Below, piece after piece: positions 1 through 64,000 of a stretch of DNA of 64,000 bases; position 1 is the stretch's first letter, and every line of letters begins with the position of its first letter. The notes below the pieces were generated by a model. The model was not told the DNA's origin. It did not search any database and worked only from the letters and a program-made list of their open reading frames with translations. The position numbers and the translations under genes were made by a program. The DNA is from Mucilaginibacter sp. UR6-11 (lineage in GTDB: Bacteria; Bacteroidota; Bacteroidia; Sphingobacteriales; Sphingobacteriaceae): positions 62,001-126,000 of the forward strand of contig NZ_JAJIWO010000011.1 of the NCBI RefSeq assembly GCF_020880695.1, written 5' to 3'.

Positions 1-130
1 GCTCAGTCACTACTACAGAGCCAATGTTCTTGTCGGCCATCAGTCTTAATGCATTTAACACTAAAGTATCGGCATCAATGGCAATAACATCCCCACCCTT
101 GCGGGCAAGTATATCTGAAATTTTTCGCAT
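1..130 (-). CDS. CBS domain protein, N-terminal fragment (runs off the window)
   Basis: The minus strand from the ATG at 130 encodes 43 residues beginning MRKISDILARKG and continuing through an IAIDADTLVLNALRLMADKNIGS-like stretch, then leaves the window. The pattern of an early VxxxLxLMxxxxIGS(V)VV segment is characteristic of the first half of a CBS domain; stand-alone CBS-pair proteins bind adenine nucleotides. Only the N-terminus is visible, so partner domains cannot be excluded. It lies downstream of pdxA on the same strand, but a strong terminator at 192-214 separates the two, so it is probably a separate transcription unit. Confidence 0.65.
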   Translation of the reverse strand, partial: MRKISDILARKGGDVIAIDADTLVLNALRLMADKNIGSVVVTE

Positions 131-183
131 AACGTTAAGTAATTTAGTTGAACAATGGGTTATTTCAAATATAACGAAATAGA

Positions 184-214
184 AAATAAAAAAAAGCCTC
201 TGAATGAGGCTTTT
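184..214 (-). terminator. Rho-independent terminator of pdxA
   Basis: A 9-bp perfect stem (192-200 with 206-214, loop TGAAT) is followed on the minus strand by a run of eight T residues. It lies about 35 bp past the pdxA stop codon and is correctly oriented to end that transcript. The plus strand also has a short T tract, so it may work weakly in both directions. Confidence 0.8.
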
Positions 215-248
215 ATATTAACATTTGTGGAGTTCTGTTGTTGAATAG

Positions 249-1301
249 TTAATCCCTATCGCGTTGCAGCTTAGTAAATTGCAGCGGGTTTTCATTCAGC
301 TCCAGGCCTTCCTTGCGGTGTTTTGCAATATGTAACGCTGTAAATATCGCCTCGCGGAAAGATACTTCAGATGCTTCGTTTTTACCGGCAATATCATAAG
401 CTGTGCCATGATCGGGCGATGTACGGACGAATTTCAGCCCGGCCGTGAAGTTAACGCCCGATTCAAAGGCAATTTGTTTAAAAGGAATCAGGCCCTGGTC
501 GTGGTACATAGCCAGCACTGCATCAAATTGCATATAGGTAGCGTTTGCAAAAAAACCGTCGGCCGCGTATGGGCCAAAAGCCAGTATGTCATTTGCCCTT
601 GCCTCTTCAATAGCCGGGATAATAGTTGTTTGCTCTTCATCACCAATCAACCCATTGTCGCTGGCATGAGGGTTAAGCCCCAATACTGCAATTTTAGGTT
701 TACGTATCCAGAAATCATCCCGCAGACTGGCATTCATCAACTTTAACTTAGCCAGGATCTTTTCGGTAGTAATACTTTCTGGTATCCTTGAAACCGGAAT
801 GTGGCCGGTAACAATACCAACACGCAGTGTATCGCTTACCAAAAACATTAATGATTCGGCGGCGCCGTCACGGTCCTGTAAATATTCTGTATGACCAGGG
901 AAATTAAAGCTTTCGCTTTGTATAGTGTCTTTATTAATTGGGGCGGTAACCAGGGCATCAATTTCGCCGCTTAGTAAATCAGCGGTTGCACGCTCCAAAG
1001 ACGCAAACGCAAATTTGCCAACCTCCTTGTTAGGCACACCCGGCTCAATTTTTACATCTTCATCCCAGCAATTGATCATATTGGCACGCTTAGGTTGCGC
1101 TTTTGACGGATGATCTATCACATTAAAGTTAAGCTCATTGGCTTCGGTTACACGGCGGTAAAACGATGCTACCTTAGTATGCCCGTAAACAATCGGTGTG
1201 CAATAGTTAAATATCATACTGTCAGACAATGTCTTGATGATGATTTCTAAGCCGATGCCGTTTACGTCGCCTATACTGATGCCTATTTTAAGTTTATTCA
1301 T
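249..1301 (-). CDS. pdxA: 4-hydroxythreonine-4-phosphate dehydrogenase
   Basis: PdxA oxidises 4-phosphohydroxy-L-threonine using NAD in the DXP-dependent route to pyridoxal phosphate; it is a cytosolic metal-dependent homodimer. The 350-residue length fits the family. Visible signatures are the N-terminal GDVNGIG stretch (11-17), PINK (121-124), PGHTEY with a metal-ligand histidine (135-140), GLNPHASDNG (208-217) and the metal/substrate motif HDQG (267-270). The ATG at 1301 gives the standard N-terminus. It is divergent from rsmA across 166 bp; a perfect -7 element sits at 1378-1385 on the minus strand. pdxA next to ksgA/rsmA is a widespread bacterial neighbourhood. Confidence 0.96.
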   Translation of the reverse strand: MNKLKIGISIGDVNGIGLEIIIKTLSDSMIFNYCTPIVYGHTKVASFYRRVTEANELNFNVIDHPSKAQPKRANMINCWDEDVKIEPGVPNKEVGKFAFASLERATADLLSGEIDALVTAPINKDTIQSESFNFPGHTEYLQDRDGAAESLMFLVSDTLRVGIVTGHIPVSRIPESITTEKILAKLKLMNASLRDDFWIRKPKIAVLGLNPHASDNGLIGDEEQTTIIPAIEEARANDILAFGPYAADGFFANATYMQFDAVLAMYHDQGLIPFKQIAFESGVNFTAGLKFVRTSPDHGTAYDIAGKNEASEVSFREAIFTALHIAKHRKEGLELNENPLQFTKLQRDRD

Positions 1302-1377
1302 TTTTTTATGATGATAGCCGGTGGGTTTATAATTACACCGGTTGCGGCTTTTACCTTTAACCTTTGGCTCTTTGCTG

Positions 1378-1385
1378 CAAATTTA
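1378..1385 (-). promoter_or_regulatory. Candidate -7 element of the pdxA promoter
   Basis: The minus strand reads TAAATTTG, a perfect match to the Bacteroidota housekeeping -7 consensus TAnnTTTG, 77 bp upstream of the pdxA start. I see no convincing TTTG -33 element at 19-21 bp upstream, so the call is tentative. Confidence 0.35.
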
Positions 1386-1467
1386 TACTGCAAAGAAAAG
1401 ATTTTAGGCTAAGAGTTCCTGATTAAAGCACAAATATGACGTAATTTGCTCAAATATTTGATTAATA

Positions 1468-2247
1468 ATGACATTAGTACGGGCAAAAAAACATTTGGGC
1501 CAACATTTTCTTACCGATAAAAACATCGCTGCCAAGATAGTGGATAGCCTGCGCCCCGAAAACAGGTATACGCAGGTGCTGGAGGTTGGCCCGGGTATGG
1601 GTATCCTGTCTGATATATTATTGGAACGCGCCGGGTATGAGGTGTCATTAATCGATATCGATACGGAGTCGTATGAGTTTCTGCAAAAAAAATACCCCAA
1701 GCTTGGTGAAAAACTGATAAATGCTGATTTTTTAGCGATGGATTTCGCCGCCACATTTAATGGACCGTTGGGTATAATTGGCAATTTCCCCTATAATATA
1801 TCATCTCAAATACTTTTTAAGGTGCTGGATAACCGCAGTCAGGTGGTAGAGGTAGTAGGCATGTTTCAAAAAGAGGTTGCCGAACGCTGTGCCGCCAAAG
1901 CCGGCAGTAAAGAATACGGTATACTAAGCGTATTTTTGCAGGCTTATTACAAGGTTGAATATTTGTTTACCGTTAAGGCCGGAGTTTTTAATCCCCCGCC
2001 CAAGGTGCTGTCGGCAGTGATCAGGTTAACCCGCAACGAAGTGGCGAATTTGGATTGCGACGAGAAGCTTTTTTGGCAGGTAGTAAAGGCGGGTTTTAAT
2101 CAGCGCAGAAAAACGTTACGCAACGCATTGTCATCTATCATCAACAAAGAAAAAATGACCGGTGAACCACTGCTTGATTTGCGTGCCGAGCGCCTGACGG
2201 TCGCCGACTTTGTTAAAATAACCCAACAGGTAACGGCTAACCGGTAA
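1468..2247 (+). CDS. rsmA: 16S rRNA (adenine1518/1519-N6)-dimethyltransferase
   Basis: RsmA (KsgA) dimethylates two adjacent adenines in the 3' terminal helix of 16S rRNA during small-subunit maturation. At 259 residues it is of normal length. The sequence has the N-terminal KKHLGQHF signature (7-14), SAM-binding motif EVGPGMG (39-45), the acidic LIDID motif and the catalytic NFPY motif (106-109), which is NLPY in many homologues. The C-terminal helical domain carries the KAGFNQRRKTLRN segment expected of the family. The ATG at 1468 is the only sensible start. It converges with the following minus-strand gene with only 4 bp between stops. Confidence 0.97.
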   Translation: MTLVRAKKHLGQHFLTDKNIAAKIVDSLRPENRYTQVLEVGPGMGILSDILLERAGYEVSLIDIDTESYEFLQKKYPKLGEKLINADFLAMDFAATFNGPLGIIGNFPYNISSQILFKVLDNRSQVVEVVGMFQKEVAERCAAKAGSKEYGILSVFLQAYYKVEYLFTVKAGVFNPPPKVLSAVIRLTRNEVANLDCDEKLFWQVVKAGFNQRRKTLRNALSSIINKEKMTGEPLLDLRAERLTVADFVKITQQVTANR

Positions 2248-2251
2248 TTCC

Positions 2252-3304
2252 TTAATTTACAATAGCGATAGCATTTGGTGTAGTTGCCGAAAAATAGCCC
2301 ATCAACTTGCCATTTTCATCCGTAAGTTTCCAGACATGTGATATAAAGGTTTTTTGTATTGCCCTGTTATAGGGTGAAATTATACCATACGGGCGGGCCT
2401 TACCGGTAAAGTCTATAAAAAACAGCTTTATTTTATGAGGCGTATTATTCACAAACATTAAGGCTGCCTTTTTACTGTCTGAGCCGGATAAGGTGCCGGG
2501 TTGTACCTGCTTAGCGGTGCTAATATTAATAATTGGGGGCTGCAATTTGCCCGAATAAATAGCTTTTAATAAAGCATAGCCTTCAACATCATACTTCATT
2601 AAACCATCAGGCCCCGGCGCCGGGATTTGGGCTCCCTTTAAAAATTCGCCATGGCCGCCAAAGTACCACATGGATAGTTCGGCCCAGTACTCGCCTGCGT
2701 CAACTGCGGCGCAAGCCCCTTTCCATAGACCTTTATTTAAAGCAAAACGGTATTGATTTTGAATTCTTTTCTGCAAACTATCATTGAGCCCGTAATACAT
2801 AATGTTGTGGGCAAATTCATGTATGCAAATATCTGATCCGGCATAGCGATCGCCGGGCAGATTCAATAAGCTTTCTTCGCCGCACGAGGTATAAATGCCG
2901 CCCATGCCGCGGGTTCGGGTATCAATATTTGAGGTAACACCACTCTTGTCAACATCGGATACGACTTTTTGACCCCTAAACTCGGGCAAATCAGATGTTG
3001 GCTGATCTTTACCAATGATATGGATCTCAACCCCCCATTGCGCAAGGTTATGCCGGGTAGCCGGGATATTAGCCAGCATCATATTTATTTTTTGACCGGC
3101 TGCAATCAGCGCCCTGTCATCAACCACGCTTGAAGAACGTATGGCTACGCCCCCGCAATCAAGGTGTTTGGTATAAAAGCCAAATACCGGCGGACTAACC
3201 TGAACAACGGGGTCTGCAGTGGTTGCCTGTGCCATGGCATATTGCATAGTACAAATTATCCCCGTAAATAATACCAATGTCTTTTTGAGGAATAGGGTAA
3301 TCAT
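2252..3304 (-). CDS. Secreted putative zinc metallopeptidase (HEFAH motif)
   Basis: The family is not recognised with certainty. The ATG at 3304 gives a typical signal peptide ending near AMAQA, so export to the periplasm or outside is likely; an upstream in-frame TTG at 3310 is less plausible. The zinc-binding motif HEFAH is at about residues 162-166, and an EYWAE segment about 40 residues later could supply the third (glutamate) ligand of a gluzincin-type site. Around it are many Trp/Tyr residues, as in substrate-binding clefts. The last 100 residues have a beta-rich look with no motif. It converges with rsmA and diverges from the 2-hydroxyacid dehydrogenase. Substrate unknown; peptidase activity is an inference. 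Confidence 0.6.
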   Translation of the reverse strand: MITLFLKKTLVLFTGIICTMQYAMAQATTADPVVQVSPPVFGFYTKHLDCGGVAIRSSSVVDDRALIAAGQKINMMLANIPATRHNLAQWGVEIHIIGKDQPTSDLPEFRGQKVVSDVDKSGVTSNIDTRTRGMGGIYTSCGEESLLNLPGDRYAGSDICIHEFAHNIMYYGLNDSLQKRIQNQYRFALNKGLWKGACAAVDAGEYWAELSMWYFGGHGEFLKGAQIPAPGPDGLMKYDVEGYALLKAIYSGKLQPPIINISTAKQVQPGTLSGSDSKKAALMFVNNTPHKIKLFFIDFTGKARPYGIISPYNRAIQKTFISHVWKLTDENGKLMGYFSATTPNAIAIVN

Positions 3305-3332
3305 ATTCAAAAGTAGTTAATCTTTCGTTATG

Positions 3333-3340
3333 TATATTTG
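3333..3340 (+). promoter_or_regulatory. Candidate -7 element upstream of the 2-hydroxyacid dehydrogenase
   Basis: TATATTTG matches the TAnnTTTG consensus exactly and ends 13 bp before the ATG at 3354. If real, the transcript has a very short leader and the alternative start at 3330 is excluded because it would lie inside the promoter. No clear -33 TTTG was found. Confidence 0.35.
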
Positions 3341-3353
3341 GCTTTTTAGTGAT

Positions 3354-4286
3354 ATGGAGATCAACAACAGAATACTTATAGCAGACGATATACACCCCAT
3401 CTTTATTGAACAAGCTGAAGAAATGGGCTATACCTGCGATTATCAGCCAACCATAAAATTAGATGGCGCGCTGCAAATTATTGGCGATTATGCCGGGCTG
3501 GTTATCCGCTCAAAATTTAATGTGGACAAGCAGATAATTGACGCCGCCGCGAACCTGCGTTTTGTTTGCCGTGCAGGTGCGGGGATGGATAATATTGATG
3601 TGCCTTATGCCGAAGAAAAGAATATAGCTCTAATCAATGCCTCGGAGGGTAATATGGATGCCGTAGGTGAGCATGCCGTAGGCCTGCTCCTGGCCTTAAT
3701 GAACCACTTTAATACTGCCGATGCCGAGATCCGTAATGGCCAATGGAGACGCGAAGCTAACCGCGGGTTTGAGTTAAAAGGTAAAACAGTGGGGATAATA
3801 GGCTATGGTTTTATGGGTAAAAGTTTTGCTAAAAAGCTATCGGGTTTTGAAGTTGAAGTAATTGCCTATGATAAATATAAAACAGGTTTCTCTGACCGGT
3901 ACGCCCGCGAAGTTAGCATGGAAGAAATTGTAAAACACAGCGATGTATTAAGCGTACATGTCCCGTTAACTGCTGAAACAAACGGCATGATCAATGACGA
4001 ACTGCTGTTTCATTTTAAAAAGCCTATTTTTTTTATCAATACGTCTCGTGGTAAGGTGGCTAAAGTTAGGGCGGTGTTAAATGCAGTTAAAGCCGGTAAA
4101 ATACTGGGCGCTGGACTTGATGTGCTGGAGACAGAGAAATTCCCGGCGCTGGCAGAGCAGGAATGGTTTGACGATCTTAAAAAATCAAACAAAATAATAT
4201 TAACGCCGCACGTTGCCGGCTGGACGTTTGAATCATATCGCAAAATAAGTGAAGTAATGGCGGCGAAGCTCGGAGAGCTTCGGTAG
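3354..4286 (+). CDS. D-isomer-specific 2-hydroxyacid dehydrogenase (SerA-like)
   Basis: A cytosolic NAD-dependent oxidoreductase of the family that includes 3-phosphoglycerate and glycerate dehydrogenases. With the start at 3354 the protein is 310 residues. The Rossmann motif GYGFMG is at 150-155, the substrate-binding arginine in INTSRGK at R232, the catalytic glutamate in LDVLE at E259 and the catalytic histidine in LTPHVAGW at H286. There is no C-terminal ACT domain, so if this is the serine-pathway enzyme it is the short form; other 2-ketoacid substrates are equally possible. I preferred 3354 to the upstream ATG at 3330, since a perfect -7 element covers 3333-3340. Confidence 0.85.
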   Translation: MEINNRILIADDIHPIFIEQAEEMGYTCDYQPTIKLDGALQIIGDYAGLVIRSKFNVDKQIIDAAANLRFVCRAGAGMDNIDVPYAEEKNIALINASEGNMDAVGEHAVGLLLALMNHFNTADAEIRNGQWRREANRGFELKGKTVGIIGYGFMGKSFAKKLSGFEVEVIAYDKYKTGFSDRYAREVSMEEIVKHSDVLSVHVPLTAETNGMINDELLFHFKKPIFFINTSRGKVAKVRAVLNAVKAGKILGAGLDVLETEKFPALAEQEWFDDLKKSNKIILTPHVAGWTFESYRKISEVMAAKLGELR

Positions 4287-4359
4287 ATCAGTGAATAGTT
4301 GAGCAGTGATTAGTTGCCTGCTGCTTAAACTAATCTCTGACCTCTAATTACGAATCATC

Positions 4360-4386
4360 AATTTTTTGTGCCCCGCACAAAAAATT
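4360..4386. repeat. Perfect 12-bp palindrome with CCC loop
   Basis: The arms 4360-4371 and 4375-4386 are exact reverse complements flanking a 3-nt loop. The stem is A/T-rich outside a GTGC/GCAC core and no T run follows it, so it is not a textbook terminator. Its right end touches the candidate greA -33 element at 4385-4388, so it could act as an operator, or end the upstream dehydrogenase transcript. Confidence 0.55.
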
Positions 4387-4417
4387 TGCATTTTAAAACT
4401 TAAATAACTTATCTTCG
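4385..4417 (+). promoter_or_regulatory. Candidate greA promoter
   Basis: TTTG at 4385-4388 and TATCTTCG at 4410-4417 match the Bacteroidota -33/-7 pattern with one mismatch and a 21-bp spacer. The predicted start of transcription near 4424 falls directly before the hairpin at 4427. Confidence 0.45.
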
Positions 4418-4426
4418 TTTTACATA

Positions 4427-4470
4427 AAACAAGACTATATGGGCGCGCCTTTATAGTCTTGTTTGTTTTT
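4427..4470 (+). promoter_or_regulatory. Leader hairpin plus U tract ahead of greA (attenuator-like)
   Basis: A 13-bp perfect stem (4427-4439 with 4452-4464) can be extended by G-U, G-C and G-C pairs after one mismatch, closing on a CGCG loop. It is followed by GTTTTT (4465-4470), making it terminator-like on the plus strand. It begins at the predicted transcription start and ends 85 nt before the greA ATG, so it could release a short RNA and attenuate greA. It might instead simply end the upstream transcript. Confidence 0.6.
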
Positions 4471-4555
4471 AAAGTCATTGCGTCCTTCTATAAAAAAAGG
4501 GAGGGCGGTTTTTTTTGGCAACCAATTAGATAAAAAGAATTTTAAATAGAGCGTT

Positions 4556-5029
4556 ATGGCAGAGGTAGCATATTTTACCAAAGAGGGTTTAGAGAAGTTA
4601 AAACAAGAGTTACAAGAGCTAAAAACAACGGGCCGTTCTAACATATCAAAGGCGATTGCCGAAGCACGTGATAAGGGCGACCTTTCTGAGAACGCCGAGT
4701 ATGACGCGGCGAAAGAAGCACAGGGACTGCATGAGGCTAAAATATCCCAGATGCAGGAAACACTGGCTAATGCCCGTTTGCTGGATGAGTCGAAATTAGA
4801 CGCAACAAAAGTATTAGCTTTGTCTATCGTTAAAATAAAGAACGTTAAAAACGGCGCCACCATGAGTTACCAGCTGGTAGCCGAAAGCGAAGCTGATATG
4901 AAAACCGGCAAAATATCGGTAAGCTCGCCAATTGCCAAAGGGCTGTTAGGAAAAAAAGTAGGCGAAATAGCCGAAATAACCGTACCGGCCGGAAAAATGG
5001 AATTTGAGATATTGGAAGTAAGCAGGTAA
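4556..5029 (+). CDS. greA: Transcription elongation factor GreA
   Basis: GreA enters the secondary channel of RNA polymerase and stimulates cleavage of backtracked RNA. The 157-residue length is standard. The N-terminal coiled coil (about 1-75) carries the hallmark segment ARDKGDLSENAEYDAAKE, including the acidic tip residues D and E that coordinate catalytic magnesium; the C-terminal FKBP-like domain ends in the usual SPIAKGLLGKKVGEIAEI stretch. The ATG at 4556 is fixed by the conserved AYFTKEGLEKLK-type start. The gene has a structured 5' leader. It is followed 74 bp later by a HIT-family gene, a common pairing in this phylum. Confidence 0.96.
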   Translation: MAEVAYFTKEGLEKLKQELQELKTTGRSNISKAIAEARDKGDLSENAEYDAAKEAQGLHEAKISQMQETLANARLLDESKLDATKVLALSIVKIKNVKNGATMSYQLVAESEADMKTGKISVSSPIAKGLLGKKVGEIAEITVPAGKMEFEILEVSR

Positions 5030-5038
5030 TTGTTGTTA

Positions 5039-5046
5039 TATGTTTG
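5039..5046 (+). promoter_or_regulatory. Candidate -7 element of the HIT gene promoter
   Basis: TATGTTTG is an exact TAnnTTTG match 58 bp upstream of the HIT start; a TTG at 5012-5014 is a possible, slightly distant -33. The element overlaps the left arm of a 9-bp inverted repeat (5042-5050 with 5073-5081, 22-nt gap), which could be an operator or a hairpin in the leader. Confidence 0.4.
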
Positions 5047-5103
5047 ACGTTTTGGGCATGATTTAACTTACGACGTCAAACCGTTAACTTAAAACATCAT
5101 ATC

Positions 5104-5511
5104 ATGTCAAGCATATTCACCAAGATCATAGCCGGCAATATCCCCGCCTATAAAGTTGCTGAAAACGATGAGTTTTTAGCCTTTTTGGATATTGCCCCGC
5201 TGGCAGAAGGCCACTTATTGGTTGTCCCTAAAAAAGAGGTTGACAAACTGTTTGATCTGGATGATAAAACCTATACAGGGCTCATGCAGTTTGCAAAAAC
5301 GGTTGCCATAGCTATGGAAAAAGCGATCCCCTGTAACCGTATCGGGGTTACGGTGATAGGTTTGGAAGTGCCCCATGCCCATGTACATTTAATACCAATT
5401 AATGGCGTTAATGACATGAATTTTACCCGCCCCAAATTGAAATTTACGCCGGAAGAGTTTCAGGCCACTGCCGACAAAATCAAAGCAGCTTTTTATCCCC
5501 TGAAAAAATAA
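5104..5511 (+). CDS. HIT family nucleotide hydrolase/transferase
   Basis: Small cytosolic protein of the histidine triad superfamily, 135 residues, the usual size of bacterial Hint/HinT-type purine nucleoside phosphoramidases. The active-site triad is visible as PHAHVHLIP near residue 100, and the N-terminal SSIFTKIIAGNIPAYKV segment is typical of the branch. The start at 5104 is unambiguous. Its last 32 bp overlap tail-to-tail with the 3' end of the minus-strand O-antigen-ligase-like gene, so transcripts of the two genes are complementary at their ends. The cellular substrate is not predictable from sequence. Confidence 0.92.
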   Translation: MSSIFTKIIAGNIPAYKVAENDEFLAFLDIAPLAEGHLLVVPKKEVDKLFDLDDKTYTGLMQFAKTVAIAMEKAIPCNRIGVTVIGLEVPHAHVHLIPINGVNDMNFTRPKLKFTPEEFQATADKIKAAFYPLKK

Positions 5512-6721
5512 AGAAAGAGAAGAAGAACGCATAAAAGATTACCCCCTTATCTACATCAAGCAGATTTTCTGAAAACGATACAAAGGTTATCAGCAGCATA
5601 AAAGTAAAAAACAGCAGGTCCTTATGTTTTAAAGCCTGCGTAAAGCCAAACCACAAGGTAGCCAGGTAAACCAGCAAACCTATTATCCCCGACTTTAGCC
5701 AAAAACTTAAATACTGATTATGTGCGTTAAGATGGTTAAGAAACGAATTATAATATTTCTTTGCAAAAAAGCTTTCATGTAACAGGCTCAGTTCTGAGCC
5801 GGCTCCATAACCAATAACCGGCGATTTTTTTATCAGTTCCGCGGCGGTGCGCCAACGGTCAAGACGCGAATCAAACTGCTGATCTTTTGAAGTTAGGGCC
5901 AGGTCATATTTTAAGTTGGTGACATAACGATTTTTTAAAATGCCGAAGCTAAATATACCTGCAATGAGCAGCACCGATAAGGAGCCGGTAACCGCTATAA
6001 ATGTAAGGCGTTTTTTTCCTTCTAAAAGAAATAACGGAATGGCCAGGTTGATAATAAAGAACAGTGGTACAATCACCGATTTTGAAGAGAGCTGCACCAG
6101 CCCGGCTAAAAGCAGACAGGCACAACAAACATAAAAAAACCGCCAGTTTTTTAAGGGCTCTTTAAGCAAAGCCGACAACAGGTAAATCAACGCAACAGCC
6201 AGTTGCATAGAAAAAAATGTAGCATGGATATCAATAGGTTCTGCAAAATTATGGTTGGTGAATGCTGAGGTGAAGATGGCCCGGTAAGGCAGTCCGTAAA
6301 ACCGGATGGTGCGTAGGGCATCCAGATACAAATAAGCAACAACTGCAGTACAGATCGATGAAAACCCCAATAGTAATTGGTCGCGATATTTTTTCAGGTC
6401 AAAAGATGTTAAAGAAAATATTACCGGGAACAGTAAGATGGTAACATGCCTGCCCCACTGATTGAAAGCTCCCGGGAGGTTAATAGTGTAAATTGTGCTT
6501 AATACGGTAACAAAAAATACGGATTGCAGCACTAGATTTCTGCGCGTTAAAACTGGTCTTATCGCTTGTTTATTAAGCTGTATTAAAGTGTGTAAGCAGA
6601 AACTTATCAGGATAATATGGCTATAAAACATATTAAAAGGCAAACTGGCCATAAAAAGCATAATATGATAATAGCTTATTTTGGCAGCTGTGGTGCTTTC
6701 TTTAAGTAATAATCCGTTCAT
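5480..6721 (-). CDS. O-antigen ligase/polymerase family membrane protein
   Basis: A 413-residue integral membrane protein with roughly 11 hydrophobic segments and a larger extracytoplasmic loop (about residues 265-335) containing the charged RLDRWRTAAELIKKSPVIGYGAGS region. A conserved loop of this type, with an Arg and a GxGxG-like stretch followed by a HNxYL motif (here HAHNQYL-like), is diagnostic of the Wzy_C/WaaL superfamily. Members attach polysaccharide to a lipid or other acceptor, or polymerise repeat units, in the periplasmic leaflet. It is the last gene of a seven-gene minus-strand polysaccharide operon and overlaps the preceding gene by 20 bp. Ligase versus polymerase cannot be told from sequence; the operon also contains a second such protein. 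Confidence 0.8.
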   Translation of the reverse strand: MNGLLLKESTTAAKISYYHIMLFMASLPFNMFYSHIILISFCLHTLIQLNKQAIRPVLTRRNLVLQSVFFVTVLSTIYTINLPGAFNQWGRHVTILLFPVIFSLTSFDLKKYRDQLLLGFSSICTAVVAYLYLDALRTIRFYGLPYRAIFTSAFTNHNFAEPIDIHATFFSMQLAVALIYLLSALLKEPLKNWRFFYVCCACLLLAGLVQLSSKSVIVPLFFIINLAIPLFLLEGKKRLTFIAVTGSLSVLLIAGIFSFGILKNRYVTNLKYDLALTSKDQQFDSRLDRWRTAAELIKKSPVIGYGAGSELSLLHESFFAKKYYNSFLNHLNAHNQYLSFWLKSGIIGLLVYLATLWFGFTQALKHKDLLFFTFMLLITFVSFSENLLDVDKGVIFYAFFFSFFIFSGDKKLL

Positions 6722-7826
6722 TGTTATAGTTCAGGTAGCATTCAATCGCATATTGCTCATAACCATCAACTACGCTCTCCCAGTTAAACAGGTGTTTTAT
6801 TTTTTGCAGGTTATTGCTAACCATTACCTTTTCAGTTTCTTGTCTTTGTACGTTTTCAACCAAATGCTTTACATCTTTTGGGTTTGAAAAATAAAAGGCA
6901 TCGGTACTCAACACGGCTTGGTTAAAGGGGTTGTTATGTGCAGCAATTAGGGCTTCGCTGGCCATGGCTTCTAATAATGATGGGTTGGTGCCGCCAACGC
7001 TGTGGCCGTGAAAATAGAGGTATGAGTTGTTTTGAAGGGCACGTACTTTGGCGGTATCAAAAATGGCCCCCTTAAACTCAATGCGGCTATCATTTTGAAA
7101 TTTATGCGTTATGAATTTGCCGAACCGGTTGCCGGTATCCCCTAAAACTTTAAATGGTTTGCCCGAGTTGCTTTGATTATAACCTTCCAGGATAGTTTCA
7201 ATATTATTCTCTGGCTCCATCCGCGCCATTAATAAAAAGTAATCTTCTTTTGCCGCTTCGGCCGGGGTTATTTGCTCCCGCTCAAGTGGGGTTATCATAT
7301 CCGCACCATAGGGTATATAACGACTGTCGATATCATATTTCCGGGCCAGGTATTGTTTAATAACCATTGAGTCGGACACGTAATACCGGCTATGTTTTAC
7401 CGCCAGTTTTTCGGCATATTTTAAAAAGCTTTGTACCGGTTTTGAGTATTTTGATCGTTTCCATTCCAGGCCATCCATATTGGTAATGATGGCGCTGTTT
7501 TGCGGATACCAGCTGCCCCAAACCGAGCTGCTGGTGTAACCCATGATAATGATCACATCAAATGCCCTTTTACGGGCGTCGCGGATACAATTCAAATCAT
7601 ACACAAACTGCCCCGCCGAACCAATTAGATACTCCGGATCATAACAATGGATTATGTTTACGCCATTCCAGTTGTCTTTGGTGTAGGGATGGTTATGCGA
7701 GTTATAAACGCATACATTGTGCCCGCGTTTAGCCAATCCGGCTGATACATATTCTGATATATGCTCAAACCCACCGTAGTGGTTGGGGATGCCCCGGGTT
7801 CCTAATATGGCTATTTTTAGTTTCAT
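6702..7826 (-). CDS. Glycosyltransferase, DUF1972/GT4 type (rhamnosyltransferase-like)
   Basis: A 374-residue cytosolic GT-B enzyme. The N-terminus has the DUF1972 hallmark ILGTRGIPNHYGGFE, followed by a YNSHNHPY stretch; the C-terminal half has the nucleotide-sugar binding segment and an SLLEAMASEALIAA motif in place of a full EX7E. Proteins of this type are often annotated as rhamnosyl- or other deoxyhexosyl-transferases acting on lipid-linked intermediates of O-antigen or exopolysaccharide. It overlaps the upstream GT4 gene by 4 bp and the downstream ligase gene by 20 bp, indicating translational coupling. Donor and acceptor specificity remain unknown. Confidence 0.88.
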   Translation of the reverse strand: MKLKIAILGTRGIPNHYGGFEHISEYVSAGLAKRGHNVCVYNSHNHPYTKDNWNGVNIIHCYDPEYLIGSAGQFVYDLNCIRDARKRAFDVIIIMGYTSSSVWGSWYPQNSAIITNMDGLEWKRSKYSKPVQSFLKYAEKLAVKHSRYYVSDSMVIKQYLARKYDIDSRYIPYGADMITPLEREQITPAEAAKEDYFLLMARMEPENNIETILEGYNQSNSGKPFKVLGDTGNRFGKFITHKFQNDSRIEFKGAIFDTAKVRALQNNSYLYFHGHSVGGTNPSLLEAMASEALIAAHNNPFNQAVLSTDAFYFSNPKDVKHLVENVQRQETEKVMVSNNLQKIKHLFNWESVVDGYEQYAIECYLNYNNERIIT

Positions 7827-8905
7827 GCGCTGGGTAGTACTAGTTGATACGCGTTAAGTGTACAATAGGCTGCCTGCGCCCAGGTATATTTTTTTAATAT
7901 TTTTTTGCGGAGCTGTTGATTTATTTTCGCAGTACTTGCCTGCTCAACAGCGGCTAGTATGCTTTCAGGCCGGGCAGGATCACAATAGAAGGCATCGTTC
8001 TCGAAATATTCGCGGGTATCGCCTTTGTCGGTAATAACCAGATTGCAGCCCATTGCCGCAGCCTCAACCGAGCTCAGGCCAGTTGTTTCAAACCAGCTGG
8101 GTAAAACGTGTACGCCGGCCTTTTGATAATAAGCCACCAGTTCGTCCTGTGGTAAATGAGCGATAAATCGGATGTTTGCTGCCGCGATATTATGGCACTC
8201 CTGATAATAAGCTTGCTGATTAGGACTGTGATTACCTATCAGTAATAGTTTAAACTGGGTGTTATTTAAAGCTTTTATTAAATTAAGCTGATTTTTTATT
8301 CCCTCGATGCGGGCAACGCACAGCACCAGCAACGGATCTTTTTCAACGGTTCCATCATATTGAAACAGCCTGGGGTCAATACCATTTGGGATGATACCAT
8401 ATTTTACATTGGATGGATAGGCTTTTAAAACGCGCAGGTATTCTGATTCAGAATTAGGTAAGATCATTTTAGCAGACCGCAATATTTGTTGTATGCTTTT
8501 CCGCTGCCCCTTCCAGATGTAAGACAGGCTTGATAAATGATCGCGCCCAAGCAGCCAGCGGGCTACGGTTTTCAGGTATTCAATACTGTCGGGCGGCAAA
8601 TAGCTAAACAATGATCCCAGCCCCTTACGGTAATGTTTATCATACTCGCTATAATCAACCAGTATGGTTGATACTACGTAAGGTTTATGCGCCTTTTGGC
8701 TATGATATACTATGTCCGCGGGACGTATAATATTGAAAAAATGTAATAGGTCATATTGGCTGTAATCAATAACTTCATTGCTTAGTTTGATAGTTGCGCA
8801 AACACCCAGATCAGCCAGGTGCGACGCGGTTTGCACCGCCTGCACGGTATCGCCGCCCGGGACGGTATATAAGGTAGATCGTGCTATAATGGCCACCCTC
8901 ATCAT
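7823..8905 (-). CDS. Glycosyltransferase family 4
   Basis: A 360-residue GT-B enzyme. The N-terminal domain binds the acceptor; the C-terminal domain starts near LVLCVARIEGIKNQ and holds the FETTGLSSVEAAAMG segment (EX7E, about residues 275-290) that binds the donor's phosphate and ribose. It presumably adds one sugar to the undecaprenyl-linked repeat unit in the cytosol. The start is one of two consecutive ATGs at 8905/8902. It shares 1 bp with the upstream GT2 and 4 bp with the downstream DUF1972 gene, so it belongs firmly to the polysaccharide operon. Confidence 0.88.
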   Translation of the reverse strand: MMRVAIIARSTLYTVPGGDTVQAVQTASHLADLGVCATIKLSNEVIDYSQYDLLHFFNIIRPADIVYHSQKAHKPYVVSTILVDYSEYDKHYRKGLGSLFSYLPPDSIEYLKTVARWLLGRDHLSSLSYIWKGQRKSIQQILRSAKMILPNSESEYLRVLKAYPSNVKYGIIPNGIDPRLFQYDGTVEKDPLLVLCVARIEGIKNQLNLIKALNNTQFKLLLIGNHSPNQQAYYQECHNIAAANIRFIAHLPQDELVAYYQKAGVHVLPSWFETTGLSSVEAAAMGCNLVITDKGDTREYFENDAFYCDPARPESILAAVEQASTAKINQQLRKKILKKYTWAQAAYCTLNAYQLVLPSA

Positions 8906-9864
8906 TACAAACGGTTTGGACTGAGTTTATGCAGCCAGGTTATTATGCTTTCGGGGAAATAACTTAGCAGGTACAGGAGGTAATTTTCAAAGCGCAGCGG
9001 ATATATTTTTATGGCTTTATTAAAGTAATTTCTGGCTCTTTCTGGCTGATGGTTAGCTGTAAGGAATTTTTTTCCGCATAGTGAATTATAGGCCCCTTCT
9101 TTTATTTTTCGTACATCCTGATCCCTGATAATAGCCAATAATTCGTTACCCTCGGCAGCAGTTATCGAACCACGTAAAACTATCCCGCGCTTTAACTCGC
9201 GGAACCTGCGGCCGCGCCATTTCTCGTCAATCGTAACTGAGCTTGAGTTAAGGCGATATTTAATCAACGGCTCGGTAAGGTTACAAAACAGGCCCTGGTT
9301 TACCAGGTTGGTCCACAGTAAATAATCTTCAAAGTTATGGGCGTGGGTGGGATAGCCACCGGCATTTAGCACCGCAGCTTTTTTATACATCACTGCAGGG
9401 TGCACAAACGGGCAGTAGAAATAAAGCTTAGCCATGATCTGCTCATGCGAGTAGGCAATGCAGTGAAAGTCGAATAAAAAATCGCCGTTCTCTAAAATAT
9501 ACTTCGCCTCACTGCCCACTAAAATGTATTCAGGGTTATCCTGTAAAAAACGTATTTGTTTTTCAAGGCGGTAAGGATAGCAAATATCATCAGCGTCAAA
9601 CCGGGCAATATACGGCGCCCTGGCGTACTTAAGGCCGGTATTCAACGCGTCGGCCACGCCCCTGTTGGATTGGTTAATTAATACTATCCGCTCATCATTA
9701 AAACTGTTAATGATAGCCACTGTTCCGTCGGTCGATCCATCATTAACAATAACCAGTTCAAAATCAGTATAGGTTTGCTGCAAAACAGAAGTAATGGCTT
9801 CGCCTATATATTTTTCAGCATTATAAGCGGGCATTAAAACGGTTATGTTTGGCGTGATTTTCAT
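8905..9864 (-). CDS. Glycosyltransferase family 2
   Basis: A 319-residue GT-A enzyme with the classical N-terminus ITVLMPAYNAEKYI, the VNDGSTDGT motif and an RFDADDI metal-binding DXD motif (about 95-105). The EDYLLW segment further on matches the ED motif that carries the catalytic base in many inverting GT2 enzymes. The C-terminal 80 residues are helical with hydrophobic stretches, perhaps for membrane association. It is translationally coupled to both neighbours (4-bp and 1-bp overlaps). It probably acts on a lipid-linked glycan at the cytosolic face; the sugar is not predictable. Confidence 0.9.
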   Translation of the reverse strand: MKITPNITVLMPAYNAEKYIGEAITSVLQQTYTDFELVIVNDGSTDGTVAIINSFNDERIVLINQSNRGVADALNTGLKYARAPYIARFDADDICYPYRLEKQIRFLQDNPEYILVGSEAKYILENGDFLFDFHCIAYSHEQIMAKLYFYCPFVHPAVMYKKAAVLNAGGYPTHAHNFEDYLLWTNLVNQGLFCNLTEPLIKYRLNSSSVTIDEKWRGRRFRELKRGIVLRGSITAAEGNELLAIIRDQDVRKIKEGAYNSLCGKKFLTANHQPERARNYFNKAIKIYPLRFENYLLYLLSYFPESIITWLHKLSPNRL

Positions 9865-11516
9865 TTGGAATATGCTTTGGCGCTAATTGATTCTTTGCCT
9901 TCTTTAATATTTAAAAAGAGGAGCAATTCAAAAAATACAATAACTGATAACTGCTCGAACCAGTAATCAATAAAAAAAATAAACAGCACCAACAGCAATA
10001 TGGGGACACCATAGGTAAGCGTAGCATAGTTCCCCGTAAAAAAGCCCAGATAAAAAACAAAGAGGGCCACTAAACCAAGCAGGCCATATTCGGCCAATAA
10101 CTGGTCATATACTGAAAATGGACTGTTGGTTAATGAATGGGTAGCTGCCGACTGGGTAAAAAAGCTCAGGTAAACATCAAGATGATTGCTTAAAAAATCA
10201 GGATTGATATAAATATACTTTTTAGGATATCCGCCCGTAAAAGCCAGGCCGGTTGCTCTGAATGTCAGCTTTGATGAAAAATTGCCTACGCCGGCACCGG
10301 TCAATATTTTTACAGGATGATATTTTAAAAAATTAACAGTTTGCAGCAACCCGATAACTTTTCCCGGGGTGAGGCTTAATTGATGGGAGCGTGAAATAGG
10401 GAGCGCCGCCTGGTTCGTATTGACAAAATCAACCAGTTGCTTTTGTTCCGGCGGTGTTGTTTTAAGCCATTGGTAAGCCGGTGCGTTAACATCCGGCCCG
10501 GGTATTATTATTTTTCCTTCCGGCGTTGCCAATACCCCAGGGGGGAGCTTGCTGTGCTTTATTTGGTTAATAGGTAACGCTGCGATACTATCTAGATAAA
10601 GCGTGGCAATTTTTTCTCTTTTTTCATCCGGGTTTAGGGTGCTGTCGGGCCGTCGGGTAATTGGTATATGGTTGTTTTGGGGCCACGGCGATATGATTTG
10701 TTTTTGGTAGAAAGCAGTTTTAAGGGTATTCACCACGTAATTATTGTTCTGCGGCGATATCCTGGCCATAAAAACCACTAAGAAGGAAACACAGACAATG
10801 ATCACACTTTTTTGGTCGCGGTTGCTGTTAAAAGCAAACAGAAATGCCAGTATGGCCAGCGTAAATACATTGGTAAAGTTGCTACCGGTAAGCAGTAAAA
10901 TGATCATGCAAACCAGCGTCATCCCCATGTTTTTTTTGGTAAGGAAATAGATAACGCCAAAGGCGTTCAACACGGCGTTGGTTGTCGAGGTATCAAAGGT
11001 AATGCCTTTAACAAAGTCGCCGGTGCTGATAAAATATTTTTGGTATTGGCCCTGGTAAGTGTAGGGATTAACGGCGTGCGTCTCTATTACAATGAAGGCC
11101 AGGTTTAATAATGAAGCTATGGTATTAATAATAAAAAAAAGGACGATTGTGCGGTGTATGGTTTCAGTATCATTTTTTTCCACCGATAATTTAACCTGAT
11201 GGATAGCAAGGATGCAGATTAGCCAAAAACCGATCCCGGTAATAAAAACCAGATTATAATTGAAATTAGAATAGTGGCCATTGAGTATAAAGCCGGCCAG
11301 CGCCACTAAAATTATTAAAGGATAAAACAAGGGTAACCTTGAGTTTTTAAGTTTAAAGCCAAACTTAAAATCAAACTGTAGTAAGTAGATCAGGGCAATT
11401 GCCGGAATCTTTACCGCCAGTTTTACATTTAAAAGCAGCAGCAAAAACAGCAGTAGTTTCCAATCGGCATAGCCTCTTAGTTTTTTTAAATTTAAAGCTG
11501 ATTGCAATTGCGTCAT
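9861..11516 (-). CDS. O-antigen polymerase-like membrane protein with a long periplasmic loop
   Basis: A 551-residue multi-pass membrane protein with about 11-12 hydrophobic segments. Between roughly residues 250 and 440 lies an unusually long hydrophilic stretch with several PDS/PPG-type segments and a late GAGVGNFSSKL motif, where Wzy proteins carry their catalytic periplasmic loops. By position, directly after a Wzx-like flippase, it is the best candidate for the repeat-unit polymerase, leaving the protein at 5480-6721 as ligase. The start is ATG 11516; 45 bp separate it from the flippase stop. Sequence similarity within Wzy proteins is weak, so the assignment rests on topology and context. 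Confidence 0.7.
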   Translation of the reverse strand: MTQLQSALNLKKLRGYADWKLLLFLLLLLNVKLAVKIPAIALIYLLQFDFKFGFKLKNSRLPLFYPLIILVALAGFILNGHYSNFNYNLVFITGIGFWLICILAIHQVKLSVEKNDTETIHRTIVLFFIINTIASLLNLAFIVIETHAVNPYTYQGQYQKYFISTGDFVKGITFDTSTTNAVLNAFGVIYFLTKKNMGMTLVCMIILLLTGSNFTNVFTLAILAFLFAFNSNRDQKSVIIVCVSFLVVFMARISPQNNNYVVNTLKTAFYQKQIISPWPQNNHIPITRRPDSTLNPDEKREKIATLYLDSIAALPINQIKHSKLPPGVLATPEGKIIIPGPDVNAPAYQWLKTTPPEQKQLVDFVNTNQAALPISRSHQLSLTPGKVIGLLQTVNFLKYHPVKILTGAGVGNFSSKLTFRATGLAFTGGYPKKYIYINPDFLSNHLDVYLSFFTQSAATHSLTNSPFSVYDQLLAEYGLLGLVALFVFYLGFFTGNYATLTYGVPILLLVLFIFFIDYWFEQLSVIVFFELLLFLNIKEGKESISAKAYSK

Positions 11517-11561
11517 CCGTGTTTTCGGCCCCTGTAAAACCGGTTAATCCCGATAGAGGGA

Positions 11562-13016
11562 TTACGGCCGAAAATTGGGTTTGGTTGCCTGTAGCGGCGG
11601 CACCTGGCCAAAAATAGTTTTAAATCTTTGCGTGTCTTTTACCTGGATTTGCCCGGTAAGAAACAGTAAAATCCAATAATTTATTATTGAGCATGGTATC
11701 ACCGGCCAGCCGGCGGCAAAAAGAGCTTTGGCGGCAAAGCAGCTGCCCAGGGCGCAAGCCATACAAATAATTAGCGGCTGCCATATTTTATTCAGATCAG
11801 GCAAAGTGTTTTTACAACTGTAAAATATAGCCTGGGCAATACAGGCCAGCAAAAATGCAATTGCGGCGCCTTCGTTTTTATAAATAGGGATAAGCATGAT
11901 ATCGCCGGCCATATTAACCGCCAGCGTTACTATAAACGCGTTCAGGATCATTTTTAAACGGCCCTGTGCAAAAAACATCGTCCACAAAAAATTCTCGATA
12001 TACAGCAATGGTAAGCAGAGCGATAATATGAAAATGGTATTAATATTTACCGCACCGTATTTGCCGCCGGTGAGCCAGTCAATGACAGGTGCCCAGTATA
12101 TATTTAATACCAGTACCGTAAACGCTGCGATGGTAATTTCTATCCTGATCAGAAATTTCAGGCTTTCGGTATTAATATCGCCCTGCTTAAACATTTTGGT
12201 AAAACGGGGGATAAGCAGCGGTGCAATGGCGAGCAGGGGCAGCGTGGCCAGTTCAAATAATTTATAGGCAAAACTATATTCGGCCAATTTAACGGCCGAC
12301 AACATGAAGCCGATAAATATCCAGTCAAACCGCGCCAGCGATGAGGTAATTAATACTACCCCCATTTGGGGCAAAGCTTCGCGCAACAGGTTAAAATAGT
12401 TGGCCCTGTCCCATTTTACCACAATACGTATTTGGGTAGATCTTTTAAATAAGAGCAATCCTGTTACAAATTCTAAAGCATCGCCCGCTATAAAAATGGC
12501 GATGATTGTTGTCAGGCCGAGTTTATGAAGTATTAAAAAGATCAACAAACAAACAGCCCGGACCAAATTGGAGATAACGGACAGGCGGGCCAATAAATTA
12601 AACATTTCCAGTCCGTTTGCAGCTTGCTTATAGGGGGTCGAAAAATAGATCATCAACTTTCCAATACCTATCAGCAGCAATAAATTATATACCGCGGGCA
12701 GGTTAGGCAGCCATATGTAGCCGGTAAACAGTAAACCGTAAAACACCAATCCGGTAATTAAAGTGTGGGTAATGTAAAGTGACAGTGCTGATTCCTTATC
12801 ATCCCCCGAGGCAATTTTCCGGACGATGAGCTGATCCATCCCGCAGGAAAGAATATTAAAGACGGCTAATAAAATGGCCAGCGCCAGGTTGATCTGCCCA
12901 AAACTGTCTTTGCCAAGGCTGGTTGACAGCACGTAGAATATTACCAACCCCAGCAGCTGATTAAAAATCAGCTGCAAAGCATTTGCCGAGAGATTTTTTA
13001 AGTGGGGCCTTTTCAC
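11562..13016 (-). CDS. Oligosaccharide flippase, Wzx/MATE-like
   Basis: A 484-residue protein with about 14 predicted membrane helices beginning at the characteristic LSANALQLIFNQLLGLVIFY segment; this is the PST/MOP flippase family that moves undecaprenyl-diphosphate-linked repeat units across the inner membrane. The start is GTG at 13016; no ATG gives the complete N-terminal helix. It follows the first gene of the operon by 15 bp. Flippase, polymerase-like protein and ligase-like protein in one operon indicate a Wzx/Wzy-dependent polysaccharide pathway. A separate ABC-type flippase occurs at 37588-39279. Confidence 0.87.
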   Translation of the reverse strand: MKRPHLKNLSANALQLIFNQLLGLVIFYVLSTSLGKDSFGQINLALAILLAVFNILSCGMDQLIVRKIASGDDKESALSLYITHTLITGLVFYGLLFTGYIWLPNLPAVYNLLLLIGIGKLMIYFSTPYKQAANGLEMFNLLARLSVISNLVRAVCLLIFLILHKLGLTTIIAIFIAGDALEFVTGLLLFKRSTQIRIVVKWDRANYFNLLREALPQMGVVLITSSLARFDWIFIGFMLSAVKLAEYSFAYKLFELATLPLLAIAPLLIPRFTKMFKQGDINTESLKFLIRIEITIAAFTVLVLNIYWAPVIDWLTGGKYGAVNINTIFILSLCLPLLYIENFLWTMFFAQGRLKMILNAFIVTLAVNMAGDIMLIPIYKNEGAAIAFLLACIAQAIFYSCKNTLPDLNKIWQPLIICMACALGSCFAAKALFAAGWPVIPCSIINYWILLFLTGQIQVKDTQRFKTIFGQVPPLQATKPNFRP

Positions 13017-13031
13017 TATACAGCTAAATAA

Positions 13032-13829
13032 TTAATACTCAACCGCTAATTTAGGTTTTAGGTATTGTTTTTTCTTAGCGTTATTTTCGAGGCGAAGGAG
13101 GTAGTGGTATTTAAGCCATTTGTTTTTGTAGGTAATGCGTGCAATAGCCAATCCTTCTTTTCCATCCAGGAAACCGCCAAAAAAAATGTAGTTTTTTATA
13201 AAGCTAAAAATTGGCGATAAATACAAATTAACAGTATTGGCCTTTTTGCCAATGCTCAAATATTTCTCGGCGCTAAGGCGCGCGTAATAAAGCGCTTTGG
13301 CATTACACTCCCTGGTGTTTTTTACCGAGTAATGATGTATAAAGCCATCTAAGCGCTGCATTTTGGTATGATCGGGCAGTACCAATGTTTCATGCACGTT
13401 TGATTGCGACCATTTAACCCGGGTACGGTTAAATAACCGAATATGATGATCCCTGCCCCAGCTGCCATAACGTATCAGCTTTTTTCCGAAATAAGATTTA
13501 AACCTAACGTCATACACCATGGCCGGGTCGTCAAGTTTCAGGCTATGCAGTGATAGTGCCAGTTCAAGGTCGGCAATTTCATCGGCATCGATGCTTAAAA
13601 TCCAGTCATATTTAGCCAGGGCAATCCCTTTGTTCTTGTTAGTGCCATAGCCATCCCAGTTCCGCTGATAAACCCGGCAGCCCCCGGCCACCGCAATGCT
13701 ATACGTTTCATCGATACTGTAATTGTCAATTATAAGTATATCATCTGTTATCATTTTTGCCGCGGTAATACAGTCACCTATAACTTCAGCTTCATTTTTG
13801 GTAATAATTACTACGGAAACGGGTATCAT
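13032..13829 (-). CDS. Glycosyltransferase family 2 (KdtX/WaaE-like), first gene of the polysaccharide operon
   Basis: A 265-residue enzyme with the N-terminus VSVVIITKNEAEVI, the donor-binding IIDNYSIDET region and a DADE metal-binding motif near residue 90. The NKNKGI and HHIRLFNRTR segments place it in the lipopolysaccharide-core branch (KdtX/WaaE). It heads the seven-gene minus-strand operon, with its ATG at 13829. A GCAACC-N16-CGT promoter element lies 46-70 bp upstream (13875-13899, minus strand), so the whole operon is a predicted target of the ECF sigma factor encoded divergently at 14085. Confidence 0.88.
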   Translation of the reverse strand: MIPVSVVIITKNEAEVIGDCITAAKMITDDILIIDNYSIDETYSIAVAGGCRVYQRNWDGYGTNKNKGIALAKYDWILSIDADEIADLELALSLHSLKLDDPAMVYDVRFKSYFGKKLIRYGSWGRDHHIRLFNRTRVKWSQSNVHETLVLPDHTKMQRLDGFIHHYSVKNTRECNAKALYYARLSAEKYLSIGKKANTVNLYLSPIFSFIKNYIFFGGFLDGKEGLAIARITYKNKWLKYHYLLRLENNAKKKQYLKPKLAVEY

Positions 13830-13874
13830 GCCAATGTTATTTATACGTGTTTTAACAGGTTGATTACTATGAAC

Positions 13875-13899
13875 ACGGGCACGGATTATAAAAGGTTGC
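13875..13899 (-). promoter_or_regulatory. ECF-type promoter P2 (polysaccharide operon)
   Basis: On the minus strand GCAACC (13899-13894), a 16-bp spacer and CGT (13877-13875, extended CGTGTTC) form a -35/-10 pair identical in layout to the other copies in this window. Transcription would begin near 13868, giving a leader of about 40 nt. Confidence 0.75.
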
Positions 13900-14007
13900 C
13901 TATCCGTATAAAAATTACAATTGAAATTCGTAAGTGCCTGTGTTTAAACATTAATTGTTTTAATGGGCCTTGTTTTCAATTATTTTAAACTAAATTTAAA
14001 TTGCGGG

Positions 14008-14032
14008 GCAACCTTTAGGCTGCAATCAACGT
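14008..14032 (+). promoter_or_regulatory. ECF-type promoter P1 (autoregulation of the sigma operon)
   Basis: GCAACC (14008-14013), 16-bp spacer and CGT (14030-14032, extended CGTGATG), 52 bp before the ECF sigma start codon. The GCAACCTTT arm is the exact inverted counterpart of the one in P2, so the two divergent promoters share nine bases. An ECF gene preceded by the motif it reads is the classical sign of autoregulation. Confidence 0.78.
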
Positions 14033-14084
14033 GATGCATATAAACACGGGATAATATCACTTTAGCAACTATTTTATAACCCAT

Positions 14085-14723
14085 ATGGGCGAAGAAGAGT
14101 TACATCAATTGATCGACGGCTGTATGAAACAGGACAGGAAATGCCAGAAAATGCTGTATAAAGCATTTTACGGTTTTTCTATGGCCATATGTTTGCGTTA
14201 TGCCGGCGACCGTGATGAAGCTGCTGAAGTGATGAACCAGGGCTTTTTTAAGGTTTTTACCAAGATAGAATCGTACGACACTACCCGCCCGTTTAAGGCC
14301 TGGCTGGGCAGAATAATGATGAATGTATCAATTGATTATTACCGTGCCAATCTTAAAATGGCATATGCCGAAGATCTTGACCAGGCCGAGCACCTGTATG
14401 ATGCCAGCATAGCTACAGACAATAATTTAAATTATAATGATCTGTTGGCTATGGTGCAAAAGCTGCCACAGGGGTACAGAACCGTTTTTAACCTGTTTGC
14501 TATTGACGGCTACTCGCACGAAGAAATTGCCGAGATGCTGAACATTAACATAGGCACGTCAAAATCAAATCTGTTTAAGGCCAGGCAAAAATTAAAGCAA
14601 ATGATACAGGATGCTGACTCATCCGGTAATTATATAAATGGAGTGAGTTTTACACCGGTAGTTGCCATGAACGCATCTGTTATTACGCCGGTGTTCTATA
14701 ACGATAAAGGTATTAGAGAATGA
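14085..14723 (+). CDS. ECF (group 4) RNA polymerase sigma factor
   Basis: A 212-residue sigma-70 family protein reduced to regions 2 and 4. Region 2 runs from about residue 20 (MLYKAFYGFSMAICLRYAGD) through the RPFKAWLGRIMMNVSIDYYR segment typical of Bacteroidota ECFs; region 4 (about 125-180) holds the helix-turn-helix HEEIAEMLNINIGTSKSNL. About 35 residues follow region 4, a tail longer than in minimal ECFs and of unknown role. Its stop overlaps the next start (ATGA), so sigma and membrane protein are coupled. Promoter P1 indicates autoregulation, and the same motif occurs ahead of six other units in the window. The activating signal is not evident. Confidence 0.93.
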   Translation: MGEEELHQLIDGCMKQDRKCQKMLYKAFYGFSMAICLRYAGDRDEAAEVMNQGFFKVFTKIESYDTTRPFKAWLGRIMMNVSIDYYRANLKMAYAEDLDQAEHLYDASIATDNNLNYNDLLAMVQKLPQGYRTVFNLFAIDGYSHEEIAEMLNINIGTSKSNLFKARQKLKQMIQDADSSGNYINGVSFTPVVAMNASVITPVFYNDKGIRE

Positions 14724-15997
14724 AAAAGGAAAAGGGCATAGATGACATCTTTAAGCACGGCCTCGGGGACCCGGTTGATGAAACCGCATTCAGGGAAAGT
14801 GATTGGGATGGACTGGAAAATATGCTCGATGAGCGTAAGGGGAAAGGGAAGATTTTTTGGCTGCCCATTTTAGGCAGCGTCGCCGCAGTGTTGTTGGCGT
14901 TTTTTGGCTTGTGGATGTTTAGGCCACAGGCAACACCAACAAAACACAATACAGAAATGGTTGCCACTAAAACTATAAAAAGCAAATCATCTGTTGCTTA
15001 TGTTCCACAGTCACGGCAGCATCCGGCAGTTAACCAGCCGTCGCAAAATGGTAATGCACCAGTTTCTAAATCAATAAGTACAACGGATGATGGGAAAATA
15101 GTTACACAACCGGGTAGATCATCGTATTTAGCCGGAAATTTAAATAAAAGGAAACGCGGTGTGGCAGATACGGCTCCACAAACCGCAGGGAATTACGGGA
15201 TATCGGCTGCCGCCAAAAAAGGCCGTGATGCAGCAGGGCCTAACACCACTCTGGCCGCCATAAGTACAGGGGTTGTTACAATAGATAATGGTTTGCAGGT
15301 GCCGGCCATTACCACAACTGATATTTTACCGAAAAGGGGTTTTGATGCATTAGCAGCCTCGAAGCCCGTAAGCAAAAAAATAGGTACTTCGGCATTTCGT
15401 CCGCAATTTGCTTTAAGTGTACTGGCCGCTTCTGAGTTAAATGGGGTCGGTTCATTCCAATCCACAAGCAGCGGCACTAATTTAGGGCTGATGTTTTCAG
15501 TGGGGGTAAAGAAGTTTACCCTAAGCACCGGCGCAAATTACTCTACCAAACCATATACATTACCGTTTGATCAGTATCATACTTCTTACCAGTTTAAAAA
15601 TACCCCCCAGTATGTAACCGCCGATTGTCGGGTTTTGGATATCCCGATAAATATCGGCTACCAGTTATACAACAAATCGCGCAACAAGATAACCGTCGGC
15701 ACCGGCATTTCATCATACATCATGATGCATGAAAGTTATACTTATGATTATGGCAATACATCAACGTTATACGGGCCGTCGTATTACGCAGTAAAAAACA
15801 AGGGTAAATATATATTCAGTATTATGAACCTGCAGGCAAGTTATGAGCGCCAGATAAATTCAAAAGTGGGGATAAGTTTACAGCCTTATCTTAAAGTGCC
15901 ATTATCAAATATAGGCTACAGCCAGGTTAAGGTACAAACCTTTGGGGTAGCTGTAGGGCTTAACTGGAACATAAATTCGTTAATAAAACCTAAGTAA
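14720..15997 (+). CDS. Membrane-anchored protein with C-terminal outer-membrane-type beta-barrel domain (candidate anti-sigma factor)
   Basis: A 425-residue protein with no signal peptide. Residues 1-44 are charged and presumably cytosolic (containing WDGLENMLDERK), 45-67 form one hydrophobic segment, 68-225 are a low-complexity Thr/Ser/Ala/Pro linker, and 227-425 have alternating hydrophobic/aromatic strands resembling an outer membrane beta-barrel (porin/PorT-like) domain. Position directly behind the ECF gene with a 4-bp overlap, plus the short cytosolic segment and single TM helix, fits an anti-sigma factor. Recognised zinc-finger or FecR-like domains are absent. The C-terminal part could instead fold as a soluble periplasmic beta domain. 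Role inferred from context only. Confidence 0.6.
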   Translation: MKKEKGIDDIFKHGLGDPVDETAFRESDWDGLENMLDERKGKGKIFWLPILGSVAAVLLAFFGLWMFRPQATPTKHNTEMVATKTIKSKSSVAYVPQSRQHPAVNQPSQNGNAPVSKSISTTDDGKIVTQPGRSSYLAGNLNKRKRGVADTAPQTAGNYGISAAAKKGRDAAGPNTTLAAISTGVVTIDNGLQVPAITTTDILPKRGFDALAASKPVSKKIGTSAFRPQFALSVLAASELNGVGSFQSTSSGTNLGLMFSVGVKKFTLSTGANYSTKPYTLPFDQYHTSYQFKNTPQYVTADCRVLDIPINIGYQLYNKSRNKITVGTGISSYIMMHESYTYDYGNTSTLYGPSYYAVKNKGKYIFSIMNLQASYERQINSKVGISLQPYLKVPLSNIGYSQVKVQTFGVAVGLNWNINSLIKPK

Positions 15998-16000
15998 AAC

Positions 16001-16546
16001 ATGAAACATATCAGTATTATTTTACTCGCCTGGCTAAGCATCATGAACCAGACGGGGCAGGGACTTTATGCTTGTAAAAACGCTCAGATCAGTCTTTTTT
16101 CGAGCGCACCCATAGAGGATATCGCCGCTAAAACATCCTCAGGCACATCGGTTTATAATTCCGCCACCGGAGATTTGATTTTTAGCGTGGCGATAAACAC
16201 TTTTAAGTTCCCCAAGGCGCTTATGCAGGAACATTTTAACAGTGATTACCTGGAAAGCGACAAATACCCACGGGCTACTTTTAAAGGTAAAATACAGGAA
16301 CATCCAGATCTGACCAATGATGGGAACTATCCCATAACCGTAACCGGCGAGCTGGATGTACATAATGTAAAGCAAACCCGCACCATACCTGCTACGCTTA
16401 CGGTAGCGGGTGGAATTATCACCATGAAAGCAGAGTTTACGGTAAAATGCGTCGACCATCATATTGATATACCGAGGTTGGTATTTCACAACATTGCAGA
16501 GAGTATTAAAATTAATGTCACTGCCACTTATACGGCAGCCAAATAA
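16001..16546 (+). CDS. YceI family periplasmic protein
   Basis: A 181-residue secreted protein: an N-terminal signal peptide (about 1-24), then the YceI lipocalin-like barrel. The family pattern is seen in FKFPKALMQEHFNSDYLES, then KYPRATFKGKI, then the YPITVTGELDVHNVKQTR segment. YceI proteins bind long polyisoprenoid or amphiphilic ligands such as quinones in the periplasm. It begins 3 bp after the candidate anti-sigma gene and so belongs to the ECF operon. With the downstream DUF5777 and Rieske genes it forms a module that I would expect to handle a lipid-soluble redox or isoprenoid compound. Confidence 0.9.
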   Translation: MKHISIILLAWLSIMNQTGQGLYACKNAQISLFSSAPIEDIAAKTSSGTSVYNSATGDLIFSVAINTFKFPKALMQEHFNSDYLESDKYPRATFKGKIQEHPDLTNDGNYPITVTGELDVHNVKQTRTIPATLTVAGGIITMKAEFTVKCVDHHIDIPRLVFHNIAESIKINVTATYTAAK

Positions 16547-16575
16547 ATAATAAACACAACACAATTATCACAACA

Positions 16576-17490
16576 ATGAAAAAACACATCGCACTATTAG
16601 CCTTGCTGGCAGTAACAATGGGAGCAAGAGCGCAGCAAAAATCAGCGGCAGATTCTTTAATGAACGCTATGAATGCAAACGAAAAACCGGTACCGGTCAC
16701 TATATTTAAATCAAGCCGGTTAGTATTGGCCCAAACTACCGAGACGGTTAAAAAGAACGAGCTAAACTTCCAGATCATTCACCGCTTTGGCGACATCGCC
16801 GGCAGCAACGGCGGCGGCCAAACCGCATTTGGTATTGACCGGGTTAACGATGTTTTCTTTGGATTTGAATACGGGGTTAGCGATAATTTTAACATTGATC
16901 TGGGCCGCAGCACTATTGGCCAATTGGTGCAGTTAGAGGCAAAATGGGCAGTGATGCATCAAACATCTGATAATGCTTCGCCATTTGCAGTAACCCTGGT
17001 TGGCGAAGCCGGGGCAAAGCCTTATCAAACAGCAACCTTTCCTACATTTAGCAGCCGGTTGTCTTATTTAGGGCAGGTTATCATTGCGCGTAAGTTTTCG
17101 TCTGATATTTCTTTGCAGGTATCGCCAACTTATGTGCGTGATAATACACCGTTCCCGCTATTGCCGGGCAACGAGCAATCTTTTTTTGCGATGCAGGCTT
17201 CGGCACGCATTAAATTAACCAATCACTCCGGTTTGATATTTGATTACGCCCATCCCTTTTCAAATTTCAGGAAAAACACCGACACTTTTGAAGACCCGAT
17301 AGGCTTTGGCTACGAGGTTGAAACAGGTGGTCACGTTTTTACAGTAAATATCACCAATACTAACTCGGTATCTGAAATGAATATGCTAAGCAACTCGCAG
17401 CAGCGTTTTTCAAAAGGTCAATACCGCATAGGTTTTACTATATCCAGAATGTTTGATTTTAACCCAAAGGTTAAAAAAGAGAAATACTAA
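16576..17490 (+). CDS. DUF5777-like outer membrane beta-barrel protein
   Basis: A 304-residue protein with a clear signal peptide (MKKHIALLALLAVTMGARAQ). The mature part is rich in alternating strands with conserved-looking NELNFQIIHRFGDI and GIDRVNDVFFGFEYGVSDNF segments, the pattern I associate with DUF5777 barrels, which commonly accompany YceI and Rieske or cytochrome genes in Bacteroidota. The final strand ends close to the C-terminus, as expected for an outer membrane barrel. It follows yceI by 29 bp and precedes the Rieske gene by 29 bp. Function is unknown; a role with its operon partners is inferred. Confidence 0.75.
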   Translation: MKKHIALLALLAVTMGARAQQKSAADSLMNAMNANEKPVPVTIFKSSRLVLAQTTETVKKNELNFQIIHRFGDIAGSNGGGQTAFGIDRVNDVFFGFEYGVSDNFNIDLGRSTIGQLVQLEAKWAVMHQTSDNASPFAVTLVGEAGAKPYQTATFPTFSSRLSYLGQVIIARKFSSDISLQVSPTYVRDNTPFPLLPGNEQSFFAMQASARIKLTNHSGLIFDYAHPFSNFRKNTDTFEDPIGFGYEVETGGHVFTVNITNTNSVSEMNMLSNSQQRFSKGQYRIGFTISRMFDFNPKVKKEKY

Positions 17491-17519
17491 TAGTTATCCA
17501 ACAAAAGAGCGAAAAGATT

Positions 17520-17960
17520 ATGGAACGTGACGAATTTTTATCGAAACTGGGCATAGGCGCCCTTGCCGCCTGTATGGGCTGCAGCCTGATAGCCTGCAGC
17601 AAAAGTGGTGATGCAAATCCTTCAGGCGGCAATAATACCACAACCCCGCCTGTGGGTACAACATTTTCTATCGACCTGAATTCGACACTTACTTCGGTGG
17701 GCGACTCGAAAGTAAGCAATGGAATTATACTGGTAAGAATTGCCGCCGGTAATGCCGCTAGCTCATTTACAGCCGTACAGGTAGCTTGTACCCATGAAGG
17801 CACCGCTATTAATTATAACAATAACCAGGGCCTGTTTATTTGCCCGCTGCATGGCAGTGAGTTTAGCAAGAGCGGCGCGTTGATACAGGGCCCGGCAACC
17901 ACATCATTAAAGCAATATACGGTTGCAGTTACCGGCAGTACTTTAACGGTGACCGTATAA
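17520..17960 (+). CDS. Exported Rieske [2Fe-2S] protein
   Basis: A 146-residue protein with one Rieske domain. The two cluster-binding motifs are CTHEG (about residues 91-95) and CPLHGS (about 110-115), giving the required two Cys and two His. The N-terminus MERDEFLSKLGIGALAA is hydrophobic and followed by an SLIAC lipobox-like site near C26, so it is probably a lipoprotein anchored in the inner or outer membrane. It is the last gene of the ECF operon and presumably transfers electrons in the periplasm, perhaps with the YceI-bound ligand. It is not part of a bc1-type gene set here. Confidence 0.88.
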   Translation: MERDEFLSKLGIGALAACMGCSLIACSKSGDANPSGGNNTTTPPVGTTFSIDLNSTLTSVGDSKVSNGIILVRIAAGNAASSFTAVQVACTHEGTAINYNNNQGLFICPLHGSEFSKSGALIQGPATTSLKQYTVAVTGSTLTVTV

Positions 17961-17963
17961 CAA

Positions 17964-18046
17964 CTGAACCATGATATTCCGGATTAATAGATTAGCTGAT
18001 TGTGGTATAATCATAAAAATCCTAGAACCCTGAAGTCATGGTTCAG
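17964..18046. repeat. Dispersed palindromic repeat overlapping an esterase stop codon
   Basis: The 11-bp arms CTGAACCATGA (17964-17974) and TCATGGTTCAG (18036-18046) are perfect inverted repeats, with further imperfect complementarity inside (TTCCGG against the corresponding CCTGAA region, and AT-rich GATTAAT/ATAATCATAAAAATCC segments). This layout resembles a repeat family I remember from many Bacteroidota genomes, with ends reading TCATGGTTCAGAC. The right arm forms the last codons and stop of the downstream minus-strand esterase. It also lies between two convergent genes, so it may double as a terminator. Confidence 0.6.
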
Positions 18047-18599
18047 ACAATAACCCCTTTATAACCGGCCAAACATTTTCGGCTATAACTTTGTAGCCTT
18101 CGGCAGATGGGTGCAAGCCGTCTGCCAGATTTAAATGTTGTTTATCCGCTACACCATCTAAAAAGAAGGGTACAAAGGCCAGGTTGTTTTTGTCTGCTAT
18201 GGCGCCAAACAGGTTTCTAAATTCAACGGCCCTGTTGCCGGGTATAAAAACCGGCAGTTGCATACCCATAAGGGCAATCTTTACGTTTGGGAACTTAGTC
18301 TTTACTTTGTCAATGATCTGCTGCAAATTTTGCTGTATGGTAGTAACGGGCACATTACGTATAGCATCATTAATGCCAAGCTCCAGCACAAGCACGGCAA
18401 CGGGCCTGCTTAGCCAATAGTCAAGCCGGCTTAAACCCCCGCGTGTGGTGTCGCCGCTTAGCCCGGCGTTTATTACTTTGTAATTTAATTCCAGTTCATC
18501 TATTTTATGCTGGATCAGCGCCGGGAACGAATCAACATCCGCATTGGCAAGGCCATAGCCGGCAGTAAGGCTGTCTCCAAAAAATAATATGTTTTTCAT
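18036..18599 (-). CDS. SGNH/GDSL arylesterase (TesA-like)
   Basis: A 187-residue SGNH hydrolase. Block I FFGDSLTAGYG holds the nucleophile (S9), block II a GLSGDTTRGG glycine, block III the GIND asparagine, and block V DGLHPSAEGY the Asp/His pair, so the active site is complete. Homologues hydrolyse short-chain esters, acyl-CoA thioesters or lysophospholipids. No signal peptide is evident because the catalytic block begins at residue 5; TesA orthologues often have one, so this form is presumably cytosolic. The last six residues and the TGA stop lie in a dispersed palindromic repeat, suggesting the natural C-terminus has been replaced. Confidence 0.88.
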   Translation of the reverse strand: MKNILFFGDSLTAGYGLANADVDSFPALIQHKIDELELNYKVINAGLSGDTTRGGLSRLDYWLSRPVAVLVLELGINDAIRNVPVTTIQQNLQQIIDKVKTKFPNVKIALMGMQLPVFIPGNRAVEFRNLFGAIADKNNLAFVPFFLDGVADKQHLNLADGLHPSAEGYKVIAENVWPVIKGLLSEP

Positions 18600-18670
18600 A
18601 AAGCTACAATAGCTTAAGGGCGCTATTTGTTTATTAGTGAGGATATTTTTAACGCTATCAAAAGAATTGG

Positions 18671-18678
18671 TACCTTTG
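18671..18678 (+). promoter_or_regulatory. Candidate -7 element of the J-domain/KTSC gene
   Basis: TACCTTTG is an exact TAnnTTTG match, 77 bp upstream of the ATG at 18755. No clear TTTG -33 is present, only a TTTTT stretch at the right distance. Confidence 0.35.
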
Positions 18679-18754
18679 CAAAAATTATTTTCTTGAACGA
18701 TAAGTGCTTATTACTAATGCTTTCTGCTTCAATTACAAAATTATAATTTATAAG

Positions 18755-19204
18755 ATGAAAAAAATTGTTGATTACAGAAAGCTTTTGGGCGTTGCAGAAA
18801 ATGCTGAACTACAGGAATTAAAATCAGTTTACCGCGGATTGATGAAAACATGGCACCCTGACAAATTCCAGGACAGCGAAGAGCATAAGCTTCATGCCGA
18901 AGAAAAGAGCAAAACCATTATTGAAGCCTACCATTTTTTAGTGAGCATTGCGCCAGAGACGCGCGATCAGTCATTAACCGAATATACGGCCACTACCACC
19001 ACCGCCAGCATTACCGATTTTGAGTTTAAACAACAGGTGCTTAAAGTTGATTTTTCGGATGGTAACAGTTATGAATACTTTGATGTTCCGAGAGCGGTAT
19101 ATGTAAAACTGGTTAATGCCGACTCGCCCGGGCGGTTTGCGCGCCGGCACATTTATAACGAATTTGTGTACAGGAGTTTAAACAGGCTGGTTGCCACCAC
19201 GTAG
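18755..19204 (+). CDS. J-domain protein with C-terminal KTSC domain
   Basis: With the ATG at 18755 the protein has 149 residues. Residues 3-70 resemble a J domain (VDYRKLLGVAENAELQEL then HPD in KTWHPDKF), which would stimulate an Hsp70 ATPase; residues about 90-149 match a KTSC domain (VDFSDGNSYEYFDVP ... GRFARRHI). KTSC domains are small, of uncertain function, and often linked to nucleic-acid or chaperone modules. The longer reading from 18704 adds a 17-residue N-terminus unlike any J domain and is less likely. It stands alone between divergent and co-oriented neighbours. Confidence 0.8.
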   Translation: MKKIVDYRKLLGVAENAELQELKSVYRGLMKTWHPDKFQDSEEHKLHAEEKSKTIIEAYHFLVSIAPETRDQSLTEYTATTTTASITDFEFKQQVLKVDFSDGNSYEYFDVPRAVYVKLVNADSPGRFARRHIYNEFVYRSLNRLVATT

Positions 19205-19274
19205 ATTTTATAGTGTATTATTTACAATAACCGGCCGTAAAATCCGTTTTCTGAAGATACCATTAATCGCAATT

Positions 19275-19805
19275 ATGAAATTTCTAAGAACCCTTAACTT
19301 CTCTATTTTTATTTTATCGGCCGTTATAGCGCTGGATGCCTGTAAGGCAAAAAAACCGGTACAAACGCCGGTCGCACCCGTTGAAGAAACTACACCGCCG
19401 CCTGCCGCAGCTAAACCCGCACCTGCTGAAGAAGCTGCAAGGCCTGCACCTGCGCCTGTGGTGCAAGCGCCCGATTATAACTTCAGCAACATCCAGTTTG
19501 AGTTTAACTCCGGGATATTAAAGACAGCTTCATATCCAATTATGGACAGGGCCGCTGCCGAAATGAAAAAGGAGCCGTCTGTAAAATTTATACTTAATGG
19601 CCATGCATCGGCAGAAGGTACTGACGCGCATAATATGTCATTATCTGTTGAAAGGGCAACCGCCGTAAAAGCATATCTGGTAAACTCTGGCATTAGCGCT
19701 GATAACCTGGAGGTTAAAGGTTATGGCGATAAAAAACCTGTTGCTGATAACAGCAGCGAAGCCGGCCGCGCCAAAAACCGCCGTGTTGAGATAAAGAAAC
19801 TTTAA
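19275..19805 (+). CDS. OmpA family lipoprotein
   Basis: Using the ATG at 19275 gives a 176-residue lipoprotein: a hydrophobic leader, lipobox ALDAC with lipidated Cys near 23, a Pro/Ala/Glu-rich linker (about 27-70), and a C-terminal OmpA peptidoglycan-binding domain. The domain shows FEFNSGILK, the NGHASAEGTDAHNMSLSVER region and GYGDKKPVADN...GRAKNRRVEI, including the Asp and Arg that bind diaminopimelate. It would tether the outer membrane to peptidoglycan. The upstream start at 19191 overlaps the KTSC gene and lacks a lipoprotein leader. The linker is likely to span the periplasm. Confidence 0.88.
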   Translation: MKFLRTLNFSIFILSAVIALDACKAKKPVQTPVAPVEETTPPPAAAKPAPAEEAARPAPAPVVQAPDYNFSNIQFEFNSGILKTASYPIMDRAAAEMKKEPSVKFILNGHASAEGTDAHNMSLSVERATAVKAYLVNSGISADNLEVKGYGDKKPVADNSSEAGRAKNRRVEIKKL

Positions 19806-19878
19806 CCATTTACAAGATTGGTGCCGTTAACCTGTTGATATATAGGTGACTGTTAACAAATAAATCATAATAAGGTAA

Positions 19879-19939
19879 CGTTTTTATAGTTGCATATGTG
19901 CTATCTTTAGGATATGCATTAACCACTACTATAAAAACG
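19879..19939 (+). promoter_or_regulatory. Long leader hairpin abutting the YkuK-family start codon
   Basis: Two nested perfect inverted repeats: 12 bp (19879-19890 with 19928-19939) and, immediately inside on the left, 7 bp (19891-19897 with 19912-19918), leaving a 14-nt loop and a 9-nt bulge on the right. The structure ends 6 nt before the ATG at 19946, so it could occlude initiation, or its DNA form could be an operator. A TATCTTTA near-consensus -7 lies in the loop region, leaving both readings open. Confidence 0.5.
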
Positions 19940-19945
19940 CACTTT

Positions 19946-20419
19946 ATGACCTGGAGAAAGTTTAGCGGGGAGATTATCCAATCGCCCATTATCGAAGAAG
20001 TAGAATTAGCAATTGAACGGGAAACGCTGCTTGGAAACAAGCTCAAAGTTTGCATCGGGACCGACTCGCAGGTAAAAGGCGCCATTACTGATTTTGCGAC
20101 GGTCATTGTTTTTTTGCGCGAAGGGCGGGGCGGTTTTATGTTTATCCACCAGGAACGTACCTCTCAAAAAATGAGCATTAAGGAACGCATGCTTACCGAA
20201 GTGCAAAAATCAATAGATATTTCCTATAAACTATGCGATTTGCTTGATCTGTATGACGTGGATCTGGAAGTGCACGCGGATATCAATACCAACCCTATGT
20301 TTAAATCAAACCAGGCCCTGCACGAAGCTATGGGCTATATATTGAGCATGGGCTTTGTATTTAAAGCCAAACCAGAGGCTTTTGCCAGTTCATGCTGTGC
20401 CAATAAAATGGTGCAATAA
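19946..20419 (+). CDS. YkuK-family RNase H-like protein (DUF458)
   Basis: A 157-residue cytosolic protein of the DUF458/YkuK family, which adopts an RNase H-like fold. The conserved features are KVCIGTDSQVKG (about 30-41), the SIKERMLTEVQKSI helix, and LEVHADINTNPMFKSN containing the acidic residues expected of the fold's active site. Biochemical activity of the family is not established to my knowledge. I chose ATG 19946 because it begins the conserved TWRKFSGE segment; the earlier in-frame start at 19898 lies inside a long hairpin. The C-terminus carries two adjacent cysteines. Confidence 0.82.
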   Translation: MTWRKFSGEIIQSPIIEEVELAIERETLLGNKLKVCIGTDSQVKGAITDFATVIVFLREGRGGFMFIHQERTSQKMSIKERMLTEVQKSIDISYKLCDLLDLYDVDLEVHADINTNPMFKSNQALHEAMGYILSMGFVFKAKPEAFASSCCANKMVQ

Positions 20420-20482
20420 ACGCAGAATTAATTAAGCTGCCCCAAGCCGGGTACTTGGCTGAGTTTTTGCGCTGCTAAAAAC

Positions 20483-20962
20483 GTGAAAACATATCTATTT
20501 AAATTTGAACAGGACCTGCCCATCCCCCTGGCAGAAACCTGGGATTTTTTTACTTCGCCTTTAAATCTTGCTAAAATAACCCCGCCGCAAATGCGGTTTG
20601 AGGTTACCTCGCCTTATAACGCAAAAACCAAAGTGTATGAGGGGATGATCATTACCTACAAAATAACGCCGTTGCTGGGCATAAAGATGAACTGGATGAC
20701 CGAAATTACGCATGTAAAGGAATATGAATATTTTGTAGATGAACAGCGCTTTGGCCCTTACGCGCTGTGGCACCACGAGCACCATTTTAAAGAAATAAAA
20801 GGCGGTGTGCATATGACGGATATTCTTAACTATGCCGTCCCTTACGGTGTGCTGGGCCGCTTAAGTAATAAACTATTAGTTGGCAAAGAGATAAAGAAAA
20901 TATTTAAGCACCGCGAGAAAGCAATCAACGAGCTATTTGGCGTGTACAAAAAACCGGCGTAG
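20483..20962 (+). CDS. SRPBCC/START-like ligand-binding protein
   Basis: A 159-residue cytosolic protein with the SRPBCC signature: FKFEQDLPIPLAETWDFFTSPLNLAKITPP at the start, an EYEYFVDEQRFGPYALWHHEH core and a C-terminal helix ending KAINELFG. Proteins of this fold bind hydrophobic ligands; the branch with a WDFFTSPLNLAKITP start is often annotated as a cell-division inhibitor or cyclase/dehydrase-like, with little evidence. The start is GTG at 20483, with no nearby ATG. It converges with the TPR protein, 3 bp apart. Confidence 0.82.
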   Translation: MKTYLFKFEQDLPIPLAETWDFFTSPLNLAKITPPQMRFEVTSPYNAKTKVYEGMIITYKITPLLGIKMNWMTEITHVKEYEYFVDEQRFGPYALWHHEHHFKEIKGGVHMTDILNYAVPYGVLGRLSNKLLVGKEIKKIFKHREKAINELFGVYKKPA

Positions 20963-20965
20963 GCC

Positions 20966-23101
20966 TTATCTGCAATACCTCGCAACTGCCGCCTTACCCT
21001 CTTTCGAGCCGAGTGCTGCCGCGGTATTAAAATCCATACAGGCACCGGCTTTATCTATCTGGCTGATCTTTAACATTCCCCGTTTAATAAAAGAAACTGG
21101 ATTTTTAGGATTCAGGCTTATAGCCAGGTTATAGTCTTTCATGGCGCCGGCAGGGTTCCTTAAATTTAGTTCGGCATCGCCCCAAAGGTTATAATTATCC
21201 TCGTTTTTTGGGTCGAGCATTATAGCATAATCAAAATCTTCCTTTATGCGCTCGGCATCAGGTAAAAAACTTTTGGCATACCCGCGATAAGCAAACGCCT
21301 TAATATTATCCAGGTTTATAAATAGGGTACTGTTATAGTCGTCAACGGCGCCCTGGTAGTCTTTAAGGGCTAGTTTAACGCCGGCCCGTAAAAAATAAGC
21401 TTCATCATCATTGTCATTTATTTTGATGGCCCGGTTAATGTCTTCCAATGCCCCGTCGTAATCCCCAAGTGTAGTTTTGGCGTGACCACGGTTTTGATAC
21501 GCTTTAAATGATGCAGTATCCAGTTTTAGGGCTGCATTATAGTCATCCATGGCTGCTTGTACATCATTCAGGTTCTCGCGCGCTATGCCGCGTTCTACGC
21601 GCAGGCCGGCATTGTTAGGGTTTTGGGTAACCATGCCGTTAAATAACATAACTGCCTCGTTAAAAAACTTACCCCGCACCATTGACTGCCCAAGCCTTAT
21701 GAACAGATAATTGTCTTTCGGGTTAAGATCACCTATCTTTTTGAAATCCTGCAGTGCCCCGGTTCTGTCTCCTAATTTAAGGCGGATATCGCCGCGCTTT
21801 AAGTAATTTTCCGTACTGCGGGGGTTATTCGCTATGGCGTTGCTGTAGTCGGCCAGTGCGCCACTATAGTCTTTCGTCAAGGTCTTTATATCGCCGCGTA
21901 TGGAATAGGCGTAATCATTTTGCGAATTAATTTCAATAGCGATATTGATATCTTTAAGGGCGCCCGGGGTATCATTAAGCGTTAATTTTATTCGGGAGCG
22001 GGTTATAAAAGCATAGCTGTTTTTCGGGTCAAGTTCAATAGCCTGATCTGCATCGTCACCGGCCTCATCATATAGTTTGCTGTTGAGTTTAGCGTCTGCG
22101 CGGGCCTGGTAAGCTTCACTATTGTTGGGGGCCAGTTGTATAGCCTTGTCAAAATCAGCAATGGCCCCTTCCTTGTCATTCAGGTTGTTTTTAACAATGC
22201 CGTCATATAAGTACAGGTCGGCATTATTGGGTTCGGCCTTAATCCTGTCGCCAAAATAATCGAGCGCGGCTTTTTCATCGCCATTTTTTGCCAGTGCATT
22301 AGCCAGGTATTTATAAATGTTAGGTATTTTAGAGTTAATGGATATCGCCTTTTTATAATCCGCAATGGCGGTTGTATAGTCACCGATATTACCGTAGGTG
22401 TTTGCGCGGTAAAAAATTGCGTCAACATTCTTAGGATCCATGGCAATTGTCCGGGTATAGTCAGCAATGGCACCTTTAAAATCAGGGATATTGCCTTTGG
22501 CATTTGCACGGTAAAATATAATGTCCGGATTTCCGGGGTCAAGTTTAGCGGCGATATCGTAATCAGTAACGGCGCCTTTATTGTCGCCCAGGTTGGCTTT
22601 GGCAACGCCCCGGTACTCATATAAAGAGGGGTCATTGGGTGAGAGCTGCAAAGCCCTGCCGAAATCCTCTATAGCCCCTTTAAAATCTTTAAGGTTTGAT
22701 TTTGCATCGGCGCGATAATGATAAAGGATGGCATTCCTGGGGCTTATACTTAGCGCCTTTGTATAATCCGCGACTGCCTCTGCATAGTTTTTATTGGCAT
22801 TATAGCTGTTGCCACGATAGTAGTAGGCAAACATATTATTGGGGGAAGGATCCAGCTGGATAGACTTTGTAAAATCTTTTATGGCTGAATCATAGTCCTT
22901 CAGATTATTGTAAGCATTGGCCCGATAAAAATAGATTTTGGCATTGGTGCCATCCTGCGTTAGGGCTTTGGTAAAATCGGCAATGGCACCTTTATCATCT
23001 TTTGCCCCGGCTTTAGCATTGCCCTGCTGTATAAATGTTTCTGCAGATTGCGCCAGGCAGTAAAAAGGGAAGAGAAGGAAAATAAGCAATGATTTTACCA
23101 T
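20966..23101 (-). CDS. Secreted tetratricopeptide repeat protein (about 20 repeats)
   Basis: A 711-residue protein with a signal peptide ending near YCLAQ, followed by almost nothing but 34-residue TPR units of the GDYxGAIADYxKAIxLxPxN type. I estimate 19-20 copies, filling residues 25-700. Such a superhelix would extend over 10 nm and serve as a periplasmic or surface scaffold. ATG 23101 is preferred to the upstream GTG at 23113, which adds four residues before the signal peptide. It is the last gene of an operon with a beta-barrel protein, an AXE1-type esterase and an acyltransferase. The repeats are diverged at DNA level, so recent amplification is not indicated. Confidence 0.88.
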   Translation of the reverse strand: MVKSLLIFLLFPFYCLAQSAETFIQQGNAKAGAKDDKGAIADFTKALTQDGTNAKIYFYRANAYNNLKDYDSAIKDFTKSIQLDPSPNNMFAYYYRGNSYNANKNYAEAVADYTKALSISPRNAILYHYRADAKSNLKDFKGAIEDFGRALQLSPNDPSLYEYRGVAKANLGDNKGAVTDYDIAAKLDPGNPDIIFYRANAKGNIPDFKGAIADYTRTIAMDPKNVDAIFYRANTYGNIGDYTTAIADYKKAISINSKIPNIYKYLANALAKNGDEKAALDYFGDRIKAEPNNADLYLYDGIVKNNLNDKEGAIADFDKAIQLAPNNSEAYQARADAKLNSKLYDEAGDDADQAIELDPKNSYAFITRSRIKLTLNDTPGALKDINIAIEINSQNDYAYSIRGDIKTLTKDYSGALADYSNAIANNPRSTENYLKRGDIRLKLGDRTGALQDFKKIGDLNPKDNYLFIRLGQSMVRGKFFNEAVMLFNGMVTQNPNNAGLRVERGIARENLNDVQAAMDDYNAALKLDTASFKAYQNRGHAKTTLGDYDGALEDINRAIKINDNDDEAYFLRAGVKLALKDYQGAVDDYNSTLFINLDNIKAFAYRGYAKSFLPDAERIKEDFDYAIMLDPKNEDNYNLWGDAELNLRNPAGAMKDYNLAISLNPKNPVSFIKRGMLKISQIDKAGACMDFNTAAALGSKEGKAAVARYCR

Positions 23102-23112
23102 GTTCTTACACA

Positions 23113-23967
23113 CTAAAAAGGCCTTATAATTAATGATGCTGAAGCGCTTGATCCGTCGCCGGTATTGCGCCCGTTAATAAATGTACCTGCCGATAAAAAC
23201 AACGACAGGCGCTTGCTGAAGGCATAGCCATAGCTTAATGAAACCTGGTTAAAAGCAAAGTTTTTATTGCTGGCGATATGCGCCGGATCATAAGTGCTGC
23301 TAAGGCTGCTGGTGGAGTAAAAACCACCCGCCGAAAAGGACAGCTGGTGTTTGAACTTCTTGTCCAGCGTTAAGCCGAACGTGGCAGTGTACCTGTCCTG
23401 TAATGGCCCCGCTGTGCCAAAATATTGTCTTAAACCATTCTCTATCGTGAAATAATAATTTTTGCCCAAAACATGGCCGCTGCCGCCAAATGATGCTTTT
23501 AATTCTGCGCCTTTTTCGCCATAACCTAAATTAACGTTGTTGGTATATAACGGCATAATAAAGGTACCCTGTACAGAAAAATAATAGATATAGTTAATAT
23601 TGGCCACATAACATTTAAGGCCCACTTCAAGGTCTGTCAGTCCGTTGGTCTGGCTGTTATAGCCGCTGTTGTCGCGATAATTGTTCATTACAAACGGAAG
23701 GGTACCCACCACTGCGAAACGCTTGCTGATGCCATACTCTGTATATAATGAGTAGCTGACAGATTGAAACCGCCCGCCCGCAGCAAACGGATTACGTTTA
23801 CGCAAAGAATCCCATCCTTTGTTGGCAAAGAAATAATTTACAGACGGCGATAAAACTAAACTGCCCGGCCGCACCGGAAAAGCGCCGCCGTAACTATCAG
23901 GCTGCATTGTAAAAAAAAGTATTGTTGCCGTTACAAGAAATCTTAGCCGGCTTTTAGTAAATTTCAT
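23113..23967 (-). CDS. Secreted outer-membrane beta-barrel protein
   Basis: A 284-residue protein with signal peptide (about 1-27), then strand-rich sequence with alternating aromatic residues and a terminal strand ending LIIRPF, the C-terminal phenylalanine expected for BAM recognition. It resembles the transporter/MetA-pathway-phenol-type barrels often labelled transporter in Bacteroidota, for instance in the SLYTEYGISKRFAVVGTLPF region. Substrate unknown. It is cotranscribed with the TPR protein (11-bp gap) and the esterase (8-bp gap). Confidence 0.72.
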   Translation of the reverse strand: MKFTKSRLRFLVTATILFFTMQPDSYGGAFPVRPGSLVLSPSVNYFFANKGWDSLRKRNPFAAGGRFQSVSYSLYTEYGISKRFAVVGTLPFVMNNYRDNSGYNSQTNGLTDLEVGLKCYVANINYIYYFSVQGTFIMPLYTNNVNLGYGEKGAELKASFGGSGHVLGKNYYFTIENGLRQYFGTAGPLQDRYTATFGLTLDKKFKHQLSFSAGGFYSTSSLSSTYDPAHIASNKNFAFNQVSLSYGYAFSKRLSLFLSAGTFINGRNTGDGSSASASLIIRPF

Positions 23968-23975
23968 ATCATTCT

Positions 23976-25346
23976 TTAAAATAATGCAAAGGTGTCGCGC
24001 ATCCAGCGGCCTTCCAATTCTTTGTAGGCAATAGATATTTCGTGGCCAAGGTCTTTAAATACCATTATGCGTTTACTGGGTTTAATGTTATTATAAGCCG
24101 CATATTCATTATTTGGCGGGGCAAACGGATCCAGCAAACCTATACCCATTATGGTAGGGCAGGTTAAATTGGTGGCAAAGTTTTTAACATCAAAATAGTC
24201 CAGGTTGTCTAATACTTTATTCATGGTTAAACCGGGCTGTGTCGCAACATATTTGGTAATGTCGCTAATGGGCCATTTTACTTCGCCAACCAGGTTACGT
24301 ATGTCGCATAGGATAGGATTTTGCGCCGAGCAAAGCCGTACCCTTTTATCTAAACTGGCGGTTGCCACGGCCAAGAACCCGCCCATGCTGCCACCTGATA
24401 CCAGTATCTGGTCATGCCGAAGGTCTGGTTGCGCACAAATAAAATCAACGGCACGTAAACAGTCAGCAATTACACCACGCATAACGTACTTGTTTTTATC
24501 TTCGATGTGATAAAAAATAAACTCGTCCCTGCGGGTATCAACCGGCCCGCGGCTGTTTCCCTGGCCCCTTACATTTAAGGTTATAATTACCAGGTCATCA
24601 TCCAAACCCATTAACGGATTTAAAGCAACCTGGTATCCCGGAAGGCCAAGCAGGACAGAAAACTTGCGGTTTTTGTTGTGTGTTTTTGGCATGGTCATCC
24701 AGCCCCTGATCATCATATTGCCTAACGACTGCATTTCAATCGCGTATACGCGCCGGTTATCTTCATCCATTTTAGGGATGCCAACTACCTTGAACTTGGG
24801 CGGCACTTTAGCCAGCTCGTCTTTTACAGTTTGCCAGAATACTTCAAAATCAGCCGGTTTTTGGTATTGCGATACAATTTGCTCGGGCCTTATACCAAAT
24901 ACCTTTTTTATCGTATCATCATAGTCGCTTACATTGATGATGAAACTGAGTTTGTAAAAGCCAACGCCATTGGCGGGGATCTCAAAATTATATTTTTCAG
25001 CGCTTTTTTTGCCGATCCTCACTTTGATGGAATCCTCACGTAAAAACTTGCCGGTTTCTGTAGTAACCCGGTATGATACCTTTCCAATCTGGTCATTAGG
25101 TGTGGTGTTTTTCACCTCAAAGGTATATTGGGCCTTGTTATCAAAAAAAGCATTTTTATTGGCCGGGGTTAAAATAGTTGATATTTCACCGTCATCGCCG
25201 GTTTCGTCTTTTGCCGGGACGGATGCCGGCGTGCCGTCATGCGTTTGTGCATCGGCGCTCCCGGGCAATTGTACACCCAGAATAACCACCGACAGTGAAA
25301 TTATTTTTATCAGGCCCTTAAATATATTAGTTGTCCTTTTCAGCAT
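23976..25346 (-). CDS. Secreted acetyl xylan esterase-type hydrolase (AXE1 / carbohydrate esterase 7-like)
   Basis: A 456-residue protein: signal peptide (about 1-33), a beta-rich N-terminal domain of about 120 residues, and an AXE1-type alpha/beta hydrolase domain. The catalytic triad appears complete: nucleophile in SGGSMGGFLA, Asp in GLLDPFAPP and His in DLGHEIS. The VRGQGNSRGP segment is typical of AXE1 and cephalosporin-C deacetylase. The likely reaction is removal of acetyl groups from plant polysaccharides or oligosaccharides. The extra N-terminal domain distinguishes it from the roughly 320-residue CE7 enzymes. It sits between an acyltransferase and a barrel protein in an operon. Confidence 0.85.
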   Translation of the reverse strand: MLKRTTNIFKGLIKIISLSVVILGVQLPGSADAQTHDGTPASVPAKDETGDDGEISTILTPANKNAFFDNKAQYTFEVKNTTPNDQIGKVSYRVTTETGKFLREDSIKVRIGKKSAEKYNFEIPANGVGFYKLSFIINVSDYDDTIKKVFGIRPEQIVSQYQKPADFEVFWQTVKDELAKVPPKFKVVGIPKMDEDNRRVYAIEMQSLGNMMIRGWMTMPKTHNKNRKFSVLLGLPGYQVALNPLMGLDDDLVIITLNVRGQGNSRGPVDTRRDEFIFYHIEDKNKYVMRGVIADCLRAVDFICAQPDLRHDQILVSGGSMGGFLAVATASLDKRVRLCSAQNPILCDIRNLVGEVKWPISDITKYVATQPGLTMNKVLDNLDYFDVKNFATNLTCPTIMGIGLLDPFAPPNNEYAAYNNIKPSKRIMVFKDLGHEISIAYKELEGRWMRDTFALF

Positions 25347-25356
25347 AGGGTCGGGT

Positions 25357-26589
25357 TTATTTTATCGCTACCGAATTATTATCAGGATTACGCGCTCTAT
25401 TCCTGATCAGGAAATCTGATTTACGGATATAATGATTGAGCGGTTCCTCTATCGTTTTAAAAAGTAAAACTGACAGTGCGTTCAGCAAAATAAAGGCATA
25501 AAGTAAATTCAATTTATCATACTCAAATGGTGAGTGCCAGTTTACGCCCCACTTATCATACAGTTCAAATACATAGTTGTTTAACCATTCGGTAGCTTTA
25601 TGGATAAGGTTATAGAGCCAGCCTAAATGGATCAGGTAAAATATATAGGAGCTTTTACCCAATAGTTCGACAAATGGCATAGCCAGCAATCTTTTTAAGG
25701 CAGTAGTTTCCGTTAATATGCCATAAAAAAACAAAGCCACTGCCAGACATAAAAAATAATTATTGACGATGATACCAGTCGGGCTTTCAACCCCGGCTGC
25801 CCAGCCTTTGGGTATGGGCTGCAGGGCCATAACCAGCACACATAAAAATATCAGCAGGAAACCTAAATAGGTGTATACTATTTTATTGGTACGCTCAAAA
25901 CCCTTGTTTAATACAATGCGGGCCAGTTGTATGCCAACAAAAAACTCAAAACAGCGCCCAAAAAAAGTAAACAGCATTACAAACGGAAAATTGCTGAAAA
26001 AGCCATACCAGTTAACTTGGCTAAATATTAGTACCAATACAACAGCAATGGCAGTTAATACCAATGGCTGTATATAAAATTTGCCATATTTTTTGGCGAT
26101 AAGAAAGATGATTGGCGCCGAAAAATAAAAGCATTCCTCGACAGTGAGGCTCCATCCCTGTGCAATGCCGGTATCCCAAAAACGGTAAAAGAAACCGCGG
26201 ATAAACGTGATGTTCATTACCATTAACCAAACCGGGTTTTGATAGCCCCGGGTTATGCTTTCGTCTTTGGTAAAAAAGTAATAAATAAAAGCGCAAAGGG
26301 TAAGCAGGGCATACATGGGGTATATCCGCGCCACCCTGTTTTTAAGATATTGCTTAAACCAGTCGGCTGTTAAATGAAAATTATTGTAATACCTGAAAGT
26401 GATTAAAAAGCCGGATAGCACAAAGAAGATAGATACCCCGATATGGAACTCACCAAGAAAACGTTGCACAATATGAGGAAAAGAATCATCAAATACATAA
26501 TAGTAATGTGATACAAAAACCAGGTATGCGGCCAATGCACGCACGCCGGTTAAAGCCGGAAAGTAGTTTTGTACAGGTTTTTGTGCCAA
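25357..26589 (-). CDS. Acyltransferase family 3 membrane protein
   Basis: A 410-residue protein with about ten membrane helices. The N-terminal FPALTGVRALAAYLVFVSHYYY carries the catalytic histidine typical of the acyltransferase-3/OafB family, and a downstream RVARIYPMY segment matches the conserved arginine region. Members transfer acetyl or other acyl groups to sugars of surface polysaccharides, or to lipids and antibiotics. No ATG is available upstream of the conserved region, so the TTG at 26589 is used. It is probably the first gene of the operon running to 20966; an acyltransferase and a deacetylating esterase as neighbours suggests turnover of acyl groups. Confidence 0.85.
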   Translation of the reverse strand: MAQKPVQNYFPALTGVRALAAYLVFVSHYYYVFDDSFPHIVQRFLGEFHIGVSIFFVLSGFLITFRYYNNFHLTADWFKQYLKNRVARIYPMYALLTLCAFIYYFFTKDESITRGYQNPVWLMVMNITFIRGFFYRFWDTGIAQGWSLTVEECFYFSAPIIFLIAKKYGKFYIQPLVLTAIAVVLVLIFSQVNWYGFFSNFPFVMLFTFFGRCFEFFVGIQLARIVLNKGFERTNKIVYTYLGFLLIFLCVLVMALQPIPKGWAAGVESPTGIIVNNYFLCLAVALFFYGILTETTALKRLLAMPFVELLGKSSYIFYLIHLGWLYNLIHKATEWLNNYVFELYDKWGVNWHSPFEYDKLNLLYAFILLNALSVLLFKTIEEPLNHYIRKSDFLIRNRARNPDNNSVAIK

Positions 26590-26693
26590 ACGACCTATTA
26601 TTTAATTGTATTTAAAATACTTGTTCGTGCTTTTAGTGCAAAAGTGATGCCGCCGCCTGGCAGTTTGCAATTCCCGGTTTACAGGTGACTGAT

Positions 26694-27677
26694 TTATTGG
26701 GTGTTGTCCTCTGAAAACTGCCTGGCGTTAACTGCACTGCCCTGTACAACGCCGCTGTTTAGTATCTTTTGGTCGATATAATATTGTATTTCTGATTTCT
26801 TTAATCCCCAGTTTGGGGCGATGAGTAATTCGCGGTCGCTCAAACCAAACAGGCGCTGTATCACTACGTCCGGCCTTACCAGCGGCAACAGCTCGCAAAG
26901 AAACCCGGCATATTCGTCAAGGCCGAATAGTTTAAAAGGCTCGCGTTTGTATTTCACCCCCATAACTGATCCTTCAACGATATGCAGGTGGTGAAACTTT
27001 ACAAATTTTATTTGCGGATGGCGGTTTATCTCGTCAGCGTATTTTAGCATCATTTCCCGGGTTTCCCACGGGAAGCCAAAAATAGTATGGACGCAAATAT
27101 CGAGTTTGCTGTTTTCAACCAGTTTCAGGGCAGTTAATAAATCGTCGTGGCTGCAACCGCGGTTTATCTGGTCAAGCGTTTCGTTATAGATGCTCTCCAT
27201 GCCCATTTCCAGGTCGACATCAAAGCGGTCGGTATAGCTTTCCAGCAGGGCTATCTTTTCAGCGTCGATACAATCGGGGCGGGTACCTACACTCAGGCCC
27301 ACAATATCCTCGGGGCAATAGCTCAGCGCCTCGTCATACAGGGCTTTTAAATAATGTACGGGAGCATAGGTATTGGTATTGGGCTGGAAGTAGATGATAA
27401 ACTTATCGGCCTTATTGCCTTTACGGGCACGCTCCATACCCTCCATCACCTGTTGCTTAATGGTGCTGGCATTACGGCTTACTGATGGGGTAAATGAATC
27501 GACATTACAATAGGTACAGCCGCCAAAACCTTTGCTGCCGTCGCGGTTGGGGCAGGTAAAGTTGCCGTCGACAATAACCTTAAATACGCGGTGCCCGGGG
27601 TACTTCTCTTTAAGCCATGGCCCATAGTTATTGTAACCCTTTTCCCAAATACTTGCCGGTGTGTCTGTTAGCTGCAT
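26694..27677 (-). CDS. TIGR01212-type radical SAM protein (YhcC-like)
   Basis: A 327-residue radical SAM enzyme of the YhcC/TIGR01212 group. The cluster motif has the unusual long spacing of this family, CPNRDGSKGFGGCTYC, near residue 40, and the VGTRPDCIDAEKI, MGMESIYNETLDQINRG and HTIFGFPWETREMM segments follow. The reaction is not established with confidence to my knowledge. The start is ATG 27677, giving the EKGYNNYGPWLKEKYP opening. A strong terminator at 27719-27756 isolates it from the upstream GH76 gene. Confidence 0.92.
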   Translation of the reverse strand: MQLTDTPASIWEKGYNNYGPWLKEKYPGHRVFKVIVDGNFTCPNRDGSKGFGGCTYCNVDSFTPSVSRNASTIKQQVMEGMERARKGNKADKFIIYFQPNTNTYAPVHYLKALYDEALSYCPEDIVGLSVGTRPDCIDAEKIALLESYTDRFDVDLEMGMESIYNETLDQINRGCSHDDLLTALKLVENSKLDICVHTIFGFPWETREMMLKYADEINRHPQIKFVKFHHLHIVEGSVMGVKYKREPFKLFGLDEYAGFLCELLPLVRPDVVIQRLFGLSDRELLIAPNWGLKKSEIQYYIDQKILNSGVVQGSAVNARQFSEDNTQ

Positions 27678-27718
27678 TGCCGCAAAGATACGGATTGCTG
27701 TGCAAATGCCATGTCACA

Positions 27719-27756
27719 AAAAAAGCATAACCGGCAGCGGCCGGTTATGCTTTTTT
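27719..27756 (-). terminator. Strong bidirectional terminator behind the GH76 gene
   Basis: A 17-bp perfect stem (27719-27735 with 27740-27756) with loop AGCG; the GC-rich inner part is flanked by A and T runs on either side. It lies 19 bp past the GH76 stop and 42 bp before the next gene's start. Confidence 0.88.
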
Positions 27757-27774
27757 AGATTTAGGTTGAATGCA

Positions 27775-29187
27775 CTATTGAATTTTTACCGATGTAACCA
27801 AATCATTGGCCGTCGGCGTAAGATTCGGAAAATGTGGCGTATCACCAGCAGGCAGCGTCCATGCCTGGCCGGTGAAATTGTCATCGGCGTACATGGTTAC
27901 TGTCCATCCCGCAGGTACTTTTGCTGATGATGCCCAATCGTTCACGAAGCCGTAGGGCGTTAGCTGCGACAGGGTATAATTTCCTTTTGGGATAGTGCCG
28001 GTTACGGTACCGCCATATAAAGTATTCTGGTAAAAAGTAACCCCCGGATACAGCTGCATAAAAGCTACCAGGCTGCAAGCCTCATAAGTTTGTATATAGC
28101 CCGTTGGGCAGGCAACGGCGTAATTACGGTAAGTTAAATTACGGGACGGATCGCGGTTTGCCCAGCCAGTATCAACATTGGTTTGAACCCAGCTTAGGTA
28201 TTGGGTTTGTCCACCCTCGTTTATCAGCTGCATCAGGTAATCAGCAAAGATGGCTTTCATCACGCCCTGCTCATTAAAATCGCCCTCGGCAGGTAAAATG
28301 CCCTGCGCGTTGCACATGTTGTTTTTTACATAGTCGGCATAGCGGGTAGCGTCAGAAAGGTAGGCGCTGTTGCCGCTTTGTTTGTAAAGTGCAAAGGCAG
28401 CGCCAATGGCTGTGCCCGAGTTATAGGTATAATCAGTACCGCCCGGAGGGTTGGTGCCGATTTTATTGTCATAAACCTGGCCCGTTGAAGTATTGGTTAG
28501 ATTAGCTTTTGCCCAGGTATAAATAGATTGTGCTTTTGTTAGATACGCACTGTTGCCGGTTAGGTTATACAAACGCATGGCAGCAATAACGGTTGGAAAG
28601 TTAATGCACGAGTTTTTGCCCGAGTGGTTAAAATCCCAAAACATGCCGCCATTTGTCGGGTCATATGATCCGGCCCACACACGGTCAAAACCGGCCTGGG
28701 CGGTGGTTAAATAAGTGGCGTTGCCGGTAATTTGATTGGCGCGCGCCAAAGCCATCACCCACCACATCATGTCGTCATAAATAAACCATACCGTGGTGTT
28801 GTTCCAGTCGTATTGAGCGTACTGGTTATACCCTCCGGTATACATATCGTTTACCCGGGTAAGTGCTGCTGATGTACGCGTGCGGATATAATTATCCATT
28901 GCCATATCCCAAAAGATGGCGTTGGTCCAGATAGCCGCTATGTTATCTTTTAACGTGGTACTGTAATACAGCTTGGTAGCAGGGTTATAACACGCCGTAT
29001 TAAATGCGTTATAAGCAGTAGTAGCATCGGCGGGGTCCCACGAGTTAAATGAACCTGTAATAGCGGCTGACGGGACTGAACCCAAAGTTGTTTTGCCCGG
29101 AGGGACCTGATTTTGAGCCCCCTCTTTTTTACTGCAACTTAAAAACGCAACACATGCGCCCAACATTAAGATACTTGCTTTCTTCAT
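27775..29187 (-). CDS. Lipoprotein glycoside hydrolase family 76 (alpha-1,6-mannanase type)
   Basis: A 470-residue protein beginning with a lipoprotein signal (lipobox AFLSC, Cys near 18). Residues about 45-385 form the GH76 alpha/alpha barrel: the adjacent catalytic aspartates are in IYDDMMWWVMAL, with FWDFNHSGKNSC and FNEQGVMKAIFADYLMQL also typical. GH76 enzymes cut alpha-1,6-mannan backbones, for example of fungal cell walls. The last 75 residues form a separate module with YADDNFTGQAWTLPAG, resembling a beta/gamma-crystallin-like domain, possibly for binding. No SusCD pair accompanies it. A strong terminator follows. Confidence 0.9.
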   Translation of the reverse strand: MKKASILMLGACVAFLSCSKKEGAQNQVPPGKTTLGSVPSAAITGSFNSWDPADATTAYNAFNTACYNPATKLYYSTTLKDNIAAIWTNAIFWDMAMDNYIRTRTSAALTRVNDMYTGGYNQYAQYDWNNTTVWFIYDDMMWWVMALARANQITGNATYLTTAQAGFDRVWAGSYDPTNGGMFWDFNHSGKNSCINFPTVIAAMRLYNLTGNSAYLTKAQSIYTWAKANLTNTSTGQVYDNKIGTNPPGGTDYTYNSGTAIGAAFALYKQSGNSAYLSDATRYADYVKNNMCNAQGILPAEGDFNEQGVMKAIFADYLMQLINEGGQTQYLSWVQTNVDTGWANRDPSRNLTYRNYAVACPTGYIQTYEACSLVAFMQLYPGVTFYQNTLYGGTVTGTIPKGNYTLSQLTPYGFVNDWASSAKVPAGWTVTMYADDNFTGQAWTLPAGDTPHFPNLTPTANDLVTSVKIQ

Positions 29188-29545
29188 AATTGTAAGAATT
29201 AGTGTTTATTAATTGTTTAGTAGTATTAATAACAATAATTGTAGGTCCAACTACCACAAGCTATACCTAAACGAAGACGCTGGTTGCCCAAAGGCAAGCC
29301 CGTTCAATAATAACCATTCAACAACTTTTCGATCTTTATGGGGGGGACAGATCGGTTTATAATTAATTTACTTATACGTTAAGTATCTTATAAAAGGTTT
29401 CGTATAACTTAATTTTTCGCGTTATTTTTTTAACTGAGATATTATAATGTCAGCCTCTACAAACGTTGCCGGATACTAAGAGTAATGGCAAAAAGGAAAC
29501 ATCGTTGTTAGATGCTTCCCTTTTAAATAATGTGGCTTATGTTAA
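29188..29545. other. 358-bp intergenic region between GH76 and GH95
   Basis: AT-rich and without a convincing ORF. It must hold the GH76 promoter on the minus strand, but I find no good TAnnTTTG match. A small inverted repeat, CGATCT...AGATCG (29330-29335 with 29349-29354), encloses a run of seven Gs. The GH95 terminator candidate lies at 29490-29524. Confidence 0.5.
29490..29524 (-). terminator. Possible GH95 terminator
   Basis: An imperfect hairpin of AAAAGGAA...CATC paired with GATG...TTCCCTTTT, about 22 bp downstream of the GH95 stop. The minus strand ends in a CCTTTTT tract. Several mismatches make this a weak call. Confidence 0.4.
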
Positions 29546-32020
29546 TTATATCCCTACCAATGTATAGGTTTTACCTGCTACCGTTGCAAAATCATATAAT
29601 AAAGTAGGCCTGGCTCCGGTTGGCTTTAGCTGCGCTTTGTCTGATATGATGGGCTTGGCGGTTTCCTCGTTCCGGTAAAAGAAGTTGGTATTTGCTCCTT
29701 TTGCAATTTTTAATGTGCCGCCCTGTAATTTTATGTTGTTTGGCACACGTAACCGGCAATTGCCACCAACCGTCGAGCGGATCTTTACTTCGGCCAGGTT
29801 GCCGTCTTTCCATTTCATGCTTACAATTTCAAAACCACCGCGTGCCCGCAGGCCGCTTACTGTTCCGCTTGGCCAGGCATCCGGCAGGGCAGGTAATAAA
29901 TTTAAAGAGCCGTCTGCGCTTTGCATCAGCATTTCGGTAATGCCTGCAGCGCAGCCAAAGTTGCCATCAATCTGGAACGGCGGGTGGGCATCAAACATAT
30001 TTGGATAGGTTCCGCCGCCATTATTTGAGCTGCCGCGATTTTTACCTGTAGGCGTAAGCTGGTTTTGTATCAGCTTAAACGCATGGTTCCCATCCAACAG
30101 GCGGGCCCATAAGTTAACTTTCCAGCCCATACTCCACCCGGTTGATACATCAGTACGGTAGATCAAAGAGGTACGTGCGGCATCAAACAGCTCGGGCGTA
30201 CGGTAAGGCGAGATCTGGTTTCCTGGATATAAGCCATACAGGTGCGATACGTGACGGTTATGGTCATGGGGGCTATCCAAATCATGCAGCCATTCCTGCA
30301 ATTGGCCGTATTGACCTATTTGCATCGGGGGTAAACGGTCGCGGGCGGCTTTTATTTTGGCAGCGAAATCTTGATCTACATTTAAAACCTTAGCGGCGGC
30401 AATAACCTCACTAAAAATATCAAAAACCAATTGGTTATCCATGGTAACTCCCGCGTCAATAGCTATCCCGTTGCCATAGGCTTCAGGGTTGTTCTCCGGC
30501 GATACGGAAGGCGATATAACCAGCCATTTGTGCTCAGGCTCCTCAATCAAAAACTCCAGGTAAAATTGGGCCGCACCGCGCAACGTATTATATACGGATT
30601 TCAAATAAGTTTTATCCGCATTGTACAGGTACCTGTCCCAAAGCTGGGTGCTTAACCAGGCGCCGCCCGACGGCCACAGGCCCGAATAGATACCGTCTAC
30701 AGGACCGGTAATGCGCCACAGGTCGGTATTATGGTGCGCCATCCAACCGCCCACGCCGTACATGTCTTTAGCGGTTTCTTTGCCGGTTTCACTTAGCTCT
30801 TTAACCATTTGTATCAGCGGCTCGTGCATTTCGGCCAGGTTGGTCTCTTCTGCCGGCCAGTAGTTCATCTCGGTATTAATGTTGATGGTATATTTACTGC
30901 CCCAGGGCGGGCTCATTTCCTTGTTCCAGATGCCCTGCAGGTTGGCAGGCTGTCCGCCCGGTTGTGAGGACGAGATCAACAGGTACCGCCCAAACTGAAA
31001 ATATAGCTCAACCAACTGCGGGTCATTGCCGCCGGCAAAATCATTGATCCGTTTATCGGTTGGGTTTTTAACAGAATCAGTCGAGCCCAGGTTAAGTTTT
31101 ACCCTGTTGAAGTACTTTTGATAGGCAGCGACATGATTGCTCACCAGTATTGAATACGGGATTGACCAGGCTTTATTCAGATAAGCGTTGGCCCGCGCCG
31201 ACTCGTCAGCACTTACATCGTCGTATTTTACAAAGTTGGTAGCTATGGAAATAAATAAGGTTGCCGATGTTGCTTTGGTTATATTAACCGAGGTGTCAGA
31301 TGCGGAAACCTCGCCGCCGTCTAATTTAACTTTTACCAATGCCTGGAATTTATCCCTCCCTTTCACGCCGTCCCGGCTGCCCGAAACGCCTGACAGCATT
31401 ACCTCATTCCTGCCCCTGGTTACCACAGCTGACTTTTGCGGGCTGGACATAGCCGCCGAAAAAGTAAGGCTGGCAGGTTTGCTTGCGGATAGATGCACCA
31501 CAATTACCTGGTCGGCATTGGATGCAAATACTTCGCGTTTATAGGTTACGCCATCAACTGTATAAATTGTGGTTGTTATGGCTTTGGAGATATCCAGGTC
31601 GCGGGAATAATTTTCATACAGCTTATGGCCCGGAAAGTTAAGATACACATTACCCACCGGCTGATAGCACATGCCATTATCAGGGTTTGAGCGCATAGCC
31701 TTACTGGCTATAGCAGCGGCTTCTTTACGTTTATTCTCAAATATCAGGCGTTGTACTTCTTTTAACACGGCTAAAGAGCCCTTGCTATCGTTGCGACTCG
31801 GGCCGCCGCTCCACAGTGTGGCTTCGTTTAATTGGATGGTTTCGCGTGCGGGATTGCCGTATACCATCCCGGCCAGGCGGCCATTGCCAACGGGCATAGC
31901 TTTTTCCCATACGCTACCCGACGGTTTATCGTACCATAGCTTTAAATCGTTTTTTTGTGCAAATAGGTTAGCGGTTGTACTTAACAGCACAAGCGTCAAC
32001 AAGGTTCTTCTAAAAGGCAT
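29546..32020 (-). CDS. Secreted glycoside hydrolase family 95 (alpha-L-fucosidase type)
   Basis: An 824-residue exported enzyme (signal peptide about 1-21 ending LFAQ). Family hallmarks in order: KLWYDKPSGSVWEKAMPVGNG at the N-terminus, QGIWN then NINTEMNYWPAEE (active-site asparagines), HVSHLYGLYPG, TGWSMGWKVNLWARL and AHPPFQIDGNFG (catalytic Asp region). GH95 comprises inverting 1,2-alpha-L-fucosidases and some alpha-L-galactosidases. It removes terminal fucose or galactose from plant or host glycans in the periplasm. It is divergent from the sugar-acid dehydratase gene across 700 bp, which may allow joint control of release and catabolism. Confidence 0.93.
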   Translation of the reverse strand: MPFRRTLLTLVLLSTTANLFAQKNDLKLWYDKPSGSVWEKAMPVGNGRLAGMVYGNPARETIQLNEATLWSGGPSRNDSKGSLAVLKEVQRLIFENKRKEAAAIASKAMRSNPDNGMCYQPVGNVYLNFPGHKLYENYSRDLDISKAITTTIYTVDGVTYKREVFASNADQVIVVHLSASKPASLTFSAAMSSPQKSAVVTRGRNEVMLSGVSGSRDGVKGRDKFQALVKVKLDGGEVSASDTSVNITKATSATLFISIATNFVKYDDVSADESARANAYLNKAWSIPYSILVSNHVAAYQKYFNRVKLNLGSTDSVKNPTDKRINDFAGGNDPQLVELYFQFGRYLLISSSQPGGQPANLQGIWNKEMSPPWGSKYTININTEMNYWPAEETNLAEMHEPLIQMVKELSETGKETAKDMYGVGGWMAHHNTDLWRITGPVDGIYSGLWPSGGAWLSTQLWDRYLYNADKTYLKSVYNTLRGAAQFYLEFLIEEPEHKWLVISPSVSPENNPEAYGNGIAIDAGVTMDNQLVFDIFSEVIAAAKVLNVDQDFAAKIKAARDRLPPMQIGQYGQLQEWLHDLDSPHDHNRHVSHLYGLYPGNQISPYRTPELFDAARTSLIYRTDVSTGWSMGWKVNLWARLLDGNHAFKLIQNQLTPTGKNRGSSNNGGGTYPNMFDAHPPFQIDGNFGCAAGITEMLMQSADGSLNLLPALPDAWPSGTVSGLRARGGFEIVSMKWKDGNLAEVKIRSTVGGNCRLRVPNNIKLQGGTLKIAKGANTNFFYRNEETAKPIISDKAQLKPTGARPTLLYDFATVAGKTYTLVGI

Positions 32021-32455
32021 AATCTTGGTTTACAGCTATAAAGCTATTTAAAAAACTAATACTGTGTAACCAAATAATAACAGGTGTAAGGAAAATATTA
32101 CAGTTGAAAGCCAATCTTATATTATATTTCCACGGTATGCTTAATTAGTAAGCTATTTTGTCCGTTCTTGAATTTTTAGATTGTTTTATTTCACTTTTTG
32201 GCGGGGTTGAGTTTAATCTTCATTCGAATGACACCTATTATATTTGCGAAGATCCAGGAGAAATGCTTTATAAGATTGCGCGTGAAGGAGATAAGAATAA
32301 TTATGCCGGCATAACCTAAGTTATACCGGCAAATTAACCAACTCAAACTAAATAACGGTATGCCAACCCCCTAATTGGCATGCGCTAATACAGTTGTTCT
32401 TACACGTGATATGGTTTAGGTTCTTTGAAGATAGAAAATATAAAATAATAATTTG

Positions 32456-32561
32456 TTGTTCATTTTGTTCACAATTTAATTTCCTGATTGTCAGTATGTT
32501 TGTAATTGTCAGCCTTCTTTTATAAGGGTAATTATATTTTATAAAAATAAATTGTGAACAA
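32456..32561. promoter_or_regulatory. Paired TTGTTCA half-sites (candidate operators)
   Basis: TTGTTCA occurs twice in direct orientation (32456-32462 and 32465-32471) and once inverted (32555-32561). The second and third copies are part of a 14-bp perfect inverted repeat (32465-32478 with 32548-32561). Such spaced sites just upstream of a promoter suggest binding by a LacI/GntR-type regulator with looping, though no regulator gene is nearby. Confidence 0.45.
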
Positions 32562-32583
32562 CCTTAGCCTATATAGTTTTTAA

Positions 32584-32611
32584 TTGTTTTATTTAAAGAT
32601 TTGCTACTTTG
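32584..32611 (+). promoter_or_regulatory. Candidate promoter of the sugar-acid dehydratase operon
   Basis: TTG at 32584-32586 and TACTTTG at 32605-32611 resemble -33 and -7 elements with an 18-bp spacer; the -7 is one base shorter than the TAnnTTTG consensus. It lies 110 bp before the chosen start codon and just downstream of the TTGTTCA sites. Confidence 0.35.
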
Positions 32612-32720
32612 CAAATAATAACACCAATTTTAAAATAACGGATATTTTATAAGATCGATGCAGTTGTCTGGTATGGACAAGGTGCCGCATATTCCGGGAA
32701 TTAAATTCACTATAAGAATT

Positions 32721-34436
32721 ATGTCTACATTTCGCAGCGCCGACTGGTTTGGCAAGAAAGATAAAATGGGTTTCATCTATCGCAGCTGGATGAAAAATCA
32801 GGGAATGCCCGAGGATATGTTTGACGGCCGTCCGGTAATCGGCATCTGCAATACCTGGTCTGAACTTACCCCGTGTAATGCCCATTTGCGTGATCTGGCC
32901 GAAAGTGTAAAACGCGGCGTGCTGGAGGCCGGTGGTTTCCCGCTGGAGTTCCCCATCATGTCATTAGGCGAAACCCTGCTAAAACCAACCGCCATGTTGT
33001 TCAGAAACCTGGCCAGCATGGATACCGAGGAATCAATCAGGGGCAATCCTATTGATGGCGTGGTGCTGCTTACCGGCTGCGATAAAACTACGCCATCCAC
33101 TTTAATGGGCGCCGCCAGTGTCGATCTGCCAACCATTGTGGTACAGGGCGGGCCGATGCTGAATGGTAAATACAAAGGGCACGATATCGGATCGGGCACT
33201 AACGTGTGGACTTTTACGGATGACCTGAAAACGGGCAAAATGAGCCCTGCTGAATTTGCTGAGGCCGAAAGCTGCATGTCGCGCAGCCCCGGCCACTGCA
33301 TGACGATGGGCACCGCGTCAACTATGGCCTGTATGGTTGAGTCATTAGGGATGTCATTAAGCGGTGGCGCGGCTATCCCGGCTGTTGATTCAAGACGTAA
33401 AAGAATAGCCCAGTTATCCGGCAGGCGCATAGTAGAGATGGTTAAGGAGGACCTTAAAATGTCAAAGATCTTAACCCGTTCTGCTTTTGAGAATGCGATC
33501 AAGGTTAACGCAGCCATCGGCGGTTCGTCAAACTTCGTGATCCACTTAACAGCCATAGCGGGCCGTGTTGGGGTTGAATTAAACCTGGAGGATTTTGACC
33601 ATATCGGCAGTAAAATGCCTTTGTTGCTTGACCTCATGCCGTCGGGCAAATTCCTGATGGAAGATTTTTATTATGCAGGCGGGTTGCCGGCCATTATTAA
33701 ACAAATGAGTTCGGTGTTAGATCTTGATGCCCTAACCGTAACAGGAAAATCGCATAAAGAAAACATTGAAACCGCCGGCACCATATATAATGAACAGGTG
33801 ATACACCAATTTGAAAGTCCTGTTATACCCGAGGCCGGCATTGTGGTACTGAAAGGTAACCTTGCTATAAACGGGGCGGTAATTAAACCATCGGCGGCAA
33901 CACCTGCGCTGATGCAGCACCGGGGCCGGGCCGTGGTATTTGAAAACATTGAAGATTACCACGACCGGGTTGATGACCCTAACCTGGATATAAACGAAAC
34001 CTGCGTTATGGTTTTAAAAAGCGTGGGCCCGGTTGGCTATCCCGGCATGCCCGAGGTGGGCAACATGACACTGCCCAAAAAGCTATTGGATAAAGGCGTA
34101 ACTGATATGGTGCGCATCTCTGACGGCCGGATGAGCGGTACGGCTTTTGGTACCGTGATATTGCATGTATCGCCCGAGTCGGCCATTGGCGGTAATCTGG
34201 GGTTGGTTGAAAACGGCGATATGATTAAGCTGGATGTCGCCGGCAAGTCAATTCATTTAGAAGTATCTGACGAAGAACTGGCGGCACGCCGTAGCAAGTG
34301 GATAGCACCGCCGTTGGCATCAGGGCGCGGGTATGTTAACCTTTATGTTAACACCGTACAACAGGCAGACAAAGGTGCCGACCTGGATTTCCTGGTAGGC
34401 GGATCGGGATCAGAAGTGTTAAGGGATTCGCATTAA
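32721..34436 (+). CDS. IlvD/Edd family sugar-acid dehydratase
   Basis: A 571-residue Fe-S dehydratase of the IlvD/Edd family, in the sugar-acid (arabinonate/xylonate-type) branch by its opening RSADWFGKKDKMGFIYRSWM. Cluster cysteines are visible in ICNTWSELTPCN, LLTGCDKTTPST and SPGHCMTMGTAST, and the C-terminal RISDGRMSGTAFGTV segment is diagnostic. It would convert an aldonate to its 2-keto-3-deoxy derivative. Neighbouring GntP permease and fucosidase make arabinonate, xylonate, fuconate or galactonate candidate substrates; I cannot distinguish them. The start 32721 matches the conserved N-terminus; an ATG at 32658 would add 21 atypical residues. Confidence 0.88.
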   Translation: MSTFRSADWFGKKDKMGFIYRSWMKNQGMPEDMFDGRPVIGICNTWSELTPCNAHLRDLAESVKRGVLEAGGFPLEFPIMSLGETLLKPTAMLFRNLASMDTEESIRGNPIDGVVLLTGCDKTTPSTLMGAASVDLPTIVVQGGPMLNGKYKGHDIGSGTNVWTFTDDLKTGKMSPAEFAEAESCMSRSPGHCMTMGTASTMACMVESLGMSLSGGAAIPAVDSRRKRIAQLSGRRIVEMVKEDLKMSKILTRSAFENAIKVNAAIGGSSNFVIHLTAIAGRVGVELNLEDFDHIGSKMPLLLDLMPSGKFLMEDFYYAGGLPAIIKQMSSVLDLDALTVTGKSHKENIETAGTIYNEQVIHQFESPVIPEAGIVVLKGNLAINGAVIKPSAATPALMQHRGRAVVFENIEDYHDRVDDPNLDINETCVMVLKSVGPVGYPGMPEVGNMTLPKKLLDKGVTDMVRISDGRMSGTAFGTVILHVSPESAIGGNLGLVENGDMIKLDVAGKSIHLEVSDEELAARRSKWIAPPLASGRGYVNLYVNTVQQADKGADLDFLVGGSGSEVLRDSH

Positions 34437-34457
34437 TTATAGAAAACTTAAACAACA

Positions 34458-34545
34458 TGTCATTTCGAAACGGAGTGAGAAATCTTATACGAGCGACCTC
34501 TAATACGGTTAAGATTTCTCACTCGTTCCTCGTATCGCAATGACA
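34458..34545. repeat. 88-bp palindromic dispersed repeat
   Basis: Nested inverted repeats: outer TGTCATT/AATGACA (34458-34464 with 34539-34545), a central 15-bp perfect arm pair (34473-34487 with 34510-34524) and TACGAG/CTCGTA segments. The TGTCATTTCG...GAGAAATCTTA wording is of a type I remember being scattered through Sphingobacteriaceae genomes. It lies between the dehydratase and permease genes and could fold into an mRNA hairpin that tunes downstream expression. Confidence 0.7.
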
Positions 34546-34562
34546 AAAACACTTATAGCTGT

Positions 34563-35879
34563 ATGGTCATACTAACCCTCGTCCTCTGCATTGTAACGCT
34601 GATATTGCTGGTAACCTGGGCCAGGCTAAACGTGTTCCTTACCTTTTTGGTTATATCATTAATGGCTGCCCTGTTATTGGGTATGCCGTTAACGCATATC
34701 GTCCAGTCAGTAAATAAAGGGCTTGGTGATATGCTGGGGTCGCTGGTTATTATTATTGTCCTGGGCTCAATGCTGGGCAAGCTGGTTGGAGTGAGCGGCG
34801 CGGCACAAAAAATTGCCACTTCAATGCGCAATGCTTTTGGCGAAAAATATATTACCTGGGCCATGTGCGCCACCGGTTTTATAGTGGGCATACCCTTATA
34901 TTATAATGTTGGTTTTTTCTTGTTGATCCCCATTATCTTTTCGGTTGCCAACCGGTATAAATTGCCGCTGGTTTATGTGGGGATTCCGATGCTGGCGTCC
35001 CTGTCCGTTATGCACGGATTTTTGCCGCCGCACCCATCGCCTATGGCGCTGACAACGCAGTTCCATGCAGACATTACCAAAGTTTTCATCTATGGGTTCG
35101 CGGTGGCTATACCAACCATTATCATCGCCGGGCCGTTGTTTGCCAGGCTTTTGCGTAATATGCCGTCGCAGTCAGTAATAGCCATGTCTGTGCAGGAAAT
35201 GCCCGCGGACAAGCTTCCCGGATTAACCAACAGTATTCTTTCATCACTTTTGCCGGTTATTATTATCGGATTGAGCACGCTGGTAATTCGTTTTGCAGGA
35301 AATAACGCGCCGTTAAAAAATGTTGCCGCCTTTTTAGGCGATCCGAGTATAGCTATGATGGAGACCATCGCCATTGCTACCTGGACCTTAGGGATGCGCC
35401 AGGGCATGAAATTAAACGAGGTAATGAATGTGTATGCCGATGCGGTAAAAGAAGTAGCCATGATATTACTGATAATTGGCAGCGCCGGGATATTAAAACA
35501 GATATTTTTAGATAGCGGTGCAAGCGGTCAAATAGCCATGACGTTACAGGGCCTCAGCCTGCCGCCGTTGTTATTAGGTTGGATCATAGCCGCCGTTTTA
35601 AGATTATGCCTGGGTTCGGCAACGGTTGCCGGACTAACAGCCGCCGGGATTATTTATCCCTTAATGCAACATGTTCCGGTTGATGCTAACTTAATGGTGC
35701 TGTCAATAGGTGCGGGAAGTTTGTTTTGTTCGCATGTTAACGATACCTCGTTTTGGGTCACTAAAGAATACTTCGGCCTCAGCATGAAAAATACTTTTTT
35801 GTCCTGGTCGTTAATGGAAACGCTGGTATCTGTAATAGGATTGATTGGCATACTGATACTGAATGCCCTGTTGCGATAA
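34563..35879 (+). CDS. GntP family sugar-acid:H+ symporter
   Basis: A 438-residue inner membrane carrier with about 12-14 hydrophobic segments. GntP/GntT features include GIPLYYNVGFFLLIPIIF, the HGFLPPHPSPMAL motif (about 150-163) and SHVNDTSFWVTKEYFG near the C-terminus. Transporters of this family import gluconate or related aldonates by proton symport. Placed after a sugar-acid dehydratase, it probably imports the same acid. A palindromic repeat fills the 126-bp gap to the upstream gene, so expression of the two may differ despite a shared transcript. Confidence 0.92.
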   Translation: MVILTLVLCIVTLILLVTWARLNVFLTFLVISLMAALLLGMPLTHIVQSVNKGLGDMLGSLVIIIVLGSMLGKLVGVSGAAQKIATSMRNAFGEKYITWAMCATGFIVGIPLYYNVGFFLLIPIIFSVANRYKLPLVYVGIPMLASLSVMHGFLPPHPSPMALTTQFHADITKVFIYGFAVAIPTIIIAGPLFARLLRNMPSQSVIAMSVQEMPADKLPGLTNSILSSLLPVIIIGLSTLVIRFAGNNAPLKNVAAFLGDPSIAMMETIAIATWTLGMRQGMKLNEVMNVYADAVKEVAMILLIIGSAGILKQIFLDSGASGQIAMTLQGLSLPPLLLGWIIAAVLRLCLGSATVAGLTAAGIIYPLMQHVPVDANLMVLSIGAGSLFCSHVNDTSFWVTKEYFGLSMKNTFLSWSLMETLVSVIGLIGILILNALLR

Positions 35880-35914
35880 ATTTTAATTATTTTTGACTTA
35901 CACCAATAAGAACC

Positions 35915-36628
35915 ATGAAGAAATTATTTTTAACCCTGCTGATGGGCGTTGTTATAACCTCGGCCTTCAGCCAAAAGGCGAAAGACAATACCTTAACCAA
36001 AAAAGAAGCTGCCGCACATTGGAAACTATTGTTTGATGGCACAAGCGCAAACGGCTGGGTAAACGGAGATGGATCGCCGGTTACGGCTGCCCCGGGTGCC
36101 TGGGAAGTTGTAAATGGCGCTTTAACGCTAAAAAAAGACGCTAAAGGCGGCGATATTTATACTACGGATGAATATGGTGATTTTGAATTCAGCGCCGATT
36201 TTAACATTGAGCCCGGCACCAACACTGGTATTAAATACTTTTGTCATAAATATGAAAAAGGTGGCAACCTGGGCTGCGAGTTCCAGATCATAGATGATGT
36301 TTTGGGCGAGGATAATAAATTGCCTAACCACCTGCTGGGTTCATTATATGATGTATTGCCACCCATTGAGGCTAATAAAAAAGTAAACCCGCCGGGCCAG
36401 TGGAACACCATACGTATTGTGGCCAAAGGTAAAAAGGTACAGCACTGGGTAAATGGCCTTAAAGTATTAGAATACACCCGCGGCAGCGACGAATACCTGG
36501 CCGGGGTAGCAAAAAGCAAATTCAGCAAAGTTGAGCCGGTATTTGGTACCGTTGAAAAAGGACGTATCCAGTTACAGGATCATCATGGGCCGGTAGCGTT
36601 TAAGAATATTAAAGTAAGAGTGTTGTAA
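35915..36628 (+). CDS. Secreted DUF1080 (3-keto-disaccharide hydrolase-like) protein
   Basis: A 237-residue exported protein with signal peptide ending FSQ (about residue 20), then one DUF1080 jelly-roll domain: WKLLFDGTSANGWVN, a DFEFSADFNIEPGTNTGIKYF stretch, CEFQIIDD and the QWNTIRIVAKG segment. DUF1080 has been linked to hydrolysis of 3-keto-glycosides and to laminarinase-like folds. It follows gntP by 35 bp and probably belongs to the same transcription unit, supplying sugars in the periplasm. The exact substrate is unknown. Confidence 0.88.
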   Translation: MKKLFLTLLMGVVITSAFSQKAKDNTLTKKEAAAHWKLLFDGTSANGWVNGDGSPVTAAPGAWEVVNGALTLKKDAKGGDIYTTDEYGDFEFSADFNIEPGTNTGIKYFCHKYEKGGNLGCEFQIIDDVLGEDNKLPNHLLGSLYDVLPPIEANKKVNPPGQWNTIRIVAKGKKVQHWVNGLKVLEYTRGSDEYLAGVAKSKFSKVEPVFGTVEKGRIQLQDHHGPVAFKNIKVRVL

Positions 36629-36636
36629 GTTTATTG

Positions 36637-37452
36637 CTATCGCTTTTTAAACGGCATGGTAAAAAAATCATCAACTATTTTGTTAAACTCATCCCTGTGC
36701 TCATTAAGCGTAGCATGCCCCGAGTTGGGTACTATCCATAACGAAGCATTGGGGATGTTTAAATAGATATCAACGGTATGATGCACCGGGATAAGGTCAT
36801 GGTCGCCGCCGATGATGAGCGACGGCGCTTTAATGGCCCGCAGCGCACTAAACGGGATATTGGGTTGCAGCCAGTCCAGCAGGAAAATCTTATAGGTGTT
36901 TTTCGTTTTGGCATCCTTTAACGGCATTTTGGTTTGCCATTCTTTATAGTCCCTTTCCTCGCTTTTCCAGTAAGACGGGATCAGGCCGGTAGAATCAGGC
37001 ACCAAATTGGCCCCGGTTGATGCAAGCCTGATCACTTTACCCGGATGCCGCATTGCCAGAACCAAGGCATTAATACCTCCATCGCTCCAGCCCAAAACAT
37101 AAGCCGAATCAATATGCATGGCGGTAAGCAGCGCGTCAAAATCATCAGCCATCATTTCAAAGCTTAATGAGTCACGGTCGTCTTTGGTACGGCCATGCGC
37201 CCGGCTGTCGGCAGCAATTACCTGATACTTTTTAGCGAAATAGGGTATGATGCCGCTAAACGATGCCATATTGCCACCATTGCCGTGGATCAATAATAAC
37301 GGTTTGCCGCTGCCGTAAACTTCGATATACATTTTAATGCCCCGAACGTCATAAAACCGGCCAACGCTATCGTTATGCCCGTAGTTTATTTTAGACTGAC
37401 TAAAAGCGGTTACGCTGAGTAGTAATAACAATAAGAGAAGGGCTTTTTTCAT
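36637..37452 (-). CDS. Secreted alpha/beta hydrolase
   Basis: A 271-residue alpha/beta hydrolase with an N-terminal signal peptide (MKKALLLLLLLLSVTAFSQ). The oxyanion-hole HGNGGN motif, the nucleophile elbow GWSDGG, the acidic residue in GGDHDLIPV and the histidine in PNSGHATL form a complete catalytic set. Substrate class (ester, lactone, peroxide and others) cannot be determined. It converges with the DUF1080 gene with an 8-bp gap and is divergent from the ABC flippase operon across 135 bp. Confidence 0.85.
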   Translation of the reverse strand: MKKALLLLLLLLSVTAFSQSKINYGHNDSVGRFYDVRGIKMYIEVYGSGKPLLLIHGNGGNMASFSGIIPYFAKKYQVIAADSRAHGRTKDDRDSLSFEMMADDFDALLTAMHIDSAYVLGWSDGGINALVLAMRHPGKVIRLASTGANLVPDSTGLIPSYWKSEERDYKEWQTKMPLKDAKTKNTYKIFLLDWLQPNIPFSALRAIKAPSLIIGGDHDLIPVHHTVDIYLNIPNASLWIVPNSGHATLNEHRDEFNKIVDDFFTMPFKKR

Positions 37453-37547
37453 CAGGACAATTAATTACTTTCTAAAAATATTTTGTTCGATCAGCCTAAC
37501 GGCTGTGCTTTGGTATTCGATTTTTAAATATAATCAATTACTGTAAG

Positions 37548-37572
37548 GCAACGCATAGTAATTTTTATCCGT
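37548..37572 (+). promoter_or_regulatory. ECF-type promoter P7 (ABC flippase operon; one mismatch)
   Basis: GCAACG (37548-37553), 16-bp spacer, CGT (37570-37572, extended CGTAATG). It differs from the other six copies only in the last -35 base, keeps the exact spacing, and ends 16 bp before the candidate TTG start at 37588. Confidence 0.6.
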
Positions 37573-37587
37573 AATGCTTAAAGCGCG

Positions 37588-39279
37588 TTGAATAATAAAC
37601 AGGGACCTGATTTGCGACAAATATTAACCGATATTTTAAACATCCTTGAACGACGGGAAAAGTTAAAGCTGGCCCGGCTGGTTTTATTTGACCTGGCGAT
37701 GGGTGTGCTGGATGTGGCCTTTTTAGGGATGACATTGGTGGTGATTAATTTTTATACCAAAAGCCAGCCCGCAGCCGTCATCTCTTTCCTTCCCGACAGG
37801 TTGTTAAACCGGGACTCGCTTTTACTGATCTCGATATTCCTGGTACTGTTTGGGTTAAAAAATTATCTGGGGTATTTAAATACCAAATGGCAACAGCATT
37901 TTTTTTACGGGGTATCTTCCAGGTTGTCAAAACGGAATATACAGGGTTATCTGAAAGATGATTACCTGCGCTTTGTAAATATTGATTCGTCTGTACTGAT
38001 CCGCAGGATAAGTCAGCAGCCTATTGAGTTTAGTAATTACGTACTCACTAACCTGCAGCAAATTATATCGCAAAGCATACTTATTACTGCTACCATCACG
38101 GGTATCCTGTTTTGGCAACCCGGTTTATTTTTTATGCTGTTTTTGTTGCTGACACCGCCGGTGATATTGCTGGGCAATTTTATCCGCAACAAGCTAAAAG
38201 CTATCCGTTACAGTACACAACTGGTCAGCCAAAAAACTATCCAGCATTTAAATGAATCATTAGCCGGTTATATAGAGAGTAATGTTTATCGTAAGGATGA
38301 TTTTTTTGTAAAACGATACTATGATCAGCAATTGCAGCTAAACAACAACATTGCCACCCAGCAAACTTTGCAGGGACTTAGCTCAAGGCTGATAGAGGTT
38401 TTTGCCATACTCGGTTTTTTTATTTTGATAGCTATAAACAAGCTATCGGCGGGCCAACCTGCGGTTAGTTTATTAACCATCGGTGTTTTTTTGGCAGCCA
38501 GCTATAAGATTATCCCCGGTATTGTAAAAATATTAAACAGCGCCAGCCAGATAAAGACTTACCGGTTTAGCATAACTGATTTGCAGCCTGCAGGTAAAGC
38601 AATACCTATTGTTGATGAAAAGACGCCTGTTAAATCAATATTATTTGAGCAGGTTAAATTCAGATACGATGGCCGGTATATACTCAACAGCCTTAATTTT
38701 GATCTGCGGGCCGGCGATTTTGCAGGTATTTCGGCCCCGTCGGGGAAGGGTAAAACTACCATTATACACCTGATGCTGGGCTTTTTAAAACACCATAAAG
38801 GCAATATTTATTTTAACGGCGAAAAAACTAACTGGATAAAGCGGCAGGGTTATTTAAACCGGGTGTCGTATGTAAAACAGCAATCATTTATTATTAATGA
38901 CACCTTGCTTAAAAACATTACACTTAGCGACGGCGCTTACGATAAAACCAGGCTTGATGAAGTTTTATCATTTTGCGGCTTGCAGCCCCTGGTCAACCAT
39001 TATCCCGGCGGGATAAATGAATTTATAAAAGAGAACGGCAAAAATATAAGCGGCGGGCAGCGCCAGCGGTTGATGCTGGCCAGGGCTTTATACCATGATT
39101 TTGATTTGCTGGTTTTAGATGAGGCTTTTTCTGAAATGGACGAGGAATCAGAAAATACTATCCTTCTAAAATTAAAACAGCTGGCACGGCAGGGAAAAAT
39201 GGTGATACTGATAACCCATAACAACGCCAGTCTTAATTTTTGCGACAAGATAATAGCGTTAGATACCACTTATGCGTAA
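37588..39279 (+). CDS. ABC exporter, fused permease and ATPase (lipid-linked glycan flippase candidate)
   Basis: A 563-residue half-transporter: six-helix type I exporter domain (about 20-310) and nucleotide-binding domain (about 345-563) with Walker A APSGKGKTT (382-392), signature ISGGQRQRL (about 486) and Walker B LLVLDEA (about 507). The layout matches MsbA/PglK-like proteins that flip lipid A or lipid-linked oligosaccharides. The TTG at 37588 lies only 16 bp past the P7 -10, so an in-frame TTG at 37612 is an alternative start. Its last 8 bp overlap a GT4 gene, which points to a glycan substrate. Confidence 0.85.
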   Translation: MNNKQGPDLRQILTDILNILERREKLKLARLVLFDLAMGVLDVAFLGMTLVVINFYTKSQPAAVISFLPDRLLNRDSLLLISIFLVLFGLKNYLGYLNTKWQQHFFYGVSSRLSKRNIQGYLKDDYLRFVNIDSSVLIRRISQQPIEFSNYVLTNLQQIISQSILITATITGILFWQPGLFFMLFLLLTPPVILLGNFIRNKLKAIRYSTQLVSQKTIQHLNESLAGYIESNVYRKDDFFVKRYYDQQLQLNNNIATQQTLQGLSSRLIEVFAILGFFILIAINKLSAGQPAVSLLTIGVFLAASYKIIPGIVKILNSASQIKTYRFSITDLQPAGKAIPIVDEKTPVKSILFEQVKFRYDGRYILNSLNFDLRAGDFAGISAPSGKGKTTIIHLMLGFLKHHKGNIYFNGEKTNWIKRQGYLNRVSYVKQQSFIINDTLLKNITLSDGAYDKTRLDEVLSFCGLQPLVNHYPGGINEFIKENGKNISGGQRQRLMLARALYHDFDLLVLDEAFSEMDEESENTILLKLKQLARQGKMVILITHNNASLNFCDKIIALDTTYA

Positions 39280-40336
39280 AACATTGATCATAGTTACCCC
39301 CGGTTTCCCTGAAAATGAGCAGGACACTGCCTGCCTGCCAGACCGTCAAATATTTGTGCGGGTTTTAAAAGAAACTTATCCCGAACTGAATATTGTGGTG
39401 CTGAGCTTCCAGTATCCCGACCAGCCGCGCCAGTACAGCTGGAACGGCGTACAGGTTATTGCACTCGGCGGAAAAAATAAAAGCGGGCTATACCGCAGGA
39501 TAACCTGGATAAGTGCCTGGCAGAAACTTAAAAAGCTAAACGAAACCCATAAAGTAATTGGCCTGCTAAGCTTTTGGCTGGATGAATGCGCCTTTATAGG
39601 TGATAAGTTTTCAAGAAGCTATAAGCTAAAACATTACAGCTGGTTGCTTGGGCAGGACGCCCGCCCGGGTAATAAATATGTTTACCGGATGATGCCCAGC
39701 GGCGAAAGCCTGATTGCTTTGTCTGACTTTATTGTAACGGAGTTTAAGCGAAATTATGGCGTGACGCCTAAGTACCTGGTGCCGGGCGCGGTAGACCCCG
39801 CCGTGTTTAAAACCTATACCGGCGACCGGGATATTGATATTATAGGTGCAGGCTCACTCATCAACTTAAAACAGTATGCTGTTTTTGTGGATATGATTTT
39901 TGAGTTAAAAAAAGATTTCCCGGCAATAAAGGCGGTAATATGTGGGAAGGGGCCCGAGATGAGAAGGCTGCAAGATAAAATCAGACAGTTGGGTCTTGAA
40001 AATAATCTCGAATTAAAAGGCGAGCTACCCCATGCCGAAGTATTGACCCTGATGCAACGGGCAAAGGTGTTTCTGCATACTTCAAAATATGAGGGATTTG
40101 GCATTGTTTGTTTAGAGGCATTAGGCGCCGGCGCAAAAGTGGTAAGTTTTGTACAACCCATGAACACCGGTATACCCAACTGGCATATTGCAAAAAATGC
40201 CCGGGATATGCAACACATAACCACCGGCCTGTTAAGAGCCGACGAAGATTACCAACCGGTTTTACCATACCGGGCCGATGATGCCGCGCGGGCCATTATG
40301 CAGTTGTTTGATCAGCAGGAACTGGCGATGTCCTGA
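39272..40336 (+). CDS. Glycosyltransferase family 4
   Basis: A 354-residue GT-B glycosyltransferase. The C-terminal domain shows IGAGSLINLKQY (sugar-nucleotide domain start), CGKGPEMRRL and the EX7E motif EGFGIVCLE (about residues 272-281). It overlaps the upstream ABC transporter by 8 bp, so synthesis of a sugar chain and its flipping appear coupled. Its 3' end overlaps tail-to-tail by 25 bp with the next, opposite-strand glycosyltransferase. Donor and acceptor unknown. Confidence 0.88.
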   Translation: MRKTLIIVTPGFPENEQDTACLPDRQIFVRVLKETYPELNIVVLSFQYPDQPRQYSWNGVQVIALGGKNKSGLYRRITWISAWQKLKKLNETHKVIGLLSFWLDECAFIGDKFSRSYKLKHYSWLLGQDARPGNKYVYRMMPSGESLIALSDFIVTEFKRNYGVTPKYLVPGAVDPAVFKTYTGDRDIDIIGAGSLINLKQYAVFVDMIFELKKDFPAIKAVICGKGPEMRRLQDKIRQLGLENNLELKGELPHAEVLTLMQRAKVFLHTSKYEGFGIVCLEALGAGAKVVSFVQPMNTGIPNWHIAKNARDMQHITTGLLRADEDYQPVLPYRADDAARAIMQLFDQQELAMS

Positions 40337-41409
40337 ATGCGGTTGGCTATGGCCTCAAAAGACAGGGTTGATTTAAAATAAGCAAGCGCTTTTTCTTTTT
40401 CTGCGGATTTGTCCAGGCCGGTTGCCTGGTGCAGGGCGGTTAACAATCCGGCCTCGTTCCCGGCTTCATACAGCAGGCCGATATTGCCGTTGTTCGTCAT
40501 CATCCTGAAAGAAAAGATATCTGTAACCAGGGGTATGCAGCCGCATGACAATGCTTCACAGACAGCCGTCCCGCTGCCTTCGTAATGCGATCCGGATAGC
40601 ACGAAATCTACACTGTTATACCAGTACAGCATATCCTCATTAGGTATTTTGCCGATTAGTTTTATCGCAGCGGCACGGGGGGCATTGTTTATCAGCCGGG
40701 TTATTTCGGGCAGTAATTCTTCGGTATGGTAAAGCATATATAAACAAGCCGACGGTGTGTCAGCCGCAAATTTCAGGAAGGCATTTACTACGGTTAACGG
40801 GTCCTTATTTTGATCTAATCGCCCCACCCATAAAAAAGCGTTGGTTTCTGTAACCCCGGTTTTTGCCTGTGCCAGTCGTTTATCTATCGGGTAAAATACG
40901 GAGGACAGCTCCATTACCTCATGGATTTTATCCGCCGAGGCCAGGTTACCTTTTCTTACCCAGTCCAGCCCCATCGCTTTCGAAGCGAATAAATAAGCAT
41001 TTACATAGCGGCTGGCTAGTTTTTGTGCCGCCTTTTTTAGCCCTTTGGCGGGCTTTTCTGCATGGTTTTGAACAATGATCTTTGTTTTGCCGGCTAAGTA
41101 AAAGCGTAATTGCATGGTTTGTAAAGGCTTGTGCAATCCATGTACGATTACTACATCCGGCTTCATACTACCTATAAGCCGGTGCATTTTATGCGGAAAC
41201 CATAATCGCGCGTCATTATAATTTACAAATCTAAAATGTGCGCCGTTAAAGGTGTGTTCGCCCTCATAACTGATCTGTTTGATGCGGGTGACATTATTGT
41301 TTTTGCTTAAAGCAGTAAGCACCCCCAGGTATGCCTTTACCCGGGTAATCCAGGTACCGGGCGAACTATATTCGGGGTTGTAGTTATAGCTTACAAAAAC
41401 AAATTTCAT
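40312..41409 (-). CDS. Glycosyltransferase family 4
   Basis: A 365-residue GT-B enzyme with LWVGRLDQNKDPLTVV opening the donor domain and an EX7E motif in YEGSGTAVCEALSCG. It is encoded opposite to the preceding GT4, overlapping it by 25 bp at the 3' ends, and appears to be a single-gene unit. Its upstream region has CGTATT preceded 16 bp earlier by GTGACG, a poor match to the ECF motif, so regulation is uncertain. Functionally it presumably contributes to the same surface glycan. Confidence 0.86.
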   Translation of the reverse strand: MKFVFVSYNYNPEYSSPGTWITRVKAYLGVLTALSKNNNVTRIKQISYEGEHTFNGAHFRFVNYNDARLWFPHKMHRLIGSMKPDVVIVHGLHKPLQTMQLRFYLAGKTKIIVQNHAEKPAKGLKKAAQKLASRYVNAYLFASKAMGLDWVRKGNLASADKIHEVMELSSVFYPIDKRLAQAKTGVTETNAFLWVGRLDQNKDPLTVVNAFLKFAADTPSACLYMLYHTEELLPEITRLINNAPRAAAIKLIGKIPNEDMLYWYNSVDFVLSGSHYEGSGTAVCEALSCGCIPLVTDIFSFRMMTNNGNIGLLYEAGNEAGLLTALHQATGLDKSAEKEKALAYFKSTLSFEAIANRIQDIASSC

Positions 41410-41472
41410 ATATCCTGTAGTTTAATAGGATTGTAAATACGCTTCCTTCTGAAATAGCGTCACCATCATAAA

Positions 41473-41497
41473 GCAACCCGCAACAAACAATCCCCGT
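41473..41497 (+). promoter_or_regulatory. ECF-type promoter P3
   Basis: GCAACC (41473-41478), 16-bp spacer, CGT (41495-41497, extended CGTATTT), 42 bp before the ATG at 41539. Confidence 0.7.
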
Positions 41498-41538
41498 ATT
41501 TTAAATAAACATACATAACATATACTTATAACTGGCCA

Positions 41539-42456
41539 ATGGGGTTGTCTGTAAAAAACATATTTTTTAAGCATACGGATATTAAGACCTTTTTTATAAC
41601 CCGCCTTACCGAAAGCCAGATAAAAGAAAAAATATGGCTAAAAAAAGGTGGGCTGATTATTGACATAACCCACCGGCAAAGCATGATCTGTTTAGATCCG
41701 TTTTGTATAGCCGTATGGTTGCCTTTAGCACAGGGTGTTGGTGATAAGGCTGATGCCCCAGTAATTTTTTTCACAAAAGATGGTAAAACTACCGCCTCAA
41801 TTAATGTTAGCCTGATAGAAAATGTACCCACCGATAACGGCACATTGCTGTTGTATAAAATTGAAAGTGTTAAAAATTACCAGCTAACGTTAATGCACCG
41901 GCTGGCCGTTTTGGGTTATCTGTTACGCTCAAAAAAAAATACCTTCCAAAGCCGCAGGATAATCAGCGCTTTGTATTCATACCCGCGGAAGATCATCATC
42001 GTATCTTACCAGGATGATGAATATTACAACATCTTCCCGATGGATATCCAGGGTTATATCCTCGAGCAAGGCATTTACCTGTTGGGTTTACGGACCACCA
42101 ATGTCACGCTTGATAAAATACTGGCTGCAAAAAAAGTGGTGATTTGCGAGAGCGATGAAATGGATATCGAAATTATCTATCAGCTGGGGAAACATCCCAG
42201 TACGTCTCCTACGAAAAAAGAAGAAATGCCGTTTGCCATAACTGAGAGTGAGTTATTTGGCTTCCCGGTACCGGCAACTATTGGCGGATACAAGGAGCTT
42301 GAGATTTTTTATAATCGAAAAATGGGCTATCATATGTTGCTGGTGGGTAAGGTTGCCAATTCAAAAGTTATTAAAGAAAGCCCGGCTTCACTTTACCATG
42401 TCGGGTTTTTGCAATTTCAAAAGGGAGACTATAAAAGCATAGACGCTATCTATTAA
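41539..42456 (+). CDS. Flavin reductase-like (FMN-binding split barrel) protein, tentative
   Basis: A 305-residue soluble protein with no signal peptide. Residues about 150-300 contain NIFPMDIQG, LLGLRTTN, YQLGKHPS, PFAITESELFGFPVP and HMLLVGKV, a set that recalls flavin-reductase-domain proteins; residues 1-150 are unlike anything I recognise and could be a duplicated or partner domain. If correct, it would reduce or bind FMN and might supply electrons to neighbouring radical chemistry. It is a single gene under its own ECF-type promoter P3, converging with the GNAT gene (8-bp gap). The family assignment rests on motif memory and should be treated as provisional. Confidence 0.45.
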   Translation: MGLSVKNIFFKHTDIKTFFITRLTESQIKEKIWLKKGGLIIDITHRQSMICLDPFCIAVWLPLAQGVGDKADAPVIFFTKDGKTTASINVSLIENVPTDNGTLLLYKIESVKNYQLTLMHRLAVLGYLLRSKKNTFQSRRIISALYSYPRKIIIVSYQDDEYYNIFPMDIQGYILEQGIYLLGLRTTNVTLDKILAAKKVVICESDEMDIEIIYQLGKHPSTSPTKKEEMPFAITESELFGFPVPATIGGYKELEIFYNRKMGYHMLLVGKVANSKVIKESPASLYHVGFLQFQKGDYKSIDAIY

Positions 42457-42464
42457 TATTGCCG

Positions 42465-43412
42465 CTAAAAAATATCAATATCCGCAAAAGTAAACTTGAT
42501 ATTTGAAGTTGGCAAACCCTCCTCCAAATTTTTAAAGCCGGTTGTATAGGATGCGGTGGGCTGGTAATATTGGGCAAACAAAGTGTGCAGGCCCGTTTGG
42601 GGGCTTGCCTGGAAATGGATTTGGCTAATCCCTAATTTACGGGCAAATGCCCGGAGTTTTTTCAGGGTTGGTCCAAAACCGTCCGTCATATCCTCTATGT
42701 CGCCTATATGCAGCCCGTTTTTCAATTTTATCCAGAATAAAGATCCGTTTATCTGAACCACATAGGTGGGCGAATAGCTTTTATACCTGAGGTAATCGTC
42801 ATCACGAAAAACCCCGTTAAATCCATCGGCTAAAACAGAGTTTGCAATACCGCGCCGCGGTTGCAGGCAGGGTTTTAATACCCACCTCTGGTAACGGCGG
42901 TATCCCGGCCGCAGGAAGGGGAACCTGCGGGCAATCCTTTCTAAATTAATAACACGCCCCACCGGGATCATGAAGCGGTCCATAGTCCCGGTGGTATGCC
43001 AGTTTAATTTATTCATCAAACCCGGTAGCGAATTTTGATTGGGGAACCCAAAAACCAGGCGGATCCCCGCGTCTTTACACAATGCGTAGGTTTGATTGGC
43101 CAGTTCTGTAAACAGGCCCATGTTTCTATAGTCGGGATGCGTCATCGTATCGGCCGATTGGGCCGCTAAAATGGTGTGGCCATCATACCAGAGCAGCGTA
43201 GGGATTACCCCGTAGTAGGCTATTGGCCGGTATAGTTGGTTATAGGCGATAAAGCCGATATATTGTGCGCCGGTATAAGCAGTATCGTATTTTTTTTGAA
43301 AGAAATCCGCCGCCTGGCTGCGTTTATATACTGCCTGGTATAACGAAGCCAGGTGGGTTATATTAAATACGCTTAACCGCTTAATTGTGTATGCTTTTTG
43401 CGTGCTAGTCAT
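42465..43412 (-). CDS. GNAT-like N-acyltransferase
   Basis: A 315-residue protein. The central part (about 80-140) has the GNAT acyl-CoA-binding strand-helix: SADTMTHPDYRNMGLFTELA, with RNMGLF as a degenerate Q/RxxGxG/A loop, followed by GIRLVFGFPNQNSL. Both flanks are longer than in simple GNATs, as in sugar or lipid N-acyltransferases of polysaccharide loci. It is the last gene of the P4-driven operon, overlapping the deacetylase gene by 8 bp. A deacetylase next to an acyltransferase suggests replacement of one N-acyl group on a sugar by another; this is inference. Confidence 0.72.
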   Translation of the reverse strand: MTSTQKAYTIKRLSVFNITHLASLYQAVYKRSQAADFFQKKYDTAYTGAQYIGFIAYNQLYRPIAYYGVIPTLLWYDGHTILAAQSADTMTHPDYRNMGLFTELANQTYALCKDAGIRLVFGFPNQNSLPGLMNKLNWHTTGTMDRFMIPVGRVINLERIARRFPFLRPGYRRYQRWVLKPCLQPRRGIANSVLADGFNGVFRDDDYLRYKSYSPTYVVQINGSLFWIKLKNGLHIGDIEDMTDGFGPTLKKLRAFARKLGISQIHFQASPQTGLHTLFAQYYQPTASYTTGFKNLEEGLPTSNIKFTFADIDIF

Positions 43413-44412
43413 ATTTACAGGTTATGGTTGCGTAAAGCTGATTAACGGGCGATATAAACGGATTAACAGTAAAACGTTCGCGCATAGTATTATCCAAAGC
43501 ATCTGTTGCCGCATAAAAATCCATCGCCAGTAATTGGTTATATCCCGCTTCTTTGGCCAGGCTTATTACCTGCGGGTTATAGCTGCCGTACGGAAAGGCG
43601 AGGCTGGTTACCGGTTTTGCTGTCAGCTTTTCCAAATATTGCTTTACCTGCAACAGCTCACTAAAAGCATCGCCGGGGCTTATTTTAGCCAGGTCATTAT
43701 GGTAATAGCCATGCGCGCCTATCCGCGCAAACGGCGAGGCCGCCAGCTCTTTGATTTGGCCCGCCGTCATTTGCAGCCAATAGTCTTTAAGCTGCTCCTC
43801 ATTTTTAAAAGGTACCAGCGGATATAGCTGTTCCATCAGCTCTGCCTTTTCTGTAAATCCCGTATTGCGCAGTTTTTCTTTAAGTGCGGCTTGATCTTTA
43901 GCCGACAGATAGTGATCGTACCGGCCCTTGGTATAGCGCTCGTTTTTAAAGGTTATTTGCCGCGGGCCGTATTTACTAACGACGCCTAAAAAGTCGTTCC
44001 ATAAAATGTCGTAATTTTCATTGGTTATGCCGGTGATAAAAAATGTGGCGGGTATTTGATATTGCTCCAGTAACGGCAAAACATAGTGATGATTATTGGC
44101 AAAGCCATCGTCAAAAGTGAGGCAGATATTAAACTGGTCATTGCTAAAATTACCGGCATAAAAATCATCCAGCGGGATAACGTTGCAATGCTTTTTATAA
44201 AGCTGCAAATGCCGCTCAAACATTCGGGCGGTTAAAAAAATAGGGTTAAAACGGGTATGGTCTTCTTTACAAATACCATGATAGATGAGGATGCGGCTAC
44301 CCCGTGCATTTTTATAAAAAGACTTATCCAGGCCGGTAAAATACTTGGCATCACGCATCAACCCGCGAAAACCGCGGGCTACTTTGGAGCGTATTTTTGA
44401 ATAGATGTCCAT
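43405..44412 (-). CDS. Polysaccharide deacetylase family protein (CE4/NodB)
   Basis: A 335-residue enzyme with the NodB motifs: catalytic and metal-binding aspartates in TFDDG (D101, D102), the metal histidines in HGYYH (H234, H238) and FPYG (273-276). The domain is interrupted by an insertion of about 90 residues between motifs 1 and 2. No signal peptide or clear transmembrane segment is present, so it may act in the cytosol on a lipid-linked sugar or nucleotide sugar rather than on secreted polysaccharide. It lies 6 bp after the amidohydrolase gene and overlaps the GNAT gene by 8 bp. Confidence 0.85.
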   Translation of the reverse strand: MDIYSKIRSKVARGFRGLMRDAKYFTGLDKSFYKNARGSRILIYHGICKEDHTRFNPIFLTARMFERHLQLYKKHCNVIPLDDFYAGNFSNDQFNICLTFDDGFANNHHYVLPLLEQYQIPATFFITGITNENYDILWNDFLGVVSKYGPRQITFKNERYTKGRYDHYLSAKDQAALKEKLRNTGFTEKAELMEQLYPLVPFKNEEQLKDYWLQMTAGQIKELAASPFARIGAHGYYHNDLAKISPGDAFSELLQVKQYLEKLTAKPVTSLAFPYGSYNPQVISLAKEAGYNQLLAMDFYAATDALDNTMRERFTVNPFISPVNQLYATITCKYD

Positions 44413-44418
44413 AGGTGG

Positions 44419-45546
44419 TTAGCTGGCTGTTACCGGGAAAACCGCTTCGGGATAATATTCTTTTATATTGGCCATTAAGCCAGGCAGATCGCCCTGCACA
44501 TATTTGCAGGCGCCGTTGATATAGATCTTACTGAACCGGCTCAGATCAAGCTGGCCCAGCTGATCCAATAAACTGTCATCAAATAACCTGATCTGCTCTT
44601 CATGCACCACCAGCAAGATGTCTGCCGGGTCGGTGGCAAAAAAAACATCGAGGGACGATCCTTCACTCTTCCTTTTAGCTACTACGATGGCTGGCCGGTT
44701 GCCGCCGCTGGTGTACCGCCAGGCTGCCCCTTCGGGATGAAGCGAGCGGTACAATTCCGGGTCGGTTAACATTTTTGTTTTGCGCGCCAGCCTGATATGG
44801 TTCCAGATGTTCCAGCTGCCGGTGAGGGTGGAGTCTGTGCCGAATAAAATGGTAGTATGTTTCTTTAAATCATCAGCCGGCGCTGTTTTATCCAGCAAAA
44901 AATAATTTGACTCCGGGCACCATACCAATGCTTCAAACTTTTTGGCCTGTGCGCCGGTCATGGCAACCCCATGTACGCCTATCAGTTTTTTTTTAAGCAG
45001 GTTCCAGTTAATGAGCCGGTCTATCTCGGTACCCGAAACTTCGTCGCTGCCTTCACCTACGTGTATCACTACCGGCAGCTTTCTTTTAAGTGGATTGTTG
45101 AGCCTGACCTTCCACAGTTTTTCAAACCCTACGGAGTGGATGCTGTGGCATTGGGCTATATTAATAGGCGCGTTATTTATAGCCAGCGGCTCGCCATGAT
45201 TAACTACCGTAGTAACGCCGCAAAGCAAATTTTTAAATATGCCCCAGCTAACGCGCAGGGCCAGCGGTATTTTTAACACCGCCGCTATTTCGTTTTGATA
45301 ATTGGCATGCAGATGATTGCCCCATTCGGTATAGTTATTATAAATTTTGTCGCCCAATTGCGGAAACAGGTTAAAATCAAGATGATCATGTGAATTAACG
45401 AGGCCCGGAAAAGCCAGGGCATTATCAAAAGTTAATTGAAGGGCGTCTGCCGGGGCATTGCTGCCCGGGGCAACAATCTGCCCGTTTTTAAGCTGGATGT
45501 TAACAGGTCCGGTGCCGGTAATCGTATTAACATTATTTAATATCAT
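44419..45546 (-). CDS. Amidohydrolase superfamily metal-dependent hydrolase
   Basis: A 375-residue TIM-barrel hydrolase of the deaminase-like branch (chlorohydrolase/guanine or SAH deaminase type). Visible metal ligands are SHDH (H53, H55), IHVGEG (H162), VHG (H192) and FGTDST (D238), all at the positions expected for a mononuclear centre. The substrate is unknown; candidates are deamination of a modified nucleoside or opening of a cyclic amide. It overlaps the upstream methyltransferase by 14 bp, so the two are coupled. An amidohydrolase is unusual in a glycan locus and argues for a small-molecule building block. Confidence 0.8.
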   Translation of the reverse strand: MILNNVNTITGTGPVNIQLKNGQIVAPGSNAPADALQLTFDNALAFPGLVNSHDHLDFNLFPQLGDKIYNNYTEWGNHLHANYQNEIAAVLKIPLALRVSWGIFKNLLCGVTTVVNHGEPLAINNAPINIAQCHSIHSVGFEKLWKVRLNNPLKRKLPVVIHVGEGSDEVSGTEIDRLINWNLLKKKLIGVHGVAMTGAQAKKFEALVWCPESNYFLLDKTAPADDLKKHTTILFGTDSTLTGSWNIWNHIRLARKTKMLTDPELYRSLHPEGAAWRYTSGGNRPAIVVAKRKSEGSSLDVFFATDPADILLVVHEEQIRLFDDSLLDQLGQLDLSRFSKIYINGACKYVQGDLPGLMANIKEYYPEAVFPVTAS

Positions 45547-46324
45547 GGCTTCGTTTTAAATGAATGCCGTAGATAATGCGGGCATCTTTAAATCTCTCAT
45601 AAACCGGCAACGCGTTTTTTGCCTCATAATAATGCTTTACCGATTCATCTATTTTTCGCTCCAGCTTATTAACTATCCTGAAACCGTGCTTAAAAAGGAT
45701 GCTTTCAATATCATATACATAATGCACAAAGTTTTGTATGGCTATGCTGCTGTGTTTATGCTCAAACGTGCGCCTGCCGCCAAATGCCAGGGCGTTTGGG
45801 TGGAAATCGGTAATAATGATATCACCGTTATACTTCAATATCCGGCTCCAGGCGTGCAGTGCCTCGTCAATATTTTCAATATGCGCAACCGTAAGGGTTG
45901 ACACAATAACATCATACGTGGCTGTGCCGGTATCTTTAAAAAGGTTATCGGTTATCTGGTTAGTTTTTGCATTGGGGAACTTTTGCTCCAGACGCCTTAA
46001 CATCCCCGCCGAGACATCAAAGCCGGTTAGGCCTGCCGGCTTGTTATTAAAAAGTTTGGGCCAGTGCCTGCCGGTACCGCAGCCTATATCAGCAACCTGT
46101 TTGCCGGTAATGTCAGTTTCGGCCAATAGTTGGGTAAACACTTCTTCGTCCAGGTCCAGCATCAGGTTGCCGGGTTGTACATCATAACTTTTTGCCCACA
46201 GGTCGTACGCCTCAACCGATTTTTTTTCTTTCACGGTGTTAAAAAACAGGGCGTGCTGCACAGTTTTTTTTAAAGCTGATAACAAGCTGTTAACCGGGCT
46301 GACAGTTGCTGTAACCGTATTCAT
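45533..46324 (-). CDS. Class I SAM-dependent methyltransferase
   Basis: A 263-residue Rossmann methyltransferase. SAM-binding motif I is VADIGCGTG (78-85-region), followed by TGFDVSAGML, TYDVIVSTLTVAHI (motif IV/post II) and a C-terminal domain of the UbiE/BioC/Methyltransf_11 kind. It is the first gene of the P4 operon; the ATG at 46324 is 35 bp from the P4 -10 element. The acceptor is unknown. Similar stand-alone methyltransferases occur in the opposite arm of the locus, giving three in total. Confidence 0.85.
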   Translation of the reverse strand: MNTVTATVSPVNSLLSALKKTVQHALFFNTVKEKKSVEAYDLWAKSYDVQPGNLMLDLDEEVFTQLLAETDITGKQVADIGCGTGRHWPKLFNNKPAGLTGFDVSAGMLRRLEQKFPNAKTNQITDNLFKDTGTATYDVIVSTLTVAHIENIDEALHAWSRILKYNGDIIITDFHPNALAFGGRRTFEHKHSSIAIQNFVHYVYDIESILFKHGFRIVNKLERKIDESVKHYYEAKNALPVYERFKDARIIYGIHLKRSHDIK

Positions 46325-46358
46325 TTTTAATGTTTTTTAAAGGCGTCTATAATCAATT

Positions 46359-46383
46359 ACGGCAGGCTATTTATAAAGGTTGC
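46359..46383 (-). promoter_or_regulatory. ECF-type promoter P4 (methyltransferase/amidohydrolase operon)
   Basis: On the minus strand GCAACC (46383-46378), 16-bp spacer and CGT (46361-46359, extended CGTAATT). The -35 continues as GCAACCTTT, as in P1, P2 and P5. P4 and P5 are back to back with 25 bp between their -35 elements. Confidence 0.75.
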
Positions 46384-46408
46384 CCCGGCATTTTATTTCA
46401 TTTAGCGG

Positions 46409-46433
46409 GCAACCTTTGGTTTGCGGGGGGCGT
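46409..46433 (+). promoter_or_regulatory. ECF-type promoter P5 (radical SAM operon)
   Basis: GCAACC (46409-46414), 16-bp spacer, CGT (46431-46433, extended CGTAACT). It lies 93 bp upstream of the ATG at 46527 and, if real, excludes the earlier in-frame start at 46380, which would be upstream of transcription. Confidence 0.75.
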
Positions 46434-46526
46434 AACTCTTTTGATAATTGTGTAATATATTTAGTTTTTAGTTTGATAGTGATGGGCGCCACCTGTCACT
46501 ATCTGTTTACCTGCGAAAAACATCAG

Positions 46527-48029
46527 ATGAATAAGATCTTACTGTTTAACCCCAAAAGCGCCATTGCCAAGTATAGGATCCCGAATTCTATTTTAAACAT
46601 AGCGGCGTCTGTTGAAGGGAAGTACGAGTGGGTGATTGTCGACGGAAATTGCGAGGCTGATCCGCAGAAAAAAATAGAAGCCTATTTAAATACCGGCGAA
46701 TTTAAATACCTGGGGTTTACCGTGATGCCGGGCCCGCAGTTAAGGCAGGCCATTACCGCCGCTAAAGCTATCAAACAAAAATATCCGTTTACAAAAATGA
46801 TCTGGGGCGGCTATTTCCCGTCTAACCAGCCCGAGTCGGTATTATATTCAAGTTATGTTGATTTTATTATCAACGGACCCGGCGATCATGCTTTCCCGGC
46901 ATTAATAACCGCATTGGAAAACGGCGAGCCTTATGAGTTTATCAAAAACCTGATTTACCGGGGCGCTAACGGGCAGATAGTTAAAACCGCCAAGGAGGAT
47001 CTGATAGACCAGGACTCATTACCCCCGTTGCCTTATAATAAGCTGAACGAATTTTACCCGATCCCTAAATTTTTAGGCAAAACTTACCTGGGCGAGAAAA
47101 CGCTGGCCTATCATTCAAGCATCGGCTGCCCGTTTACCTGTTCGTTTTGCGCGGTGGTGCCTATTTATGAGGCGCGCTGGAAAGCTAAATCGGCACAAAC
47201 AGTTTATAATGACGTTAAATATATTAAGGATAAATGGGGCGCTACCGCGATAGAGTTTCATGACAATAATTTCTTTGTATCAGAAAAACGCGCGGTTGAG
47301 TTTTCCAGGCTGATAGAGCCCGAGAACATGACCTGGTGGGGCATGGCCCGCATTGATACCATGAGCAAGTTTAAAGATTCATCGTTGGAGGCTATTCGCC
47401 GCGGCGGCTGTAAAATTATATTTTTTGGCGCCGAAAGCGGTAACAATGCCATCCTTGAACAAATGGATAAAGGCGGCACCCAAACCGGCGACCAGATACT
47501 GGAATTTGCCGAACGTTTAAAGAAGTTTGACATCATCCCCGAATATTCATTTGTGCTGGGCACGCCTGCGCCCACACCGGAGCAGGTAATGGCGCAGATT
47601 GATTTTGAGATAGACTTTATTAAGAAGGTAAAAGCTGTCAATCCGCAAACAGAGATCATTATTTATACCTACAGCCCGGTGCCTACCGAAGGGTCAGAGA
47701 TGTATAAGCAGGTACTGGCAAGCGGCTTTAAATTTCCGCAGACTTTAGAGGACTGGATAAGCCCGGCCTGGGAGAATTTCGACCTGCGCAAAAATCCGCT
47801 CACGCCCTGGCTAACTGCCGGGATGATTGATAAGATCAGGGATTTTGAAACGGTACTGAACGGGGTATATCCAACTACAACCGATATCAGGCTGAGCGCT
47901 TTAAAACGCGCGGCCATAAAAGCGGTATCAACCCTTCGGTACAAAATAAATGTATATCAATACCCGTACGAGATCAAACTATTGCAAAAGGTCTGGAAAT
48001 ATCGCCAGCCCGAGATACAAGGATTTTAA
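46527..48029 (+). CDS. B12-binding-domain radical SAM protein (first of the operon)
   Basis: A 500-residue protein. Residues 1-135 form a cobalamin-binding-like Rossmann domain starting KILLFNP; the usual DxHxxG is DGNCEA at 39-44, so the axial histidine is replaced by Asn. The radical SAM core begins at about 195 with CPFTCSFC (C201, C205, C208), and FFGAESGNNAILEQMDKG is the SAM-binding segment. Members methylate or rearrange unactivated carbons, or make C-C/C-S bonds. An upstream ATG at 46482 would add 15 atypical residues; 46527 matches the family. It is the lead gene of a five-gene operon under P5. Confidence 0.88.
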   Translation: MNKILLFNPKSAIAKYRIPNSILNIAASVEGKYEWVIVDGNCEADPQKKIEAYLNTGEFKYLGFTVMPGPQLRQAITAAKAIKQKYPFTKMIWGGYFPSNQPESVLYSSYVDFIINGPGDHAFPALITALENGEPYEFIKNLIYRGANGQIVKTAKEDLIDQDSLPPLPYNKLNEFYPIPKFLGKTYLGEKTLAYHSSIGCPFTCSFCAVVPIYEARWKAKSAQTVYNDVKYIKDKWGATAIEFHDNNFFVSEKRAVEFSRLIEPENMTWWGMARIDTMSKFKDSSLEAIRRGGCKIIFFGAESGNNAILEQMDKGGTQTGDQILEFAERLKKFDIIPEYSFVLGTPAPTPEQVMAQIDFEIDFIKKVKAVNPQTEIIIYTYSPVPTEGSEMYKQVLASGFKFPQTLEDWISPAWENFDLRKNPLTPWLTAGMIDKIRDFETVLNGVYPTTTDIRLSALKRAAIKAVSTLRYKINVYQYPYEIKLLQKVWKYRQPEIQGF

Positions 48030-48041
48030 ATAACTTGGACG

Positions 48042-48776
48042 TTGGATATAAGTATTCAAAATAGAGCAATAAGGCGTTCAAAACCCCGCAAGCCGGATTT
48101 TGAAGAGCTTTATGTTGCCGTGCGCGACTACGAAAAAAAAGTCTACACCGATGCAGAGCTCCAGGTATTGCCCGATTTTAGTATCCACTCTGAAGAATGG
48201 GAAATAAGAAAACGCTCAAGCGGCAGGTTGCTGTCTTACCTGGGTAAAAAGCAAAGGTTTTTAAGGATTCTTGAAGTAGGCTGCGGCAATGGCTGGCTCT
48301 CGGCAAAAATGGCTGGTCTGCCGCAAACTTATGTGGCCGGCCTGGATATTAATCTTGCCGAAATTAACCAGGCAAACCGCGTGTTTAAAAAACCGAACCT
48401 CGAATTTATATACGACAGCTTTACCGACAATACTTTTGATACCGACAAATTTGATATAGTTGTGTTTGCGGCGTCACTGCAATATTTTCCGTCGGTTGTG
48501 GCGGTGTTGCAGCAGGTCGAACGGATTTTAAGCCCCCACGGCGAGATCCATGTTATTGACACCCCTTTTTATGCCCCGGAGGATGCCGCGCGAGCGGCCG
48601 ACCGCTGTCGCAGCTATTATAAAGATATGGGTATCCCCGAAATGGCTGATCATTATTTTCATCACTCGGTAAGCGAATTTTGGGGTTTTAATTACCGGGT
48701 GCTATTTAACCCAACCAGCCTGTTTAACCGGTTGTTTAAAAAAGATCCGTTTTACTGGATCGTTATTAAAAAATAA
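48042..48776 (+). CDS. Class I SAM-dependent methyltransferase
   Basis: A 244-residue methyltransferase with motif I EVGCGNGWLS (about residues 78-88), GLDINLAEINQA, and FDIVVFAASLQYF. The TTG at 48042 is taken as start, 12 bp after the upstream stop; no ATG lies close enough to preserve the N-terminal region. It is followed after 3 bp by the SPASM-like radical SAM gene. The C-terminal part (about 180-244) is rich in aromatics and may bind a lipid or glycan acceptor. Target unknown. Confidence 0.82.
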   Translation: MDISIQNRAIRRSKPRKPDFEELYVAVRDYEKKVYTDAELQVLPDFSIHSEEWEIRKRSSGRLLSYLGKKQRFLRILEVGCGNGWLSAKMAGLPQTYVAGLDINLAEINQANRVFKKPNLEFIYDSFTDNTFDTDKFDIVVFAASLQYFPSVVAVLQQVERILSPHGEIHVIDTPFYAPEDAARAADRCRSYYKDMGIPEMADHYFHHSVSEFWGFNYRVLFNPTSLFNRLFKKDPFYWIVIKK

Positions 48777-48779
48777 ACA

Positions 48780-49817
48780 ATGCAATCCCTCATACATACC
48801 TACAAACGCTACCGCACGTTACAAACGCACCGGATATCAGCCCTGCCCGTAGTTATCCTGATGCCGCACAGCGCCTGCAACTGCCGTTGCGTGATGTGCG
48901 ATATCTGGAAAGACAATAAAAACCTGAAGCAGCTAACTACAGAGGACGTTACCGGTTTGTTGATCTCTCTGAAAAAATTGGGAACCGGGCAGGTCGTGAT
49001 GTCGGGCGGAGAGGCGTTATTGAACAATAATTTTTTTGAGCTTTGTAAGATCCTTAAAAACGAGGGTATAAAAGTTAGTTTGTTAACAACCGGCCTATCC
49101 ATAAAAAATAATGCCATACAGCTGTTAAGATGGGTTGATGACCTGGTGGTATCACTGGACGGCGACGAGCCTACGCATGATGCGATACGTAATATCCCCA
49201 GTGCTTTTGCCAAATTAAAAGAGGGTGTAGCACATCTAAAATTATTAAACCCAAACTATCGTATAACCGCGCGTACGGTTATCCACCGGCTTAATTTTAG
49301 AAATTGGCCAGCTATAATTGCAGCTGCCAAAGCGATGGGGATTGACCAGGTAAGTTTTTTGCCTGCGGATATCAGCAGTCATGCTTTTAACCGCCAAACC
49401 GCCTGGAGCGAACCCCGGCAACATGAAATACTGCTAAGCGAACAGGAACTGCCCGAGCTACAGGAGGTGGTTAATACCGTACTTAGCCAAACTGCCGATT
49501 TTACCGATAAATTTATTGCAGAGTCTGCCGCTAAAATTCAGGATATCTATCATTATTATACAGCGTTTTATGGTTTAAATCCGTTTCCTTATAAAAAATG
49601 CAACGCGCCCTGGGTGTCAGCCGTAATTGAGGCTGACGGGACCGTAAGACCCTGTTTTTTTCACGACAGCATTGGTAATATCCGCGATAGCCCGCTGGCC
49701 GATCTGTTAAATACCGAAGCGGCCATAGCTTTTAGAAGAACGATGGATATGAGCACCAATGCTACCTGCGTAAAGTGCGTGTGCAGCTTAAATCTGTCGC
49801 CACTGGCAACATTATAA
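48780..49817 (+). CDS. Radical SAM protein with SPASM-like C-terminal cysteines
   Basis: A 345-residue radical SAM enzyme with the canonical CNCRCVMC core (cluster cysteines C33, C37, C40), a VMSGGEALLN motif 2 and a C-terminal region with several cysteines (KKCNAPW ... RPCFFHD ... TCVKCVCSLN) of the SPASM/twitch type, which bind auxiliary Fe-S clusters. Such enzymes modify peptides, or act in small-molecule and sulfatase maturation. No candidate precursor peptide is seen nearby. It is third in the operon, 3 bp after the methyltransferase and 6 bp before the second B12-type radical SAM gene. Confidence 0.85.
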   Translation: MQSLIHTYKRYRTLQTHRISALPVVILMPHSACNCRCVMCDIWKDNKNLKQLTTEDVTGLLISLKKLGTGQVVMSGGEALLNNNFFELCKILKNEGIKVSLLTTGLSIKNNAIQLLRWVDDLVVSLDGDEPTHDAIRNIPSAFAKLKEGVAHLKLLNPNYRITARTVIHRLNFRNWPAIIAAAKAMGIDQVSFLPADISSHAFNRQTAWSEPRQHEILLSEQELPELQEVVNTVLSQTADFTDKFIAESAAKIQDIYHYYTAFYGLNPFPYKKCNAPWVSAVIEADGTVRPCFFHDSIGNIRDSPLADLLNTEAAIAFRRTMDMSTNATCVKCVCSLNLSPLATL

Positions 49818-49823
49818 CAGGAT

Positions 49824-51284
49824 ATGAATACGATACTTTTTTCACATTCCTACTTTTTAAGGTTCGACCCTAAACAATGGTCGATAGGCCAGCCCTATGC
49901 GCCATTGGGCACGCTTTATGCCGCGGCGTTAATGCGTGAAAACGGGTACAATGTCAGCTTGTTCGATACCATGTTTGTTGCCGGCCCGTCCGAAGTTGAG
50001 CCGGCCCTTGATCAGGCTAATCCTGATTTTTTTGTGATCTATGACGACGGGTTCAATTATCTCACTAAAATGTGCCTTACCAATATGCGCGAGGCGGCTT
50101 TCAGTATGTGCAAAATGGCGAAGGCAAGGGGGTGCACTGTAATAGTATCCAGTTCAGACTCCACCGACCGATACGAAGAATACCTGAAAGAAGGGGCCGA
50201 TTTTGTATTGATAGGCGAAGCCGAACAAACCCTGCTGGAGCTGGTAGATCATATCCGGGCGGGCGAAAGTAATACAGATCTTATCCCCGGATTAGCTTAT
50301 ATGAAAGACGGCCTGGCATTGAAGACCCGGCCACGCCCGGTGTTAAAGGACCTGGACAGTCTGCCCCTGCCGGCATGGGACCTGGTGGACCTGGAACCCT
50401 ATCGCGACAGCTGGTTAAAAAATGCGGGCTATTTTTCAATAAACATGGGTACTACCCGCGGTTGCCCGTTTAAGTGTAACTGGTGCGCCAAGCCTATTTA
50501 TGGCAACCGCTACAACTCGCGCAGCCCGCAAAATGTGATAAAGGAACTGAAACTTTTAAAGGAGCGTTACCCTATTGATCATATCTGGTTCTGCGATGAT
50601 ATTTTTGGTTTAAAACCGGGGTGGGTGCTGGAGTTTGCGCAACTGGTTCAGCAGGAAAACCTGCGTACCCGGTTTAAAATACAATCGCGGGCAGACTTGC
50701 TGGTTGACGAAGAGCTGGTTAACGCGCTGGCCGCCGCAGGCTGTGAAAATGTCTGGATAGGCGCCGAAAGCGGATCGCAGAAGATATTAGATGCTATGGA
50801 TAAAGGCACCACCGTGGGGCAGATTCATATCGCTACAAAAGCTATGAAAAAGGCAGGTATTAAGCCGTCGTTTTTTATCCAGTTTGGTTACCCGGGCGAG
50901 GATAAGACAGACATTGCCAAAACCATAAAAATGATCAATGAACTGTTGCCGTTTGAGATTGGCATCTCGGTGTCGTATCCGTTACCGGGCACGGTTTTTT
51001 ATGACCGGGTAAAGGCTGATCTGAAGAAAAAAACCAACTGGACAGACTCGGACGAGATGGCCCTGATGTTTAACAACACCTTTGCGCCAACTTACTACAA
51101 GCAGCTGCACAGGTATGTACATCAAAACTACCATATGCACCTGGCAAAAAACAGCCTGCTTAAGCTGATTAAAAACCCGTTGGGCGCAAACGCCCAGAGT
51201 TTAAAAAAGGCGCTGTCGGTAATTTATTATAGCCCGGCAACCTATATAGAGCGGTTAAGACTAAATCAGCTGGAAAAAGCGTGA
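49824..51284 (+). CDS. B12-binding-domain radical SAM protein (second of the operon)
   Basis: A 486-residue protein. The N-terminal cobalamin-type domain begins near TLYAAALMRENGYNV, with FDTMFV where DxHxxG would be, so again no axial histidine. The radical SAM motif is CPFKCNWC (C214, C218, C221), followed by the WIGAESGSQKILDAMDKG SAM-binding stretch and FFIQFGYPGE. It is clearly related to the first gene of the operon, yet divergent in the N-terminal domain. The stop overlaps the following start by 1 bp. Its role, probably methyl or other carbon transfer, is inferred from family. Confidence 0.88.
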   Translation: MNTILFSHSYFLRFDPKQWSIGQPYAPLGTLYAAALMRENGYNVSLFDTMFVAGPSEVEPALDQANPDFFVIYDDGFNYLTKMCLTNMREAAFSMCKMAKARGCTVIVSSSDSTDRYEEYLKEGADFVLIGEAEQTLLELVDHIRAGESNTDLIPGLAYMKDGLALKTRPRPVLKDLDSLPLPAWDLVDLEPYRDSWLKNAGYFSINMGTTRGCPFKCNWCAKPIYGNRYNSRSPQNVIKELKLLKERYPIDHIWFCDDIFGLKPGWVLEFAQLVQQENLRTRFKIQSRADLLVDEELVNALAAAGCENVWIGAESGSQKILDAMDKGTTVGQIHIATKAMKKAGIKPSFFIQFGYPGEDKTDIAKTIKMINELLPFEIGISVSYPLPGTVFYDRVKADLKKKTNWTDSDEMALMFNNTFAPTYYKQLHRYVHQNYHMHLAKNSLLKLIKNPLGANAQSLKKALSVIYYSPATYIERLRLNQLEKA

Positions 51285-52105
51285 TGGAGGCTGTTGTAAA
51301 AAATATCAACGAGCGATATGCGGCAAAAGCGTTTTCTGCACAGTCGGGTATATTTGATGAAATTTATGCCGCCAATACCATCGTCAATTATAAACGCGAC
51401 CGGGTGCGGGCGCATGTATTACATTACCTGAAACCCAACGCTACTATATTGGAACTAAACAGCGGCACCGGCGAAGACGCCGCCTTTTTTGCCAGCCTTG
51501 GCCACCGGGTACATGCTACGGACATTGCCAAAGGCATGCAAAAAAAGCTGCGCGAAAAAGCGGCGAAGCACGGGCTTAATAACCTGATCTCGACCGAACT
51601 GCGTTCATTCACAGAACTTGCGCAGTTAAAAAACAAGGGCCCTTTTGATTGTGTTTTCTCCAACTTTGCGGGCCTTAACTGCACCGGCGAGCTGAACAGG
51701 GTTTTATTGTCATTACCCCCGCTGTTAAATGACGGCGGTATAGCCACCCTGGTTATTTTGCCGCGGTTTTGCTTATGGGAGTCGCTGTTGTTGTTTAAGG
51801 GGATGTTTAAAACCGCAACCCGCCGGTGGTTCAGCAAAAACGGGGTGAAGGCACATATAGAGGGCACGTATTTTACCTGCTGGTATTACAATCCGTCTGA
51901 TGTGATCAACACGTTAAAAGACTCGTTTGATGTACTGAGCGTGGAGGGGTTATGCACCGTAGTGCCACCGTCTTATATTGAGCATTTTGCCGAGAAGTAT
52001 CCCGCTGCCTATCGCCGGTTAAAAAAAATAGAGGAACGGGTTAGGTTTAGCTGGCCGTGGCGCTTTATCGGTGATTACTATATTATTTCTTTGCGGAAGA
52101 AATAA
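51284..52105 (+). CDS. Class I SAM-dependent methyltransferase
   Basis: A 273-residue methyltransferase with motif I ELNSGTGED (about 49-57), HATDIAKGMQ and DCVFSNFAGLNC. The first codon at 51281 is GTG followed immediately by ATG 51284; I use the ATG, which overlaps the preceding TGA by one base. It is the last gene of the P5 operon, 9 bp before the convergent nucleotidyltransferase. The C-terminal half has several Trp/Phe/Tyr-rich segments. Acceptor unknown. Confidence 0.82.
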   Translation: MEAVVKNINERYAAKAFSAQSGIFDEIYAANTIVNYKRDRVRAHVLHYLKPNATILELNSGTGEDAAFFASLGHRVHATDIAKGMQKKLREKAAKHGLNNLISTELRSFTELAQLKNKGPFDCVFSNFAGLNCTGELNRVLLSLPPLLNDGGIATLVILPRFCLWESLLLFKGMFKTATRRWFSKNGVKAHIEGTYFTCWYYNPSDVINTLKDSFDVLSVEGLCTVVPPSYIEHFAEKYPAAYRRLKKIEERVRFSWPWRFIGDYYIISLRKK

Positions 52106-52114
52106 TGATCCGGC

Positions 52115-53035
52115 CTAATTGGCCAGTAAATTTTCGGGCACTACCAATATCTGCGACATCTTGTTTTTATACTGCTCCAGCAGCCGCGCCTGGAAATTCC
52201 CCGGATCGGGTTTGGCGTAATGTTTGTCAGCATCCATGGCCATTATGGCGCCCTTCGAGTTTAGCTTTTTCTGCGCCGTTTTCTTGTTCCATCTGCCGGC
52301 GGTAATTTTCATCAGCCGGCTATCAATAGCATTACCAACCGGGTTGTTTAACAGCTTTTCAAACAATACCTTAAACAGCGTGGGCCTTAACGGCTTGGCA
52401 GATGATAAGCGCATGATTTTGTTGGGCAGGTATTCGCGGGTCCAGCTGTTGGCTGCGTAAAATTGCTCAATCACCGTATCGCCCTGCAGGGGGATAAGGG
52501 TAACCACCTCAATAGCGGTATAAATAGTTTTCTCTTTAATCTCCAGCTGTTCTTCATCAATATAATAATTCATGCAGAAATAGTCCTGCTTGCCTACCAA
52601 AAAAGTTAGCTTTTTAAAGGTATGCATTAAGGTGCGCGCTATCCATAAGCGGTTTTTCGCGGTGATGATAAACAGATCGATATCCGAGTTCTCATCCGCA
52701 AAATTTTTTGATAACGAGCCGGATATGGCAATGCCGCGTACATATGGGAACCGGATAAGCATATCCCCAACCCTGACGGCAATTTTAATCAGCTCGGCAG
52801 CTTTTTTATTACCGTTGTAGCGGCGGGCTATTAAAGAATAATCATTTTTAAGCGTATAGAAATTACTGAACTGGTAAACCGACCGGCTGGCAACCAGGCA
52901 TTTCAGCGCCAACTCAAAGTCCGGCTGATCATACCTGTTTTTCAGGAACAGGTAAATTTCACCGCTGGTTAGCGGATATTTGAAAATATCAAAATAGGCC
53001 AGTGTAGCTAATATGTTTTCTTTTGCCTCGTTCAC
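52115..53035 (-). CDS. Nucleotidyltransferase-fold protein
   Basis: The reading frame extends to TTG 53077, but promoter P6 covers 53069-53093, so I place the start at GTG 53035, giving 306 residues. An N-terminal winged-helix-like segment (KENILATLAYFDIFKYPLTS) precedes a nucleotidyltransferase core with GSLSKNFADENSDIDLFI (G-S ... D-x-D, metal-binding aspartates). Related proteins are uncharacterised; the fold transfers NMP groups to proteins, RNA or small molecules. It converges with the radical SAM operon (9-bp gap) and shares its ECF-type promoter. Confidence 0.7.
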   Translation of the reverse strand: MNEAKENILATLAYFDIFKYPLTSGEIYLFLKNRYDQPDFELALKCLVASRSVYQFSNFYTLKNDYSLIARRYNGNKKAAELIKIAVRVGDMLIRFPYVRGIAISGSLSKNFADENSDIDLFIITAKNRLWIARTLMHTFKKLTFLVGKQDYFCMNYYIDEEQLEIKEKTIYTAIEVVTLIPLQGDTVIEQFYAANSWTREYLPNKIMRLSSAKPLRPTLFKVLFEKLLNNPVGNAIDSRLMKITAGRWNKKTAQKKLNSKGAIMAMDADKHYAKPDPGNFQARLLEQYKNKMSQILVVPENLLAN

Positions 53036-53068
53036 TTTGGTAGGTTCTGCATCTTGATTATACTGATG

Positions 53069-53093
53069 ACGGAACAATACCGCAATAGGTTGC
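53069..53093 (-). promoter_or_regulatory. ECF-type promoter P6 (nucleotidyltransferase)
   Basis: On the minus strand GCAACC (53093-53088), 16-bp spacer and CGT (53071-53069, extended CGTCATC). The predicted transcription start near 53060 lies downstream of the longest possible start codon, so it decides the gene's 5' end. Confidence 0.7.
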
Positions 53094-53154
53094 CCCCCGC
53101 TCTAAATAAACAGCGTATTTGGTTGATTTACTGTTTAAAAGCCGGTTTGCCGCC

Positions 53155-56100
53155 TCACTCCACGGCGTAAGTATATACCTGCCTGCCCAGTTCGCCGGCG
53201 GCGTTAATACCCTCTACCACTACGCGGTAAGTCCCCGGGCCATGGGCATTATAAAAGTCGAGGGTGGCTTTTCCGGTTTCGTCTGTGTTCACATAAGGGT
53301 TCCAGTAGATGGTGGTACGGCGGTCCGGTTGTTTATAGTCAACATCCGGCCGGTCATAACGCGGCGAATAGAACCGGCGCACTTTATTAAACCCTTTAGG
53401 GGTTATGTTGGCTATAGCGGGGTTGTATTGCTTGCGGGCAGACGGCGGCTTGGTTAAAATTAACACATAGCCCACATACCTGTCACCACCCTGCAAAAGC
53501 TGAACCATCGCCCGGTTTTTTCTTACCACCTCTATTTTTGCAACATCTTCAGGCAAGATACTGCCTTCCAATACGTCGTCAATTTCTCCTTTCTCCAGCA
53601 GCTTCCTTCCATTAACAATGAGCCCAATCGTTTTACCGTAATATGGGTCATACGGGTCCCGCGGATCCGGAGGTAAACGCACCGGCTCGGGTTGCCCCAT
53701 AATTACCAGCTGCTTAAAACCATCTTTGTCTGTTTCAATACTGATACCCTGCAGTCGGCCTCGTAAGAACATTTCCAGGTTAGTATAACTGTCAGGTTCG
53801 GTAACCGTAATCACTTTATCCGCAGACGCCTCATCGGGCAAACTAAACATTTCCTGCAGGGCAATCCCTTTGTGACTGTTTTCTTCTTTTGCTTTCCGGG
53901 TGTTAATATCTACCTGCTTCAAAGTATGCAGCTTGTTTAGAGACGTTTTTTTGTCGTCCTGTATGGCTTTGGTATTTTCTTCTTTGGATGCGGTGGAAGC
54001 AATTTGGTGCGCAATTTTATCGTTTTGCGCCGCAGCCTGCAGTCTGGTTTTGTTGGTGTCAGTAATCATCATGTTTTTATTTCGGGTGATACTTACCCGC
54101 GGGACGCTGTCTACAACGATAATGACATTATCGCTGTTTTTCGTATCCCGTGCCTGTACCGCGAATTTGATACTATCCGAAAGGAACATTTTATCGAATT
54201 TGAACCTGCCATTGGCGTCCGTAATGGTGTCTTTGGCAACCCTTGCTTTTATGGACATCAGGGACACGCTGGCATTGGGCAAAGGTTTATGGTTAAGCGT
54301 TGTCACCAGGCCGGAGATTGTGGTGCCCAGCCCCTCAACCGCAAATGCCGGTTTGGTATTTAGGGTGCTATCCAGCAATTTCCATTCAAACCTGCGGTAG
54401 CCCTGGGTCAGCATCAGGTTATCCAGGGCCCTGTTTATTTCGCCGGTATCTGCAGTAAAGTAGTAATTAGGTTTCTCTATATAGCCTTTAAGGTCCGAGG
54501 TTAACAGGATGTTAGAGAAAATCGTACTCTCAACGCTTTCATCAACAGGTACTTTGCTTTCATCGGTCACCGCTACCGAAAAAAAGCCGGCGGCCGGCAC
54601 GTGGTCGCCATTGTTTGCGCTTAAGTTCAGTTGCACCTGTTCCCTGCTTTTATAAATCGTTTTTGCCGTGCTGACGGCCAACTGCATTCGGTCATCGCCT
54701 TTAATAAACGCGATACGCTCATTCAACGGCTCGTTGTTGCTATTGAAAATAGTGAACTGCGCTATCCCGCTTGAGAAGGATTTTTTGTAGAGCCAGATAG
54801 AAGTAATAGGGCTGGTGATCTTGACGGCCGAAGCAAAGATCGTTTCCCCGCTGCTTTGGGATATGAGGTTAACTGTTGATGGCTGTAAACTGGCTGTGGT
54901 ATTGAGCCGCACCAGGATACTGTCTTTATTTGGCTGATAAACACTGAGCACATAACCGTCATCCAAAGCCTTTGGTAGGGCGATACTTTTGGTGGTTCCG
55001 TCTGCAAAGCTGATTTGGGCGGTATAGCTCCTGCCTGATAAAGGCCTCAGCGAAAAACTACCCATGCCGGCATGCAGTGTCGCAAATTCGGTTATCTCGT
55101 TATGCTCATTGTCGGTTATCCTGCCACTGATGGCAGTCCCCAGTCCGTCGCCGCCTACCGCCTTAAAAGCCACCCTCGAAGTAATGCCGTTTACCAGGTT
55201 CCCGCTTTCCGGAAAAAACTGGATATCCGCACGTTGGAAGTTGTTTTTAAACTCCTTGCCCTTTTTTAGCTCTGCGGGGTTACCTACCGTAAAGATATGG
55301 TCAAAGAAATAATCCTCACCGGCGTTGCGCATCCATTGGGTATAGGCGCGGATGCGGTAGGCGCCCTCCTTCAAATCATCGCCTAAAACAAAATCGCCCT
55401 GCACCATGCCCGAGGTTGCCGGTAGTTTCAACGATTTTATCAATAAGCCCTGTTCGTCGGCCAGATCGACATAAACCGCCCCGCTTAGGGCTGATAGCTG
55501 GTGCCGGCTGCCGGTGGTTAAGTAACCTTTAAACCAAATAGTATCGCCAGGCGCATAATAAGGCTTATCGAGGTGCAGATAAGCTTTTTCCTGTGGGATG
55601 CTGACCGTCCATTTTTGCAGGATGTTTGTCAACTGATTAAGAGCTTCGTCCCTGCGGGGGCTGACAGCAAAAGGCGGCTGGTATTCAACCGGCAACTGAT
55701 CGCCCACCCGCGCTTTTGCCCAATAGCCATGAATATAAAAGTCGCGGTAATCAGTATAGCTGCCTTTTTTATCGATAATGGCCTGGTCGGTAGCGAGCCT
55801 TAGCAACGATCCTTTTTTGTCGATAGAAGTACTTTGTTTCAGATCTGATTTGGTTATCTTAAAACGTGCCGCTATTTTGGGATTATAAATAACATATAAT
55901 TGCCGCCTGAATTTAAACGAGGTGAAATTGGTATCGAGCGCTGTAATCAGGGAGTCGAACATAACCGGGGAGTCCTTGATGATGATTCTGTCTGATAGTT
56001 GGACAGTAGTATCATTGTATTTTAATGTTGCAAAACCGTACAGCGGTTTTGTAATAAAACCATTCTCCAAAGTATTGTCGGCATGTACCGATCTCAGGAA

Positions 56101-56781
56101 ATGCATAAATGATCCTTGGTAAGTTGCCAACCGGTTTTTTGCCCATTTCTTTTTTTCGCTGCTTGTTCCGTCCATTTGTTCAAAGCTGCATTCGCCGTGG
56201 TATAGGGCGATGTCGGCTTTAGAATTATATCCAAAATCTTTAAGCTGATAATGAATACGGTAACCCAGACGCTTATTTTCTATGATCAAAAAATCATCCG
56301 CGTCAGCCAACAATAATCCTTTTTTGGTGCTGAAGCTGATAGCCTTGGGGTTAAGGATAACACATTGCTTAGCATTGTCTGATTGGCCTAAAAAATTCTC
56401 CTTAAATAATTTGAAGTTTTTATCCCACGCGTTTTTCTTGCCAATTACTACCTCATCAAGGCGAATAGCTTTAGTAGCTAGTTGCAGCTCGAGGTTAAGC
56501 GGCCCGTCTTTTACAATAATATTGCGGGCTAACGGCGCATAACCCAACATCTGTACCGAAAGCTGAAAAGTACCGGTAGGGACGTTGTTGAAATTGAACC
56601 GGCCGTTTTCATCCGTAGGCATTATGCGTTCCGTCCCGCCGATAAAAACGGTGGCGCTTTTAAGCGGTTCGCCTTTTTCGTTGGTAACAACCCCGGTTAC
56701 GTTGTATTGCGCCTGTGCCGTTAGCTTAACGGACGCGAGCAATAAAACGCTAAATAACAGCAGTTTATAAATGGTTTTCAT
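53155..56781 (-). CDS. Large secreted protein with carboxypeptidase-regulatory, MG2-like and TonB-plug domains
   Basis: A 1208-residue exported protein (signal peptide ending near LTAQA). In order: a carboxypeptidase-D-like regulatory domain (about 20-105), a region of unknown fold, a macroglobulin MG2-like domain (KPYYAPGDTIWFKGYL, about 430-540), a second regulatory repeat (about 860-940), and a TonB-receptor-plug-like region (LEMFLRGRLQGISIE to IEVVRKN, about 1020-1130). No beta-barrel follows, so it is not a TonB receptor. Such proteins are common in Sphingobacteriaceae with unknown role, probably in the outer membrane or periplasm. I chose ATG 56781 because a -7 element lies just upstream. 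Confidence 0.8.
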   Translation of the reverse strand: MKTIYKLLLFSVLLLASVKLTAQAQYNVTGVVTNEKGEPLKSATVFIGGTERIMPTDENGRFNFNNVPTGTFQLSVQMLGYAPLARNIIVKDGPLNLELQLATKAIRLDEVVIGKKNAWDKNFKLFKENFLGQSDNAKQCVILNPKAISFSTKKGLLLADADDFLIIENKRLGYRIHYQLKDFGYNSKADIALYHGECSFEQMDGTSSEKKKWAKNRLATYQGSFMHFLRSVHADNTLENGFITKPLYGFATLKYNDTTVQLSDRIIIKDSPVMFDSLITALDTNFTSFKFRRQLYVIYNPKIAARFKITKSDLKQSTSIDKKGSLLRLATDQAIIDKKGSYTDYRDFYIHGYWAKARVGDQLPVEYQPPFAVSPRRDEALNQLTNILQKWTVSIPQEKAYLHLDKPYYAPGDTIWFKGYLTTGSRHQLSALSGAVYVDLADEQGLLIKSLKLPATSGMVQGDFVLGDDLKEGAYRIRAYTQWMRNAGEDYFFDHIFTVGNPAELKKGKEFKNNFQRADIQFFPESGNLVNGITSRVAFKAVGGDGLGTAISGRITDNEHNEITEFATLHAGMGSFSLRPLSGRSYTAQISFADGTTKSIALPKALDDGYVLSVYQPNKDSILVRLNTTASLQPSTVNLISQSSGETIFASAVKITSPITSIWLYKKSFSSGIAQFTIFNSNNEPLNERIAFIKGDDRMQLAVSTAKTIYKSREQVQLNLSANNGDHVPAAGFFSVAVTDESKVPVDESVESTIFSNILLTSDLKGYIEKPNYYFTADTGEINRALDNLMLTQGYRRFEWKLLDSTLNTKPAFAVEGLGTTISGLVTTLNHKPLPNASVSLMSIKARVAKDTITDANGRFKFDKMFLSDSIKFAVQARDTKNSDNVIIVVDSVPRVSITRNKNMMITDTNKTRLQAAAQNDKIAHQIASTASKEENTKAIQDDKKTSLNKLHTLKQVDINTRKAKEENSHKGIALQEMFSLPDEASADKVITVTEPDSYTNLEMFLRGRLQGISIETDKDGFKQLVIMGQPEPVRLPPDPRDPYDPYYGKTIGLIVNGRKLLEKGEIDDVLEGSILPEDVAKIEVVRKNRAMVQLLQGGDRYVGYVLILTKPPSARKQYNPAIANITPKGFNKVRRFYSPRYDRPDVDYKQPDRRTTIYWNPYVNTDETGKATLDFYNAHGPGTYRVVVEGINAAGELGRQVYTYAVE

Positions 56782-56802
56782 ACGACAGGTATTAGGTATG
56801 AT

Positions 56803-56810
56803 CAAATATA
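56803..56810 (-). promoter_or_regulatory. Candidate -7 element of the large MG2/plug gene
   Basis: On the minus strand TATATTTG is an exact TAnnTTTG match, 21 bp upstream of the start at 56781 and overlapping the codons a longer ORF would use. No good -33 was found. Confidence 0.45.
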
Positions 56811-56893
56811 ACCATTTACTTTAATGGGTCATAATCACACCCGTATGAAACAGAATCTCATCAATTCATTCGCGTAGCCAGGCAGCCGCGCAC

Positions 56894-57472
56894 CTATTTC
56901 ACCACCCGTTTCACATTATCCTTAACAAAGGTATCCCAGCCCGAGTACGACTTTTTGCTGCCGCTTTTGCCCGCAGGCATGCGTTGGAAGGCATGGCAAA
57001 CGGCTACGGCCAGGCCGTCGGTAGCATCTAAAAAATCGGGGGTTTCTTTAAAGCTCAGCAGGCTTTGCAGCATGGCGGCAACCTGCTCTTTGGCGGCGTT
57101 ACCGTTGCCGGTTATGGATTGTTTTATTTTACGCGGCGAGTATTCTGTAACCTCAATATTGCGCGACAATGCGGCGGCCATGGCTACGCCCTGCGCCCGG
57201 CCCAGCTTTAGCATCACCTGGATATTTTTGCCGTAAAAAGGCGCTTCAATGGCCAGGCAATCGGGTTTGTAGTTATCAATAAGGGCAACGGTTTTTTCAA
57301 AGATGCGCTGCAGCTTTAGCATGTGGTCGTCAATTTTATCCATCTTCACCACGCCGAGGGCGATGAGTTCTATTTTAGGCCCGGTCTCTTTAACCAGCCC
57401 GTAGCCCATTACGGCCGTGCCGGGGTCAATGCCTAAAATTATTCGTTCCTTGGTGCTTATTATTTGCTGCAT
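56894..57472 (-). CDS. ruvC: Holliday junction resolvase RuvC
   Basis: RuvC cuts Holliday junctions after RuvAB branch migration. The 192 residues contain the catalytic acidic residues in ILGIDPGTAVMG (about 13-24), LAIEAPFYGKN (about 73-83) and DFLDATDGLAVAVCH (about 145-160). The C-terminal 25 residues, rich in Lys/Ser, are an extension of the roughly 170-residue core. The ATG at 57472 is preceded by an unusual 10-bp-periodic repeat array that fills the leader and may affect expression. The neighbour upstream on the same strand is aat. Confidence 0.96.
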   Translation of the reverse strand: MQQIISTKERIILGIDPGTAVMGYGLVKETGPKIELIALGVVKMDKIDDHMLKLQRIFEKTVALIDNYKPDCLAIEAPFYGKNIQVMLKLGRAQGVAMAAALSRNIEVTEYSPRKIKQSITGNGNAAKEQVAAMLQSLLSFKETPDFLDATDGLAVAVCHAFQRMPAGKSGSKKSYSGWDTFVKDNVKRVVK

Positions 57473-57480
57473 GTTATATT

Positions 57481-57611
57481 AAAGTGTTCCGAAGTGTTCC
57501 GCTTCGTTCCGGGGTGTTCCGGAGTGTTCCGGGGTGTTCCGAAGTGTTCCGCTTCGTTCCGGGGTGTTCCGGGTGTTCCGCTTCGTTCCGCTCACGCAAA
57601 GTGGAACACCC
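57481..57611. repeat. Decamer tandem repeat array in the ruvC upstream region
   Basis: From 57481 to about 57590 the sequence is built of ten-base units ending in GTTCC, of three types: AAGTGTTCCG, CTTCGTTCCG and GGGTGTTCCG. The block 57491-57520 is repeated exactly at 57541-57570, a 50-bp higher-order unit. The array ends with GGAACACCC (57603-57611), the reverse complement of the GGGTGTTCC unit, so a hairpin with the nearest copies can form. It separates aat from ruvC and is adjacent to the ruvC ATG. Confidence 0.85.
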
Positions 57612-57633
57612 TAAAGTTAGCTATCCTGCCCAA

Positions 57634-58263
57634 CTATTTCTTAAGCATTGCCATATATTCTTTTCTGCTGATCATCCGGGCGCCCATGCTTTCCAGGTGT
57701 TGGCTGTGTACCTGGCAGTCAAGCAATTTATACCCGCCGGTTTTCATCAGGCTGATCAACGCTGTTTTTGAGGCGTTGCTAACTTTGCTGAACATACTTT
57801 CGCCGCAAAATACCTCACCAACCACTACGCCGTACATGCCGCCAACCAGCTTACCGTCCTGCCAAACCTCTACCGACCGGGCATAGCCTTCTTCATGCAG
57901 CCGGATATAGGCCTGTTGCATATCGCCGGTTATCCAGGTGCCGTCCTGGTCCTTGCGTTCGGCCAGGGCGCAGGCGGTTATCACGTCAGTAAAGCTGGCA
58001 TCAAAAGTTACCTTAAAACGGTTTGAGTTTAATACCCTTCTCATGCTTGATGAGATGTTCAGCTCGTCGGGGAAAAGCACAAACCGCTCATGCGGCGAAT
58101 ACCATAGGATAGGTGTATCATCGCTATACCACGGGAAGATACCGTTCTGATAGGCAAGCATCAACCGTTCTGCCGAAAGGTCGCCGCCAACAGCCAGCAG
58201 GCCGTCTGCTTCAGCCAGTTCAGGGTCGGGGAATACCAGATGTTTATTGAGCCTGAATATCAT
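57634..58263 (-). CDS. aat: Leucyl/phenylalanyl-tRNA-protein transferase
   Basis: Aat adds Leu or Phe from aminoacyl-tRNA to the N-terminal Arg/Lys of proteins, marking them for ClpS/ClpAP. With ATG 58263 the protein has 209 residues, the normal size. Hallmarks are YQNGIFPWYSDDTPILWYSPHERF, the GTWITGDMQQAY segment and VFCGESMFSKVSNASKTALI with the substrate-binding pocket. An upstream in-frame start at 58305 would add 14 residues not seen in the family. It is divergent from the first DUF1800 gene. Confidence 0.95.
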   Translation of the reverse strand: MIFRLNKHLVFPDPELAEADGLLAVGGDLSAERLMLAYQNGIFPWYSDDTPILWYSPHERFVLFPDELNISSSMRRVLNSNRFKVTFDASFTDVITACALAERKDQDGTWITGDMQQAYIRLHEEGYARSVEVWQDGKLVGGMYGVVVGEVFCGESMFSKVSNASKTALISLMKTGGYKLLDCQVHSQHLESMGARMISRKEYMAMLKK

Positions 58264-58354
58264 TGTCACAAATCTATGTCTTATCGTATAAAAATGACAT
58301 TGCAATTAAACTATTTGTTAAATTAGCATTCATACTGTTTTAAAGCTTTAAAAC

Positions 58355-59734
58355 ATGGCCAATCTTAAGCAAATCAAACACTTAGTATCACGTGCGGGCT
58401 TCGGCCTGGGTTTCGACGAGTTTAAGGCTGCCGCGAATACGGGTATTAAACAAGCCGTTAATGACCTGTTTAAAGCATCGGCAAATTATGAGCCCCTTAC
58501 GGCCGTAAAAAGCAATGTGGATTATAGTATGGTTATAAAAGGCGACCCGGCCAGCCGTAAAATGTTTCAGCAGCAACAACGGCAACAGGACCGCGAACTT
58601 AACATAGCCTGGGTAACTTATATGGGTACCACTAAAGGCCAGCTGCGCGAAAAAATGGCGTTGTTTTGGCATAACCATTTTGCCTGCCGCGCCAAGCAGA
58701 GTTTGTATGCCCAGCAGTTGGCAAATATACAGCGCGTTAATGCCCTGGGTAACTTTAAAACCATGACTCTGGAGGTTGCAAAATCGCCGGCCATGCTACA
58801 GTTTTTAAACAATCAACAAAATTTAAAGGGGCACCCGAACGAGAATTTCGCGCGCGAGCTGATGGAGCTTTTTACGCTTGGGCGGGGCAACTATACCGAA
58901 CAGGATGTTAAAGAATCGGCCCGTGCATTTACGGGCTGGGGGTATGACGCCGCAGGCGAGTTTAGGTTTCGGCCCTTCGTCCACGACACCGGTCAGAAAA
59001 CCTTCCTGGGTAAAACCGGAAATTTTAAGGGCGAAGATATTATTAATATCCTGTTTGAGAACAAGCAAACGGCCCGTTTTTTAAGCACAAAATTGTATAA
59101 ATATTTGGTAAACGAAACACCCGACCCGGCGCACATAGAAGCAATGGCTGATATTTTTTACAAAAATAATTATGAAATAAGCCCCTGGCTGGAGCATGTG
59201 TTTACCGCCGATTGGTTTTATGATGACAAGAACGTGGGCAACCTGGTAAAATCGCCGTTGGAACTGCTGGTTGGATTAAACCGCCAGTTTAACATCACTT
59301 ATGAAAAACCTGGCGTGCTGATGCAGTTTCAAAAAATATTGGGCCAGACATTATTCCGTCCGCCAAATGTTGCCGGCTGGCCGGGTGGGCGCAACTGGAT
59401 AGACAGCTCGTCATTAATGTATCGGATAAAAATACCGTCAACCATATTAAACGGCGGGGTTATCGACTTTGAAGGGAAAGCCGACCCGGAAGACGAAGCC
59501 TTTTTAGCCACGATGCGCACCCAACAGCAAGCGGTGAATATCCGCGTACAGGCACAGCCCGACTGGAATAAATTTTTAGGCAGTATACCTAAAGGCCTGG
59601 GTAAAACAAGTATAGCACAGTTTATGTTAGAACCTAAGTTGAGTAGTGCATTAATGAATAACATTAGTCAGTCAACCGACACAAAGGCGCTGGTTATCGA
59701 GCTGGTGTCATCGCCGGAGTATCAGTTAGCCTAA
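58355..59734 (+). CDS. DUF1800 protein (first copy)
   Basis: A 459-residue protein of the DUF1800 family, all-helical by appearance. Signature segments: HLVSRAGFGLGFDEF, LREKMALFWHNHFACRAK, NENFARELMELFTLGRGNYTEQDVKESARAFTGWGYD and FRPPNVAGWPGGRNWIDSSSLMYR. No signal peptide is visible, although DUF1501 partners are usually exported. The family is consistently encoded with DUF1501 in Bacteroidota and Planctomycetota; its biochemical role is undefined. It is followed 12 bp later by a paralogue of the same length. Confidence 0.9.
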   Translation: MANLKQIKHLVSRAGFGLGFDEFKAAANTGIKQAVNDLFKASANYEPLTAVKSNVDYSMVIKGDPASRKMFQQQQRQQDRELNIAWVTYMGTTKGQLREKMALFWHNHFACRAKQSLYAQQLANIQRVNALGNFKTMTLEVAKSPAMLQFLNNQQNLKGHPNENFARELMELFTLGRGNYTEQDVKESARAFTGWGYDAAGEFRFRPFVHDTGQKTFLGKTGNFKGEDIINILFENKQTARFLSTKLYKYLVNETPDPAHIEAMADIFYKNNYEISPWLEHVFTADWFYDDKNVGNLVKSPLELLVGLNRQFNITYEKPGVLMQFQKILGQTLFRPPNVAGWPGGRNWIDSSSLMYRIKIPSTILNGGVIDFEGKADPEDEAFLATMRTQQQAVNIRVQAQPDWNKFLGSIPKGLGKTSIAQFMLEPKLSSALMNNISQSTDTKALVIELVSSPEYQLA

Positions 59735-59735
59735 C

Positions 59736-59742
59736 AGGGAGG
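59736..59742 (+). promoter_or_regulatory. Strong Shine-Dalgarno ahead of the second DUF1800 gene
   Basis: AGGGAGG ends 4 nt before the ATG at 59747. Most genes in this window lack such a site, as is usual in Bacteroidota, where the 16S tail is poorly used for initiation. It could be chance or reflect tighter initiation in a 12-bp intergenic gap. Confidence 0.6.
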
Positions 59743-59746
59743 TATT

Positions 59747-61135
59747 ATGAATAACTCGAAAAATATAAAACATCTATACGCCAGGGCCGGTTTCGGTATC
59801 AGGTTTGAAGATCTGCATGACCACCAAAACTGGTCTATCAGGAAAAGTGTAAAAAAACTTTTCCAGGCGTCCGAAAAAATAGAACCGCTAAAAGCTGTAA
59901 CAGAAAATATCGATCTGAGGCCAAAGCCGGCTGCCGAGCTAACCGAAGATCAAAAGAGGGCGCTTAACCAGGAGCGCAATCAGCAGGAAAAGGCGCTTAA
60001 CGATGCCTGGGTAAAACAATTAAGTACTACCGGGGCGCAGTTGCGCGAGAAAATGACGCTTTTTTGGCATAATCACTTCTCATGCAATGTGGGTAATTTT
60101 TATTACCAGCAGGAGCTAAACAATATAGAACGGGCCAACGCGCTGGGCAACTTTAAAACGCTGCTGATGCAGGTGTCGCAAACGCCTGCTATGCTGCAGT
60201 TTTTAAATAACCAGCAAAATCAAAAAAATCATCCCAACGAAAATTTCGCGCGCGAACTGATGGAGCTTTTCACCCTTGGCCGCGGACATTATACCGAACA
60301 GGATGTAAAAGAATCGGCACGTTCATTTACCGGCTGGGCCTACAATGGCAAGGACGGCACCTATAAGTTTAACAACGGAACACATGATACCGGCGTTAAA
60401 ACATTTTTGGGCCAGACCGCCAATTTTTGCGGCGAGGATATCATGAATATCATTACCAGCAACAAGCAAACTGCTGTATTTATATGCACTAAGCTGTATA
60501 AATATTTTGTTAATGAGGTGCCTGATGATATCCACATTGGGCAGATGGCCGATGTTTTCTATAAAGAAAATTATGAGATAACGCCGTTGCTGAAGTTTGT
60601 GTTCCTGTCTGATTGGTTTTATGATGAAAAGAATATAGGTAACCTGGTAAAATCGCCGGTTGAGTTTTTAGTGGGATTGAACCGTCAGTTTTATATTAAC
60701 TATCAAAATCCCGATGTGCTGATGCAGTTTCAGCGTACTTTAGGCCAGGTATTATTCAGGCCGCCAAATGTTGCCGGGTGGCCGGGCGGTAGATCATGGA
60801 TAGACAGTTCGTCGCTCATGTACCGGATGAAGATACCTTCAACCATACTTAACGCGGGTGTTATTGACTTTACCGGCAAGGCGACACCCGAGGATGAAGC
60901 CTACCTGGCATCGCAACGCAAGCAACAGTTAAATGTAATTAAACGCGTACAGGCGACACCCGATTGGGATAAGTTTTTAAAAGATATCCCCAAAGATACC
61001 ACACACGAAGACATAGCCCGTTTTATGTTGGAGCCTGATTTAAATAAAACAGTAATTGACGAGGTTAACAGGCCCGGCGATATAAAATCAGTAATAATAG
61101 AAATAGTATCAACGCCGGAGTATCAACTATGCTGA
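59747..61135 (+). CDS. DUF1800 protein (second copy)
   Basis: A 462-residue paralogue of the preceding protein, with near-identical segments such as NHPNENFARELMELFTLGRG and FRPPNVAGWPGGRSWIDSSS, and more divergence in the first 100 residues and last 60. Its different N-terminus (HLYARAGFGIRFEDLHDH) shows the copies have separated for some time. A tandem pair is unusual; a single DUF1800 gene normally precedes DUF1501. They may form a heterodimer. A Shine-Dalgarno sequence precedes the start. Confidence 0.9.
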   Translation: MNNSKNIKHLYARAGFGIRFEDLHDHQNWSIRKSVKKLFQASEKIEPLKAVTENIDLRPKPAAELTEDQKRALNQERNQQEKALNDAWVKQLSTTGAQLREKMTLFWHNHFSCNVGNFYYQQELNNIERANALGNFKTLLMQVSQTPAMLQFLNNQQNQKNHPNENFARELMELFTLGRGHYTEQDVKESARSFTGWAYNGKDGTYKFNNGTHDTGVKTFLGQTANFCGEDIMNIITSNKQTAVFICTKLYKYFVNEVPDDIHIGQMADVFYKENYEITPLLKFVFLSDWFYDEKNIGNLVKSPVEFLVGLNRQFYINYQNPDVLMQFQRTLGQVLFRPPNVAGWPGGRSWIDSSSLMYRMKIPSTILNAGVIDFTGKATPEDEAYLASQRKQQLNVIKRVQATPDWDKFLKDIPKDTTHEDIARFMLEPDLNKTVIDEVNRPGDIKSVIIEIVSTPEYQLC

Positions 61136-61250
61136 GTTTAACGGGCGAATGAGTGATTTGGAATGATTAAATAAGGTAATGAAATTTGGGCAGATAAGTA
61201 AAGGAGCTAACCACTCGTTCACTGATTTGCCCAGGCAAAATTAAATAGTT

Positions 61251-62450
61251 ATGGAACGCAGAGACTTTTTAAAAAACACCGCATTAATATCAGGGGCCTT
61301 TATGGTGCCGGCTTTTTTAAAGCCTTTAGAGGCAATTGCAAAAGGCGATTTAACGGGGCATAAAAATCTGGTTATTATCCAGCTTTCGGGCGGTAATGAT
61401 GGTTTAAATACCGTCATCCCTTATGGTAATGATATTTACTATCAAAAGCGTAAAACCATAGCTATTAATAAGCCGGATATAGTTACCCTGAATGATATGC
61501 AGGGATTAAATCCAAACCTGTCAGCATTGAAAGAGATTTATGATCAGGGCTGGATGAGCATTATTAATTCGGTAGGTTATCCAAACCCCGACCGGTCGCA
61601 TTTCCGGTCGATGGATATCTGGCAAACCGGCAGTGACGCTAACCAGTTTTTAAGCACCGGCTGGATCGGCCGTTACCTGGATTCGAACTGCCAGACCTGC
61701 AAAAATCCGTATACAGCTATTGAAGTTGATGACACCCTGTCGCTGGCTATGAAAGGGGCTAAAATGAAGGGCATTGCCGTGCAGGACCCTAACAAGCTGT
61801 TCCAAACTACGCGCGAGCCGTTCTTTAAGGATCTGGTGCATGACCATGGCGACGCTAATTTAAATGAGGACAACCTGGGTTATCTGTATAAAACCATGAT
61901 CGAAACCTATTCGTCGGCTGATTATATACAGAAAACATCAAAAACTTATAATGTAACCGCGCAATATCCTAACACCGGTTTAGGCTACCAGTTAAAGAAT
62001 GTATCTAAATTTATTAATTCGGGATTAGATACCCGGGTTTATTATGTTTCGCTAAGCGGATTTGACACCCACGTTGGCCAGCAGGGGCAGCAGGGCCGCC
62101 AGTTAAAAATTTATGGCGATGCCGTGGCCGCGTTTATAAAAGATCTTAAGGCAACCGGTAAACTGGATGATACGCTTGTAATGACCTTCTCTGAGTTTGG
62201 CCGCCGTGTTGAGCAGAATGCCAGCAACGGCACCGACCATGGTACAGCAAACAACGTATTTATGTTTGGCGGTAAGTTGAAGAAACAAGGGATATTTAAT
62301 GATTCGCCCGACTTATCCACCCTGGACAACGGGGATTTAAAATACCAGGTGGATTTCAGGGATATTTACGCAACGCTGCTGGATAAATGGCTTGATGTAA
62401 GCAATAGCCAGGTGCTGAATAAGAATTTTGCAGGATTGGATTTGATATAG
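61251..62450 (+). CDS. DUF1501 protein (sulfatase/phosphatase-like fold), exported
   Basis: A 399-residue protein of the DUF1501 family. The N-terminus MERRDFLKNTALISGAFMVP has the twin-arginine-type RRDFLK motif and a hydrophobic stretch, so Tat export is likely. Family features are LVIIQLSGGNDGLNTVIPYG, PDRSHFRSMDIWQTG, SGFDTHVGQQGQQ and TFSEFGRRVEQNASNGTDHGTANNVF. The fold is related to alkaline phosphatase/sulfatase enzymes, but activity is unestablished. It follows the DUF1800 pair by 115 bp and completes the usual partnership. Confidence 0.9.
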   Translation: MERRDFLKNTALISGAFMVPAFLKPLEAIAKGDLTGHKNLVIIQLSGGNDGLNTVIPYGNDIYYQKRKTIAINKPDIVTLNDMQGLNPNLSALKEIYDQGWMSIINSVGYPNPDRSHFRSMDIWQTGSDANQFLSTGWIGRYLDSNCQTCKNPYTAIEVDDTLSLAMKGAKMKGIAVQDPNKLFQTTREPFFKDLVHDHGDANLNEDNLGYLYKTMIETYSSADYIQKTSKTYNVTAQYPNTGLGYQLKNVSKFINSGLDTRVYYVSLSGFDTHVGQQGQQGRQLKIYGDAVAAFIKDLKATGKLDDTLVMTFSEFGRRVEQNASNGTDHGTANNVFMFGGKLKKQGIFNDSPDLSTLDNGDLKYQVDFRDIYATLLDKWLDVSNSQVLNKNFAGLDLI

Positions 62451-62453
62451 GTC

Positions 62454-62492
62454 TTGTTTGTCGTTCTGAGCGAAGCGAAGAATGGCAAACAA
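62454..62492. terminator. Bidirectional hairpin between DUF1501 and hisS
   Basis: Arms 62456-62467 and 62479-62490 pair over 12 bp with two G-U pairs, extendable by two A-T pairs, around an 11-nt loop; A/T runs flank both sides. It lies between convergent stops. The core wording TTCTGAGCGAAGCGAAGAA is one I remember as a scattered repeat in Bacteroidota genomes. Confidence 0.6.
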
Positions 62493-62496
62493 AACT

Positions 62497-63876
62497 TTAT
62501 AAACCCGGCGTCAACTTCTCTAAAATCTCTTTTACCGTCAACTTCTCCTGCAGGCCCGATGCCATATCTTTAAAAGTAAGTTGGCCGCTTTGCATTTCAT
62601 CGCTGCCAATAACTACGGTGTAAGGGATGTTTTTATTATTGGCGTAATCTAACTGCTTTTTGATCTTAGCGCCGGCAGGGTAGAGCTCGGTATTAATGTC
62701 GTTTTCGCGCAGGCGTTGTAACAGCGGTAGGGCATACAGCTCACCATCTTTATCAAAGCAGCATATTAAAACCAGGGTGCTTTGGTTGGTGTCGGCCGGG
62801 AAAAGGTTTAGCTCTTCCATCACATCATAAATACGGTCAGCGCCAAAAGATATGCCTGCGCCGGTTAATCCTTTCAGGCCGAACATGCCGGTCAAATCAT
62901 CATACCTGCCGCCGCCGCCGATACTGCCCATGGCAACCTCATTGGTTTTAACCTCAAATATGGCGCCGGTATAATAGTTTAACCCGCGTGCCAGGGTAAT
63001 GTCTAATTCAATCGTTGCGTTTTGAAGTTTAAAGTTATCTATATAACTCAGTACCTCTTCTATTTCGTCGCAGCCGGTTTGGCCAATTGCAGACCCGGCG
63101 AGCGCCGCGCGCAAACTTTGCAGTTTTACCGAATTGGTGCCGTCCAGCAAAATTACCGGTTTAAGCCGCTCAATATCTTCAATGGTAAAGCTCTTTTCAA
63201 GCAGTTCTTTTATAACACCGTCGAGGCCGATTTTATCCAGTTTATCAATGGCAACAGTCAGGTCAATTATGTTATCAATTTTTCCTATAACTTCGGCTAT
63301 GCCGGATAGAATTTTTCTATTATTAATTTTTATGCTAAAATCCTTTAATCCCAAGCTGCTTAAAGCCTCGTCATAAATCAGGATAAATTCGGCTTCATTT
63401 AATAAAGAATCAGAACCCACCACATCCGCGTCGCATTGAAAAAACTCGCGGTAGCGGCCCTTCTGCGGTCTGTCTGCACGCCAAACCGGCTGCACCTGGA
63501 AACGCTTGAAAGGGAAGGTGATTTCGTTTTGGTGTTGTACCACGTAACGGGCAAAGGGTACGGTCAGATCATAACGTAAGGCTTTTTCAGAAATGTCTGA
63601 AACAAGCTGGTTTGAATTTGCGCCTGCTAATTTTTGAGGGTCGACTTTTGAAAGGTAATCGCCGCTATTCAATATCTTAAACATCAACTTATCGCCTTCA
63701 TCGCCATACTTCCCGGTTAGCGTGGAGAGATTCTCCATTGCCGGTGTTTCAATTTGCTGATAGCCAAACTTGCGGAATACGTCTTTAATGGTATCAAAAA
63801 TAAAATTTCGTTTTACCATTTCGGCGGGCGAAAAGTCACGGGTTCCTTTGGGTAAAGATGGTTTTATAGCGGCCAT
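62497..63876 (-). CDS. hisS: Histidyl-tRNA synthetase
   Basis: A class II aminoacyl-tRNA synthetase of 459 residues charging tRNA-His. Motif 1 lies near PSLPKGTRDFSP/ FRKFGYQQIETPAME, motif 2 is RPQKGRYREFFQCDADVVG, the histidine-specific RGLNYYTGAIFEV stretch follows, and motif 3 is GAGISFGADRIYDVM. A C-terminal anticodon-binding domain starts near LVLICCFDKDG. ATG 63876 begins the conserved N-terminus; the upstream in-frame start at 63891 adds five residues. It converges with the DUF1501 gene. A candidate 32-residue frame in the final 110 bp of the window is not supported, and I see no other gene there. Confidence 0.96.
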   Translation of the reverse strand: MAAIKPSLPKGTRDFSPAEMVKRNFIFDTIKDVFRKFGYQQIETPAMENLSTLTGKYGDEGDKLMFKILNSGDYLSKVDPQKLAGANSNQLVSDISEKALRYDLTVPFARYVVQHQNEITFPFKRFQVQPVWRADRPQKGRYREFFQCDADVVGSDSLLNEAEFILIYDEALSSLGLKDFSIKINNRKILSGIAEVIGKIDNIIDLTVAIDKLDKIGLDGVIKELLEKSFTIEDIERLKPVILLDGTNSVKLQSLRAALAGSAIGQTGCDEIEEVLSYIDNFKLQNATIELDITLARGLNYYTGAIFEVKTNEVAMGSIGGGGRYDDLTGMFGLKGLTGAGISFGADRIYDVMEELNLFPADTNQSTLVLICCFDKDGELYALPLLQRLRENDINTELYPAGAKIKKQLDYANNKNIPYTVVIGSDEMQSGQLTFKDMASGLQEKLTVKEILEKLTPGL

Positions 63877-64000
63877 GGGGCAAATGTACAAAAAAGAGTG
63901 TATTACGGCCTATTTAAACGGTCCGGGGCTTTCTGTTGACCCTGCCCAATGGGTCGACAGGCAGCTAACAGAAGCAGGTTAAGCAAGATACTCGAGCAAC

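Follow-up and report, generated by a model that had tools for sequence, protein, structure and literature searches.

Recurring copies of the motif GCAACC-N16-CGT across a 64-kb stretch of the Mucilaginibacter sp. UR6-11 genome, the window analysed here, raise the question of whether an ECF sigma factor operon, a polysaccharide operon and a radical SAM locus answer to one regulator. The most likely arrangement is an autoregulated ECF/Dma pair of the type described in Bacteroides, with the same promoter standing in front of the glycan cluster, the radical SAM cluster and a small number of lipoprotein genes. The motif resembles the promoters that envelope-sensing sigma factors read, and its positions are conserved across dozens of genomes of this soil genus and its relatives. 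Judged from the sequence, joint activation of the sigma, surface-glycan and radical SAM genes in Mucilaginibacter is very probable.

Promoter-like sites in the window

The first-pass annotation had reported six exact copies of the motif and one copy with a single mismatch (37548), all of which we recovered at the coordinates and on the strands it gave. It had taken the six as the full set, and the other GCAACC hexamers it checked as lacking CGT at the right distance, thereby overlooking a seventh exact copy at 11564-11588 on the minus strand. Shuffling the window 100 times gave a mean of 0.56 copies (maximum 3, none reaching 7), in agreement with the roughly 0.5 chance occurrences anticipated earlier, and at the rate seen outside the window seven exact sites per 64 kb have a Poisson P of about 1.5e-6. 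Allowing one mismatch leaves a modest excess (23 matches versus 13.27 expected, shuffle maximum 22). A scoring matrix trained on relatives' sites only, with the window genome excluded, gave 22.3-26.7 for seven window sites (six exact copies and 37548) and 16.8 for the next (41473), the top score in the reversed window being 14.0. The fuller consensus of the window motif is cAGGCAACC-wTT-N13-CGTnAT. At eight window sites the gap from CGT to the likely start is 15-93 bp, the earlier range of 16-93 bp standing except at its lower end. As read from its sequence, the motif has the features of an ECF promoter, namely an AAC-containing -35, a CGT-type -10, fixed spacing and a copy before the sigma gene itself. 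A single TAnnTTTG box was found in the 200 bp before the eight window operon heads, upstream of the Wzy-like gene.

Ahead of the sigma operon, 52 bp before the ECF sigma factor gene (14085-14723, plus), stands a predicted ECF promoter, GCAACCTTT-N13-CGTGAT (14008-14032, plus strand; exact, score 24.8). The 212-aa product of the sigma gene contains Sigma70_r2 and Sigma70_r4_2 domains (Pfam PF04542 and PF08281). On the same strand follow genes for a predicted Dma-like anti-sigma factor (14720-15997), a YceI-like protein (16001-16546; PF04264), a DUF5777 membrane beta-barrel protein (16576-17490; PF19089) and, last in the predicted operon, a Rieske [2Fe-2S] protein (17520-17960; PF00355). An exact copy at 13875-13899 (minus; score 23.7) is predicted to drive the divergent glycan genes, of which the first encodes a family 2 glycosyltransferase (GT2; 13032-13829, minus; Pfam) and another a polysaccharide flippase (Polysacc_synt, PF01943; 11562-13016, minus). 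The site at 11564-11588, the best-scoring in the window (26.7), overlaps the flippase ORF at its 3' end and lies 47 bp before the gene at 9861-11516, where it is predicted to act as an internal promoter of the cluster. The remaining glycan operon (5480-11516, minus) encodes a 551-aa membrane protein and, from Pfam, a GT2, two GT4 enzymes (one with DUF1972) and a Wzy_C protein; the 551-aa protein returned zero matches in a Pfam search, and we read it as Wzy-like from its sequence and position. The joint presence of Polysacc_synt, Wzy_C, GT2 and GT4 domains identifies this, by predicted domain content, as a Wzx/Wzy-type glycan cluster, the proteins of which would together make one surface glycan.

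Elsewhere in the window, a predicted promoter with GCAACG as its single mismatch (37548-37572, plus; score 22.3) is found 15 bp before the ORF start of an ABC exporter, which is accompanied by a group-1 glycosyltransferase (37588-40336, plus; Pfam). The exact copy at 46359-46383 (minus; score 26.0) is predicted to drive an operon for a methyltransferase, an amidohydrolase-like protein, a polysaccharide deacetylase and a GNAT protein (42465-46324, minus; Pfam, the amidohydrolase match falling below the cut-off). The exact copy at 46409-46433 (plus; score 25.0), 93 bp before the ATG at 46527, would serve a radical SAM operon (46527-52105, plus; Pfam) encoding two B12-binding radical SAM proteins, one SPASM radical SAM protein and two methyltransferases, with the B12-binding match in the 49824-51284 protein slightly below Pfam's cut-off. 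A nucleotidyltransferase-domain gene (NTP_transf_2; 52115-53035, minus) is preceded by another exact predicted promoter (53069-53093, minus; score 23.1); the 53077 ORF has its TTG start within this promoter, and GTG at 53035 is the likelier start. The weaker candidate at 41473-41497 (plus; exact), upstream of a 305-aa protein (41539-42456) with no match in Pfam, is doubtful and may be a chance match. The minus-strand glycosyltransferase gene at 40312-41409 has no exact site, as is the case in relatives (0/21 exact, 2/21 with one mismatch); at a distance of 288 bp before it, within the following gene, there is a site with one mismatch (41698-41722, minus; score 15.4).

A predicted ECF sigma and anti-sigma pair

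Searches of Pfam and NCBIfam returned zero matches for the protein encoded next to the sigma factor. An AlphaFold2 model built with 44 sequences (mean pLDDT 68.6, barrel mostly >90) predicts a membrane helix at residues 48-66, a low-confidence stretch at about 71-213 and strands at 229-417, and Foldseek matched the barrel to OmpA/NspA-type barrels. The tether and the N-terminus are modelled with low confidence, the latter as short helices at 6-14 and 26-38 (pLDDT about 50-60) with conserved residues present. On the basis of this model the protein is predicted to be a Dma-like dual membrane-spanning anti-sigma factor, and it presumably acts on the 14085 sigma factor. The main text of PMC13088901 describes the same parts for the Dma systems of Bacteroides, in which an ECF gene is followed by one encoding an N-terminal segment, a membrane helix, a disordered tether and a C-terminal barrel; the likeness to Dma1-3 is one of predicted architecture and gene order. 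Within the Dma family the anti-sigma gene lies beside an ECF21 sigma gene and the N-terminal domain binds and inhibits sigma. In our case the adjoining gene encodes an ECF sigma factor, and two short low-confidence helices are predicted at the N-terminus. The Dma outputs given in that main text are vesiculation and changed polysaccharide-utilisation loci, as well as changed capsule genes that its authors attribute to phase variation; the output predicted here differs, consisting of glycan synthesis, radical SAM enzymes and lipoproteins. The word 'motif' is absent from the same main text.

Other ECF systems of the Bacteroidota offer partial parallels in the excerpted texts of the papers concerned. 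BT0248 of B. thetaiotaomicron (PMC12596196) is likewise an ECF sigma factor tied to capsular polysaccharide regulation, a link inferred there from expression modules, and PorY-PorX-SigP of Porphyromonas gingivalis (PMC4800418) also places a surface system under an ECF sigma factor, its input being a two-component system and its output type IX secretion, unlike here. The targets of SM6 promoters in Flavobacterium psychrophilum (PMC9723704) include type IX secretion genes, unlike the present set. No paper in an open-access literature search was recognised as describing the regulon.

We consider it highly likely that GCAACC-N16-CGT is the promoter of the 14085 ECF sigma factor, that its Dma-like neighbour holds it inactive, and that a surface change frees it for its own operon, the glycan and 37.6-53.1 kb operons and a handful of genes elsewhere. 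The anti-sigma factor would span from the cytoplasm across the inner membrane and, through a long tether, to its outer-membrane barrel. Some change in the outer membrane or on the surface, which we infer to be the signal, would release the sigma factor. Once free, the sigma factor would read the sites before its own operon, with the sigma, anti-sigma, YceI, DUF5777 and Rieske genes, before the glycan operons between 13829 and 5480, and before the units for the ABC exporter, the methyltransferase and deacetylase, the radical SAM enzymes and the nucleotidyltransferase. Bacteroides Dma systems are known from mutants; the present analysis supplies a sequence-level promoter and target list for a Dma-type sigma system, checked across a genus, and places a surface glycan together with a radical SAM pathway under one predicted switch, giving a handle for finding both product and signal.

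Conservation of the sites in relatives

Non-conservation upstream of orthologues, which the first-pass annotation had named as evidence against a regulon, was not what we observed: sites occur at operon heads and seldom elsewhere. As loci L152-L171 had partly been selected for holding sites, the count was repeated on L232-L271 only, chosen by gene position, and there an exact site precedes 134/176 genes of seven operon-head classes (163/176 with at most one mismatch) versus 9/325 other genes. These genomes share ancestry, so that neither this count nor those for single genes are independent. For both, rows with <40% identity, less than half the length, an alignment start after residue 25, a gene start <80 bases from the locus end or a duplicate upstream region were excluded, and in the single-gene counts a class needed four or more rows to be included. 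The exact site is present before the nucleotidyltransferase gene in 36/36 relatives, the Wzy-like gene (the 11564 equivalent) in 28/31, the methyltransferase gene (the 46359 equivalent) in 37/46, the radical SAM operon in 35/48 (45/48 with at most one mismatch) and the ABC gene in 7/14 (14/14). Before the first GT2 gene it is exact in 11/35 and within one mismatch in 34/35, with CGA at -10 in 19/35, and the equivalent of 41473 is found in 3/9. No exact site on the opposite strand was seen before the nucleotidyltransferase, Wzy-like or ABC genes in relatives, and spacers of 14, 15, 17 or 18 gave zero sites in the relatives' loci counted by gene.

The sigma gene itself is preceded by an exact site in 38/38 relatives' loci, 72/80 titled loci and 13/20 loci of other genera, the other 7/20 lacking the exact form; a few of the distant loci in the latter two sets have a spacer of 15 or 17. 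By eye, the eight titled loci without an exact site comprise three with a 17-bp spacer, one with TGT and four with nothing recognisable, these four being two second copies in their genome, one 64%-identical locus and one from Solitalea with a different operon order. Because the site lies 44-58 bp before the sigma gene in 58/70 genomes with listed sites, autoregulation, which the first-pass annotation had expected of ECF genes, is supported at the level of sequence. A sigma homologue at E 1e-50 or better is present in 134/149 same-genus genomes (own included), and the sigma gene accompanies the first radical SAM gene in 67/67 good-quality genomes that carry the latter (P 1.6e-5, kinship ignored). 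Sites occupy homologous positions of a contiguous cluster in six relatives, though not every head in each (described in loci L152-L159), and are retained in G011, where about 460 kb separate the radical SAM locus from sigma. In Dyadobacter frigoris the glycan operon sits beside a close sigma orthologue with promoter sites in place, and in two other-genus genomes that hold the radical SAM gene the cluster shows a single weak site (16.2) or no site at all.

Competing readings and sites elsewhere

The genome holds 28 sigma-like matches, the 14085 sigma factor included, and the sites could in principle be a promoter class read by several ECF sigma factors and not one regulon, which we regard as unlikely. 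A paralogous ECF gene at C1:973412 has GCAAC[CT]-N16-CATCT upstream in 30/30 loci, thus the -35 and spacer of the window motif with CAT at -10, and this paralogue and the window sigma factor align well in their C-terminal regions; in addition, overlapping ECF regulons are raised as possible for Flavobacterium in the excerpted PMC9723704. Since the paralogue has the same -35 and spacer, GCAACC alone cannot assign a gene to a sigma factor, and assignment to a single one would rest on the -10 box and genome comparisons. Against sharing, the window has no GCAACC-N16-CAT site, and the upstream regions recovered for 17 of the 27 other sigma-like matches contain GCAAC-N17-CGT in 0/17 cases, with a looser look-alike in one of them at 138 bp upstream. 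CGT sites are few in the nine sigma-less genomes (5, control 2) compared with the 91 sigma-bearing ones (182, control 32, about one site per genome being the sigma gene's own), even though the five sigma-less genomes searched all have a relative of the paralogue (G021 at 53% identity).

Conservation by itself would also fit the operator of a DNA-binding regulator, but the strand of the site matches that of the gene wherever no divergent neighbour interferes, the spacing is constant at 16 in the clusters, the boxes resemble those of ECF promoters and the site precedes the sigma gene in most genomes examined, making an operator very improbable. Least credible is chance or inherited similarity without function. 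Genome-wide (4.62 Mb) there are 45 exact matches versus 29 for the reversed control pattern, so that chance may account for roughly two thirds of the bare matches, and the small window excess with one mismatch allowed points the same way. Spacer and flanks have nevertheless diverged to 0.4-0.6 bits per column, versus 1.74 bits in the genus set for the AT after CGT, which was not a selection criterion for any row of the alignment, and heads differ sharply from other genes in the counts above. For the seven strong sites this reading is refuted, a chance origin having been ruled out by shuffles, reversed patterns and the reversed window.

Control by the 14085 sigma factor is hence the reading we retain. 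The first-pass annotation had extended it to the YceI/Rieske module, the polysaccharide operon (13829-5480) and nearly all units from 37.6 to 53.1 kb, an extension that site conservation supports, with corrections for the additional promoter at 11564, the low score of 41473, the lack of an exact site before the glycosyltransferase gene at 40312-41409 and the -35 and spacer shared with the paralogue. More tentatively, as a serious possibility that we stop short of favouring, the ECF/Dma system may be older than the genus and have been extended in Mucilaginibacter by a mobile glycan and B12/radical-SAM cluster with promoter copies at nearly all heads, coupling an outer-membrane sensor to a modified coat and secreted redox lipoproteins (Rieske, cupredoxin), with two paralogous sigma factors kept apart by the -10 box. 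Such a paralogue, differing at -10, constitutes a natural test of promoter discrimination by ECF sigma factors.

Outside the window, 30 of the 38 exact matches in the genome lie inside ORFs, and the bare nine-base pattern is therefore a poor genome-wide predictor. The hundreds of equally good sites that had been envisaged as counting against a regulon did not appear: of the own-genome sites that three pattern searches yielded, six lying outside the window have a matrix score of at least 20. In relatives, 85 non-sigma sites are listed in 70 genomes, many inside genes; 20 are near sigma or in cluster pairs, 60 are distal (L172-L231) and five were left out. Outside genes and with a gene start within 170 bp are 28 of the 60 distal sites, of which 19 score <18 and may be chance matches. 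The nine scoring >20 precede five cupredoxin lipoproteins, one member of a lipoprotein family common to the window genome, and one each of a Lipoprotein_15 protein, a LysR-like regulator (named by reading its sequence) and the cluster's own methyltransferase.

Sites in the window and their ranking

The window contains seven exact copies of the predicted ECF-sigma promoter motif GCAACC-N16-CGT, against a mean of 0.56 and a maximum of 3 in 100 shuffles. The first-pass annotation had counted six; the site it overlooked, at 11564-11588 on the minus strand, overlaps the flippase ORF at its end and is 47 bp upstream of the Wzy-like gene at 9861-11516. At 37548 the one-mismatch site agrees with the earlier description, and since allowing one mismatch gives only 23 matches in the window where 13.27 are expected, a mismatched site alone is weak evidence. 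Across the window's own genome (4.62 Mb, 20 contigs) there are 45 exact matches compared with 29 for the reversed control, and 30 of the 38 exact matches outside the window fall inside ORFs. At the outside-window rate, the Poisson probability of seven sites in 64 kb is ~1.5e-6.

Pooling 183 exact sites produced the fuller consensus (C)AGGCAACC-wTT-N13-CGT-nAT, in which the nine fixed bases are invariant by construction because only exact sites were taken. In the sites before the sigma gene, columns in the spacer and flanks carry 0.4-0.6 bits each. For the AT immediately following CGT, which played no part in row selection, the value is 1.74 bits for the 71 rows of the genus set and 0.88 bits for the 13 rows of the family set. 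A scoring matrix built from relatives' sites only ranked the window sites 11564, 46359, 46409, 14008, 13875, 53069 and 37548, in descending order from 26.7 to 22.3, followed by 41473 (16.8); the best score in the reversed window, the control for this ranking, was 14.0. Two minus-strand sites with one mismatch rank directly below 41473: 7849-7873 (15.6), 22 bp upstream of gene 6702-7826, and 41698-41722 (15.4), 288 bp upstream of gene 40312-41409. Each is correctly oriented and falls inside the neighbouring gene. Both are poorly conserved, with matches of at most one mismatch in 4/34 and 2/21 relatives' loci.

Conservation at operon heads and co-occurrence with the sigma gene

The first-pass annotation had proposed a comparison of orthologous upstream regions, and in relatives the sites are indeed conserved at the heads of the predicted operons. 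When an exact site was sought in 250 bp, it was found before the sigma gene in 38/38 of relatives' loci, the nucleotidyltransferase gene in 36/36, the Wzy-like gene in 28/31, the methyltransferase gene in 37/46, the radical SAM gene in 35/48, the first GT2 gene in 11/35, the ABC exporter gene in 7/14 and the gene of the 305-aa protein in 3/9. Allowing one mismatch raises this to 45/48 for radical SAM, 34/35 for GT2 and 14/14 for ABC. With all loci pooled, the seven head classes carry a site in 192 of 248 cases versus 14 of 498 for other genes, and in loci picked by gene position alone in 134 of 176 versus 9 of 325. Five of these nine other-gene sites precede rSAM3, two the amidohydrolase gene and two the 305-aa gene; we take the rSAM3 and amidohydrolase sites (7/9) to be heads of rearranged units, as checked in L155 alone.

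In six relatives (L152-L157), the sigma, glycan, nucleotidyltransferase, radical SAM and methyltransferase/amidohydrolase units all lie in a single contiguous cluster, and its sites occupy homologous positions. Not every site or gene is present in each; for instance, L153 and L156 lack an exact site upstream of the radical SAM gene, and L155 is without the first radical SAM gene. In the genome G011, sigma and the radical SAM locus sit ~460 kb apart on one contig, and the latter retains its divergent site pair.

With the comparison restricted to genomes of ≥90% completeness and ≤5% contamination, the sigma gene is present in all 67 that carry the first radical SAM gene, and none of the 12 sigma-less genomes has that radical SAM gene (P = 1.6e-5, a statistic that ignores relatedness). 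The radical SAM gene occurs in three sigma-less genomes of lower completeness (61-80%). Of 100 genomes searched, the nine lacking sigma yielded 5 sites (control 2) and the 91 bearing it 182 (control 32), a large share of the latter being the sigma gene's own sites. Judged from sequence, the system would be an autoregulated ECF regulon, ordinary in kind and unusually well supported for a prediction of this type; its target set was not found described in the open-access literature searched for this regulon and its relatives.

The sigma gene and its operon companions

Of 149 same-genus genomes, the window's own among them, 134 have a strong match to the sigma factor, and the site precedes sigma in all 30 loci read first, again including the window's own. 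Searching 100 genomes with GCAACCTTT-N13-CGT gave a match in 86; among the matches listed (143 sites in 70 genomes, the window genome's own excluded), 58 sit 44-58 bp upstream of sigma. An exact site precedes sigma in 72 of 80 titled close-sigma loci (68 Mucilaginibacter, nine 'Bacteroidetes bacterium' and one each from Sphingobacteriaceae, Dyadobacter and Solitalea) and in 13 of 20 loci in the family's other genera, where inspection by eye added two with a 15-bp spacer and one with CCAACC. Four of the other-genus loci, all from one genus, have no site directly before sigma; there, YceI and DUF5777 precede it. YceI and DUF5777 also precede sigma in the titled Solitalea longa locus L351, where GCAACC-N16-CGT occurs at 6453, before a gene ahead of YceI and not directly before sigma. 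As reported by the search, the sigma orthologues in L091 and L094 each have one TGA within the matched stretch.

A relative of the predicted anti-sigma protein follows sigma in all 20 other-genus loci; YceI and DUF5777 are neighbours in 12/20 and Rieske in 6/20. Sigma and the putative anti-sigma gene therefore make up the constant pair, with YceI, DUF5777 and Rieske as frequent companions. The predicted anti-sigma protein, the 425-aa product of 14720-15997, had no Pfam match. Its structure model has helices at 6-14 and 26-38, a helix spanning 48-66 consistent with a membrane segment, pLDDT below 50 across most of 71-213 and a barrel at 229-417 that matches OmpA and NspA folds. This predicted model would give the protein the same domain order as the Dma proteins, whose partners are reported to be ECF21 sigma factors encoded adjacently (PMC13088901).

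Wider predicted targets, spread and a paralogous sigma factor

Outside the window, at least six own-genome sites among those returned by three pattern searches score 20 or higher. They belong to an SCO4226-like protein (L024, 24.2), the interior of a gene (L008, 22.4), an NHL-repeat protein with a lipoprotein-like start (L001, 22.2), another lipoprotein-like start (L366, 21.6), a small lipoprotein-like protein (L045, 20.7) and, as GCAACG, a position 14 bp upstream of a TTG-initiated ORF (L104, 20.1). Of 28 placed distal sites in relatives, nine score above 20: five precede cupredoxin lipoproteins, and one each a small lipoprotein of a family common to the window genome, a Lipoprotein_15 protein, a likely LysR-type regulator and the cluster's own methyltransferase. 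The cupredoxin-like genes (L183, L211, L219, L223 and L229, from five genomes) have the site 31-40 bp upstream, and the domain was confirmed in two of the five proteins. Considered alongside the sigma operon's Rieske protein, these candidate distal targets suggest an extracytoplasmic redox component.

Dyadobacter frigoris (L331) has a sigma gene, 73% identical, next to the glycan operon. Exact sites lie upstream of the Wzy-like gene and past the locus's last glycan gene, and the site before sigma has a spacer of 17. The closeness of this sigma gene and glycan operon to those of Mucilaginibacter suggests horizontal transfer along with their promoters. In the glycan cluster of G455, a genome from another family, the nucleotidyltransferase gene is preceded by an exact nine-base site scoring below 15 and the Wzy-like gene by one whose spacer is 15 bp. 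A single weak site was found in G168, and G264 had none.

The window genome also encodes a paralogous ECF factor (C1:973412-973981), 40% identical to the window sigma, whose predicted promoter reads GCAAC[CT]-N16-CATCT in 30/30 loci (L369-L398); no site of this type occurs in the window. Since the two promoters have the -35 box and spacing in common, the -10 box, with CAT in the paralogue, is the likely discriminator between the two sigma factors.
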